From Antedon mediterranea (Eukaryota > Echinodermata > Crinoidea > Comatulida > Antedonidae): DNA of 64,000 nt. Shown one piece after another: positions 1-64,000 of the stretch. The DNA is taken from positions 31,244,501 through 31,308,500 of the forward strand of contig NC_092672.1 in the NCBI RefSeq assembly GCF_964355755.1. The letters are read 5' to 3'. The stretch's first letter is position 1, and every line of letters begins with the position of its first letter. The notes below the pieces were generated by a model, which saw only the letters and a program-made list of their open reading frames with translations, made no database searches and was not told the DNA's origin. The position numbers and the translations under genes are program-made.

Positions 1-87
1 AAATTTCATTTTGTTTGTTTCTGTATGAGGTGTATTTTCCCTCGGCTTTCAGTTTTTCTAGGTACTTTCTCTGTCGTTCGGCCATTT
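1..87 (-). CDS. Partial first coding exon of an unrecognised basic protein
   Basis: On the minus strand an acceptor-like CTTTAG is followed two bases later by an ATG (base 85 down to 83). An open frame then runs to the window edge, giving 28 codons that begin MAERQRKYLEKLKAEGKY. The peptide is rich in Lys, Arg, Glu and Gln and looks helical. Short 'AERQRKY..KLK' segments of this kind recur in uncharacterised invertebrate proteins, but I cannot name a family. The gene continues to the left of the window. It lies opposite to PEX14, whose own 5' exons are also missing, so the two genes may interleave. The exon could be spurious because it is short. Confidence 0.4.
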
Positions 88-1558
88 CTAAAGGCAGGAT
101 GCAAATGTGAATGATAATTTAAAATTATTTTTAAATAATAAGCAATTATATATTTTGTTTTTAAAACTACAATGCTTTAGACCTGGTGGTTTAAAATATG
201 CCTAGTAAATAATAATATATAAATAATAATATATAAATAAATTATTATAGCCTTAGGCCTATGCGGTGTTTTCAAATTATAGAATTTGAAATAATTAACA
301 CTAACAATATAAGAAAAAAAAAACTTTAAAATTGTGATTAAATATAAATGTATACTTATTCTTACCTTCTTATCTTCACAAAAGATTGTACCAAATTTGA
401 TAAATCTCACCAGATTTAGTGTTTTTTATTTAATGAGCTCTTATAATGATTTGATTTTTCAAATGATTTAACTGCAAAAAGGTTGTTGCTAGGGATTGTG
501 CCCTCAACAAACCTAATGCTATAATTATTATACTGTAGTGCCTCCAAATAAGGGCCAAATCACACATTGTATTATGAAATTAATGTATATACTAATTCTG
601 GGACTAATTCATAACTAATGATAGATTAATTACTATTTTACTTTACAAAAAAAAGAGTTTTAGTAATGTCACTCGCATTACATTGTCCATTTTTTAACGT
701 CACTCGCATTACATGTCACTCGCATTTCACTTTTCAATGTCTCAACAATTTTGTATTTACGGGGATTTTTTATTTTTATTTGTCAAATTTTAATTGTTCA
801 AAGTAGTATAGCTAAATTATAAAATTTCATTAAAAAAAATTATCATCATGATGGTATAAAAAAAAAAAATCATTTTTTTTGTCACTCGCATTACATACCC
901 TAATATATAACGGAATATACACAGCACTCCTATATGGGATATTCAACATTTGTAGTTATATCATATTTTCCATATATCTTAAGTGTACTACCGTATTACT
1001 TAGACATGTTACTTTATAAATATTGCTTTGTTGGGAAAATAATAATCAGTTAACGTAATTACCTATTTTTCACACCTAAAAAAAAATATATATTCAACAT
1101 TGAATAAACGTAATTTTTTGGCTGCAAAAAGTCATAAATGAATTGAAAAAGTTAAAAACCTAGTTCCCACATATTCAAAGAGTAACATAAACACAAATTT
1201 TGAGCTGACTAATTAATTTGAATTTTTTTGGTCATGTCCATGTTTGCATGGAATTGCCCATATGCTACAGTAATTATGGTTCATTACGCTATTTAAATTT
1301 TGATGAGGTCATCAATATAAAATTATCAAAATTAAATTTTAGTTAAACTATATGAAAATATTTTCAGAAAGTTTAAGTTCGGCCTTTTTTCGTTTTTTTA
1401 AATGTTTTATCCTATTCTCTTTGATCGTTTATTTACAAATAGTTTCTTTGTGAAATCATGTTGCCAAAATGACGACTTGAAATGAAAAATATCTAGGCAT
1501 CATATTAAAATAAGAAAACCTTTAATTTTGATGTGATTTTCCTTATTATTTTGTATAG
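88..1558. other. Gene-free AT-rich stretch with short direct repeats
   Basis: No convincing coding exon was found here. The unit TCACTCGCATTACAT recurs at about 669-683, 701-715 and 880-895, with a related copy at 716-730. The PEX14 N-terminal exon (the PEX5-binding domain) was looked for and not seen. Confidence 0.4.
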
Positions 1559-3837
1559 TATCCTATCGACCCCAAGGATGGCGTGGATATACGGCTCTTG
1601 GCGTGGTTGTTGGCAGCCTTGCCTATTGTATATACAAGTTCTATCAGGTGATATTCATATTTGTGTATTTAGTTATCTTTTAGATCTGTATGTACATCTA
1701 TTATTTTTTTTACATTTCATGCCAGTTTCAAATGTATTTCCATTTTTTATAATTGCAGCCATTTTCAAAACGTGAAATTTTTTTTTAAATACAATAAAAT
1801 TTGTATAAAACCAAACTAAAAGTTGACATTAAAACAGACAAATACTTACTTTGAAATTACAGTAATGATTGTATTGTAATAGTGTAATTAAAACAATTTT
1901 TGTCTATCACTATTCAGTCTTAACCAAATCAATTTGAAAATATAGAATTGATGTAACAACTCTAATTGCTACTTTTTTTTTTCAGAATGTAATTGCACCA
2001 TTTTTAACGAGGAAACGTGAACAGGTTGAAGCCCTTAAGGCAATGCAAGAGGCAGTGAAAGAACTCGGGGACAGTGTAGCAGAAACAGGTAAAGGTTTTA
2101 AGATTCACCATGATGCGATATTTCTTTTCATACATAAGTTGGAGACCCTTCATGAAACGTCACAAAATAAACATGAATATTCATTAGTCATATCCATAAG
2201 GTGTGACGTATGAATTGAGCTTACTACAATTCCCTAATGCAACTCTTTCCATCGAATCGTCTGTGTAGTCGAGTAGATTAGACTATGTACTTTACATTTC
2301 TATGTATGGGATTTGAATCCTATGGGCAACTTCTTTTACCTATAATGAGAGAGATTATTTAGAGGGTTAGGTTTAGATTAGTTATATTTAGGAAGTAGTT
2401 TTCACATAAGGGGTCCCCAACTAATGTACAAAAAATAAATTCACCAGTAAAGTATCCAGTATGTCTGACAACGTAACAACAAAAGAAACTGGGTGTAGCA
2501 TCAAATTTCTTTATACCTCTTTTTTATGAATGGATGCAGATTTCTTAATTTAAAAAAAATGTATAATACTGTAGTTTAGGGGACTAACATGTCAGTTAAA
2601 TTCCAGGGCAACACACATGCACAGTACAAACACAGGACATCTCGGAATAAAAAAACAGGTCTCGTCTGTGTGTTTTTCTTGGGAGATTTTCCCGAAAATT
2701 GTCTTCACACTATGCAAACCTGGCTACAAAAAAAAAAAAAACCTGGTTACAAGTTGTTACATTTTGCAGATGTGAAAAAAGTTTATTTACATTTTTCTGA
2801 AGATAGTTAAAGTTTATTTAACTTCCTTTCCCATAGTGAATGAGGTTCAGAAAATGGTCGACAGCATGAAAGTAAGTCTGAATAAGCAAGATCAAAAGCT
2901 AGACCAGCTAACATTGGATGTTGCCAGGAATAAAACAATGGAAACCACCGTGAAAAGTATTGACATCGGTGATATCAAAAGTGAACTTGTTTCGCTCAAA
3001 GGACTTGTGTTAAGCAGGTACAAGATATGACATAATCTGGGGAGTAGTGTAATACCTTGACACCTGAAACATGTTATAGGTTGACTTTTAGTGTCGTAGT
3101 AGAAGTTTCATGCATCACATTACTGTGAAACTGGACACATTACTGTGACACTTAAAACATGTTCTAGGTTGACTCATAGTGTTATTATAGATGTTCCATG
3201 TGTCACATTACTGTGACACTTGCAACATCTTCTAGGTTGACTCCTAGTGTCATGGTAGAGGTTTCATGTGTTGCATTACTGTGACACTTGCAACATGTTC
3301 TGGGTTGACTCCTAGTGTCGTGATACAGGAGAACTTACTGCAGTATTTTATTTTTAATGAATCCTCTTGATTGCCCATCCATGCCCACAATTCCTCTTCC
3401 TGAATTTTACATAATTCCTAAAACCTAATCATCTGATGTATTTTTACCCACAATTCCTCCTTATTTTTGTCTGCTTTAGAAACCAATTTCCTCGTACACC
3501 GAAACCAAGCCCAATCCCAGCATGGCAGATGGCGTCCAGTAAACCGAATGGCGATACAACATCGACAACCGAAACTCCGCCTGCAAACCACGTAGAACAG
3601 AGCGTTGATAGTGAACAAACTAGCGAGGCAGTATTATCAGAAACCGCTACTGATGGCCAAGGCAAAATTGCAAGGTCTTTAAGCGGTTCTTTCGAGGGGT
3701 CACTCAGTCCAAGTAAAATTGTACAGGGTACATATGAGAACGGTGGAATGCCGATTAATAATCACTTGGTCAACGGAGATAATTTCTCCGAAAATCACCA
3801 TGACGATTCAAATAAAAGCGATGATTCTGTTGATTAG
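1559..3837 (+). CDS. PEX14: Peroxin-14, peroxisomal import docking protein (3' part)
   Basis: PEX14 is the docking component of the peroxisomal matrix import machinery; it binds PEX5 and PEX13 at the peroxisomal membrane. Exons are 1559-1647, 1986-2088, 2837-3017 and 3480-3837 (stop TAG at 3835), with matching phases. The first exon encodes a WRGYTALG segment followed by a hydrophobic membrane stretch (GVVVGSLAYCIY). The next two encode a predicted coiled coil (TRKREQVEALKAMQEAV, then a long Gln/Lys/Leu-rich helix ending KSELVSLKGL). The last begins RNQFPRTPKPSPIPAWQ, the conserved PEX14 'R-QFP-SP--PIP-WQ' block, followed by an acidic Ser-rich tail. The N-terminal PEX5-binding domain is not in the window. 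Identification rests on the membrane segment, coiled coil and FP..P.IPAWQ block in the family order. Confidence 0.88.
2131..2429. mobile_element. MITE-like element with inverted termini in a PEX14 intron
   Basis: The left end TACATAAGTTGGAGACCC is mirrored by GGGTCCCCAACTAATGTA at the right end, giving imperfect terminal inverted repeats of about 25 bp. The interior (about 2265-2335) contains a good tRNA A-box (TAGTCGAGTAG) and a weak B-box (GATTTGAATCC), so a tRNA-derived sequence may be embedded. No ORF is seen. Confidence 0.55.
3059..3330. repeat. 68-bp tandem repeat, about 4 copies
   Basis: Units beginning GACACTTGCAACATGTTC recur at 3059, 3147, 3215 and 3283. The last three are exactly 68 bp apart, and the first interval carries 20 extra bases. 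The array lies in the last PEX14 intron. Confidence 0.8.
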
Positions 3838-4722
3838 ATTAACATAAATAATATTTTTAATTATAACAAAATTTAATTGTACTTTTTAAATGATTATTGG
3901 TCCTTTATTGTTGTGATTAACTATGTCACCAAAGACTACTAGAAAACGTAACAAAAATGATAAAGAATATTTATTTTAAAATAATTTTAGACTTTTTAAA
4001 TACTGTGAATTCTGAAAATCACTGGACAACCAAGAAAAACATAAATTTAATATGTCTAAATATGGTGTAATAATCATGTTTTTAAATACAGTAATAATTC
4101 AAGTATTTTATGTTTATATGTTTGTTTTTTCAAGGGCCCTTTCCTTCACTCACTAAAGATGGTCGATCGAATAAATAAATATATTAAACAGATTATTTTT
4201 GTTGAAATTCGAGTGACTGGTGCTTTTAAAATTAAAATGTGTAATTCAATAAAAAATAAAATGTATAAGAATTTGTTGTATACTTGTGTTTGTGTTCTCT
4301 GACCCAAGAAAACATTTACAAAAAAACAGAAAATTTCATAAATTCTTTATTTAATTATCAACAATAATATACAGGTATTATATTTACAATTTTGTTGTAG
4401 TCACAATATTTATATAAAACTAGATTATACCTTTCATTTTTTAGGACGCGCCACATGAGCATGCAGTATAAAGTGCACACACTTTTAAAAAAAGGGCATT
4501 ACATGTATAGAATGACTGTTAGACTCGATAGCTGCTGAATCATGTGGCACAATGTGAAAAAGAATTGCCTGTTTTGAAAATAATATGATAAAAATGCATA
4601 CAAATTATATATCATTTAGATACTGTATTACAAACATACAAATTAGACTGTACATCATTCAAACACTATACCAACCGAGTTTCATATTTGTTTATATACA
4701 CTTTACACACATTTTGTCAGTA

Positions 4723-7700
4723 CTATGTTGCAATGCTCATGTCAGGCCCATAAGACGGCGTCCAATAGTAGTGCCGTCGAATTCCATGGTTCAACTCGGA
4801 TAAGTATGTCTGTCCGTCCACTACGTAAGCTTGTACATCAGTATTCTCCTCTTCTAGTCTCTGTGACTCAATCAGTTCACTAAATGCCTTTTTAAAAATC
4901 AAAACAAAACAAATTGTTTAGTAGGAACGTGTTCAGACAATGAGAACAGGTAAATGTATATATATAATGCAGGGCCTACAATCATTTCCATGGCATCAAC
5001 TGCTGAACATCCCATCGGAAGGACAAGGGAACAGGAGTAAATGATGTCTCAAAGGACAAAAAACAAAATGGTAACATTTACAGTGCTTTTAACACAGCAA
5101 AATAAATCTATTCATTATAGTAGGCTAGACAGCGATTTGACTTAATTTTTGTAAAACAAACACTTTACATTTTGGCACACATGGCTTGTCATAACTATAC
5201 TTAAGCACCAATTTAATTTTGGGACAAACCGAATTCCTGCTGGTGGCAGGCAGGTAATGTAAAACAAAAATAGAGAGAACCCTTGGAATGCTTACGACGC
5301 AGGCAGGTTCCTCCAGTTTGTTCCCCCAGATGAACACACTCTCTAGACTTGGGTTGGAATGCATGCTCTTTGCAATAGCCACCAGCCCTGCGCCTTGGAT
5401 GTTGTTGCTTGTTATAACAAGGCTGTAAAAATAAAAAATGACATTATATAAAACCTGTTCTACACTAGCAAGACACATGAATCAGCCCATTGTGTGATAC
5501 ATGGCAAACCTCTTTTCCATTGAAATAAAATATTTTTACGTTTTTAAAGTTCGGTTAAGTTGCGTGAGGGCTTCGCTGATATACACAGCACCATCATCTT
5601 CAATCCTATTGAACCCAAGGTCAAGCACCTCAAGCGGTGTATTACGCTTCAGTAGTTTTGAAATTGCGAGGGCACCATCTCTTGTGATACGATTGCTGTC
5701 AAAGAAGAAACAATTATGTACGTATTACATTAGAACCAGCTTATTTTTATATACAGCTTTAAGACTTTTCCATTGAAAAAGCACTTTTTGCGTGTTCTGT
5801 ATATATATCAGATCCTGATCTTTTACATTCATCCACACACTTTTCAGAGTGTACTCGTATACATATGTTTCTCATTTTTTTTGCAGTACAAAAAAAAATA
5901 TGAATATGCATAAAAACCAAAACAAACATATTCATAGAAAAAACAAGTTTTATAAAGTTCAATGTACTGCACCGAGTTTTGAAAAACGAAGGTGTTTTGA
6001 ACTCCAGAGTTTTTTTAATTGTTATAGTCATATTAAACAAAATGCCAGGGTTGACCCCTGGTGTGTGCAAACTCTGAGGTGTACTGCATATGAAGAAAAA
6101 ATTTAGCAGATTCAACTGAAGTCTTACCAACTAAGATCCAGATATTTTAAGCCAATGTTAAGCACAAGAGCATCGACCAGACGCTCTGCTCCAAAATCTT
6201 TAATATCGCACTTTTGTAAATGAAGTTCACATAGATCACTGTTCACTTTTAGCATCAAAGCGTAATGAACTGTTGTTTCTTCTTGCTGACTGAACAATAG
6301 AGGGCGGTTCATGTTTAGCTTCTTCAACGTGCAGTTTCGATTCAGAACGGTTGCCATAGCTATCATACTTTTTGTGCCCTTTAAAGAAATCAATAATTGA
6401 GATTATCAAGTGTTTGTAATATAATTGATGAAATAAGAAATTGACCTCTGATACTGAGGATGGCAGAGATCAGGACTGAATAGAGGTCAAATTCACTTTG
6501 GCTCCCTATTTTCTAAACTAAATGAGTACTCTTCTACAATTGGCAACAATATTGACATTCTACAAACATGTAACGGCTATGATAGCTCACTGGCTAAACC
6601 CACGGGCCTCGGGGCTTATGGGGGCCCCTGAGCAGTGCCCAGAGGAAAAACAGGTATCAAAATATGTCAAAAAAGGCAAAAAAACGCCAGAGGCCTCCAG
6701 CATTGGAGGGCCTCTTAGGGTTCCTAAACGAGGGCCTCTTAGGGTTCCTAAACGAGGGCCTCTTAGGGTTCCTAAACCAGACGCCTCTGCATTACACCAC
6801 TGCACATCACCTGCAGAAATCCGAAATTGCAAAACGATTGGCATGAGATTTTGACTTCACAAATGTTAACTATTTCTCTCACCTGGTCAGTGTCTCCCAG
6901 GTCAAGATCTTCCAATGCCGTGTTCACCTGAAGGGCCTCAGCAAAACCCATTCCTCCCTTGTTTCCGATCTTGTTCCCATTTAACCGGAATGAGATGAGT
7001 GTTGCATTCACCTTGATAAAAACGGAAACTGTTCATTAAAATTAATATGGTGATATAACCTCTACATCCTTTCAAAAACTGGAAAATTCCTGTTAATATC
7101 CAACGATTATTAATGATTTGTACCTGGATTCCGGCACACAGGTATGCAGCACCATCAGGGCCAATGTCATTACACATAATGTTCAAATGTTTCAGACCAC
7201 ATGTATCCTGTGAAAAGAAAAAAGCTGTTTTGTTCTTTTTAACCAAAATAATTACTTTGCTTAAAAGAAAAACAAATTCTACTAATTTTTATATACACAA
7301 AAAGACCAGGCTTTACAATTTGCCTAAAATGAGAATAAAAAAAAAAGCTCTTGACAAAAAAATGATGTGCCCAAATAGGGTAGTGACATGCACAAATATG
7401 CTAATGATATGACATCGTCATGTCCATATAAGAGCACATCACATTTTTTTTCTACATAAAATTTGATGTGTTGACAGAGCTTTAGTTTACTCATAACTAG
7501 TGGGTCTGGTGTGACATTTCGCAAACAATGTATGGGTAGCTGGGCTTAATCGTAAGAACTGTACTTTAAGCAACAAAAAAAAAAAACAAGTTTGTGGAAT
7601 GCTGGTCTAGTGGGTTCCATACTTTGCTTCTAAGTAACATTAATTTAATTTTTGTATATAAAAAGGCAATTTCCAAGGATAACCATAAGTTCACTGTACT

Positions 7701-10208
7701 TCTCAAAGTATCAGATATCTAAAACTTTCAACCAATCAGAAGCTCAGGATGAGTAAGTGAAATGCACTATTTAAGATGAAGTTGACTGAATGACTTTAGG
7801 ACAGTCAATTCTCATTCTCAATACCATTGTGAATGCCAAGTTAATATTAGTATAATATAAGAATAAGAATAAGATATCAGCTATATGGACTTTTAGGTAC
7901 AAGCTAACCCACCACTTTCAATGCTTAAACATTATTCCAAATTTAAGAGAGAGCACACGGCAGCATCCGATTGACTTCTCTGTCTTACCTTAATCAGATT
8001 TCCAATATGTTTAGCACCCTCATCGGAGATATTATTATATCTGAGGTCAAGTGAGGTCACATACGTACTGTTCACTAATGACTTGTAAAGAATCAATGCG
8101 TCCTCATCCTGAAGTCTTGTATCTGTCAAGAGGTGATTGTTGCCTGGCAACTTGATCGCCATATTGTCTTGTGGATCTCTAGATCAACCAATGAAATGTG
8201 TTTAAACTTTTTGTGATATTTCAATGATTGATTTATTGAATGAATACATGATTGATTGATTGATTGACTAATTGAATGATTGACTAATTGATTTAATGAA
8301 TAATTAATTAATTAACTGATAGATTAATTGATTGATTAACTGATTGATTGATTAACTGATTGATTGATTGATTGATGAATTGATTAACTGATTGATTGAT
8401 AAGAGTGATTGATTGACTGATAGATTGATTAACTGATGGAGTAACTAATTGATTTATTAATTAATTGATTGATTGACTGATAATAGCTTGACTGACTGAT
8501 AGATTGACTGATTGATTAACTAATTGATTTATTAATTGATTGACTGATAGGTTGATAGATTGATTCATTGACTTATTGACTGATTGATTAATATATATTG
8601 ATATTTATTAATAACATATGCATATATGACATAAATGAAAACAAAAAATTAAACATAAGAATATATGGGTAGTTAAGTAACTTATTACTTATTAAAGTAA
8701 GTAAAATCTAAGGAAAGAATCAACATTAAGTATTTCCTAATAAAAGATATAAAGCATTATTAATTTGTTCATTCGTTTTTTTACACATAGAACAGAAAAC
8801 AAATTAAAGTATTTAAGATTGACATAACACAACACATAATAAATACATTATCTTGAGAGAAAAGGACCAGTTGCATAATGCAAAGGCATGAAGCTCCTGG
8901 TTTAGGGACGCTAACTGGCCCTCAACGCTGGAGGCCTCAGCCTTTTTGACATATTTTAATGCCTGTTTTTTCCTCTGGGCACTGCTCAGAGGCCCCCATA
9001 AGCTCTGGGGCTCGTGGGTTTAGCCAGTGAGCGCTCATAGCCGTTACACCACTGCAAGGATTTTCTCTATCCAGATTTCCCTCAAAACTTAGTAAGTTAA
9101 GAATTAGTTAGAAAGGTATTTGTTGTTTCAAAAGAATAATTGAGAAGGTTTATCATGCAATATAATAGCACTATCCAATTTTTAATATATGGCTAAAATG
9201 CTAAGCAAACTAAAGTATGGTTTAAAATTATAAAGTTAAATTTAATTATAAAAAGTCAGCAATTCATTAAATAAGAATGGCATGGAGGGAATATTGAAAT
9301 ACATATTCATGAATATGAAATTATGTTGGATATGAAACACTGCACATGCTAGGAAATCATGCATATTCATGAATATGACTTGCATAATATAATATTCATG
9401 ATTGGATCATGCATAATTCATGGTATTTACTTACTCATTGTTTTTAGCTCTTCTGAAAATTTAAACAGTTACATTTTAATATTTATATAATTATATAGTA
9501 CTAAAAAAAGCAATGAAATGAAATATTGAGAGTGCTTACATTGTGAGGGTGGAACATGACCCTTGAAACCCTTATGTAACACGATCTACCTACATGCAGT
9601 CTGCTATTTTTCCATCTACAGAGCAGTGTGAGATAGCAGTTTAAGCAGCCCAGAAATTAAAATTTCAATTACAAAAATGAGACCTTAATACACTTGTCAA
9701 TTGTATGACCCACTATATGACCCCGGGAGAGGTGCGCCATTTGTCCGATGTGGGTCATACCTTGTGAATACAATGACCTACCCCTGCATAAAAAAAGTGA
9801 CTATACCTTTAGGTGACCATGACGCACCCATTTTGACGCATTGTGTTCATGATATGGTGGGTGGTAAAGTGATGGACATTGACACACCATTGTTCATTGA
9901 TGTGACGTACCATTTGAGTTTTTTTACACCCCTGCATACAGTATATAATTATTTTTAAAAGACGCATCCATAACGCACATCTCCCGGGGGGTCGTATAGT
10001 GGGTTATACAATTGACAAGTGCATAAGAAACACCAATAAACGTTTCACTTAAAATCTACATTAATCCCCAAAAAAAGTCCAACTATACTTACATAATTTG
10101 TTCTTGCCGTTCCATGTCCAGGACTTTCATGATAAATTTATTTGGTTTTAAATCAAGTTCTTTACAAGTCTCAACATAACGGTTCTGTACTCCACTTGGA
10201 TCTGACAT
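4723..10208 (-). CDS. LRRC34: Leucine-rich repeat-containing protein 34
   Basis: Eight coding exons on the minus strand: 10093-10208 (ATG at 10208), 7989-8178, 7124-7207, 6883-7011, 6128-6378, 5540-5695, 5296-5422 and 4723-4887 (TAG). They total 1218 nt, or 405 residues, with every junction in phase. The protein is a run of ribonuclease-inhibitor-type leucine-rich repeats, for example SLDLRYNNISDEGAKHIG, FRLNGNKIGNKGG, LDLGFNRIEDDGA and ITSNNIQGAGLVAIAK. The C-terminus (IWGNKLEEPACVAFSELI, then YVVDG and HYYWTPSYG) matches the LRRC34-specific tail as I remember it. LRRC34 is associated with nucleolar and germ or ciliated cells; its precise role here is not shown. The ATG follows an acceptor-like TTTTTTTGTAG, so a 5' UTR exon probably lies upstream. 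It converges on PEX14. Confidence 0.88.
6568..6803 (+). mobile_element. hAT-like MITE, copy 1 (LRRC34 intron 4)
   Basis: The interior shares long blocks with the inverse of 8868-9054 (TAACGGCTATGA, CTCACTGGCTAAACCCACG, GAGCAGTGCCCAGAGGAAAA). The right end reads TTACACCACTGCA, matching a CAGTGGTGTAA terminus. Inside, a 24-bp block (GAGGGCCTCTTAGGGTTCCT plus AAAC) is repeated three times at about 6705-6778. Confidence 0.6.
7343..7484. mobile_element. Palindromic MITE family A, copy 1
   Basis: AAAGCTCT starts and ACAGAGCTTTA ends the element. The interior carries the family core (GATGTGCCCAAATA, GACATCGTCATGTCCATATA, GCACATCACATTTTTT). This copy lies in a LRRC34 intron. Confidence 0.7.
8220..8600. 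repeat. ATTG/GATT tetranucleotide microsatellite
   Basis: About 370 bp made almost entirely of ATTGATTG/AACTGATTG variants in LRRC34 intron 1. Point changes are spread evenly, which suggests an old array. Confidence 0.85.
8868..9054 (-). mobile_element. hAT-like MITE, copy 2 (LRRC34 intron 1)
   Basis: Inverted and shorter relative of 6568-6803. It runs from CAGTTGCATAATGC to CCGTTACACCACTG, so both ends resemble CAGTKGYRTAA. No clean target duplication is visible. Confidence 0.6.
9691..10021. mobile_element. 331-bp MITE with about 45-bp inverted termini
   Basis: CACTTGTCAATTGTATGACC...CCCGGGAGAGGTGCG at the left is mirrored by CGCACATCTCCCGGG...TATACAATTGACAAGTG at the right. The short open frame inside is part of the element, not a gene. 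Related interior sequence occurs inverted at about 59455-59575. Confidence 0.75.
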
Positions 10209-11165
10209 TCTACAAAAAAACTTGATTTAGCCTAAATTAAATTGGTATATTGTTAAATGTACTGTATAATACAAACTCATTCATTCAATAAAGATGCTAA
10301 CAGTGACGTGTCATTATTTTTTTGGATTTGTTTTTTTTATTACCTTCATTAATTATCATCTATCATAGTTGAAATGTTTCTAGGCCTCTTAATAGTCAGT
10401 CTCCCTCCCACACCGTCTCGAAGAAGACGATATACTACTGTATATTTATAACACACCTGATTGTATTGCAATTTGATTGGCCAATCGCGTCAAGAGTGTC
10501 ATTTGGAATTGAGAGAATTTTGTTATTTCATTCGATGAAAAATTGACTGCTCTATTTTCTTCAACTCGCCTTCACTTCTTCACTTCACAGCAGTCAATTT
10601 TTCAACTCATCATGAAATATTCTCACCATCCAACTCATAAATATTCATTAGGCCTAGTTGTATACTATTATAGTATACTATAGTATTAGGCTTAGGCTAG
10701 GCCTACTTAATCTTGACACGGATAACAAACCGAGCCGCCGATTCTGTACTCCAATGCTAGTAGGCTTTATCATGTAGGTCTAGCCTAGCCTAAGCCTAGG
10801 CCTAGTAGTAGTACACACGGTACGTGTGAAAATGATTCAGACTCAGACAGAGAGTGGGAAGTCTTGTCTATCTAGGCTTACTTGTTAAACTATTCTATCT
10901 ATCCTATTTATCCCTTAACTACCGATAGACCTTGTTGGTATTATAAGTTTTAACGAAACAACACCTTCAAACCAAATTTTAAAAGAATAATTTCAACTCC
11001 GAAAAAGAAGAAACTGGCTTCGTTGGTTGCCAATGTGAACGACCTATGACCTGATGTGTACTGAACCATAACGAATAATTATAATTCATTTATATTGATC
11101 TCTCACAACAAACATAAGTGGATCGTTTTTCGTTCCAATTTTTCTTAGAACCATTTTTTGAAATA
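10209..11165. promoter_or_regulatory. Divergent intergenic promoter region, LRRC34 / folate-receptor-like gene
   Basis: This 957-bp interval lies between two divergent start codons. It holds a cluster of TAGGCCTA-type palindromes (about 10650-10805). No TATA box can be assigned with confidence. The promoter role is inferred from gene orientation. Confidence 0.4.
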
Positions 11166-13424
11166 ATGAAATTACAAGTTTTAGCAATACAATCAGTTTT
11201 TTGTGCGTGTATTGTTGCTGTTTGCAGTACTAAAGTCTGTTCATATTATGGTAATTATACTTGATTTTATCGTGTTATAAATGCTAGGCAGAACCAGTGT
11301 GATGTGTATGGAAATTCCTATTCTTATTTATTATTAATAAACTCCTTCTTGTCTTGCATAGCAGTCAGTGTAGCCTCTCATGTGTTTCATTTGTGGCCTG
11401 GCCTAGCGCTCGCCTACTGTATAGTTTTTCTTCAATTGATCTTTTAAATAGTACTATATAATAGGCCTACGTATTTATAATAATTTATAATTAAAAAATC
11501 TACATTTTGCAGATCTAGGAGATATAATTTATAATATAGTTATTGTTGAAAATAATTATAATAAATGTTTTCATAATATACTGTACAGTATGTTTCCACC
11601 TCAACTATGTTAAGATACTGTCCTATATCATTTTAAATACACATTTTTAACAATATAATAATAGAATACCAATAGTAAAATAACATGATACAAAACGTAC
11701 ATTATTTTTCAGGTGAACAACGCTATGCAGCTCCACAATCAAGTTTATCGAACTGTTCATGGTTCAGCGACTCGGCGTGTTGTCGTCGTACAGAGGTGAC
11801 ATCGGTCTTAGGTGGTATGTACAAAATCAACAAAGCATCGCAAGAGTGCAAGAACAGATTAAATTACATGATGTGTTACTTCTGCAGTCCAAATCAAATG
11901 GATTGGTATGATGAGTAAGTAGGGTCAGCTTGGTCAAAACAACTCGGTTCAAGTCAACTCGGTCCCAAATCAACTCAATCCAAAGTCAACTCAGTCTAAC
12001 ACTAACTCCCTTCCCAGTCAACTTGGTCCCACATCATACCAGTCTGACACAACTCTCTCAACCCAAGTCAACTCGCTCCCAAATCAACTTAACTCCATCC
12101 AACATCATCAACTCGGTCCAAAGTCAACTCAGTCTAAAACTAACTCGCTCTCAAGTCAACTCGCTCTCAAGTCAACTCGCTCTCAAGTCAACTTAACTCC
12201 ATCCCACATCAACAACTCGGTCCAAAGTCAACTCAGTATATCACTAACTCGCTCTCAAGTCAACTCGCTCTCAAGTCAACTCGCTCCCAAGTCAACTCGC
12301 TCCCAAATCAACTTAACTCTATCCCACATCATCAACTCTGTCCAAAGTCAACTCAGTCTAACACTAACTCGCTCCAAGTTAACTCGCTCTCAAGTCAACT
12401 TGCTCCCAAGTCAACTTAACTCCATCCCACATCATCAACTCAGTCCAAAGTCAACTCAGTCTAACACTAACTCGCTCCAAGTTAACTCGCTCCCAAGTCA
12501 ACTTAACTCCATCCCACATCATCAACTCGGTCCAAAGTAAACTCAGTATAACACTAACTCGCTCCAAGTCAACTCGCTCTCAAGTCAACTCGCTCCCAAA
12601 TCAACTTAACTCCATCCCACATCATCAACTTAGTCCAAAGTCAACTCAGTCTAACACTAACTCGCTCCAACTTAACTCGCTCTCAAGTCAACTTGCTCCA
12701 AAGTCAACTTGCTCCCAAGTCAACTTAACTCCATCCCACATCATCAACTCAGTCCAAAGTCAACTCAGTCTAACACTAACTCGCTCAAAGTCAACTAGCT
12801 CTCAAGTCAACTCGCTCCCAAGTCAACATAACTCTGTCCCACATCATCAACTCAGTCCCAACTCAACTCGGTCCAACATTAGCTTGCTACCAAGTCATCT
12901 CGGTCAAAAACTAATCAGTCAATCAATCCTAGTATTCATGAATATTAATGATATACAACTGGTGCCCATTAGGGAGACTTGCTCCAAGTCTGTAGTTATC
13001 GTCTTTTTTATGTTAGTTCATGCCAGCAGCGTTTTGATTTTTGTCTGAAATAGTGAGCTCAAGTATGATACATATGAAACGCCATGTGTGCCAAAATATC
13101 TTTGTACCTAGACTAACCATTAGGCTATAGTGCTGATAACAATTGTTTTTTTTTTCCTTATATAGGAATAGAGTGATCATTTGTTCTGATTTCTGCGAGG
13201 AAACGTTTAAAGTATGCAATACCGCTACATACAACAATGAACCTCTGCTGAAGGGGTTTGAAACGGCCAGCGAATTCTGTAAAGCCCAGAGCTTCCACAT
13301 GATAGAAGGCACACAGAACTGTTTCAACTTTGACCCAAATGTGTTTGACACAGGAGGTCAATCATTATCATCATTTCTGTTTGTTTTCGTTTCATTTCTA
13401 CTTTGTGTTTTTGTAATTCATTAA
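11166..13424 (+). CDS. Folate-receptor-like cysteine-rich extracellular protein
   Basis: Three exons, 11166-11250, 11713-11914 and 13166-13424, give 181 residues in consistent phase. Residues 1-20 form a signal peptide (MKLQVLAIQSVFCACIVAVC). The mature part holds 12 cysteines, including NCSWFSDSACC, MMCYFC and ICSDFCEETFKVC. This C-CC...C..C...C...C spacing resembles the N-terminal part of folate-receptor-family domains. The last 20 or so residues are hydrophobic and end at the C-terminus with no charged tail, which fits GPI-anchor attachment. I infer a cell-surface or secreted ligand-binding protein. It is shorter than typical folate receptors (about 240-260 residues), so it may be a divergent lineage-specific member. 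Intron 2 carries a 1-kb minisatellite. Confidence 0.65.
11935..12950. repeat. Degenerate minisatellite based on (AAGTCAACTCGCTCCC)n
   Basis: The basic unit is about 15-16 bp (CAACTCGCTCCCAAGT). It is grouped into a longer period of roughly 85-125 bp, marked by recurrences of CATCCCACATCATCAACT (about 12083, 12197, 12320, 12422, 12508, 12612, 12731). It fills intron 2 of the folate-receptor-like gene. Confidence 0.85.
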
Positions 13425-14883
13425 TATTTATAATTATATTTGATTATTTATAATTTGCAATTTTTGACGTTCAAAAATAGGTTTAATAGGAATCATGATA
13501 ATAACAAATGTTGTTTTATATAAAAATTAGGTTATAACTGCCAAATTGCTGACCTCCGATGCATGAGATTGTTTATTTAGCGCCCTCTCTCCCTTAAATG
13601 TTGTGCTTTGGCTGTTTCAATGTGTATTTTATTTAGGTACTGTACTTTCTCACTTTGGCCACAACTTGGCAGGTTATAAATTGAAGGGGTGGGTTGGGAG
13701 AGGTGGGTTAGTGAAGATTTTTTATTTCTTTCTATCTTTTTCTTTCTAAGGTCAAGTTCAATATTGAATATCGAAACGTGGCAGGCTGAAGGCGCTTGAC
13801 CTTTGACAAGATCGCCTAAATTTCTAGTTTTTAACCTTACAATATTTATATTGTATATTCAGGTACAGCCGCTCCATAATCTCTTTGCTTTTCTTCCTTA
13901 TATCTTTTTTACATTATATTATTTTTACTAACACTCATTACTGTTTATATACCTAATGTAATATGTTTTTACATCTTTAACATAATTTCATAAACATCTT
14001 CATGTCGTAAAACTACTCGTAACAATTTTTCTCAACTTTCTATCATCTAAAAGTCGTAGTTAGTCATGCCTCGGGTCACATTCTATGGTCACCGTACAGG
14101 TAGGCTACTACATTAGTACTTCTATGAATGGATGACTAGCCGGTGACAATAACGCTAGTTGGTCATACCCAGTACCGTTTTGATTTTACGATCTTTCGGG
14201 AAACCACCTCACAACGATAAATAAAGGAATTTTGTTTAAGCTTTAAACAAATGTTTTTCTCCTGTTGAAGATCTATATATTTGGAGTACCACCTCAACTT
14301 TTGAGATTCCACCTTAATTCTTTTTTTTATCCTCGTAAAAATATATGTTTTAAGTATTAATTTTATAAAAATGTATAGTATCATTACATGACACAGTATT
14401 AATATATAGACCATGACTTCACATGTGTAATATAAAAAATACTAAATTTAATTTGTTAAATTTGACACATTTTATCTTAGATTTAACAGCTACGAATCTC
14501 AAAATTTAACCTTTTAAATAGTGCAATAATTAAAATTTGTACAGTGCTAAAAATTGAATGATTTTGCTAAAAATAATTAATTTGTTATTTTACCAAAATT
14601 TGGTATTTTAAGTATTATTTATTATTACATTGTATTATTTATTATGCAATAAACAATTAAGAAATTTTACTGTGATTGCAAATAAAAATGTACGTTGTAG
14701 TGTGTACACCTTTTAACTTGTACACCAGTCTTTTACAAAAGTTACCATATTACTACTCTAGTTTAGAATGTTTAATCAAGTATTGTTTTGTTGTAGTATA
14801 GTTTAGTATTGCTAATTTTAATTAAACACAGCTTTTTTAAAGAGGGCCATGTTCAACAGCACTTTCTCTTAAAGGGACAATCT
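13425..14883. other. Intergenic AT-rich DNA after the folate-receptor-like gene
   Basis: No exon was recognised. An AATAAA-type signal that could end the upstream transcript is seen near 14650 (GCAATAAAC), but the assignment is uncertain. Confidence 0.3.
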
Positions 14884-15028
14884 AAAGCTCTGTCTACACT
14901 TTCAAACTTTATGTGACAAAAAAAATTTGATGTGCCCATATATGGACATGATGATGTCATATTTGGGCATATCACTACCATATTTGGGCAAATCAAACTT
15001 TTGTTAAACTAGAAGTGGGACAGAGCTT
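14884..15028. mobile_element. Palindromic MITE family A, copy 2
   Basis: AAAGCTCTGTCTACACTTTC at the left and GGGACAGAGCTTA at the right. The core is GATGTGCCCATATATGGACA and ATATCACTACCATATTTGGG. Confidence 0.8.
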
Positions 15029-15179
15029 ACATTTTATTGATGCTCTGCTCAACAAGCAACACAATTTTTTAATGGAAACAAATTTGTATGGGTGAATAAG
15101 CTGAAAGCTTTCAATGACCCAACATCATCAAGCGAGCAAGTAACTTGTGTCCTTGACATAAAGTTTACTGTAAGTCTTC

Positions 15180-15556
15180 TAATAGCAACCCACACTCCAA
15201 TAGTAACCCACCTAAGTCAATCTATAATAATAACCCACTACTCTAATAGTAACCCATGTAGGTTAATATTAGAGTCACAAAAATTATTGGCAAAATGACA
15301 TTATGAAGACTGGTCGTTTATGATGCAGCCGTATTTGAAAATAAGGAGATAATGCATGTTGATTTCGGGAGTGGGGCAGGATTGAGTGTTTTTGAGTTTA
15401 TAACATAAAGTTAGAGTTCAACCAAATTTGTTTGTTCGTACTGTTTTATTATTTTGCTATGATTTGCTGACCGGAAATGTTGGGGTGGGTTACTATTTTC
15501 AGGTGCCTAATTTAAGATTAGTAATAGTAACCCACTACTCTAATAGTAACCCACCG
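15180..15556. repeat. Dispersed short repeat CTCTAATAGTAACCCAC
   Basis: The motif AATAGTAACCCAC or a close variant occurs about six times at 15180-15255 and 15525-15555, with one inverted copy (GTGGGTTACTATT) near 15486. It may be the ends of an unidentified element. Confidence 0.5.
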
Positions 15557-16132
15557 TAAAAAACAATCAAAGAATAATAACCGAGGGTTACAATTAGAAG
15601 ATTTACGGTAATTTGTTTTTGTTGTAGGCCTGTCTGTCTGATAAAAGTTGTTTAACAATCGGTAGCCTAAATAGTGGTAGTAAAGTTTTTCTAAATTTGA
15701 AGATAAATTTTGTAACTATAAAAAATATTATTAGATGTGTCAGAGTTGTTTTGTGGTTAACGGCGTGGTATAAGGTAGTTAATTGTCTGGTTTCCCTCAA
15801 ACTTCTGATTTCATTTGTTATTTCAATAATCTGCAATTCATAGAACAAAAAGTGTAGTCATAACTGATTGTTTGTACTCTTTGGGTCAAGAATTTTAAAT
15901 AAGTAGTTTATTAAAATGTATATTGATACTTTTTACATAATCTATTGAATAAATTTATTAGATAAATGTTTTTAAAGTTATAGTAAATAGAATAAAGAAA
16001 ATTTGTAAACAAAAAAAGTTGTTTTTTTTATTATAGTATTTATGATAAGTGTTTATAATCAGAAGAAGAGAATTCTTCAAGAGAATTCTTCGAAAGTACT
16101 CAATATAGATGAAAAAATCATTGTATTGGGTG

Positions 16133-16795
16133 ATTATGCAAATTTGATGATTATGCAAATTTGATACTATGCAAATTGGGTGATTATGCAAATTTGATAC
16201 TTATGTAAATTGGGTGATTATGCAAATTTGACACTTATGAAAATTAACTGTTTATGCAAATTGACACGCAAATTTGATGATTATGCAAATTTGATACTTA
16301 TGCAAATTAGATACTTATTGAATTAGATAATTATGCAAATTTGACACTTATGAAAATTGACTGTTTATTCAAATTGGACGTTTATACAAATGTGATGCTT
16401 ATGCAAATTTGATACTTATGCAAATTGAATTTTTATTCAAATTGGATACTTATGCAATTAGATAATTTTGCAAATTTGACACTTATGAAAATTGACTGTT
16501 TATGCAAATTGGATGATTATGCAAATTGAGTTTTGATGCAAATTTGATACTTATGCAATTAGATAACTATGCAAATTTGACACTTATGAAAATTGACTGT
16601 TTATGCAAATTGGATGATTATGCAAATTTGATACTTATGAAAATTTGATACTTATGGCAATTAGATAATTATGCAAATTTGACAATTATGAAAATTGACT
16701 GTTTATGCAAATTAGATGATTATGTAATTTGGATGATTATTGTGATGCTTATGCAAATTGGATGTTTATGCAAATTGGATGCAAATAAGAAAGAC
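16133..16795. repeat. Short-period array of TTATGCAAATTTGATAC units (22 octamer motifs)
   Basis: A roughly 15-17 bp unit (GATTATGCAAATTTGA) is repeated through about 660 bp. By my count ATGCAAAT occurs 22 times. It lies in the intergenic region between the folate-receptor-like gene and DDX19. Confidence 0.85.
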
Positions 16796-17379
16796 ATTAA
16801 AATAAAAAAATGTTAAACCAATATTTTAAAAACAATCATTTTATTAATGAACTGTAACAATAACATATATTTCTTTTTTTACTCATCAAATTAAAACTGT
16901 TTGATAAAACTTGCTGTCACTCGGTAATAACATTAGCCAATTACATGTCTGCAATTTGAAGCCAAAATCTTGCATTTCTCTAGTTTTGCTGCTGCTAATA
17001 CAATATAGCAAGATTTTAATATTTTCTCAGACACAACATCTTAATTGTTTTTATAGATAAATTTTACAAATACATGCAATTCAGTTTTACAGAATACTGT
17101 ATTTTATCATAATGGTTATTCCAATTGTTCAATATCTACGTCTCTCTAATATTTTTAATAAATAAATCTGTTAATAATATACCATACTTCCTGAATTTTC
17201 ACTAATATATCATTTTTATGCGTGGAATACTTTATTTTATTTACTATTTAAAGATTTTATATCCAAATTTTTAAAATCTTTACAAACGATTTGTTGTTTT
17301 TACAATTTTGCATTTATTTTGTATGTTCTCAACGCATGATTTTCTAGCCTAGCTTTCTTGTCTTTGAACAATGACATCA

Positions 17380-17430
17380 TCACAAAACTAATGACATCAT
17401 CACAAAACTGATGACATCATCAGAAAACTC
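17380..17430. repeat. Three tandem TGACATCATCA units
   Basis: A 20-bp unit (AATGACATCATCACAAAACT) is repeated three times. Each carries TGACATCA, a one-base variant of the CRE/bZIP palindrome TGACGTCA. Confidence 0.6.
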
Positions 17431-17575
17431 TCTTGGGCTCAATATGTACAGAGTATCGGAAATTTTAGATGCTAAGCATCATACCTAATTCGCTTAAAGT
17501 GGTTTACAAATAATCTCTCCAATTAAAGACCACAAATGGGACCACATGTTGTAATGAACTTTTAAACTTCATGTC

Positions 17576-17736
17576 TTAAGCTCTGTCTACACTCGAACAA
17601 GTTTTACAAAAAAAATGTGATGTGCCCAAATATGGTAGTGATAATATGACATCATCTTGTCCATATGTGGGCTTGTCTATATATGGGCACATCGCATTTC
17701 ATTTTTCAAAAAGTTTGATAGTGTAGATAGAGCTTA
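17576..17736. mobile_element. Palindromic MITE family A, copy 3
   Basis: The ends are TTAAGCTCTGTCTACACT and GTGTAGATAGAGCTTAA. The interior carries the same core as the other copies. TTAA at both ends is compatible with TTAA target duplication. Confidence 0.85.
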
Positions 17737-18578
17737 AAAATAAAATGAATCAATGGAAGGCAGTCGGTCAGATACTTTTTGGTTGTTTTTTTATTGACAT
17801 AAGTTTGATCAACTACTGGGCCAATCATGCATGCTCTACATTAACAAAGTCTTCTTACAAGTCTTTACTCCACTCCCAAAGACTTGTAATAAGACTTTGT
17901 TAATGTAGAGCATCGTGTGTATATGTTTGTCTCGTGAACGGATTGCCACCTTTAAGAAGGATAGTGAATGAATTCGCTTATGGTTATCCTTGGCAATTTG
18001 CCTAAATAGAAAAAAAAAAAAATTTCACCTAAAAACAAACAATACATTTATAAGTAATTGTTTGATGAATGTTATTTTCTAAATCAAAATACACGATAAA
18101 AAATAAGGTAAACTAGGTAATTGCCTTCATTACACCAAGAAAGCTAACCCTAGCTTTTTATCAAATTTTGGGTGGTCTCTGGCTTGGGAAACATCCATGA
18201 CAATTTCATCTAGTCCTTTGAGATAAACTTGAAAGAGTAGCTATTACAGCTTTTACATGGCACAAACAAATGTCCCCTCATTCGCGCTAATATACTTTAT
18301 TATTTCATGCCGTCCGAAGCGAGCACAGCACCAGGACATTAAACTTTTATATAAACATATTTTTGCTTGCTTCTAATATTTATCATGTCAGTTTCATTAT
18401 TATTTTTAAGGGATTTTCCTAAACCCTGTAGTCTTTGAACACAATATAAACACATGGAATTTGGAAAACATAACATCATTACTCTATCCATTAGGAAACC
18501 CTATCTTGGAATTATTTAAAAATTTGAAAACAATTATTTTGTAGTGGTAATGTGTTCAGTATATAAACATTTTTAATT

Positions 18579-18627
18579 TCAGAACATTTTCTCTATCTCT
18601 TGGCATCTTCTGTTTTCAGTCTTCTGC
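18579..18627 (-). pseudogene. Decayed duplicate of the DDX19 terminal exon
   Basis: Read on the minus strand, AAAACAGAAGATGCCAAG-AGATAGAGAAAAT...TGA parallels the functional last exon at 19163-19221 (GAAACAGATGATGCTGATGAAATAGAGAAAAT...TGA). It has a one-base deletion that breaks the frame, but a CCCTCAG acceptor-like sequence just upstream is still present. Spliced to the phase of exon 9 it would stop after three codons. It is probably a relic of exon duplication. Confidence 0.55.
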
Positions 18628-18917
18628 TGAGGGAAAAACATTTTTAAAAAGTTTGTTTGTTGTTGAAAACTTACATTCAAATTATTTAAAGATATATTGT
18701 CTCCTAAAAAATGTTTATTCAAAGCAAAAAAATTCTTAAATGGTTTTTGGTTAAAATTAAAATTAAGTGAAATAATAATTTTTTTTTGTTTTTTTTTACT
18801 TAAGTGGATATTAACTTTATTAAAACTGCAAAATGGCCTAATTAAATTCTTATTATATTAATCTTCATTTTTCATGTGTTTGGGGTACAATACATCTTTA
18901 AGTTACTATAGGTAAAA

Positions 18918-19145
18918 GTGGAGCTGTAGCTTGTTGGTGTAGTGGAGTACCAGCTTCCTTCAATTGCTTAAGGTCCAGGGTTCAATCCTGAAATAGTGCC
19001 AGGGTCGCACTCACTTCTACTCAACTTCCTAAGCCTCAAATAAGACTTAGTTTCAACCATGAAATTTCACCGTAGTTTATTCATCCAGTAATTGGCAAAG
19101 TACTTGCTGTTGGATGCGTATGTAGAAAAGATAAATAAAACTTAC
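18918..19145 (+). mobile_element. tRNA-derived SINE downstream of DDX19
   Basis: A perfect A-box (TGGTGTAGTGG, 18935-18945) and B-box (GGTTCAATCC, 18979-18988) lie 44 bp apart, as in tRNA-derived RNA polymerase III promoters. A non-tRNA body of about 140 bp follows and ends in AAGATAAATAAAA. Confidence 0.75.
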
Positions 19146-19162
19146 CAAAGTCCCTTCAAATT

Positions 19163-22100
19163 TCAAACAATTTTCTCTATTTCATCAGCATCATCTGTTT
19201 CAAGTTTTTCAATCTTCCTTCCTAGGAAAAATAATAATATCCTGGATTTAAATAGCGCCTAATGTTGTGAAACCTCTAAGCGCCCAACATTATTACCTCA
19301 GTCATTTTATATTTTGGATCAAACACGTACAGTATGGAAACATACTCCCATAATGCAGCTAGTAATCAGCGCAAAGTTGTGTCTTGATCTAACCAGGTAC
19401 CCATGTATACACCTGGGTGGATAGAGGCAAACGTAAGTAAAGTATCTTGCCTAAGGATACAAGCAATGCGACGAGAGTTGGATTCGAAACTTGATCTCTA
19501 GTCGAGCGTCCAACACACTGTGCCACATGCTCTTACAAAACAATTTATATAAATTATATTTTCAAAAATATTTCTTTAGTCAAAATGTTAATATAATTTT
19601 CTTTCTAAAATAAACGTCCCGCCACATGCATATACACACAATATTGTATAATAACACATTTCTATTTGTAGTAGAATTTACTGACTTCCATGATCTACAA
19701 TTGACCAAGCATTTTGACTTTTAAAATTTTACTATATTTTATCACTTCTTGATATAAATTGTATGTTCATATTTAAGGAGAATTTATTTGATTAAAATAC
19801 ATGTTACCATATTACTCTAAAAAAAAAAATGCCTCCCGCGGATTAACGTCTCGCTAAAATCCCTCCCGAACAATGAATGTCCCGGACGTTTATTTGAATA
19901 AATAGGGTTCTTACCAAAATGTTTTTCAATAATTTCTAGGTTAGCCATACTCCTTGAACCGTCAATGTAGTTGATGGCCAGTCCAGACTTGCCAAACCGC
20001 CCTGTTCGCCCGATTCTGTGCAGGTACGTTTCACAGTCAGCTTTCATATTGAGATCAATGGGCAAGTCAAAGTTCACGACGACAGTGACCTGCTCGATAT
20101 CAATACCTGATCACAAAATTAAATAACTGTGTTATTGAGTTAGTAGTTCTTTTTGCAAAAACCAAAAATTAGCAAATTAACCTGATAATACCTAATATTG
20201 ATTGACCTCTAGAGGGCCAAATCTGTCTAATGACAAGGTTATACACTGACTTAGTTGACGGGGGCCTTCGTCTCTGTTGATGGTGATTTCCTGTGGTAGG
20301 CCTAGCTTCCTTACTTTAAGTGGCCAATCCCAATGGGGACAAAGTTTGTTATATTTGTATCGTCTGCGTCCTATTAAAATAGCTCTCATACAAGCGGTAT
20401 GTAAAACAATCTTTATAGATAGAAACGTATATTTATCGTCCGAGTGTGCCATGCATATTGTTACGTGTGACGAGAGTCAGGTGTCACATGTCACATGCAA
20501 ATGAATCAAGTTGCCGGTGGTCAAGTGGACGAATCAGAATGGAGCGTGGTGGTGCGCGGTATTTTGGAAAGCTGTGCTGGGTGTGTGATACAAAGAAGAG
20601 GGTCACTCAGGAGACAGGGCCAGCCAAGGACGCTTGCGGTTAGAATTGTGCTTGAGACTGGAAGCGAGGCAGGACGATAAGAATGGGGAGGTTGTGATGT
20701 GTACGGATGGCCAGGCAAACCAACCACTCGGTATCATACGTATCTATAATTGTGTTGTTATGTATTTTGTGCTTCGTGAAAGGAAATAAATGGAGCTCGT
20801 GCTCCTTGCATAATACTTTGAGTGTCGACTATTGTTTGTTCCAAGCCTCGTTGTTGCTATTTAGGTATTTCGGCCTAGGCCAAAAGTGGTCGTAACAATA
20901 TCATAAGCATAATCTAAAATATTTCTGGTATTAAAATTACGTACCAAACTAAAAGTTTAAAAATAAGTATCAAAAACTCTGGGCAGTGGATTATGTTTGA
21001 ATTTAAACATAAATAAAGCAACATTTTTTAGGTGTACAGTATTAGATAAAAAAAAAGTATTCACCAATAAAAATGCCAAGAAATGTTGCTTTTGTTATTT
21101 CAATTTTGCTGAACAACAAACAAATTTGGTCTTTTTTATATGTAACGAAAGCTTACTAGATTTTAACTAGTTTGCAAAGTTCTCGATTCATTAATAGCTT
21201 GGTAGAAGTATTATGACCTTTCGGATCTGACAAGAAATGAAAGGCAATGGAAGATAAAATTGCTGCCCAGGATATAAATACAGTAGCTGCTTCGCAGAAA
21301 TAAATTGCTTTAAATCAGCCACTTTTGATGGTTCTAAAAGTTTTTAAAAAATAAATAAAAAGGTTTACATAAATGCCTCTTATATTAAATTGTGAAAGAA
21401 AATTATTTTTTATTAGGGAGTTTTCGCAACCTTACGAATACGATAACGAAAACGGATACGTCACACATTTGTGAAACTTTTGAGCTGATCCCCATTTCAT
21501 ATTCGTAAAGCGTATTCGTGTTGACGATTATCACCAGTCATATTTGTGACTACAAAACGAGTATAGTTTTTGATCTATTTTGCACATTTTGCGTTTGAAT
21601 CAGGAATGATTCATGATTATAATATAATTATACTTTTATTGAAAGTAATTTACTAAAGTAATTTACTAAAATGCCAGGTCAATTTTGATAAATAACAGTT
21701 TTTAACGTCCTCACTCACTTTGATGTTACGCTAGGCCTAGGCAGCCAAGCAAATTTACCGCAGTCATATTTTGGACGGCGCCCTAAATATCTCGTTGCCA
21801 TGCGAAACAGATTTTTACTGGCTTACCAAAAACGAATACGTGTGCGCGACGTATCCGTTTTCGTTATCGTATTCGTAAGATTGCGAAAACTCCCTACTAT
21901 TTAACGTTGATACAATAATATCGCTCGTAGTCGTGAAGTTAAATAGGCCTAGAGGCCTAGTTTTCTTTTCACACTAGTAGGCCTACTACAGTACTATATT
22001 ATTGATAATTTTTGTAGCCTGGATAGTGAAACAAATCTAAACATATAGCCTAGGCCTATATTTATATTAGGCCTAGGTAGGCTAGGTATATTATGTCATC

Positions 22101-25100
22101 ATTTATTTTGTTTGAAGGACTATTTAATGTAATACCTAGGGCTGGGTAAAGTATCAGCATTAAATATTCGTTTAATACAAGAAGACGCACTGCCTCACTG
22201 ACACTGAAATCTAAACAATGATTTGTTATTACCTCTAGCCATGACATTAGTAGTAATTAGGATCTTCTCTTTTCCAGCTCTGAACCGATTTAAGACAGCT
22301 ATTCGCTGCTCAGTAGTTAGTTCACCGCTTAACAGCGCCACCGCATGACCTTCCTTTACCATTTTCTCCGCTAACCATGCTGCTGTTCGTTTGGTCTACA
22401 GGACAGAATTAAAAATAATTGATTGACTAGGAACTTTTTTGTAACTGTTTTATGGTGTATGCTGTTTTTTAATTTCCTTTTTTTGCATTCAGATATATCC
22501 TTTCACCTCTGACCTATAATTATTTGCATTTTTCTGTTGTGTATGTATCTTTTTCTTTCACTTCTACCCTTTAACCTCTGATCCATAACTATGTCAGTGA
22601 CATTGTTGTTTTATTTGTTAATGGAATATTAAGCCCAACAATTTAGTTTTAAATCAAACAAAAATACTAAAATCTAACATATTTTTTTTACATTAGCTTA
22701 CATGGCAAAAAATCATGGCTTGTCCTATAGATATAGTGCCGTAGATGTTACATAGTGATTGGAATTTGTCCTCCATACTTCGACACTCGACGTAATATTG
22801 CCTAATGTTGCTCAGACTCTCCTCCTCTCGCCTTAACCGAATAATCAATGGGTCGTTGATCACGCTCTGTGCGAATTTTATAACTGCTTCATCGTATGTT
22901 GCAGAAAACAACATCATCTGACATGTGTCTAATAATTTTCTGTCAAAAAAAATACATTAATATTTATTTCTTTTTAAGCTCTATATACACTATCAAACTA
23001 GTTTGACAAAAAGTGTGAAGTGCCCAAATATGGTAATGGTAGTGATATGCTTAAATATGGTAGTAATATGACATCATCATGTCCATATTATATGGGCACA
23101 TCACATTTTTTGTCACATCAATTTTGAGTATGGATAGAGCTTTAGATAAAGTACTACAATCCAAAACCTGCTAATTCTACAGTCATCCTGTGACACACAG
23201 AAAAATAAACAGCTACATTTTGTCTTTCCTTCAGATTTGGCTACATGCCATTTAATGTTTCTATTTTCATTATCAAGTAGAAATGAAAAGTGTGTGTACC
23301 GGGCTAGTACCAAATTGCACTCTGTTGTGATTAGTTATTGCTAGTGTGTTTAACTGGGCTAGTACCAAATTGCACCCTGTTATGATTAGTTATTGCTAGT
23401 GTGTGTACCGGGCTAGTACCAAATTGCACTCTGTTGTGATTAGTTATTGCTAGTGTTTGTACCGGGCTAGTACCAAATTGCACCCTGTTGTGATTAGTTA
23501 TTGCTAGTGTGTGTACCGGGCTAGTACCAAATTGCACCCTGTTGTGATTGGTTATTGCTAGTGTGTGTACCGGGCTAGTACCAAATTGCACTCTGTTGTG
23601 ATTAGTTATTGCTAGTGTGTTTAACTGGGCTAGTACCAAATTGCACCCTGTTATGATTAGTTATTGCTAGTGTGTTTACTGGGCTAGTACCAAATTGCAC
23701 TCTGTTATGATTAGTTATTGCTAGTGTGTTTACTGGGCTAGTACCAAATTGCACGCTGTTATGATTAGTTATTGCTAGTGTGTTTACTGGGCTAGTACCA
23801 AATTGCACTCTGTTATGATTAGTTATTGCTAGTGTGTTTACTGGGCTAGTACCAAATTGCACTCTGTTATGATTAGTTATTGCTAATGCAAGTGTGTTTA
23901 ACTGGGCTAGTACAAAATTGCACTCTGGTATGATTAGTTATTGCTAGTGTGTTTACCGGGCTAGTACCAAATTGCACTCTGTTATGATTAGTTATTGCTA
24001 GTGTGTTTACTGAGCTAGTACCAAATTGCACCCGGTTGTGATTAGTTATTGCTAGTGTGTTTACCAGGTTAGTACAGAATTGCACTCTGTTATGATTAGT
24101 TTATTGCTAGTGTGTTTACCGGGCTAGTAACAAATTGCAATCTGTTATTAGTTATTGCTAGTGTGTTTACCGGGCTAGTACCAAATTGCACCCGGTTGTG
24201 ATTAGTTATTGCTAGTGTGTTTACCGGGCTAGTACCAAATTGCACCAGGTTGTGATTAGTTATTGCTAGTGTGTTTACCGGGCTAGTACCAAATTGCACC
24301 AGGTTGTGATTAGTTATTGCTAGTGTGTTTACCGGGCTAGTACCAAAATGCACCCGGTTGTGATTAGTTATTGCTAGTGTGTTTACTGAGCTAGTACCAA
24401 ATTGCACCCGGTTGTGATTAGTTATTGCTAGTGTGTTTACCAGGTTAGTACAGAATTGCACTCTGTTATGATTAGTTATTGCTAGTGTGTTTACCGGGCT
24501 AGTACCAAATTGCAATCTGTTATTAGTTATTGCTAGTGTGTTTACCGGGCTAGTACCAAATTGCACCCGGTTGTGATTAGTTATTGCTAGTGTGTTTACC
24601 GGGCTAGTACCAAATTGCACCAGGTTGTGATTAGTTATTGCTAGTGTGTTTACCGGGCTAGTACCAAATTGCACCAGTTTGTGATTAGTTATTGCTAGTG
24701 TCTTTACCGGGCTAGTACCAAAATGCACCCGGTTGTGATTAGTTATTGCTAGTGTGTTTACCGGGCTAGTACCAAATTGCACCCTGTTGTGATTGGTTAT
24801 TGCTAGTGTGTTTAACCAGCCTAGTATTAAATTAAGACATGTGATTGTTGGTTATTGCCTGCAAACGAGTCTATTTCTTACTTTCTTATCCTAATTGACT
24901 GATCTTGATGTCCTTGCGTTGCTATCATCACGTCCGCTTCATCCAAGACAAATACGGTTATTGCGCTAAGATCAATCGCACGATAACGTGTACACCAATC
25001 CAGAGTCGTACCCGGGGTCCCAATAACAATCTGATCTGTTAGCCTTTCGCCTCGGGCAACTCGTTCGCCTCGTACAGCGTAACGTACCGATATGTCTGTT

Positions 25101-28100
25101 AACATTTTTCCCATCTCTTTAACTACCTCGCCTATCTGTAAAGCTAACTCAAACGTCGGTGCTAAACACAGAGCCTATGAATGAAAGATTTTGTTAATTT
25201 GTATTTATTTTCATATCATTCAAAAACAAACACAGATCTCATCAATTATACAGGAATTCAACAGTGGAAACCTGTGTTTTCGAACCAAGTCTTATATGAG
25301 GCTTAGGTACAGGCACTGTATTGGCTGTCAGAAAAGTTCCATACCAGTCGGGAGAAAATGGCATATGTTTCCTACTTTCTAGGACTCTTGTAACATGACC
25401 ACGGTGCTAAATTTGACATTTTTCCTCTAACTGATACAAGATCTCTGACAGGACTTGAACCAAGGACTCTGGGATTGGTAAGCAATTATGTTAACCACTA
25501 GGTCTCTATTTCATACAGTAATTGTAATTGTTATCACTGATTATCCATCATTATCCATAAAACATCAAGAAAAAGAAAAATTCCACAATTTACAGCAATG
25601 ACCTTTTAGCATTTTAAACCTCAATGCAGTTAATGAATAAACATGCTAATTGTATTATATATTTTAAACTCATACCTTCTCAATTTTAAAATTTGGTTTA
25701 GCATATTTTAAATATAAACAAATGAATCGGATTTCCTTAAGTTAAAAATTAAAAATGACACCAGTATCTTAATAATATTGTTATTATAATTATTATATTA
25801 TTTATTTAATATTTACCTGTGGATACTTTTTACTACCATCAACTCGACTGAGCATCGTGAGAACAAATGCCGCTGTTTTACCTGTACCACTCTGTGACTG
25901 TGCAATCATATTATGAGGCCTAAAAAATATATTATAAAGGGTAACCACAAATATAGGTAGAATAAGTGTATTAAATATGTTTCTTTAATAATTTCTTGAG
26001 AGACACTCTCTGAGCATTTTGGACACACTATAAACATTTTGAACACATTCTGAACATGGAACACACTCTGAACATTTTGTAATACACTCTGAATATTTTG
26101 AACAAACTCACATTTTGAACACACTCCCAACATTTTGAACACACTGAAAATTGTAAAGACACTCTGAAAATTGTAAACACACTCTGAACATTGTGAACAC
26201 ACTAAAATGTTCATAGACTATGAACATTTTGAACACACTCTGAACATTGTGAACACACTCTGAACATTGTGAACACACTCTGAACATTTTGAACACACTC
26301 TGAACATTGTGAACACACTCTGAACATTTTAAACACACTCTGAACATTTTAAACACACTCTGAACATTTTGAACATACTCTGAACATTTTGTAATACACT
26401 CTGAATATTTTGAACAAACTCACATTTTGAACACAATCCCAACATTTTGAACACTCTCAACATTTTGAACACACTCTGAAAATTGTGAACATACTCTGAA
26501 CATTGTATACACACTATGAACATTTTGAACACACTCTGAAAATTGTGAACACACTCTGAACATTGTGAACACACTCTGAACATTTTGAACACACTCTGAA
26601 CATTTTGAACACTCTCTGAACATTTTGAACACACTCTGAACATTTTGAACTCACTCTGAACATTTTGAAGACGCTCTGAACATTGTGAACACACTCTGAA
26701 CATTTTGAACACACTCTGAACATTTTGAACACACTCTGAACATTTTGAACACACTCTGAACATTTTGAACATACTCTGAACATTTTGTAATACACTCTGA
26801 ATATTTTGAACAAACTCACATTTTGAACACAATCCCAACATTTTGAACACTCTCAACATTTTGAACACACTCTGAAAATTGTGAACATACTCTGAACATT
26901 GTATACACACTATGAACATTTTGAACACACTCTGAACATTTTGAACATACTCTGAACATTTTGTAATACACTCTGAATATTTTGAACTCACTCTGAACAT
27001 TTTGAAGACGCTCTGAATATTGTGAACACACTCTGAACATTTTGAACACACTCTGAACATTGTGAACACACTCTGAACATTGTGAACACACTCTGAACAT
27101 TTTGAACACACTCTGAACATTGTGAACACACTCTGAACATTTTAAACACACTCTGAACATTTTAAACACACTCTGAACATTTTGAACATACTCTGAACAT
27201 TTTGTAATACACTCTGAATATTTTGAACAAACTCACATTTTGAACACAATCCCAACATTTTGAACACTCTCAACATTTTGAACACACTCTGAAAATTGTG
27301 AACATACTCTGAACATTGTATACACACTATGAACATTTTGAACACACTCTGAAAATTGTGAACACACTCTGAACATTGTGAACACACTCTGAACATTTTG
27401 AACACACTCTGAACATTTTGAACACTCTCTGAACATTTTGAACACACTCTGAACATTTTGAACTCACTCTGAACATTTTGAAGACGCTCTGAACATTGTG
27501 AACACACTCTGAACATTTTGAACACACTCTGAACATTTTGAACACACTCTGAACATTTTGAACACACTCTGAACATTTTGAACATACTCTGAACATTTTG
27601 TAATACACTCTGAATATTTTGAACAAACTCACATTTTGAACACAATCCCAACATTTTGAACACTCTCAACATTTTGAACACACTCTGAAAATTGTGAACA
27701 TACTCTGAACATTGTATACACACTATGAACATTTTGAACACACTCTGAAAATTGTGAACACACTCTGAACATTGTGAACACACTCTGAACATTTTGAACA
27801 CACTCTGAACATTTTGAACACTCTCTGAACATTTTGAACACTCTCTGAACATTTTGAACTCACTCTGAACATTTTGAATACACTCTGAACATTTTGAAGA
27901 CGCTCTGAACATCGTGAACACACTCTGAACATTTTGAACACCCTGAATTTGTTGGGACACACTCTGAAAATTTTGAACACACTCTGAACTTTTTGAACAA
28001 AGTCTGAACATTTTGAACACACTCCCAACATTTTGAACACACTCTGAAAATTTTGAACACACTTTGAACATTTTGAACACCCTGAATTTGTTGGGACACA

Positions 28101-29766
28101 CTCTGAAAATTTTGAACACACTCTGAACATTTTGAACACACTCTGAACTTTTTGAACAACACTCTGAACACACTCTTAGAAACATTTGAGCAAAGTCTGA
28201 ACATTTTGAACACACTCCCAACATTTTGAACACACTCTGAACATTTTGAACACACTTTGAACATTTTGAACACACTCTAAGCATTATGAACATATCCTGA
28301 ACATTTTGAACACACCCTAAACTTGTTTGTCGCCCATCCTTCAACGTCTTGTCACTCATCCTTAACTTTTTACACCTACATGTCCCCCCTAAAAAGCACA
28401 AAGACCAAGAGGTTTTGAATTAAACTTACGGATCAGCTAGAAGCATAGGCAGAGCCGTCTCCTGGATTTTTGACGGGGCATTAAATCCCATTTGGTATAT
28501 ACCTTTTAAAAGTTCCGGTTTTCTAAGGAAAATGGAATATAAAATAGTTTTAAATGATAAAATAATAATAATAACAAACTTTCATACAAAATCAGTCAAA
28601 GCATTAGTTTTGTATGGTTAAATACAAAAACTCACATAATTTTTGCTGAAAATGTGTGTTTTTTAGAAACATTTTTTTGCGATAACCGAATGCCGCTTTT
28701 GATAATTATCAGCCATATTCTCACGTCACAATTAGATCGCAGGTTATCAAGAATTGGATAATTAGATGGTGCCATTGGATAGGTAAACCAACTGTGTAAT
28801 AATACTAGTCAAAATCTGGGTTCTCACCAGCACGTTAGGAGCCTGTCGCCAACTAAAGCCCCACTGGTTATGAGTGCCAGGCAGGGCGACCGGTGCCAAC
28901 CAGCATGACGAGAAGCCTGAAAATACAATACTTACAAGTGTAATTCTTCAAAAGATTTGACAGAATAAAGTGGGGAGTTTGGGTCTTTCTGTTGAATGTC
29001 CAGCTTCACACCTTGACTCGACTGTACAAGTTTAGAATGTAATGCCTTTTGTAGTAGTGATGCATCTTCTGCTTGTTGGGCTAATGGTAACAAGAAACTT
29101 TATTAAGAAATTAATTTTCAATACTGTAAAAATACCACAAGTTTAAATAAAATAATAAAGTTACAAAGCATGGAACGTTATTTATGGTTTTATAAGCAAA
29201 TGAAAATACTGTTTATGAAATGAAAAATAAGATATTAAAACAAAGTTTTAAGTAAAAGTTTTAAACTTGATGTTACTTATAGGCTATTATAAATTTGAAT
29301 TTACTAATTTTTTTTTTTCAGTTTCCAATTATTTTATTTTATGGACAATACCATCTTACAAATATATTAATAACCTGAATAGGAAAATTACCATATAATT
29401 ATAAGTAGTAAACGTTATAAAACACATGAAAAAAGTAATTTTAATGTTCTACCTGCTTCTTCCGGTGTCAATGTATCGACTTCAGCTACTGGTGGTGATG
29501 AGATTGTCAATTTCTGCTGAACCTGTTCAAAATAACCACAAAAATTACAATAGCGTTAAAACTTAAAATCATGCTACAGTCATCATAGTCAACTGTATAG
29601 GACAAACCCATGCCCAGCGTGCTATTTGGAATAATGAGAATCAGCCGGTTCGATGAGGCGGCCTAGCCTGATCACTAAAAAAACTTACTGTATTACTAAG
29701 TCCTCCTCCATCTCCTTTTTCCTGTTGACTTATTGCTTTTCCCCAATCTTCGTCTAGGCCTGCCAT
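19163..29766 (-). CDS. DDX19: DEAD-box RNA helicase DDX19 (Dbp5 orthologue)
   Basis: DDX19/Dbp5 is the nuclear-pore-associated ATPase that remodels mRNPs during mRNA export. Ten exons on the minus strand: 29689-29766, 29453-29522, 28936-29080, 28430-28522, 25817-25919, 24882-25174, 22702-22939, 22233-22395, 19915-20106 and 19163-19221. The coding length is 1434 nt (477 residues) with all phases consistent. Visible motifs: the family signature [16 protein letters not shown] motif [14 protein letters not shown], motif [11 protein letters not shown], motif Ia [17 protein letters not shown] box [11 protein letters not shown], motif [12 protein letters not shown], motif [12 protein letters not shown], and the terminal [12 protein letters not shown]. 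Introns hold two large minisatellites, a solo LTR and MITEs. Its start codon lies 171 bp from that of MRPS22 on the other strand, so a shared promoter is likely. Confidence 0.95.
19222..19535 (-). mobile_element. tRNA-derived SINE with core-like middle domain
   Basis: On the minus strand a tRNA-like head (A-box near TGGCACAGTGT, B-box GTTTCGAATCC at 19480-19490) is followed by a body containing CACCTGGGT and GGTACCCATG turns. It ends GGCGCTATTTAAATCCAGG plus an ATTATTATT tail. That tail runs directly into the TTTTTCCTAG acceptor of the last DDX19 exon. A second tRNA-like head of the same family lies near 34706-34800. Confidence 0.7.
20459..20897 (+). mobile_element. Solo LTR, 439 bp
   Basis: The element begins TGTTACG and ends CGTAACA, so it has the TG...CA boundaries with perfect short inverted ends. 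It is flanked by ATAT on both sides (20455-20458 and 20898-20901), a 4-bp target duplication. An internal GGAAATAAATGG (about 20783) could be the polyadenylation signal. No primer-binding site or coding region follows, so this is a recombined solo LTR. Orientation is inferred from the AATAAA. It lies in a DDX19 intron. Confidence 0.75.
21414..21896. mobile_element. 483-bp MITE with about 50-bp inverted termini
   Basis: TAGGGAGTTTTCGCAA followed by CTTACGAATACGATAACG at the left is mirrored by CGTTATCGTATTCGTAAG and TTGCGAAAACTCCCTA at the right. The terminal repeat extends into GGATACGTC. No transposase frame is present. The element sits in a DDX19 intron. Confidence 0.85.
22974..23145. mobile_element. 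Palindromic MITE family A, copy 4
   Basis: TTTAAGCTCTATATACACTA at the left and TGGATAGAGCTTTA at the right. The core motifs GTGCCCAAATATGG and ATGGGCACATCACATT are present. It lies in a DDX19 intron. Confidence 0.8.
23300..24832. repeat. 54-bp minisatellite, about 28 copies
   Basis: The consensus contains GGGCTAGTACCAAATTGCAC, then TGTTATGATTAGTTATTGCT. The period is exactly 54 bp, a multiple of three, so one minus-strand frame stays open across most of the array and encodes a spurious 18-residue repeat. There are several variant subtypes (TGTTGTGA, CGGTTGTGA, AGGTTGTGA). The array lies in the DDX19 intron between 22939 and 24882. Confidence 0.95.
25255..25515 (-). mobile_element. tRNA-derived SINE or tRNA relic in a DDX19 intron
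   Basis: On the minus strand, GACCTAGTGGTTAACATAAT is followed by a perfect B-box GGTTCAAGTCC (complement at 25451-25461). This resembles the head of a tRNA-derived SINE. The limits of the body to its left are uncertain. Confidence 0.5.
25990..28318. repeat. 20-bp minisatellite (GAACATTTTGAACACACTCT)n with higher-order structure
   Basis: About 2.3 kb of a 20-bp unit with variants such as GAACATTGTG and GAAAATTGTG. Blocks of several hundred bp recur almost unchanged. For example, the stretch near 26420-26630 matches 27233-27445 (offset 813 bp) and 27629-27841 (offset 396 bp). Three units make 60 bp, so long minus-strand frames stay open (up to 419 codons of [13 protein letters not shown] type) without being genes. 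It fills the DDX19 intron between exons 4 and 5. Confidence 0.95.
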
Positions 29767-29937
29767 TATACAACTTCGGTTTCTTTTATTTTTATTTTTT
29801 GGTTATAAAGTTAGACCGTAACTCGCCAAATTTAATTTGGCTAGGCTAGGTGCAATTGTGGCGGCGAAAAAGAGAGAGAGAGAAGAGGATCTTTTTTTAG
29901 TAGTCTAGCGCCATCTATATTTTATGAGGTAACAAAC
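29767..29937. promoter_or_regulatory. Compact bidirectional promoter, DDX19 / MRPS22
   Basis: Only 171 bp separate the divergent start codons. The sequence contains GTGGCGGCGAAAAAG, a short GA run (GAGAGAGAGAGAAGAGGA) and no obvious TATA box. Both 5' UTRs must fit here unless there are upstream non-coding exons. A shared promoter is inferred from the spacing. Confidence 0.65.
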
Positions 29938-32900
29938 ATGGCGGCGCACATGAACAAAGTTGTTCGTGCACGTCTTTTTATAAACGAGACATTAATCAAT
30001 AATAAGCACATTGTTTGTTCTAACTTTCTAATTCAAAGCCATCATAGAAAAATATGTTCTAAGTCTACAGAAAATAGTACAGATTATACACCTGGTAAGT
30101 TAATAAATATACCTAGCAGAGTAGGCTAGGCCTAGGCTAGGTAGGCCTAGCTTTCATATTTTATGCCTGTGGCGACTGGGAACAGATGATCGGGCCTATT
30201 GAAAGACGATCGGGCCTAAAGTAAGACTATCGGGCCTAAATATATAATTAATGGTCTATCGTGTCGTGTGCGTCAATTTAAAATGGTATGGTCGACTGCC
30301 AAGCGCCTATAAACCATACATTTGACATAATGCTTTTTTTTTAGGTTTTCAAGATGAAAAAGTTCAAGAAATACTAAAAAAAATTACAGGAATGCAGTTG
30401 GAAAAAATATTCAAACCAATGGCACAGAAACTAGAACCACCAAAGTACCAACTCATGAGTGAAGAGAAACTCCAAGAGGTACCGTCCTTATTTCCTAATA
30501 TTGATTTTTAACGATAAAATTAAAAGCTTTAAAAAATTAATTATCAAATTTAGTGCTATTATTACTTATCTATGGTGGTTTTTATTTCTCGAAATTGTGC
30601 ATTCGCCAATTTTCTATACCGCCCTCTATTTTTTATTAGATTTTGGTCGAGTAGTGTTTATTAGGAAATAACACAAACAAAATAGACTAGAAATAAAAAG
30701 TCTGACCGACCGACCGACGCTGTTTTTCAATTGATTCCGTGCTTGAGCAACCAACATTTTTTTATGCCAAAACCTGTCCATTACAGTGAGGCAAACAGTA
30801 CAGGTTTATGTAATAATGCATATATTTAATGGTAGTAATGATTAGTTTAATCTAAATTACTGTAGATCTTTACTGGTTCAGTTACTTGGTTTGGTTTCAA
30901 CTATACATACAGTATAATCTGTTCAGGGTTTTCTCTTCCATGGTATAATTATAAGATTACAAATTTTCTGTTTTTCTTTTATTTAAGTTTCGACAAATTG
31001 CAATGAAGAAAGCTGAAGAAAAGCTTGAAATGCCTCCAGTGATGGAAGAACGTACAGAGATTGATGAAGTGATTACTCGAAACCGGGAATTGAGAGGCCT
31101 AGAGACTTCAAAATACGTATTCACTGATATAACAGTGGGATTAAATGATAGAGTAATTACTGTTTGATATTTGAATAATTAATTAATAAGGGGGATTAGT
31201 GGCAGATAAAGGATGTTAAAATTGGGGTGAGAGTGCCAGGGCGTAAAATAAAGAATGATGTTCAATCTTTTGCATTGTATGTCTGAAATCATCTCCTTGC
31301 GAGGTGGGTGGTGGGGGGATTGAGAAATCATGTTGGGAGTGATTGTTGGATTTTAAAAGTACAATGACCAAGTATTCAATCATTCCGGTATAAACCAGTA
31401 TAGGATAAAGAATAAAAATTAATAGGAGACCATAGTGTATCGCAGAACACTACAGGACCGTTTTTGTTCTACTACTATCTATGTAATAGCTATGTTGAAC
31501 TTATACAAAGCTCTATTACTTCCAGTGGTTACCTACTGTTGTTCAATGTGGGCACCATTTGAGAAATCATATATTAATAGAATAGAAAGTATACAAAGGA
31601 AAGCAAAAAGGATAATAATGTTTAGAAAGGAAGGTTCCTGGGACACATCTTATTTTCATAGGTTGAAAGTGCTTGAATTATTATCTATTGATGACTTGTT
31701 TAAATTACATAGACTTTCATTAGGATTTAAGGTGTTGAAAGGTTACTGTCCCCATTCTTTCAATGAGTATATTAAAACTAGTGAAAGATGTCCGGGTAGG
31801 CTTTTACGTTGGAATTCGAAAGGCAATACTTTTCATAATTCTGTATTTGTTTCCTTTCCTAGACTATGGGAGCAAATACCAAATGACATAAAAGATTCAC
31901 AAACAATTTCAATATTTAAGGCTGCTCTAACAAAACACTATATTTCATGTTATGTATAATTTATTTGTATTTTTCTTGTATATGGTTTTATCTTTAACTG
32001 ATTGTATTGTATGGAGTGAGTGCAGAATCTGTTTGGGCTTTAGCCTATTCTCATTCCTGGTTATTTTTACATTGATGGCCGAATAGATATTATTATTATT
32101 ATTATTATCTATGAAATTGTGAATTTTTGTTTTTAAGGAACGGTTTATTGTAGTGAGAGAGCCAGACGGAACATTAAGGAAAGCCAAATGGGAAGAAAGG
32201 GATAGAATTACGCAAGTATATTTCCCAAGGGAAGGCCGTAGACTTGTACCACCATTGATGTTTGCAGAAGAAAATATTCAGGTATGACAATACCAAAGTC
32301 CCGTACAGTATGTAGATCACATACATTCCGTGTGCAAGATCCACTGCAAATAATTAAAAAATATAGGCCAAGGAGAACGTGTTTTGTGGCAATTGAAAGC
32401 AACAGCTTATGTTGGTAACTTGTACATCCATCACAGCGCTATATTTGTGATTTATATCGGATCTATCACAGTGCTATATTTGTGATTAATTTATTTCGGA
32501 TCCAGCAAAGCACTGTAAGTTTATTTGTGATTTATATGACATCCATCACAGTGCTATATTTGTGATTTATATCGGATTCATGACAGTGCTATAAGTTTAT
32601 TTGTGATTTATATGACATCCAACACAGTGCTATATTTGTGATTTATATCACATACATCACAGTGCTAATGTGTGAATAATTGTAATATTTTTTTTTTTTT
32701 TTAAAGAACTCTTTAAATGATGATAGACATGAAGAACTGCTGGACCTAGCATGTGTACAGTTTGAACCAGATGATAAGCATTTTATTAGGGTAAAAATTA
32801 TAAAATCATTCTTTTTCTCTGTTTTTGTTTTGTGTCTTTGGTGTGAGATGATGGTTTGTATGTACTGTATTATTCTCTGGTATAATCCCCTCCCCCCTAC

Positions 32901-35122
32901 CCCCCTTAGAACAGAACACGAAATTGGGTCGACTATAAGACTATACCCAGGGATATCCTGGTTCAAGAAAAAAATTAATGTAGCATTTCTTGTAAAAACT
33001 CATCTAAAGAGTGGTATACATCCAGGCCAAAAGTTAGTACTAGGACCGGGGATAGGGGGTGGGATTAAACCTGAAGTGGGATTATACCCGAGGATATACG
33101 GTATATAATGTATACCTGAATTTATTTTTCATATATTTCCAATATACCATTATGTCTGGTAGGCCTCTATATTTGTTTTTATTGTGTTTTCTTGTTATTA
33201 TGACGAGCAATGAATTTCCTTTTTGAGGATCAATAAAAGTTATCTTATCTTATCTTAGCTAGTTAAGAAGTGCTTTAGTTAATAATTGAACTTTATTTAT
33301 CAAACCAGTTCTTTTTATCCTAAGAAATAAACTTCTAAAGTTAAAAGGAAAAGGGTTATTTTGAAAATTGACTAAGCATTGACTTAAAGCAAATTTAAGA
33401 TAATTGCTAAGCATGTTTGGTATGTTCTTAAGTAGCAAATAAAAAAAAACATTTGTGCTAATTTTTTCCAGGTTCACAGGAGTGTATACACTGAAATAGA
33501 AAATAAATTGAAATATGACGTACTTCGATCAACGCGACATTTTGGTGGCCTTGCATATTATTTTACAGTTAATAAAAGAATTGATGGATTGCTTACCGAC
33601 ATGATAGAACGAGAATTGTAAGCAAACAAATATCTATTGATTTAAAGGGTCCTGGAAGTAGGTGAGATTATTTAAGGGGGGTCAAAGGTTATGTAAGATA
33701 ATAAACACAGGGTAAAGATATATATTCCCCCCTAAAAAATGTTCACATTTTTTTTAACATGTCATTTTAATTTTGCCTAAAAGTTATTCATTTTGACCAA
33801 AAACTGGATCGAAAATTATTTTCCCAAAAAATGCTTAAATTGTCTTTCTGAAGCATTTATTTGTCTTTTTATAAGTGAAATAATTTATTTATTTTTTATT
33901 TTTTACCGAATTGAATAACTTTATTAAAACTGCAAAATGGCCTATTTAAAGTCTGATTTTAATAATCTTCATTTTTCATGTTTTTTTCCACCTTCATTTC
34001 CCTTACACTATAGTTGTAAAAAACCACTTTACTCCAATACAACTTAAATATTTTGAAACCTGTATAGCCTCATTTCCCCCTCTCATAGACTTCATAAACC
34101 TCTCACAAGAGATGCAACACAAGGACGTAGATGCAACGATTTGATCAATCACAAGCGATGGATTATTGTATTGTTATATTACTGTCGCTTGTCATTGTTG
34201 AACTTGATTGCATCTGTAGTAGTGTGAACCAGGCTTTACAAACCTCTTTATAATAAACCTTCTACCAAATCTCCTATATGTCATCCACCTTTTAAACCCT
34301 CCCCCCCCCCCCCAAAAAAAAAAACCAAAATCAAACAAACTTTTTACCTACATACATAGAAATGTCTTCTTTGTGTGTTATGTTTATTGCTTGTAGAAAA
34401 ATACTGAAATATTTTATTAGTAGATTAGTAACTTGTACTGATTGTTTATTTTGTAGAATTGATGATGCTGTTGATTTGGTGTGTTTATTCCACTTGCTCC
34501 ATCCAGATAGTACGTCAGCGAAAGAAGTGACGGAGAAATCTTTGACTGGCACAGACATCATAAAGGTAGGTACAGTACGATGTATTAGCCACAACAAATG
34601 CTATACTACACCATAAGCAGTCTTTTGAGGAGGGCCAAAAAAGAAAGAGGAAATGTTTTTCTTGGTGAGGACAACATTCCCCAAGAAAACATTTTATGCT
34701 TGTCAGTATACCGTATAATAATAATGCGGCGAGAGTTGGATTCGAACCATAACCTCACGATCGGTAATCCAGCATCCAACACACTGCGCCACACGCCCCC
34801 ACATTATGTGAGTGATGCGACACTTTGTAATTGTTTTGTTAGTTTTTTATTTATATGTTTCTGTATATCTCCGAGCGAACATAATGTCTATGTATATAGT
34901 TTATATGAAAATGACAATAAATGGAAGTAATTTCCACTGATGATGATATTTGCTAGGCCTCTATTTACCACTACACTGGATCCATTCTAAACCATTGTTT
35001 TTCCATTCTTGCAGACTTATTTAAAGCGGGATTCTCCTCACCCAGGCAAGGTAGAGCTGGCTCTACAATCATATGAGAATTTATTACTTGAAGAAACAGC
35101 CAAACAAGAAGAAAACAACTAA
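29938..35122 (+). CDS. MRPS22: Mitochondrial small ribosomal subunit protein mS22
   Basis: mS22 is a metazoan-specific protein of the 28S mitochondrial ribosomal subunit. Eight exons, 29938-30094, 30345-30478, 30988-31152, 32138-32281, 32707-32790, 33472-33617, 34457-34565 and 35015-35122, encode 348 residues in consistent phase. Conserved blocks include [93 protein letters not shown] and [10 protein letters not shown]. The N-terminal about 50 residues are basic with few acids and contain hydrophobic positions (ARLFINETL), consistent with a mitochondrial targeting peptide. Introns carry a LINE 3' fragment, a tandem repeat and MITEs. The gene converges on ELP5. Confidence 0.93.
31400..32110 (+). 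mobile_element. 5'-truncated non-LTR retrotransposon (LINE) 3' end
   Basis: The frame 31435-31959 encodes the C-terminal part of a LINE ORF2 ([44 protein letters not shown]), past the catalytic reverse transcriptase motifs. It is followed by a 3' UTR with GATGGCCGAATAGA and an (ATT)n tail at 32087-32108. It is inserted in the MRPS22 intron between exons 3 and 4, in the gene's orientation. Confidence 0.8.
32425..32668. repeat. Tandem repeat of CATCACAGTGCTATATTTGT units
   Basis: About seven units of 34-41 bp alternating TATCGGATC and TATGACATC endings. It lies in an MRPS22 intron. Confidence 0.75.
32862..33106. mobile_element. Probable MITE with inverted ends in an MRPS22 intron
   Basis: GGTATAATCCCCTCCCCCCT near the left is mirrored by GGGTGGGATTA and GTGGGATTATACCCGAGG near the right. 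The boundaries are approximate. Confidence 0.45.
33120..33257 (+). mobile_element. LINE 3' terminal fragment with (TATCT)n tail
   Basis: GAATTTCCTTTTTGAGGATC followed by AATAAAAGTTATCTTATCTT is the typical 3' end of RTE- or CR1-like elements, with a short pentanucleotide tail. Only about 140 bp are recognised. Confidence 0.6.
34090..34238. mobile_element. MITE family B, copy 1
   Basis: GATGCAACACAAGGACGTAG at the left, an internal TCGCTTGTCATTGTTGAACT, and GTGTGAACCAGGCTTTA at the right relate it to 37453-37592 and 51207-51368. Confidence 0.6.
34700..34800 (-). mobile_element. tRNA-like SINE head, second copy of the family at 19222-19535
   Basis: On the minus strand, GTGTGGCGCAGTGTGTTGGA carries an A-box, and GGTTCGAATCC (complement 34738-34748) is a perfect B-box. 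The sequence then passes almost at once into GCATTATTATTAT, so the body is missing. A tRNA gene is unlikely because the acceptor stems do not pair convincingly. Confidence 0.65.
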
Positions 35123-35482
35123 GTTTTAAAATAAAAATGCATTTATAAGGGCGTTACTGTAGTTTCGCACCCAGCATTTATTGACATTATTGGCAAAATG
35201 TATTTAAATTTGAACATGATTTTCCATAGATGGATTTCACAAAGTTTTTCAGCCCTTTTGGCGCTCCATAGAAGTATACAAACAGTGTGAGAAACACGTC
35301 TGTAAAATCATCAATTTAAAGGATTTATTCGTTACTTTTTATGTGATTGTCCATCATAAAAGTACTTTCGAAGCCTAAGGTGGGCTTTCTACGATAAAGT
35401 TAGTTAACACATTTGGAGCCGAAATATAAGGTGGATCCGAAACTGCAGTAGCGCCTTGTAGCCCATCATGGGATATATACGG

Positions 35483-35569
35483 TAAAGCTCTGTCTATACT
35501 ACCAAACTATCAAATATGGTAGTGATATGACATCACATTTCTTTGTTTGATAGTGTAGACAGAGCTTAA
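35483..35569. mobile_element. Palindromic MITE family A, copy 5 (shortest)
   Basis: TAAAGCTCTGTCTATACTAC and TAGTGTAGACAGAGCTTAA flank a reduced core (GGTAGTGATATGACATCACA). Confidence 0.85.
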
Positions 35570-35672
35570 GTAAATGCTGAGATATGATTACACACATGTT
35601 ACAACTCTGTTGATTATATGGTGTACGCGTTTAAAATCAGTTCTGGATCTGTTCCCGGTACTAATTTATCAA

Positions 35673-36944
35673 ACTATTAAAGACTCATCGTAATAGTCAA
35701 GTCAAGTCAAGTATCATTTATTATCATTTGTTTTAGGAAAAACATAGAAATTCTGTTTGCTCTGTTGGCGGAGCACAATATCCAACGGACACAACACGAA
35801 CTCAAAAACAAAAACATTACAAAAAAAAGTGTCTACATCATATTTAAGGCTCTAATAGATCCTGGAAAGAAACTATTTGTAAATCGTGCCTTATTGGCCT
35901 TAATAGAACGAAATCGCCGACCGCTGCGCATCAACTGGAACATACTAGAGGCCGGATGAAATTGATCATCTTTGATAGCCACTGCCTTTTTCAGAAGACG
36001 ATCCGAAAATATGTTCTCCAAAGGCAGTTGTGCAGATCCAATTATACGCGATGCGGTCTTGACTATTCTATTTAGGTCACGCTTTTCATTTTCGGTAGCG
36101 CTACCGAACCATACCGTTAAAGAATACGTTATTACACTCTCTATAACTGACCTATAGAAGGACGACATTATTTCAGAGTTTATACCAAATGATTTAAGTC
36201 TACGTAGGAAGTAGATTCTTCTTTGGGCCTTTCTAATAATGTTACGTGTGTTAATATGCCACTTCAGATCATTTGAAATATAAATACCCAAGAATTTAAA
36301 TTCTTCTACAAACTCAACTGATATACCATTAATAAATATTGGATATTTGACATTAAGTGATTTACGGAAGTCTACAACCATTTCTTTAGTCTTAGATACA
36401 TTCAAGAACAGATTGTTTTCGTTACACCAGTCTACAACTCGTTTAACTTGGTTGCGATAATTAGACTCATCACTGTCATCATTGATTAGACCTACAATGG
36501 TAGTATCATCCGCAAATTTAGCGATATGACAGTTACTGTAGTAGGTAACACAGTCATAGGTAAATAAAGTAAAAAGAAAGGGCGACAGTACACAGCCCTG
36601 TGGTACACCTGTATTTATAATACGCTTATCTGATATAATGGTACTCACTTTAGTACGTTGGGGTCGATCAGTTAAAAAGTTTAACACCCAGTTACATATA
36701 GAAATATCGAAACCGATTTCAACCATCTTAGTGTGTAACTTATACGGTACAATCGTATTAAATGCTGAACTAAAATCTATATATAAAATCCTTGCATATC
36801 TTTTATCACGTTCGAGATGCTCTAAGATCCTATGCAAAGTGATCGATACAGCATCTTCGGTAGACCGGTTTGGTCTATAGGCGAACTGATATTGGTCAAG
36901 ATCTCGAGGACACTTGGCCTAATACAATACACTATTAAAGACTC
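35673..36944 (-). mobile_element. 5'-truncated LINE with 14-bp target site duplication
   Basis: ACTATTAAAGACTC occurs at 35673-35686 and again at 36931-36944, bracketing the element. The minus-strand frame from about 36921 to 35833 is open. It encodes reverse transcriptase: FAYRPNRSTEDAV, YIDFSSAFNTIVP, TGVPQGCVLSPFLF, FADDTTIVGL, SKTKEMVVDFRK and FLGIYISNDLKW, then a C-terminal domain (ITYSLTVWFG). The active-site ADD is intact. The 3' UTR ends in ACTTGACTTGACTTGAC next to the duplication. The element is truncated upstream of the reverse transcriptase fingers and lacks an endonuclease, so it is dead on arrival but young. Confidence 0.9.
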
Positions 36945-37301
36945 GCCTAAAAGTTAACCAATTTTGATAGTTTTTTTTTTAATTAAGCAAAAAAATGTAC
37001 AAATGCCAGCCGTACAACTCACTGAATTTTGCAATGTTTGTTTATACACAGGTGAAATGGTATGAAGGGCAAGATATGGTTTACACTACAACCAACCCCT
37101 ATTCAAGGGACACTTTGTTCTGAACGTGTCCCCTTAATAGGAGCTTTACTGTACTAATAAATAAAACAAACATCACATAAACAAATGGTTTTTTATTAAC
37201 AAAAAGCGAATGGAAGTTTCTTTACATATTTTTATTTTTCGGAACATGTTTTTGTTCTTATCAAGGTAGACATTTACTTAAATTTACTTTAAAAACTTAA
37301 C

Positions 37302-37431
37302 TTAAGCTCTGTCTACACTATCAAATTTTAGGACAACAAATGTGATGTGCCCATATATGGACATCATGATGTTATATCACTACAATATTTGGCCACAGCA
37401 ACATAGTTTGATAGTGTAGGCAGAGCTTTAA
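37302..37431. mobile_element. Palindromic MITE family A, copy 6
   Basis: TTAAGCTCTGTCTACACTAT and ATAGTGTAGGCAGAGCTTTA with TTAA-like flanks. Confidence 0.85.
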
Positions 37432-37452
37432 AAACATATTTTCATTGAAAGT

Positions 37453-37592
37453 TAAAGCTTGGTTCCCACTTGGATGTAACGCAATAATGCAGGCACACCA
37501 ATCAAAGGCAACAGTCGAGTGATTCTTCATGCCATTATACATTGCAGTGGGCTTTTGCCCTTGTGTTGCGTACAAGTGGAAACCAAACTTTA
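37453..37592. mobile_element. MITE family B, copy 2
   Basis: TAAAGCTTGGTTCCCACTTG at the left is mirrored by CAAGTGGAAACCAAACTTTA at the right. The interior contains TGTAACGCAATAATGC and GTGTTGCGTAC. Confidence 0.8.
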
Positions 37593-38161
37593 TAGATATA
37601 TAAAATAAACAATAAACAAGTAGCACTTCAAATATAGCATCCAAATTTGTAACAAAAAATTTGACAATTTAGTGTTTATTTTACTTAAAACCAAGGACAT
37701 TTTGTTTCGGGTTTTAAAAATTAAAACAAACTTTTGATAACACAGTACTGGGACTCGAAACAAACTACTTTATCTTATATTATCTTTTGATCTAAGCACC
37801 AATAATGCAAATTTGTTCATCAGGCAAATTTCTTTTATATTTACAGTTTTATCAAAATTAAATTGTCTTTAAAATATCAGCCCTGATTTGTTTTGTTAAT
37901 TAGTTCAAATTATAAGGCAAGGCTGGAATTCAATTGGTTATTTCCTGATTTTTTTCACCCAATTAGACAAGTTTATAATTACATTACTTAGATCTGATTG
38001 GCTAATTATGATTTTCTAAGAGTAAAATAAAGCACTACAGTACATTACAACTGGACACTCGTTAGTCCATTGTTATTTTGACTGTACTGTTTACGCAAAG
38101 CACTTGGAGAATGTGGGACCATAAAAGTTCAGTTTTACTGTGTAATACTCTTTATTAAACA

Positions 38162-38473
38162 CCTAAATAAATTCCTGTCATTTGATTGTGGGTCACATGG
38201 CGTGCAATAGTATACACTATTAAACTATTATTTGTACCATTACACTCATAAACATTCATTATTTGTATAATAATGAACGACAATCATATATACATGTTTG
38301 TAGAAAATAGATTTTTTGTGCTAAATAAATTCCTGTCATTTGATAGTGGGTCACATGGTGTGCAATAGTATACACTATTAAACTATTATTTGTACCATTA
38401 AACTCATAAATATTCATTATTTGTATAATGAACGACAATCATACATGTTTGTAGAAAATAGATTTTTTGTGCT
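38162..38473. repeat. Direct duplication of about 155 bp
   Basis: The block beginning CTAAATAAATTCCTGTCATT and ending AGATTTTTTGTGCTA is present twice in tandem (about 38162-38321 and 38322-38476) with few differences. Confidence 0.85.
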
Positions 38474-38689
38474 ACTTTTGTTCACACAAAATTTAAGTCT
38501 ACTTTCAAAGAAAAAATACAAATATAGTTTAATTTTATCAAAACCAGATTAAATGTGTGTGAGGGAAAAATATACATTTCTACAGAAAAACCCCCAAAAA
38601 ATTATATCATCCCAGAATTATGAACTATATATTAATAAACTATTCACAATGTGTTTGATGAAAATAGTATTTTCAAAAATTCAATTTTA

Positions 38690-38950
38690 TATAAAAGGTG
38701 TCTCGGGTATGAAGGCTAAATAAGTCTATTTTATATAAAAGGTGTCTGGGCATGAAGGCTAAATAAGTCTATTTTATATAAAAGGTGTCTCGGGTAAGGC
38801 TAAATAAGTCTATTTTATATCAAAGGTGTCTCGGGTATGAAGGCTAAATAAGTCTATTTTATATAAAAGGTGTCTCGGGTATGAAGACTAAATAAGTCTA
38901 TTTTATATAAAAGGTGTCTGGGGTATGAAGGCTAAATAAGTCTATTTTAA
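38690..38950. repeat. About 44-bp tandem repeat, 6 copies
   Basis: The unit is TATTTTATATAAAAGGTGTC plus TCGGGTATGAAGGCTAAATA. Copies are nearly identical apart from small deletions. Confidence 0.85.
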
Positions 38951-38994
38951 GAATACAAACATTATATAAGGGAAGTTGAATCAGGACTAGCAGG

Positions 38995-39305
38995 AAGAAA
39001 AATATTGGGTCTTGTGTGAAAGCACCCTTATATACAGGTTTTCATTGCCAATCAAGCAACACATCTTTTCTACCTGAAAATGTTAGGTCTTGTGTGAAAG
39101 CACCCTTAGATATGGATTGTTGCAGACTTTAACCAATCAAGCAGCATATCTATCTGAAATTTTAGGTCTTGTGTGAAAGCACATTTAGAGATGGATTTTT
39201 GCAGGTTTTTAGCCAATTAAGCAGCATATCTTCTATCTGAAAATGTTGGGTTTGGTATGAAAGCACCTTTAGAGATGGATTGGTCAGGATTTTAGCCAAA
39301 AAAAA
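38995..39305. repeat. About 80-bp degenerate tandem repeat, 4 copies
   Basis: Units share GGTCTTGTGTGAAAGCACCC, a GAGATGGATT segment and CCAATCAAGCAGCATATCTT. Confidence 0.7.
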
Positions 39306-39897
39306 GCAGAATTTAATTTTAATTGGGTGTACAATATAAATTAATGCTGAGTTACCAGTGAAATGTAGTATGTTAGTCAACAATTTTATTTTTCTACTTT
39401 TCTGAGTTTAAAAACTGTTTTTGTTCTGTATACCTAAACTGACAGTGAACAACACTACAGTAATTCTATTCCTTCCTCAAAATCACTTAATACCATTTGC
39501 ATTCAAGGACATTTTTTTTAAAGTTTTATCAAATTATAATACTCCCTCCAGTTTCTCTTAAAAAAATAACGAATGACTTTTTTATCATTTTTTTTTATAA
39601 AAGTTTATGCCTAATAAAATGGTGAAATGCTAGTCCCTTAAAATGAATACATTTCTACAGATTTTTACTTTTACAAACATTATTTACAAAACAAAAACAT
39701 AAGAAAGCAATACTAATATTTTAGTTGGTCCTAAATAATATATACGAAATGGTTTCTTATTGCATTCCAAGATCCAGCTTAGAAAATGGAGAATATATAA
39801 ATCGAGTACTGGTATTTGGTTATGGAGGTCAGTGATTGACATTCATTGGCTCCGCCCATGTCCATTGGCTCCGCCCATGTCCATTGGCTCCGCCCCT

Positions 39898-42800
39898 TTA
39901 GATGTCTAAATCATCATCTGGATCCTCGTCGTCAAAGTCGTCCGCTTCATCCGGTTCATAGTAAATCCTCCCTCCAGGATTTAATTCATTTGCTTTTCTG
40001 AGAAAACAAAATTGAAATAATCAAAGGTTAAATTGTGGCAACATAGGGAGGCATTTATAGAAGCTCTCAATTTTTTGACGGCTTAAGGACCTACGTATAT
40101 CGTGTCATTGTCTGGATCTAGAATCTGAAGCTGTGTAGAGGCATCAAATGAGGCCAGGAGGCATACTGCGTACACTAAATTAACATGACGTAGCTAGTAT
40201 CTAGATTTTCGCAATTCAAAACCTCACTTTGGGATAAGGTTAAAAAAATTCTTTTTGTAAATGTAAAATGTCAATGGGGGAATAACTTGCAGCCTATTAG
40301 GGCTGCATGGACTAGTACACCAGGGTAATTGCCTACTCTTCCGAAGTACTGGTTTCTTTAAATGCACACAAGCCAGATGTGTACACTGGACCTCCAGTTT
40401 TAAGAAGATTGGTTGAACCTGTGCTGATTGTATAGGTTTGCGACGCAGTAAAGGCTCGACTACTCAACTTACCGTTTAGCACTAAGGGTATACGGTAACA
40501 CAACTTCACTTCTTGCTTGTTTCTCGGACTCTCGCAGCGTCAGATTAAAGGTTAAATTTGCTGTCGGATCTCCCTATAAATAAAAAAAAACTTACATAAA
40601 ACGAAAACAAGATATTTCAAATTTTTTCACATTACACACCATTAGTTTACTAATGCTGTACATCTTAGAAAATTTTATTTTTAAAGAAAATTGACTTTTT
40701 TTTAATGAAGATTCCCCCATGGTGGGCTTACAGTATGATTGCAATTTGTACTCACTTGATCAGGTGGTTCCATTTTAATAACTGACTGTTTTGTTTCTTC
40801 TGGGAATGTAATAAGTCGATAGTCTCTATCTACACTATAGCCTTCTTTCTGTAAAATGAAAATTTATTTTTGATAATCAACATTATTGATAATTTTTTAT
40901 TGTTTGTTGATATAAAGTTTGCGGTACACCACATGTATTAGTTCTGAAAAGAACTGTTGAGTTTCTTGACGTTTCGATCAATATGCTTTGATCGTCCTCA
41001 GGAGTGAGAATGAAATTGATTGTTTATAAAAACATTTTTTAATGAATCATAAAATGCAAAACTTGCTAAATATTTTAAGTTTGATCAAAATATTTACCTT
41101 CTTAAATACTTTTCCAGTTCTGCGTTTATGTACAATGTTACAAATACCCAAAGGCGCTTCATTTAATGGCATTATTGACATGTAGGAGGAAACCGTGAGA
41201 ATCGTAGACGCCAGGTGTTCTAACGCACAGAGGGCGCTCTCATCGTGAACATCTTTGTGAACAAGACACACTACTAAACATACTTCAAAACCTAAAACGA
41301 AATTTAAAAAAAAATGTTAATTTTCATTATATATTATAGCAATATTATTGTTTGTTTGTTGGGTATATATATTTATATACAGTTACATTATGTACTACAG
41401 CATATTCATAATACCGCCGTATATTATAGATATTTTTTTGGGTGAGTTGCCAACAATTTTTTCTTTAACTTGCCTAAATCATTGGTGTTGATTAATCGAT
41501 GCAAACCATTAAACACGTATGTCGGGGATTTGCGAAGGAGTACCGGGCTAAGAGAATCCACAACGACGCAAACCCTTTTACTGTCATCTCGGTTACACTT
41601 CTTTACATTCCTCATGAAGACGTCTTCAGAGGTGCTTATATCTAAACTGTTGTGTCTGTAATTTGTGCTGCGAAGAAAAATTGTTTAATTTAAAAGTAAA
41701 CTTTTTTTGTACCCAAAATGATTGATAAATGATAGTGGTAACTGACAAAAAAACATCACTTCCGAAGCTTCATTAATCTACTTATTCAATTCATTCATTC
41801 AACTAGAGGTACAGTATGCACTTGAAGTGAACAGGGCAAATGAAATCACTAATGGTAAAACCATAGAGGTATTACTTTTAGAGAGTCAACTAGAGGCACC
41901 AAACAGAGAATTAAAGAAAAAAGGGGCAGGGACTCCTCAAAATGAAAGTTTTGCAGCATATTTAAGAATACATTCTCTTATGCATACCGCAACACAGACG
42001 CAGTGGTACCTAACTGAGTAGTGGACATGGTTCTGTTGATGCAGCTACGGTATTGTTTGATGGTTCCTCCTCATGGTAGAACTCTTTTTGAGTTGTGATT
42101 GTATTGGAGTTGACTCTCTAGTTGTTATAAATTATTTCTATGCTTTACAGAAACAAAATACCTGTATCACTACTGTAGTAGTCTCAGTAGGTCAAACAAG
42201 GATAAAATTACTCTTTACTCTTCCTTGGTAAAACCTACCTATTTAAGTTCCATTGAAGCGGGTTAGTCCATCCATCATGGCATTGCAGTTTATTCTTCAC
42301 CTTTGTGTCGATTGTGTTAATGAATACATCGGGCGACGTGTCGAAGTTGAATATGTGCACCTGGTCCAACCTGCAACCAATCAGCATTGGATTCTACAGT
42401 GTTATCATTTTATCTTCGAAACAATTGCATTAAACGACATATTTCAAATTCTTAATGATTATCATACTGTCGTACCTGTCTAGTGTCTAGCTAAAAGATA
42501 GCTTCAAATCTATTATGTGTTTCCCTATGACACCCCCTGCCCAACCCCCTTAATTTCAAGCATTTAAACCTTGATATGAAAAACTACATTATAATGTGTG
42601 TCACCAAACAGTAAACTAAAATTTGCCAATTTTAATTGTATGTATTGTATGTGATATTTTATGTACTGATGCCGAAATAAATTAAATCAAATCAAATCAG
42701 ATTAAAAACATTTATGATACTGGCTCCGGTAGCAAAAAAATGAAAACATTTTATTTATCTCATTATTTTTTCAATAAATTTGGCAGTGAAAACTGTCATA

Positions 42801-45422
42801 CAGAATGTTAAATTTCCAAGGTTATTTTCATGCCCATGCTAGAATATAAATAAATAGAAACTGTCATGTTGAAGAAAAATTAGAAAGGACTTGTTCCTCT
42901 CATGATGAGAGAAACACGTCCTTTGCCACATTTACTGTATACTGCTTCACGTTGCTTGCAACAAACAATGGGGTATTTTTTATTCATTAAGGGGGGAAAA
43001 GAGATGGGATGTATTGGAAGGCCAATCTATTATTAATTAAGGGGAAAGAGGTGGGGTGGATGGGAAGGTTTATAAATGTTTATAATACAATTTAGATATC
43101 AAACTGCCCCAACTTTGAAATTGCTGAACCTTAGTAACAATAGTACGGTAGGGCAATTGAAGAAATCCACTTAGACATGTCGTTTATCATTTTGATTTAG
43201 GGAAAACCCGAAAAGCTTGAATACATAATAAGATATAGGTCCATGGTAGTAATATGCACATGCTTCATAAATGATCCACTTCCACCCTCCCTTCCAACAT
43301 CCCCTCTCTCACCCCCTTTTATAATAAAAGAAAAATCTGTTAAAAATGTTATTTGAAAGTGAGACAAAGCAGATAGGTAGTGGTGTCTACAAAACTCAAA
43401 TCTGAGATACATATTCAAGGAACAATCCATAATTATGCATAGATGGTCTTCCACAAACGTTATTACATTCTGGGTACAATGGCCGTATTCACCAATCACA
43501 CTTAAGTGAGATATTTCCCTTAAATAATAAGTATTTCACTTAACTCAATAAATATTTAAGTATTTCACTTTTAATTTTATTCACTTACTGTAGATAGGAG
43601 ATTTTTTTTAATTTAAAGAATAAATGTTTGTGAATGGTGAATACAGCCACAGTTTTTTTTTAATGTGATTTCTCTATTTTGTTTTTTTAAAATTACTGAA
43701 GACAAATAAATGTATTTAAAATACATACAATGTAATCAGAGTTATTTCTCCATATTTAGGAGAGTTAGATAATTATCTATCTAGGCACTTAAATTAAGCT
43801 CTGTCTACACTATCAAACTTTATGTGACAAAAACATTTAATGTGCCCATTATTATTATTCGGGCACATCACACTTTTTTGTCACTGTCAAGTTTAATAGT
43901 GGAGACGGAACTTTAAATTTGATATCACAATCTGGATTGGTAGATCTGAGTTTTATAGACACCCAATAGGTAGAGATAGACTTGAATTACCTGTAGGCTA
44001 GCTCAGTTGTGATACAGCGTAGAAGTGCCCGGCCACTGTGTGCCACAGAATCTACACTCATGAAGAGAGAAGAACATGGTGCAACAGATAGAAAGTAACA
44101 GCAGGTAAACATGACATAGAGTAAAGCAGCCAATCCATTAGCATACATCATTTGAATATTCATGTTATGTTAATTAAGTACACAGCCAATAGTATATGAA
44201 GTGATTTGAATACTGATATTTAAAAGTGGAAATATTGATATATTTTGTGAACAAATATGGGATACAATATAAACACACAATATAAATAAACAACATACAG
44301 TAATTAAACATAGTAAATTGTACTTCAGTTACTGCAGTAATGTTTCACTGAAATAGGTAAATACCGTACAAATAATATTATTTAGGACTAGTTTTTGTTC
44401 AATTGTGTTGCTAGCTGTGATTGAACCATTTTCCCCTTTTCATCAACATTGATTGAGCTACAGTAAGTCTACAAATTAGAAAAGTATACTCTCACAGAAA
44501 TCCATGAGCCATATTTCATTAGCATATGAATAAAATGTTATAACGATGACTCATGAAAAGAAAACTTCTTGAAAGAAAACTTCTTGAAAGAAAAACAATG
44601 CAAAACAAAGATGTTTTTTGTTTAGTTAATGTGCTAGAAATTCCCAAGTAGGTTCTCAGCAAATAAACGCCTACAGCATTCAATAGACCTTTATTAGTTC
44701 TCTGGGGGGTTTTTCAATTGGATATTGTAAGTACTTATTCTCATGTATACAAAAATTAATTACATAATAAATATTGTTGAGGAAATGAATTTATAAAAAA
44801 CTAAATAAACATGTCCAACAATGTTTTTTAAATTCAAGTATGAACAAAAATGTGAATTATTTGAAAATTACTTACAATTTCATAACAAGTTACATATCTT
44901 TTTTTAGGAGTACTTACCACTGTATTTTAATTCAAACTTTAATTTGTATGTATATAAATAAGGTACGATAAAAAAAACAAAGCAATTAGATTAGGCTATC
45001 TGGAAATTAATAAAATAAAACTTTTTTTCACTTGTGAACTTAGTATAATATTATTATTAATAAATAGACAGTATACGATTTATAACTACTACTAGTACTA
45101 GCCTAGGCCTAGTAGTACTACTGGTATCGATTACTAATTATTATTAATTCATTTCATACCCCTCTCTCTGCCTAGACGTTACCCATATAAAAATATATAT
45201 GACCCATCAAATATATTGACATACTAGTGGTGTAGGTCTAGCCTCTACTAGGCCTAGAGTCTAGGCCGCCCATGGAGTGCCCAACTTATAATTGTAAATC
45301 GAGTGTGCAGGTTGTTGTTTTGGATTTTTAAGAAAGTGAAGACGGACGAGAGGCTTACCTTCTAAAACGATCAATTGCGAACCTTCCCTACCATCGATAA
45401 GCTGGCTCAAAAGAGTAGCCAT
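39898..45422 (-). CDS. ELP5: Elongator complex protein 5
   Basis: ELP5 is part of the ELP4-5-6 hexamer of Elongator, which supports modification of wobble uridines in tRNA. Eight exons on the minus strand: 45359-45422, 43991-44051, 42239-42370, 41474-41667, 41098-41291, 40756-40848, 40473-40573 and 39898-39997. They encode 312 residues in consistent phase. Supporting blocks are LIVLEDSVAHSGRALLRC near the N-terminus (a RecA-like fold without a Walker A motif), VCVVVDSLSPVLL, GDPTANLTFNLTL with LPYTLSAKR, and the diagnostic acidic end IYYEPDEADDFDDEDPDDDLDI-stop (split here only by its length). The intron after 41474 uses a GC donor (TTTAG|GCAAGT). Start choice: ATG at 45422 is the first in frame after the divergent promoter. 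It converges on MRPS22. Confidence 0.92.
42560..42705 (+). mobile_element. Probable LINE 3' end with (AAATC)n tail
   Basis: TACTGATGCCGAAATAAA followed by TTAAATCAAATCAAATCAG resembles the 3' terminus of CR1-like retroelements. It lies in an ELP5 intron, antisense to the gene. Confidence 0.5.
43794..43916. mobile_element. Palindromic MITE family A, copy 7
   Basis: TTAAGCTCTGTCTACACTAT at the left and GTGGAGACGGAACTTTAA at the right, with TTAA at both ends. It lies in ELP5 intron 1. Confidence 0.8.
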
Positions 45423-46640
45423 TTTATGTACAACACCTGGTTCAAAAGTATATATAATTTTCTGTAGTAATATGTTTTTTATGAATATAAAACACTTCTT
45501 TGTTCTTCCACTGTACTCGTACTAAGAATAGACTAGATAACTAACTCGAAAATCAACGTTGCGCATCGAATAAAAAATGGAACGACTTCGTTGAAAAATA
45601 TGACCTAAATAAAAACTGTTCAATTTAAAATTATAATCCTAGTTAAATGTTAAATATATTAAATTTTTTAATTTTAAAATTTTAAAACTAACTGTTTATG
45701 AATACATTATAATTTTAAAATTGCAATTAATCATTAATTCTTTGATGATATTTATGAATTTAGAAAAGTTTTATGAACTGCACATGCGTAATGTTGTCAA
45801 TAACAACTGTAATCAAAAAAGATCAAAAAGTGGTTTGGGAAAGGAGGAGGGGAAGAGGACGACTAGAAAGTTAAAAATGTTTTTTAATTTGCAAAAAGTT
45901 GGTTTAACAAGTGTAAGATATTATTGACCAACTGTAGAATTTATCTATTCCTATAAATCATTTAAATTTAGCCTAGGCTAGGGCCTAGGGCCTATAGGCC
46001 TAGCCTAGTTGTGATGAAGGTCAATTAAATGAATGGAGAGGAGGTAGGCGGCTAGGTCCTACCACCCTCTCTAACTAGCTAGATAGTACTAACTAGGCTA
46101 GTAGTAGTAGGCCTACTACTAGCAATCATGCAGCAGCAGCAAGCAATCATGCAGCAGGGCAGCTCTGTGTGTCACTTGATTGACGTGTGTGTGAAAACGG
46201 CGAATGAATCAGTCACAGTTCATTCATACTATTACTAATTAGTCATTACGATAGCCTCCCTGTAAAAGTATCATGCCAACTTTTTTTTAAATATTATGGC
46301 AATTAACAAGAAAACATCACACGGCAAATAAATATATGCTGAAATAATTATTTTAAAAATTGGTGTGGCTTTTTGTAAATTGCCAAGATACTTGTTGCCG
46401 TGACACTTACAGGCCACCATATACTATAGTTAAATTCTTTCATACAATATTGTTTAATCATTAAAGCACAAAGTGTGTTGTCGGGATTTTAGCATTTGGT
46501 GTGGTTGATCAATTATGGGATACAGTGCTAATAATAGTTTTCTTGTTTTTTTTGTGCAGGATATTGCTGTTAGATTCCATGACAACAGCAGATTATGTTT
46601 TAATCATTATTATTGTTAATGGATAGAAGACTACCACAAA
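45423..46640. promoter_or_regulatory. Divergent intergenic region, ELP5 / UBXN10
   Basis: This 1.2-kb interval separates two divergent starts. Clusters of TAGGCCTA palindromes lie at about 45970-46015 and 46080-46120. A TTTTTTTTGTGCAG acceptor at about 46545-46559 suggests a 5' UTR intron for UBXN10. A duplicated AGCAATCATGCAGCAG (about 46120 and 46141) is also present. Confidence 0.4.
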
Positions 46641-47546
46641 ATGGCAAAGAGATTGCACACTCACAATCCTTACAATAGGAATATTCCACTAAATCACAAA
46701 CATGATGGTGTTGATACCACAGATGGTAGAACTGCCACCCCTCAAAAAATAATTAGTGCTTCCAGTAAGCTTAAAAGACAAAATGATTCATCAGTTGTTG
46801 GTCGGAACTCTGTACACGAAGAGGAAATAAAATCAAGTTCCACTTTTCATGAAGAAGAAACCAATTCTCGACCCGGATCTTCCTTCTCAGTGTATCGACC
46901 ATTACCTGATATTGGTCAGAAATGGAGTAAAACAACTTCTTCAGATTTACTAGACAATGTTATTAACGATGTCAGTAGTTTGCATATTCAAGAAAATCAC
47001 AGTCCACATGTGAAGAAGAAGAAGCGTATGAAAGATTCGACGGCACCGTATGAAGATATTAAAATTAAAAACGTTGTTCAAAATTACAGTATAAAACCGC
47101 ATAGTCCAGATGTAAAAGGTCATGTGACATCTGCGACAATCAAACATGGCAAAGGAGAAGCAGAGGGAATGTTTGAATCGCACTCACGGAAGATATCAAG
47201 ACGCGAGTTACGGAGTATGCAACTACGACAGCGACGGAACTCCCAGATGAGATCAGTACAGCCAGAACCGACGGAAGAAATGGATAGATTGTTAATTGCT
47301 ATAAGACTACCAACCGGTGAGAGATTTCAACGATTTTTCTTGCCAAGTAGTACAGTTACAGACGTGATAACATTTGCGGAATACCAAGTGAAGGAGTCTT
47401 TTGCAGATTGTGATGTTTTCATGAATTGTGTACCAAAGAAAAAATTACAATGGTTGAAAGAAAGTCTTGGTGATTGCGGTGTTAAAGACCGTACTTTACT
47501 TTTACTTGAAGAGAAAGATGAAGATGAAATTACTGATAATCTGTGA
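46641..47546 (+). CDS. UBXN10: UBX domain-containing protein 10
   Basis: UBXN10 recruits the AAA ATPase VCP/p97 and in vertebrates acts in ciliogenesis with the IFT-B complex. The single coding exon gives 301 residues. Residues 1-210 are low-complexity and polar with basic patches (KKKKRMKDS, RRELRSMQLRQRRNS). The C-terminal about 85 residues form a UBX (ubiquitin-like) domain: LLIAIRLPTGERFQRFFLPS, then TVTDVITFAEYQV, VPKKKLQWLKESLGDCGV and TLLLLEE. The usual VCP-binding FPR loop is not obvious; residues MNCVPKKK occupy that region. An out-of-frame upstream ATG at 46619 opens a 20-codon overlapping frame that could reduce translation. A decayed copy of part of the coding region follows downstream. 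Confidence 0.8.
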   Translation: MAKRLHTHNPYNRNIPLNHKHDGVDTTDGRTATPQKIISASSKLKRQNDSSVVGRNSVHEEEIKSSSTFHEEETNSRPGSSFSVYRPLPDIGQKWSKTTSSDLLDNVINDVSSLHIQENHSPHVKKKKRMKDSTAPYEDIKIKNVVQNYSIKPHSPDVKGHVTSATIKHGKGEAEGMFESHSRKISRRELRSMQLRQRRNSQMRSVQPEPTEEMDRLLIAIRLPTGERFQRFFLPSSTVTDVITFAEYQVKESFADCDVFMNCVPKKKLQWLKESLGDCGVKDRTLLLLEEKDEDEITDNL

Positions 47547-47636
47547 CCTTTAATGTTGCAATGAAGTTGATAGTTACTAGCAATGCATTGCTCTTAAAGA
47601 GTGAGAAACTTAAAAGTTCCAGAAGTTCAGCAGCAG

Positions 47637-47747
47637 TTTGAATCACACTCACAGAAGATCACAAGATGCTAGCTATGGAGAATGCAACTGTGACTGCGGC
47701 GGAACTCTCAGATGAGATCAGTACCAGCAGAAGTGACGGAAGAAATG
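47637..47747 (+). pseudogene. Decayed partial duplicate of UBXN10 coding sequence
   Basis: The 111 bp align without gaps to 47172-47282 of UBXN10 (offset 465 bp). Shared blocks include TTTGAATC-CACTCAC, GGAGAATGCAACT and CAGATGAGATCAGTAC. In the parental frame the copy has TAG and TGA stops, so it is non-functional. It may lie in the UBXN10 3' UTR. Confidence 0.8.
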
Positions 47748-48022
47748 ACTGGGTACGGCCGTCTTCACTGGGCCCAATGCACTTGATTGATTTTGCAAAA
47801 TTGTGACTCTGACCCTTACCTGTTCCAGTGCTAATTTTATGTTATGTGCATTATATGTTAGAAATTTTACTTTCATAATTTCAAAATAACAAATTTTAAA
47901 TATATTGTCAGGTTGTTAACATTTATTCAATTTATTTTATTAAAACCACTGTACATTTACTAATGTTACCGAACATGATTATGATTTTAATAATCTAAAT
48001 AAACCATATTCTAAAAATAGCT

Positions 48023-48523
48023 TCAGTGATTTCGTTTATCATCTTTTGATTTTACAAGTGGCGGTAGGATGCAGTTGGGCACGATACCTCTTCCAATGTT
48101 ACATGGCGTGTACCCAAATCGTGTTCCTACCTCGCGCTTGTCCTGCAATGTCGGGAACACTACCAGTGGATCTTGATAACTTGACCGTGATGTTGAATTC
48201 AAGGTATACCGAATATCCGGCGGTTTACCATAATTGCTTGTGTATGGTCCGTGATGTCCAGAAGTCCAATTGGTCATCTGAGTGTGTCGGATCATGTCTG
48301 GTAATTGAGTCTGAATGGAATTAAAGTCCGGATTCCATATTCCAAAAGTAGAATTATCTTTGTTGTATGGAGACTGGTATTGTAGTCCTACTGAATGTGG
48401 GTTTTGCCGACGTGTTGGTGATAGAACTCGTGGAAAAAGTCTCGGACCAGTCTGAGACAAATTAAAGTCTGTAAAAGTAGTTGTTCTCGGACGTTTGTGC
48501 TTTCTGGTAAACACATTCGCCAT
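48023..48523 (-). CDS. Unrecognised single-exon protein, candidate ciliary microtubule inner protein
   Basis: An open frame of 166 residues starts at ATG 48523 (MANVFTRKHKRPRTTTF) and stops at 48023. An in-frame ATG 11 codons upstream (48556) is possible, but the shorter start is better placed. The protein is basic, rich in Pro, Ser, Thr, Asn and Tyr, with no signal peptide, membrane segment or coiled coil. The C-terminus contains GTRFGYTPCNIGRGIVPN and LPPL. Short Pro/Tyr/Gly-rich proteins of this type are common among axonemal microtubule inner proteins, but I do not recognise a specific family, so this is inference. The gene lies head-to-head with the EFHD gene (308 bp apart) and tail-to-tail with UBXN10. 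Plus-strand frames here are shadows. Confidence 0.6.
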   Translation of the reverse strand: MANVFTRKHKRPRTTTFTDFNLSQTGPRLFPRVLSPTRRQNPHSVGLQYQSPYNKDNSTFGIWNPDFNSIQTQLPDMIRHTQMTNWTSGHHGPYTSNYGKPPDIRYTLNSTSRSSYQDPLVVFPTLQDKREVGTRFGYTPCNIGRGIVPNCILPPLVKSKDDKRNH

Positions 48524-48831
48524 GTCTATCAAATTTTTTTTCTTTAGAATAATCAAGGACAGAATTGATAGTAATATAATAAGTCCTATTATTTTTAGTT
48601 ATATTGTGTTTCCAATTACCTTAACAACTGCAGTTGAAAGAATTACGCGCGCGTACGACCCTGCGTAGCGCGTTGGTGACGCGCATAGTAACGGTCGCGC
48701 GTTTCCTGTTGCCCTGGAGCTGCTGCTCCTGACAATAGCATAAAAACAAACGTCACCACACCCAGAACTAGAGTCGATCCACTAAGTACGATACATATCT
48801 ATTCAATTTAATTGATTATTAATTCATCAGT
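48524..48831. promoter_or_regulatory. GC-rich divergent promoter, 48023-48523 gene / EFHD gene
   Basis: The 308 bp between divergent starts contain an island of CpGs (about 48644-48705: CGCGCGCGTACG, GTAGCGCG, GACGCGCATAG, GGTCGCGCG) that is unusual for this AT-rich window. A single GTTGCC (48708-48713) resembles an RFX half site, but no full X-box was found. Confidence 0.55.
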
Positions 48832-51012
48832 ATGGTTGATAATGATTTGGCTTCTCGTTTGCAAAAAAGATTAGACGTTGAATCTGGAAAAGAGATAGAA
48901 GAAAACAAACTAGAGTACAAGGACCCACATAAAGAGTTCGCACACCCGTATCCAGAATTCAGCGAGTTTACGCGCGAACAGTGTCAAGAATTTGAAGACA
49001 TGTTTGCGCAGTAAGTATAAACGTAGGCTTACCCATCAAGTAGGTCTGCACCCCAATACCATTTCCAACTGTAATGTGATGTGCTTTGTTTAAATACTAG
49101 ACTTATGAAGATTTCTATTTTCCGGAAACGTTAGCTTTGTTCTCTACTAGACTCTGCTGACTACTGACACGACAGATGACATTTCTTATTTCTTACAATA
49201 AGACCTTAATATAGAATAAGGCCTACTAAGAGTAGATGAACGTAAAAAGAACACTGCCGACGTGAAGTCATAACAGGAAAGTCACTCGTTCCTGGTCATA
49301 TTGTCAGTACTTCTCTGTTAGGCTACCAGAAATGACTGTTATTATTATCATTCAAAGTGTTTATGTTTTTTTAGGTACAATAGCAATCACGATGACTATA
49401 TTTGTTACGATGAGTTAAAATGCATGATGGAACTTCGCGGCGAGCCTATGACGCATTTGGAATTAAAGAAGTTGATAGCGGCGGTTGACGAAGATAAAGA
49501 TGACAAACTTTGCTTCAGAGAAGTAAGCAAATCAGTTAATCCCATGGGCATATATTGGGGTTTAAAAGCATACGCATGTTACGTCACACTTTGTAATAAC
49601 GTTGTCGCACTTTACCTGTCGCATGTGGTGTAGTGTCGAACTCACCTGTCACACTTTGAAACGTTGTCGCACTTTACCTGTTGCATGTGGTGTAGTGTCA
49701 AACTTTGTAACACCTGTCACACTTTGAAAAGTTGTTGCACTTTACCTGTGGCGTGTGGTGTAGTGTCGAACTTTGTAAAGTTGTCGCACTTTACCTGTCG
49801 CATGTGGTGCAGTGTCGAACTTTGTAACACCTGTCACACTTTGTAAAGTTGTCGCACTTTACCTGTCGCATGTGGTGTAGTGTCGAACTTTGTAACACCT
49901 GTCACACTTTGAAACGTTGTCGCACTTTACCTGTCGCATGTGGTGCAGTGTCGAACTTTGTAACACCTGTCACACTTTGTAAAGTTGTCGCACTTTACCA
50001 GTCGCATGTGGTGTAGTGTCGAACTTAGTAACACCTGTCACACTTTGAAACGTTGTCGCACTTTACCTGTCGCATGTGTGGTGTAGTGTCGAACTTTGTA
50101 ACACCTGTCACACTTTGTAAAGTTGTCGCACTTAACCTGTCGCATGTGGTGTAGTGTCGAACTTTATAATACCTGTTACACTTTGTAATAAAGTTAATTT
50201 CTCAATATCAAGGGCGACAGCTCCTGAATAATTACAAAATGCGACACAGCAGTTTCATATTGTGATGGGTTTTTAAGCAGTGCGACAACTTTATTATAAA
50301 TTTTGACGCGACAGCTTATATTATTAATATTACAAAGTGCGAGTTATATTACAAGGTGTGATGACGGAACATTACTAAATGCGACTTCTGCAATTATTAG
50401 GCCTACAAATACGTGCGACAACCTGAGACCAATTGCAATCGATCACCACGATTACTCACATTCAACATATTATTACATATTTGTAATCATAAATATAACT
50501 CAACTTGTGTATTTTGTTCTCGTCTGAAAAATGCGAAGGTCCTCTTGTACACTTGCGTTTTTGCGTATAACGGATTGATACCAATTTTTTTTCTCAGTTT
50601 ATGTTGATGTGGAAGAAATGCCTAACAGGAGTATTACCAGAAGGTACGGGATTTGCAAAAATTGCCGCAACAAACAAAATGATACTGGCAAAGCCTGCAA
50701 CCCATGCAGGTACGTCTGGAGTCGGAGGAGCAAAAGCTCTGTTTGAAACCAAGGTAAGTTCTCCATTGGTCTCAATATTTCAGTAACTTATTTCAGTTGA
50801 AGATTATTGTATGAAAGAGAGATGTCTTTCTAACTTGTTTTCTTTTTCCGTGCCAGCAAAAATCGCACGCGGATAGCGAGGACAATGCTGAAGAGATTCG
50901 TGCAGAACAACGGAAGGCTTACGCAAAGAAAAGAGCCGACAAGGCGGCGGCGGAAAAGGAAGCTCAAAGAAAGGCTGCATTTGCTGCCAGATCGGGCGCC
51001 TTTGGCAACTAA
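48832..51012 (+). CDS. EFHD1/EFHD2: EF-hand domain protein of the EFHD1/EFHD2 (swiprosin) family
   Basis: Swiprosins are calcium-binding, actin-associated adaptor proteins. Four exons, 48832-49010, 49375-49522, 50598-50753 and 50857-51012, give 212 residues in consistent phase. The order is: polar N-terminus, conserved YPEFSEFTREQCQEFEDMF helix, first EF loop (NSNHDDYICYDE), second EF loop (DEDKDDKLCFRE), FMLMWKK, a GVGGAKALFETK segment and a C-terminal charged coiled coil (EEIRAEQRKAYAKKRADK) ending KAAFAARSGAFGN. The first loop has Asn at position 1 and Asp instead of Gly at position 6, so its calcium affinity may be reduced. The second keeps D-D-D...E. The family's layout and the VDED-KLCFREF block are clear; EFHD1 and EFHD2 cannot be separated here. 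Confidence 0.88.
49600..50190. repeat. 68-bp minisatellite, about 8 copies, in EFHD intron 2
   Basis: The unit contains GTCGCACTTTACCTGTCGCA, TGTGGTGTAGTGTCGAACTT and TGTAACACCTGTCACACTTT. The 68-bp spacing was checked at 49868, 49936 and 50004. Downstream to 50420 there are scattered inverted fragments (GTGCGACAAC, AAATGCGAC). Confidence 0.85.
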
Positions 51013-51206
51013 GTGATCACACTTCAACTTCTAGATGTAAGCTGAATTAATTGGGAAATTGTAAACGATTCAAATAAAGATTAAGCCGCACACTGATTGT
51101 AGCAGAGTCTTGGGAGTCGAGTAGGCCTAGGGAGTACAGTAGCACCAGCAGTGATTTAACATATTCACACTTCGTTTGCTTTGTTTTATACGGCGCGGTT
51201 TGATTC

Positions 51207-51368
51207 TAAAGCTTGTTTCCCACTGAAAATGCAACATAAGGACGTAAGCCGCCGCGCAAGCGAATTGACCAACCAAAAACGAAGATTATTCCAGCTGTTG
51301 CTTGTGATTGGTTAATTCGTTTGCGTTGCGGCTTGCGTTGCATCCTAGTGAGAACCAACCAAGCTTTA
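51207..51368. mobile_element. MITE family B, copy 3
   Basis: TAAAGCTTGTTTCCCACTGA with GCAACATAAGGACGTAAGC at the left is mirrored by GCTTGCGTTGCATCCTAGTG with GAACCAACCAAGCTTTA at the right. A further half copy (CCCAACTGTCGCTTGTCATT) follows at about 51390-51425. Confidence 0.8.
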
Positions 51369-51708
51369 ATGATTTCACAAATCATAGGATTATCCCAACT
51401 GTCGCTTGTCATTGGTTAATTCGCTTGTAGAATATAAGAATGTTTATCAAAGTTCTGCAAGCCATCTGTGTGGCTTATTATGGACTTCAGGTTTCAAACT
51501 CCATAACAAATCTCGATGTTTTTTTTAAAATACAGTAGATAGGCTTATTTACTCTTTAAAATAAACAAATAATTAATCTCCTTCCCATATATATATTCAT
51601 TTCCGCCTAAAACGTCCAGAAAAAAAATGTGCACGCCGGCCGATTGTTTGCTTAGAAACTGGCACTTTATTTTTTGTCTTTTGAGACGACATGCAGTTAG
51701 TAGAGCAA

Positions 51709-51893
51709 CTAAGCAGGGAAAAATTTCATCTTAAAATTTCGTTTAGCAATATTGCTAATAAAACTGATGTTTGAATCGAGAAACATAGTTTTCTATAGTA
51801 TATTTTGCTACACAATTGTAGAAATGTGTAGCAAGAAGGTTGTTTTGTATAGCTTTTTGCTATGCTACACTGGCAAAATTATTCCCTGCTAAG
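51709..51893. mobile_element. 175-bp MITE with CAGGGA ends and CTAAG duplication
   Basis: CTAAG (51709-51713 and 51889-51893) flanks an element (51714-51888) whose ends CAGGGAAAAATTT and AAAATTATTCCCTG are inverted repeats. The interior is a long hairpin around TTGCTACACA and TGTGTAGCAA. Confidence 0.75.
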
Positions 51894-53506
51894 GCAGAAA
51901 TTTAGGAGTCGAAAAATAAAGAAATGTCAACAAAGGTAGACTTATCTGCATCTAAACTTTATTAGCACAAAAAACAATCTTTAGAAAGTTCCAATGCCTT
52001 TTGACTTTTTTTATATATATAATGTACCATGCAAATACAGTAGCGCAAACTACTCCAGTTGGAAAACAATGAATTCCAACAAGACACATGCTTGCTGACT
52101 CTTTGCAATAAACCGTATATATAAAGCCTTTTTAGATAAAGACTGATAAAGACACGTTAAATGTTATTAGGTATCGTTCGTTCGTTTTGCATCCAGCAAC
52201 ACCAAACTACAAAACAGTCGCAACATTGTGTCTGCACATGCCCACAAGTTCTACCTGCATACATGTGTTTTATTTCAACAGTCTAACTTGGTGTTGCACA
52301 ATGCAAATGTCGCTATTGGCATAAGATCACGAAAGGCTCTGGTTACAGTAAGTGGGGACAAGCTTTGCATTTTAAAGCTTTGTATTTATTAAAAAATTTA
52401 AAAAGGGCATCTCTATACGTTGGTTATAGGTTAGATTTTTAAGAATTACAGTATTAATTCCCTGTCAAGTAATCAAATATTTACGCTTATGTTACAAAGT
52501 GGTGGCCTTATCTTTATTCTGAGGGATAGAATATCATGATTTCATTATGGGGATCAACAGAGTTTAACGCCAAATGGAGATCGTGACAAGTATAACTGTA
52601 TGTTGCTATTTTCAAATTGAAGGCTTTCTGTCCAAAAAAAAAAAAGGGGGAGGGGGTTGGTGGTGTGGAACAAAAATCAAAATCACTTTCAATACATACC
52701 AATACTCAGCAATTCCTTACTGTCTCATTCATTAGCATTATGTCGATAAGTACCTTTCCCACTGATCACAAATATTAAATCAAGATTAAAATCATTATCG
52801 TTGACTTTCTTACCAGCTCACGTCTCTAGTTAATCAACTGAACCGGAAGTAGGAAGCTTACGTACAACGACTTTTTAACGGCAGTAGGGCCGGTCTTACT
52901 TATTTTTTTATATTCAAGTAAATATATAACCCTTTGAAATTATATTTACCCTTCTAAAATGATAATAATAAACAGGTACGTGACTATTCTAGAAATTTGC
53001 ATCGGACAAAAGACAATAGCAGTCACTGGTATATAATAAGGACATCTACTGTACATCTATAACCTACTTCATAATCAGTTTAAACAATTATATTTCTTAT
53101 TTTTATCAGTAACAAATTAAATAAATCATGGCACACTATAAAGGCTTCAGTATCCAAAGCCATTTACAAATCAGCATTTTACACAAAACACCAAGAGAAA
53201 AAAATAACACAATGTTTTTGAAATAATATCTCTCATGTTGATCCATGTTTTTTAGCAAATAAATTCCAGTTTAAAAAAAAGTTACAACAGAAAAAAATCG
53301 TTCATCTGCTTTAAAAAAGAGAGTAAGTAACAATATTTAGTCAATGTCTGGAAGATTAAATAAAATTTCTCAGACATTATCTAAAAAATGAGCTGTTTTT
53401 TTTTTTATTATTTAGCATCCTTCCACTTGGTAATTCTGGTCCCTTATACTGCCCTCTCTAGACCAATTAACACATCAACAGTCGGTAGCCTTAACATTCC
53501 AGTACT

Positions 53507-56500
53507 TTAGGCTGATGAAGTTTTGACGCCCACAGCCTTCTCCTCACCCATCGCCTTAAGGATGGTAACCTAAAAAACGTCAAATACCAAATTTACTGCA
53601 GGCTAGCAAAATGGTGTGTGGGTAAGAAAATTGGCTTATGTTGGGCCGGCTTGTAAAACTAGGCCAGTGGATTATTTCATGTGAAAAGAATTATAAATAG
53701 TATATTGAATGCCAACTCACCAAAATTGTTTCGTCATTTTCGAACTTGGTGTTAATTTCCTTACCAATTTCATTTTCTGGTAGTTTGATGTCCTCGCGAA
53801 CATCTCCACCATCATCCATAAGAGATAAATAACCCTCATCTATATTGGTCAGCTGAAAAATCATGTAAAACCTTAATCAAACATCTAAAATTGATTATAA
53901 ATATTCTTTTATAGAATGTGCAATAGTACCCAGTCAGTACTGGAAAAACAATAGTACCCAGTCAGTACTAGAAAAACAATAGTACCCAGTCAGTACTGGA
54001 AAAACAATAGTACCTAGTCAGTACTGGAAAAACAATAGTACCCAGTCAGTACTGGAAAAACAATAGTACCCAGTCAGTATTGGAAAAACAATAGTACCCA
54101 GTCAGTACTGGAAAAACAATAGTACCTAGTCAGTACTGGAAAAACAATAGTACCCAGTCAGTACTGGAAAAACAATAGTACCCAGTCAGTACTGGAAAAA
54201 CAATAGTACCTAGTCAGTACTGGAAAAACAATAGTACCCAGTCAGTACTGGAAAAACAATAGTACCCAGTCAGTATTGGAAAAACAATAGTACCCAGTCA
54301 GTACTGGAAAAACAATAGTACCTAGTCAGTACTGGAAAAACAATAGTACACAGTCAGTACTGGAAAAACAATAGTACCCAGTCAGTACTGGAAAAACAAT
54401 AGTACCCAGTCAGTACTGGAAAAACAATAGTACCCAGTCAGTACTGGAAAAACAATAGTACCCAGTCAGTACTGGAAAAACAATAGTACCCAGTCAGTAC
54501 TGGAAAAACAATAGTACCCAGTCAGTACTGGAAAAACAATAGTACCCAGTCAGTACTGGAAAAACAATAGTACCCAGTCAGTACTGGAAAAACAATAGTA
54601 CCCAGTCAGTACTGGAAAAACAATAGTACCCAGTCAGTACTGGAAAAACAATAGTACCCAGTCAGTACTGGAAAAACAATAGTACCCAGTCAGTACTGGA
54701 AAAACAATAGTACCCAGTCAGTACTGGAGAAACAATAGTACCCAGTCAGTACTGGAAAAACAATAGTACCCAGTCAGTACTGGAAAAACAATAGTACCCA
54801 GTCAGTACTGGAAAAACAATAGTACCCAGTCAGTACTGGAAAAACAATAGTACCCAGTCAGTATTGGAAAAACAATAGTACCCAGTCAGTACTGGAAAAA
54901 CAATAGTACCTAGTCAGTACTGGAAAAACAATAGTACCCAGTCAGTACTGGAAAAACAATAGTACCCAGTCAGTACTGGAAAAACAATAGTACCCAGTCA
55001 GTACTGGAAAAACAATAGTACCCAGTCAGTACTGGAAAAACAATAGTACCCAGTCAGTACTGGAAAAACAATAGTACCCAGTCAGTACTGGAAAAACAAT
55101 AGTACCCAGTCAGTACTGGAAAAACAATAGTACCCAGTCAGTACTGGAAAAACAATAGTACCCAGTCAGTACTGGAAAAACAATAGTACCCAGTCAGTAT
55201 TGGAAAAACAATAGTACCTAGTCAGTACTGGAAAAACAATAGTACCCAGTCAGTACTGGAAAAACAATAGTACCCAGTCAGTACTGGAAAAACAATAGTA
55301 CCTAGTCAGTACTGGAAAAACAATAGTACCCAGTCAGTACTGGAAAAACAATAGTACCCAGTCAGTACTGGAAAAACAATAGTACCCAGTCAGTACTGGA
55401 AAAACAATAGTACCCAGTCAGTACTGGAAAAACAATAGTACCTAGTCAGTACTGGAAAAACAATAGTACCCAGTCAGTACTGGAAAAACAATAGTACCCA
55501 GTCAGTACTGGAAAAACAATAGTACCCAGTCAGTACTGGAAAAACAATAGTACCTAGTCAGTACTGGAAAAACAATAGTACCCAGTCAGTACTGGAAAAA
55601 CAATAGTACCCAGTCAGTACTGGAAAAACAATAGTACCTAGTCAGTACTGGAAAAACAATAGTACCCAGTCAGTACTGGAAAAACAATAGTACCCAGTCA
55701 GTACTGGAAAAACAATAGTACCCAGTCAGTACTGGAAAAACAATAGTACCCAGTCAGTACTGGAAAAACAATAGTACCTAGTCAGTACTGGAAAAACAAT
55801 AGTACCCAGTCAGTACTGGAAAAACAATAGTACCCAGTCAGTACTGGAAAAACAATAGTACCTAGTCAGTACTGGAAAAACAAAAGTACCTAGTCAGTAC
55901 TGGAAAAACAATAGTACCCAGTCAGTACTGGAAAAACAATAGTACCCAGTCAGTACTGGAAAAACAATAGTACCCAGTCAGTACTGGAAAAACAATAGTA
56001 CCCAGTCAGTACTGGAAAAACAATAGTACCTAGTCCAGAGGTCCAAAGTTCCCCAAAATTTTTAATGCAGATCCTCGCCTATCCGAAAATTGGTTATTTC
56101 CCCCGAAAATCTGGACGATTTAGCCTAGAGATTTGTCATCTAAATTAACACTCCTGGTCCTGTTGATAATGACGATCGGTATTTAAACAAAAGCATTTAT
56201 TAGGAATTTGTTTTACAAATTAACAGCCATCCATCAACTGCCAAGCCAATTACACATGTGACATTGTATTGTAGTTGTATTAATGTCACATGCAACCCAC
56301 TTAATAATATATTAGCTGAAATAGCGCCCTCTATATTATTTTAATTATTATAGGAAGCCCTCTATTGTTTACCCAAAATGTTTTCAACTTGGGGCCTCTG
56401 CCTGTCAGTATTGGAAAAACCATAGTACCCAGTCAGTACAGTGTACTGGAAAACAATAGTACCAAAGAATTCATAACATTCAACGCCAATTCAAAATACA

Positions 56501-59317
56501 GTATCGGAAATAAAGTGTTAAAAGGCCATTTCACATCATAGAGAAGTGCACTCTCCAAACTAGAAAGGCAAAACTATTAATATACCCATACTATAGAGGT
56601 CTCTGTACTAATATACCCATACTATAGAGGTCTCTGTACTAATATACCCATACTATAGAGGTCTCTGTACTAATATACCCATACTATAGAGGTCTCTGTA
56701 CTAATATACCCATACTATAGAGGTCTCTGTACTAATATACCCATACTATAGAGGTCTCTGTACTAATATACCCATACTATAGAGGTCTCTGTACTAATAT
56801 ACCCATACTATAGAGGTCTCTGTACTAATATACCCATACTATAGAGGTCTCTGTACTAATATACCCATACTATAGAGGTCTCTGTACTAATATACCCATA
56901 CTATAGAGGTCTCTGTACTAATATACCCATACTATAGAGGTCTCTGTACTTGAATAATACATTATTAATACAAAATATAGTAAAATTCAGTCTTTTCAAA
57001 ACTAAAATTATACAATTTCTCAATGATGATCAACTACACAAATAAACTAATTAATCAAAGTAGTCTTGCATAATTTTTTTTATTTGAAAACACTTATTAT
57101 AATCAAATATAGACCTTCATGGTTCACAATGGCGCCACTCGTTTTTTCTTTTTCTATCCTACAATGCCTTTCGAAATTGTTACACTTTTCGGACGAACAG
57201 GAGATTAAGTTCTTTGAGAGTACTCACCTGATAGTCCACACGCGAGACATGTGGAACATTCATGTTATGGGTTGATGGACAAATATCCTCATATTTCTTG
57301 TTTGTGAAAATATCAAGAGCAACCAGATGAACCTGTGATGGATATAGAAAATATGTCAATTGGAAAGGTACAATTTACAAGTGTTATGTGTTAGTACAGT
57401 AGAACCTTCATTTTACGTACAGTAAAACAAGAGATTCGTAAAATCCAGGTTGACCTTAAATTGACCCCAAATACGTAGAGATCGTAGCTATAAGGGCTAC
57501 CGTGTTTGCCTAGGCCTACTTTACTGTATTGTACATCATGCAGGTGGTCACTAGCTAGGCCCAAGATGCGAGGCCTAACTAGAAAAGTACAGTATATATA
57601 GCCTGTACGTTTAATAACAATGTTCTTGTATTTTCTATCAATAAAAACAATTGCTGCTGTAGGGGGACTGCAGGGCATCACGTATGTAAAACCCAGGAGA
57701 GCAACAAATCGCTCTCCTCAAATCACCGAGGAGAGCAATTCGCTCTCCTTGCAAAAATTTTAAATCGCTCTCCTCAAATATTTATGTTGAAGTTGAAGGA
57801 TGGTCGCCCCCCCCCCCCCCCCCCGGGCACAACAAATGTATACTGTACCTCTCCCCTAAAATCCCCCACACCCACCTTTACACACAATATTTTCCGTGGG
57901 GATCGTATTATTCTACAGTACAAAAAACTCAAGCCAATTTTTTTTTATGGCCTGCCTGGGTAGATTGGGTTTCAGGAGCCTGGAGAATCCTGTCCTGGCC
58001 AACTATATATGCCTTTTTAGCCTAGCTTTTCTAGCCTAGCTTGTTGGCCTAGAAATCAGACAGAAAACCTGAAAAGTATTTACCTGCAATTCATAAATTA
58101 TACAATTCTAACATGCAACAGCCATTAAAATATTGATAATAAGTTACAAAGTGTCATTTTAAAATAATTAAGAAAGATATTTGATCGTGTTTACATGTGT
58201 CACACATGGGCGCACGCACAAAATAGGGGAGGGCTGAGAGAGCTTCTAGAAGATGCTGACGTCACACATCAGCACGTGTTTTGAGGAGGATTTGAGTGAC
58301 CAAAATTGGTTAGAACTTTCGAAGAAATAATCCATCTTCAAAATGACATAATTAAAGCAACCAGCAGCTAAGCTTTTTTAAATAATAAACATTATATTTA
58401 GGCCTCCTATATTAATGTTTCCTTTTAAAATTAAATATATTTTATTAACTCGTTCCATAAAAACATAAAGGGAAAAATTATTGGTTGGGACATGATCTTC
58501 CTGTAAAGGAGGTGTTTCTATGACACCGTACTGGTTGCACTATGAGGCGATGAAGTAAACTCGCCCTTGGAATGCACGCAGGCAGGGGAATCCCCTTTGT
58601 TGGTACCTCGCACTGTGAGATGGAGCGCGATGAATTGCTCTCCTTTTCGAAGGTTGTTGATTGCGATCGCGCTCGCGATCCTTAAAAACGAGGGACTGCC
58701 ATTAGGCTTGTAGCTTTATAACTTAGCTTATATATTATTAGCCTAGGCCTAGATTGGTTTTAACTTTTAAAAATCCACGTGTTTTTAGGCCTCTTGACAG
58801 AAAAATCAACACTGTCTAAAGCTAGGCTCTATTTTGAAAATTAAGGAGCGCGATAAATTGCTCTCCTCGAAGCCTGTTGAGGAGCGCGGAGGAGCGCGGT
58901 CGCGCAGGCGCTCCTTATAAATGATGCCCTGGGACTGCATGTGTGTGTAGCTTGTCTCACATTAGGTTTATTAGAATTAACTTGCGTTTCATACTGTGCA
59001 TAGTATTCAATTTGTTTGTTTACGACATGCATTAAATACATAATTTATACAGTTTGCTTGCAAGTGTAAACAGACATTCTTGAATGTTTCTAAAATTGTT
59101 AACCTTACATGTTTAATTTCTCTCTGGAGAGAGGATGTTAAATAATTCAATTCACTTAATTTACCTTAGCGTGACCATGCTTTCCGGTTTTAGAAGTAGA
59201 CATCTCCACAATTTTGCATGGCCGCCCCTTGATCACTACATAACCATTTTTGCGAAGGGAAGAACACTGGGCTGGGAATGTTTTAGAGGCACCCGAATCG
59301 GTCTCATACTCACTCAT
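53507..59317 (-). CDS. EIF5A: Eukaryotic translation initiation factor 5A
   Basis: eIF5A promotes peptide-bond formation at stalling motifs and termination; it needs hypusine. Four exons on the minus strand, 59165-59317, 57228-57332, 53721-53852 and 53507-53569, give 150 residues in phase 0 throughout. Key blocks are [20 protein letters not shown], the hypusination loop [12 protein letters not shown] (the modified lysine would be Lys46), [40 protein letters not shown] and [13 protein letters not shown]. The N-terminus ([18 protein letters not shown]) is slightly shorter than in vertebrates. A large 28-bp satellite and a 31-bp satellite occupy the intron between exons 2 and 3. An 8-bp-duplication transposon lies in intron 1. 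The EFHD gene converges on it and the Y-box gene diverges from it. Confidence 0.96.
53926..56034. repeat. 28-bp minisatellite, about 75 copies, highly homogeneous
   Basis: The unit is TGGAAAAACAATAGTACCCA plus GTCAGTAC. The period is exactly 28 bp over 2.1 kb. Most copies are identical; recurrent single changes are CCTAG for CCCAG and TATTGG for TACTGG. Each unit contains the palindrome CAGTACTG. A two-unit remnant lies at about 56402-56462, after about 370 bp of unrelated sequence. Confidence 0.97.
56035..56404. other. Unique sequence splitting the 28-bp satellite
   Basis: About 370 bp of non-satellite DNA separate the main array from its remnant. No exon, inverted ends or target duplication was seen, so it may be an insertion or simply a deeper relic of the array edge. 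Confidence 0.4.
56576..56950. repeat. 31-bp minisatellite, 12 nearly perfect copies
   Basis: The unit is AATATACCCATACTATAGAG plus GTCTCTGTACT, repeated 12 times with no visible change between copies, which implies very recent expansion. It lies in the same EIF5A intron as the 28-bp array. Confidence 0.97.
57664..58938. mobile_element. Non-autonomous hAT-like transposon with perfect 8-bp target duplication
   Basis: GGGACTGC occurs at 57664-57671 and 58931-58938. Between them lies a 1259-bp element whose ends AGGGCATCA and TGATGCCCT are inverted. Subterminal regions carry many copies of GCTCTCCTC and GGAGCGCG in both orientations (57700-57775 and 58615-58915), as expected for transposase-binding repeats. 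No transposase frame is present. The 8-bp duplication suggests the hAT superfamily. A poly(C) run of about 18 lies at 57807. It is in EIF5A intron 1. Confidence 0.82.
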
Positions 59318-59454
59318 TTTCAATCAAAATCTACAAAAAAAAATTAAAATGATATTTAATTTTATTTGTTTCACCATTGAAATCCAACCAACTGATACCC
59401 ACAGCATGGTCATTTTTCCAATAATTTGCCGTTATTCATAGTGCATTGTTGTCC

Positions 59455-59575
59455 ATCAATAAATTTTAAAATGGGTGCGTCATTGTCACGTAAAGGTAAG
59501 TGACTTCTCTATCATGGTATACATAGTATGACCCACATCGAACAAATGACGCACCTCCCACATGTATAGAGCATC
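59455..59575. mobile_element. Partial inverted copy of the 9691-10021 MITE
   Basis: TGGGTGCGTCATTGTCACGT, AAAGGTAAGTGACT and TATGACCCACATCG match the inverse of the interior of the earlier element. The terminal repeats are missing. Confidence 0.6.
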
Positions 59576-60812
59576 ATACAATACAATTTGCATTACAAGG
59601 GTTATGCTTATGAATAAAAAAAAGGGAGGAATTTCTTTTATGAAGGGGGAGCGGAGATGAAATAACAGAAAGCTTCCTCGATTAATTGAAATAAATTACC
59701 AAACCATGCAAAATAGTTCTAGGCCTATACTATAGTATAGTCCTAACTAAATATTAACATCTAAAAACACAATTCTTTCAATAGAAATTACAGGCCTATA
59801 ATCACTTAACATATTGGAAAATAATAATAATAATATTGCAGTCACTACTGTAACTAAACTGCGTGCCTTTATTTGTCAGTTAATTTTAGAAACAATTTTT
59901 TATTACGAGTCAACAGATGTCTGCAGCAAAAAAAATCTAGTAAATTGTTATGTTAAGGAACATGTAGCCCTCTCTCTAGGTAGCACTACTAGACTGGAGG
60001 CTGGCTGGCTGGCTAGCTGGCTAGCCTGCTGTTGTTGCAGAGGCGACAGGTCACTCAGTACACGTTTTGCCACGGTTTGGCTGATAGTACTACATCACAA
60101 CTGCACTGATCATGAGAAGATGGCAGCCGTGGTGCGGTGACAAATCATATTATCGAGATCGCAAACCACCGTCGATTATTAGCAGGCAATCGAGACAGAA
60201 CAAAAATCATAATTATTCAACGGCATTGTAATTTATGAAATTAGATACAAAATGTAAATTAGTACTAGTGTTATACATATCCTGCCCAAAATAAACTACA
60301 TTTTATACTCACGTGCGATGAACTTTTTAGTGGATGTGGAAAAGAGGGAGAGCTGAGGTTATGTAGCGCGCATGCGTATAGTTAAAATTTGGGTATCGAA
60401 ATGTATCAATTCGTATACCCCTACCTATATATCCTCTTATATATACAAAACTTTACAAAACAATGCAAAACAAATGATTATTCGGTTCCTTCAAGTTTTA
60501 ATATAAACACAGCTCTAATAATAAATAAATAAGTGCTAACAAATATTGTGCTATACACGCACACGGACTGCACACAGTTTTTAGAGAAAAAAAGGAAAAG
60601 AAAATAGGCTAGTATAGGAGGCTACTAGGCCTACTACTACTTCTAGGCCTCTATCTAGCCTATAATAATCCTAGCTAGGCCTATCTAGCCTATGTACAGT
60701 TATTATTGAATATTATAGGCCATGGTAGAGAAAGAAAGAAATTAGAAATGAATTGGGGGTGCCCATAACTATAAACTCAATAACTGTAAAATAAAAAGTT
60801 AGAATTGTACAG

Positions 60813-61003
60813 TAGCTCTGTCTACACTCTATCAAATTAGTTTGACCAAAAAGTGTGATGTGACCAAATATGGTAGTGATATGCCCAAATATAGTTAACG
60901 ATATGACATCATCATGTCCATATGATCTCTGCATGCTGTACACATCACATTTTTTTGTCACCGCGAAATGTTTGATGTGTGTGTAGAGAGTGCAGGCTTT
61001 AGA
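60813..61003. mobile_element. Palindromic MITE family A, copy 8
   Basis: TAGCTCTGTCTACACTCTAT at the left; GTGTAGAGAGTGCAGGCTTTA at the right is split by a small change. The core ACATCATCATGTCCATAT is intact. Confidence 0.75.
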
Positions 61004-61313
61004 TATCTTGATTTTTTTTATAGTAATAATTAAGTAATGTATTGCCTTTATTAGAATAAATGATTATAGATAATATTAGAAGAGTTTTATAATTCTTATA
61101 TAATTTCTTATTATTATGATTCTTTACTATCATCATATTTATATTATTAGCCACACAATCATAGCCTCTTGTTAAAACGTATAATGTTGGTGGCGCACTT
61201 ACAATTTAGAGAAAGCGTCTAAATATCCCAGAATGCACTTAGTCATGCAGCATAAAGAACAACGCTGTGGAAAAGAGTGGAGTTTATAACATCTAGAATT
61301 AACATCTCAAACA

Positions 61314-63994
61314 ATGTCTGAGGGCCAGGAACATCATATTGAGACCGAAGAGGCCCCAGAAAAAAAGGTCGTCGGTATGTACAATTCAAAATTTCTAATT
61401 TATAAGTTATACAAAATATTAAATTATTGATTTTAATGTTAGGCTGTCTTGAATTGTTGGCCGTGGTGCTCTCGCGAACGACTCGGTTTAGTTCGTCAAC
61501 ACGTCGGCAGCGAATCGATCGCGGATTGGCTCTGGCACTCGTCGAAAACAATTTTAGCTTTTATTGGGGTTTTATTTTACAGTAAGAAATCATTAATTTG
61601 ATTATACTGTATTAGTCTTTTTAAGTACATTATTATTATTAGTTTATAGTAACCATTTCTAAAATTTATTATTTGGTTGATAAATAATCGGCATCATCAT
61701 CAGAAAATACAGTCATCAGAAATGCCAAGCATTCTTTCATCTACTTTGCTGCATGCTGCAACAGCAAAACTATTTTGGTTTTTTGTCGACCAATTGATTG
61801 ACTGAATTTACATTTGTCCATCCATGTTTGGTCTTCCAACAATTATTTATAATTCATTATTAATAATAAATGAAAATCATTAATGTTATTAACAACATTA
61901 AAGTTGAATTTGTTTATAAATTATAAAATCCATTTATTTATTTATCAAAATATTATCTCAGCATGTTTTTAAAAATATTTATTTTACATATTGTTTATGT
62001 TTCATTTAAGGAAATATTACATTTAATGTTAAAATTTCAATAAAATAGTAGCTATCAATGTTCAATACCCAGTAAAAATATTTTTGTTTTAATTTCTTTG
62101 TTTATTTAGGGCCTAGTTTCTTACATTTTTATGTATTTTTTCTAGCTTTAAGATGAATTTAATAAGATAATGGAAACCATAAGTTCAAAATTATAATTTA
62201 AAAATTCTATAAATTGGCTAGAGGGTGAACTCATAATGTTATAGTTCAAAAAGTAGAGGGTGAACCACACAATGGTGGCTGCAAACGACCATTCACCACG
62301 CAGTCCCTCACAATGCCTGCACGTGCAATGCTAGAGTTGGACTTTACGAAACACTTCCCTCCCCTCATATTTCATAAAATCCCTGTAACGCGAGACTAAG
62401 AAATTACTTTTCTTTTCATTGTGATTAACAATATGAGTATATAATATAAGGAGTTCACTGCTTTATATACTAAATAATATTTATGGCAGCCATTTCGAGC
62501 GGACCCCCTCCTGTTGGAATCACCTCTTGTGACTATAGTGGACGATCTAGTACTTATATGCTTACACGCGTAGTATGATCTATGAAAATAACCTTAAAGT
62601 TCAGAGTTCAAAGTAACCGATAAAAATATATTTCTTTTACAGCCACCAAAGTCTCTGGAACCGTAAAATGGTTTAATGTCAAGAATGGATATGGTTTTAT
62701 CAACAGGTAAGTTTAGTCACATAAAACCGCTCGGTTTCATTGAAAATCTGCTTTTAATTTTAATGCATTCAATATTCGCGAATCAATACTATATTTGCAT
62801 GGTGTTCACATTCTGCATAGGTGCCATTGTGGAATATGGAAAGTCTGTTGGACTTTGAGTGTTTTCATTGTTCATATATTATTGATTGTTCCTAACAACC
62901 TATTGTGTTGAATACTATCTTTAAACGGGTTGTCACCTTGTTTTATTTTGTTTAGTAGTTTTGTAAGTATAGAAATACTGTATTAAATTCAAAATATTAC
63001 TTGAATTTAGGTTACATGTTTAATTTGACCAGTTTAAAAAATATTAGTCAACTGGAGGAATAATATATCTATAGAGGGCAGTAAAGTAATATTATATTTG
63101 GTTAAAGATGTCCCCCAAAAACATGAAAAATTAGGATTAATTTAACGTTAGTCACTTCTATAAAAAAAAATTTGAAAATACAAAATAAACAAATACATTT
63201 AACCAAAAAGCTTGACTATTTCTTTGCGCTTTTTTTTCAGCTAAAGCTAAATAAAAATTTTTTTTTCGATCCACTTTTTGGTCAAAATTGGTAACTATTA
63301 TTTTTTTTCCAACAGAGATGATAATAAAGAAGATGTTTTTGTACATCAGGTAAGTTGAGAAAATGTTGATTTTTAACTTTATTGAATGTATTGTAGGTAA
63401 CCCCCTACTTGTCTTGAAAGATGCATATGAGTATTATTTTGTACCTGGGACCTACGGTTCATATGACTTCTAGAACCATGGAACGAATGAGCCTTGAACC
63501 CATGCCATGAGACTACGGTTTCACTTTAACCGCTCGGCTACTCCTTGGATTCTACAGTATTTACCCTGATAGTTATAATTAACATTTTCAACAATGTTAC
63601 TTTATAGACTGCAATTAAAAAAAACAACCCAAAGAAATATCTACGCAGTGTAGGAGATGGCGAGGCTGTAGAATTTGACGTTGTAGAGGGCGACAAAGGC
63701 ACAGAGGCTGCCAACGTCACAGGGCCAGATGGTGCCCCTGTCGAGGGCAGTAAGTATGCTGCTGAGAGACGTAACTTCCGCCGGCGGTATTACCGTAGAC
63801 GGCGCCCACAGAAGGAGAATGGAGAGGTGGGCGAAGGAAGCGCAGGTGAGGGTGAAACATCCGAAGGAGGTGGAGATGGTGAGAAAAAGAATGTCCGCAG
63901 AAGAGGACGAGGTGGTGGAAGGTATCGCGGAGGAGGATACCGCAGATATCGTGGTCCACCTCGTAACCGCTCCGAAGATGATGACGATAAGGAG
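61314..63994 (+). CDS. YBX1: Y-box binding protein with cold-shock domain (3' part outside window)
   Basis: Y-box proteins bind single-stranded RNA and DNA and package mRNA in the cytoplasm. Exons are 61314-61374, 62643-62706, 63316-63349 and 63608-63994 (ending at a GAG|GTAGGG donor), with phases consistent. The cold-shock domain begins [20 protein letters not shown] (RNP1 core NGYGFI), continues [11 protein letters not shown] (RNP2) and [19 protein letters not shown], and ends [20 protein letters not shown]. This is followed by alternating basic/aromatic and acidic patches ([10 protein letters not shown], then [14 protein letters not shown], then [19 protein letters not shown]) typical of the Y-box C-terminal tail. 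An apparent donor GGCA|GTAAGT at 63749 is not used, since the frame matches the family through it. The gene continues past the window. Confidence 0.93.
63470..63545 (-). mobile_element. tRNA-derived SINE head or tRNA relic in a Y-box gene intron
   Basis: On the minus strand, GAGTAGCCGAGCGGTTAAAG resembles the D-arm/A-box of class II tRNAs, and GGTTCAAGGCT resembles a B-box with two changes. The stems do not form a full cloverleaf by eye, so a working tRNA is unlikely. Confidence 0.5.
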
Positions 63995-64000
63995 GTAGGG

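Follow-up and report, generated by a model that had tools for sequence, protein, structure and literature searches.

Short bidirectional promoters are common among animal housekeeping genes, and the head-to-head gene pair is the described arrangement to which the locus presented here stands closest. Mammals show an enrichment of short divergent gaps that is not detectable in fishes or non-vertebrate animals, and approximately 50% of neighbouring gene pairs are co-directional in most eukaryotes (PMC2871058). A literature search for runs of alternating gene orientation found nothing. The stretch of DNA analysed (the window) spans 64 kb, C3:31244501-31308500, of the 354-Mb assembly of the crinoid Antedon mediterranea, which consists of 11 large contigs and a number of small ones; coordinates below are those of the window, negative values lying to its left. 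In common with the head-to-head pairs of other animals (PMC2871058), the locus has neighbours on opposite strands, housekeeping products (MRPS22, DDX19, PEX14) and, in five of its eight pairs, predicted starts less than 1 kb apart. It differs from them in that eight such pairs follow one another uninterrupted, three of the gaps exceed 1 kb and the starts are those of predicted coding sequences (CDS).

The genome is intron-rich, with a GC content of ~34%, and the gene set of the window is that of an animal. Genes were modelled with a simple exon-chaining finder using a codon model trained on kinase and helicase exons of the same genome, and the resulting models were tested against Pfam and the PDB. 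This finder is permissive: 64 kb of shuffled DNA gives rise to ~10 models (median score 17), and the 99% point of the exon score null is 12.2. Models without homology were given zero weight, the sole exception being a 191-aa open reading frame (ORF) that was kept as probable, and transposon reverse-transcriptase remnants were left out of the gene count. Eleven genes were retained, ten of them with family matches in Pfam or the PDB, and they alternate strictly between strands:

1..3837, + strand, 3' part of PEX14 (peroxin 14), whose start lies at ~-1789, left of the window; Pex14_N, 4e-13
62-106, 1559-1647, 1986-2200, 2837-3017 and 3480-3837, + strand, PEX14 exon models, linked to N-terminal exons that lie left of the window
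4723..8162, - strand, leucine-rich-repeat (LRR) protein (LRRC34/ribonuclease-inhibitor-like repeats); LRR_6, 2.5e-38, six repeats
11717..13799, + strand, folate-receptor-family protein, two collinear exons; Folate_rec, 1.6e-13 on the joined pieces, above cut-off
19163..29766, - strand, DDX19/DBP5 RNA helicase; DEAD, 1.5e-24; Helicase_C, 1.2e-27; best PDB match DDX19B (3fmp), 3e-159
29938..35122, + strand, mitochondrial ribosomal protein MRPS22; MRP-S22, 2.4e-102
39898..45422, - strand, Elongator subunit ELP5; Elong_Iki1, 4.2e-19
46641..47546, + strand, UBX-domain protein (UBXN10-like), a 308-aa ORF, essentially single-exon; UBX, 1.2e-5, above cut-off
48023..48741, - strand, uncharacterised 191-aa ORF, probable gene on the basis of ORF length and exon score only
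48832..51012, + strand, EFHD1/2 (swiprosin)-like EF-hand protein; EF-hand_7, 9.6e-12; PDB EFHD2 (5i2l), 6e-26
53534..59317, - strand, eIF5A; IF5A-like_N, 1.5e-39; eIF-5a, 5.8e-27
62483..64000, + strand, Y-box (cold-shock-domain) protein, running on through right-flank exons to ~65015; CSD, 3.5e-26

The LRR protein gene was broken into two models by the exon finder. The Folate_rec matches were located by genome search at 11727-11915 and 13167-13286 on the + strand, and in the Y-box region a six-frame search found the CSD on the + strand only. Several introns and gaps carry repeats. A very homogeneous 2.1-kb minisatellite in an eIF5A intron (53921-56035) comprises 75 copies of a 28-bp unit at 98% match, and a second array in an intron of the same gene (56578-56950) comprises 12 copies of a 31-bp unit at 100% match. 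Two DDX19 intron minisatellites (23289-24833, a 54-bp unit repeated 28 times, and 26003-28315, a 20-bp unit repeated 117 times) keep a - frame free of stops over hundreds of codons; both resemble false ORFs. One reverse-transcriptase remnant (31426-31959, +) lies inside MRPS22, and a 361-aa open reverse-transcriptase fragment (35833-36918, -; RVT_1, 2e-26) lies between MRPS22 and ELP5. The C-terminal part of the latter matches Pfam ALKBH8_N, which is probably a mislabelled piece of the retrotransposon.

The alternation extends on either side of the window in the flanks read (left, 30 kb; right, 54 kb). On the left, an ALKBH2-like gene (-), a WSC/EPTP gene (+) and TMEM222 (-; RTE1-like, 1.3e-31) precede PEX14, with TMEM222 directly adjoining it, and on the right the Y-box gene is followed by cyclophilin (-), ARMC9 (+) and a RAP1GAP-like gene (-). 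The full run thus amounts to 17 genes and 16 junctions, and the strands of all but one gene, the 191-aa ORF, are backed by homology. An earlier note on this DNA had described twelve consecutive alternating genes; its reading of the pattern is real and correct for the eleven genes above, save for one entry, the partial - exon with which its list begins, and for its estimate of rarity. A six-frame Pfam search over 1-5000 showed nothing for that exon, and the exons predicted there belong to PEX14 on the + strand, so that a - gene at the window start was rejected. Further left, a near-perfect palindrome (~-23958 to -10063) has 6.5-kb inverted arms of 99.1% identity around a 1.26-kb self-complementary centre, and each arm bears an ALKBH2-like gene; the inverted copy, on the + strand left of the - one, would be an 18th member of the run. 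Either the sequence was recently duplicated in inverted orientation or the assembly folds back on itself here. With the palindrome copy left out, all six junctions outside the window alternate (p = 0.016 under coin flips), and, because they were not part of the pattern first noticed, they constitute a fair test. They are the one result to leave room for an orientation bias, and they hint mildly that divergent pairs are in excess.

The run resolves into eight (-,+) pairs, namely ALKBH2/WSC, TMEM222/PEX14, LRR/folate receptor, DDX19/MRPS22, ELP5/UBX, 191-aa ORF/EFHD2, eIF5A/Y-box and cyclophilin/ARMC9, followed by RAP1GAP, and in every pair the two neighbours are transcribed away from each other. 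The gaps from CDS start to CDS start measure 90, 171, 188, 524, 738, 1218, 3165 and ~3554 bp (median 631 bp), five of the eight thus being under 750 bp, with the proviso that transcription starts may differ. The convergent gaps have a median of ~2 kb; that between the folate-receptor gene and DDX19, whose last exon ends at 19163, is ~5.4 kb. The two closest divergent gaps are CpG-rich relative to the other gaps examined and are candidates for shared promoters:

29767..29937, no strand, candidate shared promoter of DDX19 and MRPS22, start codons 171 bp apart; CpG observed/expected ratio of 1.11 across 29760-29945
48742..48831, no strand, candidate shared promoter of the 191-aa ORF and EFHD2, predicted starts 90 bp apart; CpG observed/expected ratio of 1.59 across 48640-48840, coding sequence included

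Judged from sequence, the short gaps fit shared bidirectional promoters for approximately five of the pairs, without amounting to proof. The pairwise promoter sharing proposed previously is therefore plausible for several pairs (gaps of 90-738 bp in five of eight), but sits less well with the three gaps above 1 kb.

We favour, with a probability of roughly 0.6, the reading that the locus is a chain of ordinary head-to-head pairs that have fallen in a row by chance, with some help from a modest surplus of divergent pairs. Each pair has the order (-,+), so that pairs placed side by side alternate without any further cause, every convergent junction coming free from the divergent pairs that adjoin it. 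Several of the pairs probably have one short bidirectional promoter in common, and the occurrence of so many in succession would be a matter of chance in a genome of tens of thousands of genes. The gene identities, strands and distances on which this reading builds are observed, while promoter sharing and the size of the divergent excess are what we infer from them. In its favour are the shorter divergent gaps (median 631 bp against ~2 kb for convergent ones) and simulation: because divergent units lying side by side alternate automatically, long runs become commoner, and placing 30% of genes in fixed (-,+) units raises the number of runs of at least 17 genes from 0.2 to 2.1, with 31 runs of at least 12. 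Against it, divergent gaps of 1.2, 3.2 and 3.6 kb are long for a shared promoter, although unannotated 5' exons could shorten them, and the enrichment of short divergent gaps is not seen in fishes and non-vertebrate animals (PMC2871058).

The strongest of the competing explanations, which we regard as unlikely while granting it real weight, is that orientations are independent coin flips and that the run was noticed because many windows were scanned. Ten alternations from one fixed start have p = 0.001, and the earlier figure of 1 in 2^11 is likewise valid for a single pre-chosen starting gene and not genome-wide; it is further off because shared promoters, if present, would tie the junctions to one another. 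Among 25,000 randomly oriented genes, simulation gives 12.5 runs of at least 11 genes, 6.2 of at least 12, 0.4 of at least 16 and 0.2 of at least 17, the probability that any run reaches 16 genes being 33%; the gene number is an assumption, and 20,000 or 30,000 genes would give 4.7 or 7.5 runs of at least 12, respectively. The co-directional share of about one half reported for most eukaryotes is as expected of coin flips. Nevertheless, pure chance does not account readily for the alternation of all six junctions outside the window, nor for the five divergent gaps of less than 750 bp.

Rather less probable is a strong excess of divergent pairs, genome-wide or confined to a housekeeping-rich region, in which runs of more than 15 genes would be common and would be maintained, for example, by shared promoters or by confining transcriptional supercoiling. 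Genome-wide searches with PF00069, PF00271, PF00076, PF00071 and PF00004 yielded too few matches less than 10 kb apart for an opposite-strand fraction to be calculated. Same-strand kinase clusters do occur in this genome, with four genes on the - strand at C8:6.419-6.433 Mb, three on the + strand at C10:17.370-17.384 Mb and five on the + strand at C9:20.88-20.97 Mb. These clusters exclude a strict genome-wide rule of alternation but, as tandem paralogues, are no measure of bias among unrelated neighbours.

It is a little more doubtful still that the pattern is an artefact of gene calling, either because the run is interrupted by genes missed in the gaps or because the 191-aa ORF is no real gene, in which event UBX (+) and EFHD2 (+) become same-strand neighbours. 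This ORF has no match in Pfam, in the PDB or, in a paralogue search, elsewhere in the genome. Its exon score, 12.8, lies above the 99% point of shuffled sequence, and it is longer than the longest ORF in 59 of 60 shuffles, an ORF of at least 191 codons being reached in one of the 60; from these sequence properties we regard it as a probable gene. A 126-codon antisense frame is open over part of it. The gaps at 8.2-11.7, 13.8-19.2 and 59.3-62.5 kb are large and without a homology-supported gene, and the exon finder proposed five models without homology that would break the pattern if real:

8937-10648, - strand, weak same-strand model
14155-19060, - strand, weak same-strand model
45784-46626, + strand, weak same-strand model
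47561-47806, + strand, weak same-strand model
59471-62116, + strand, weak same-strand model

The best exon scores of these models (3.6-8.0) lie inside the noise of shuffled sequence. Six-frame Pfam scans over 8937-10648, 14155-19060 and 59471-62116 revealed no gene besides the known Y-box exon, and neither tRNA genes nor Rfam families were found within the 64-kb window. The earlier note had held that unannotated genes in the introns or gaps would undo the pattern; no other Pfam match was detected in the frames scanned, although weak real genes look like noise when ~10 false models arise per 64 kb.

The eIF5A and Y-box genes are adjacent and divergent here (53534-65015), with ELP5 lying ~8 kb left of eIF5A, and the human YBX2/EIF5A pair is, we presume, divergent. 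On human 17p the listed gene order is ELP5, CLDN7, SLC2A4, YBX2, EIF5A, GPS2 (PMC5791184), so that in both species eIF5A directly adjoins a Y-box gene and ELP5 lies nearby; between ELP5 and the pair lie UBX, the 191-aa ORF and EFHD2 in the crinoid, and CLDN7 and SLC2A4 in human. The pairing of eIF5A with a Y-box gene thus seems to be of ancient origin, and eIF5A, Y-box and ELP5 possibly form an ancient linked group. Least probable of all is that selection actively keeps the alternation, for instance because a convergent/divergent layout would confine the supercoiling that transcription generates or would limit read-through between housekeeping neighbours: 17 genes without a same-strand neighbour, all six new junctions included, and the human adjacency speak for it, but same-strand clusters exist elsewhere in the genome, the run requires eight independent divergent pairs and not 16 independent coincidences, and the evidence of conservation concerns one gene pair and not alternation itself. 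The constraint on local gene organisation suggested earlier is, as a global constraint on alternation, accordingly unsupported, given that runs of 12 are expected by chance and that head-to-head pairs alternate automatically.

A chain of ordinary head-to-head pairs, our preferred reading, illustrates that a conspicuous pattern of gene orientation can come about with ease, since such a chain is bound to alternate and any animal genome is expected to contain runs of 12. Should an excess of such runs be present genome-wide, it would make it possible to test whether animal gene order is shaped by transcription-coupled mechanics.
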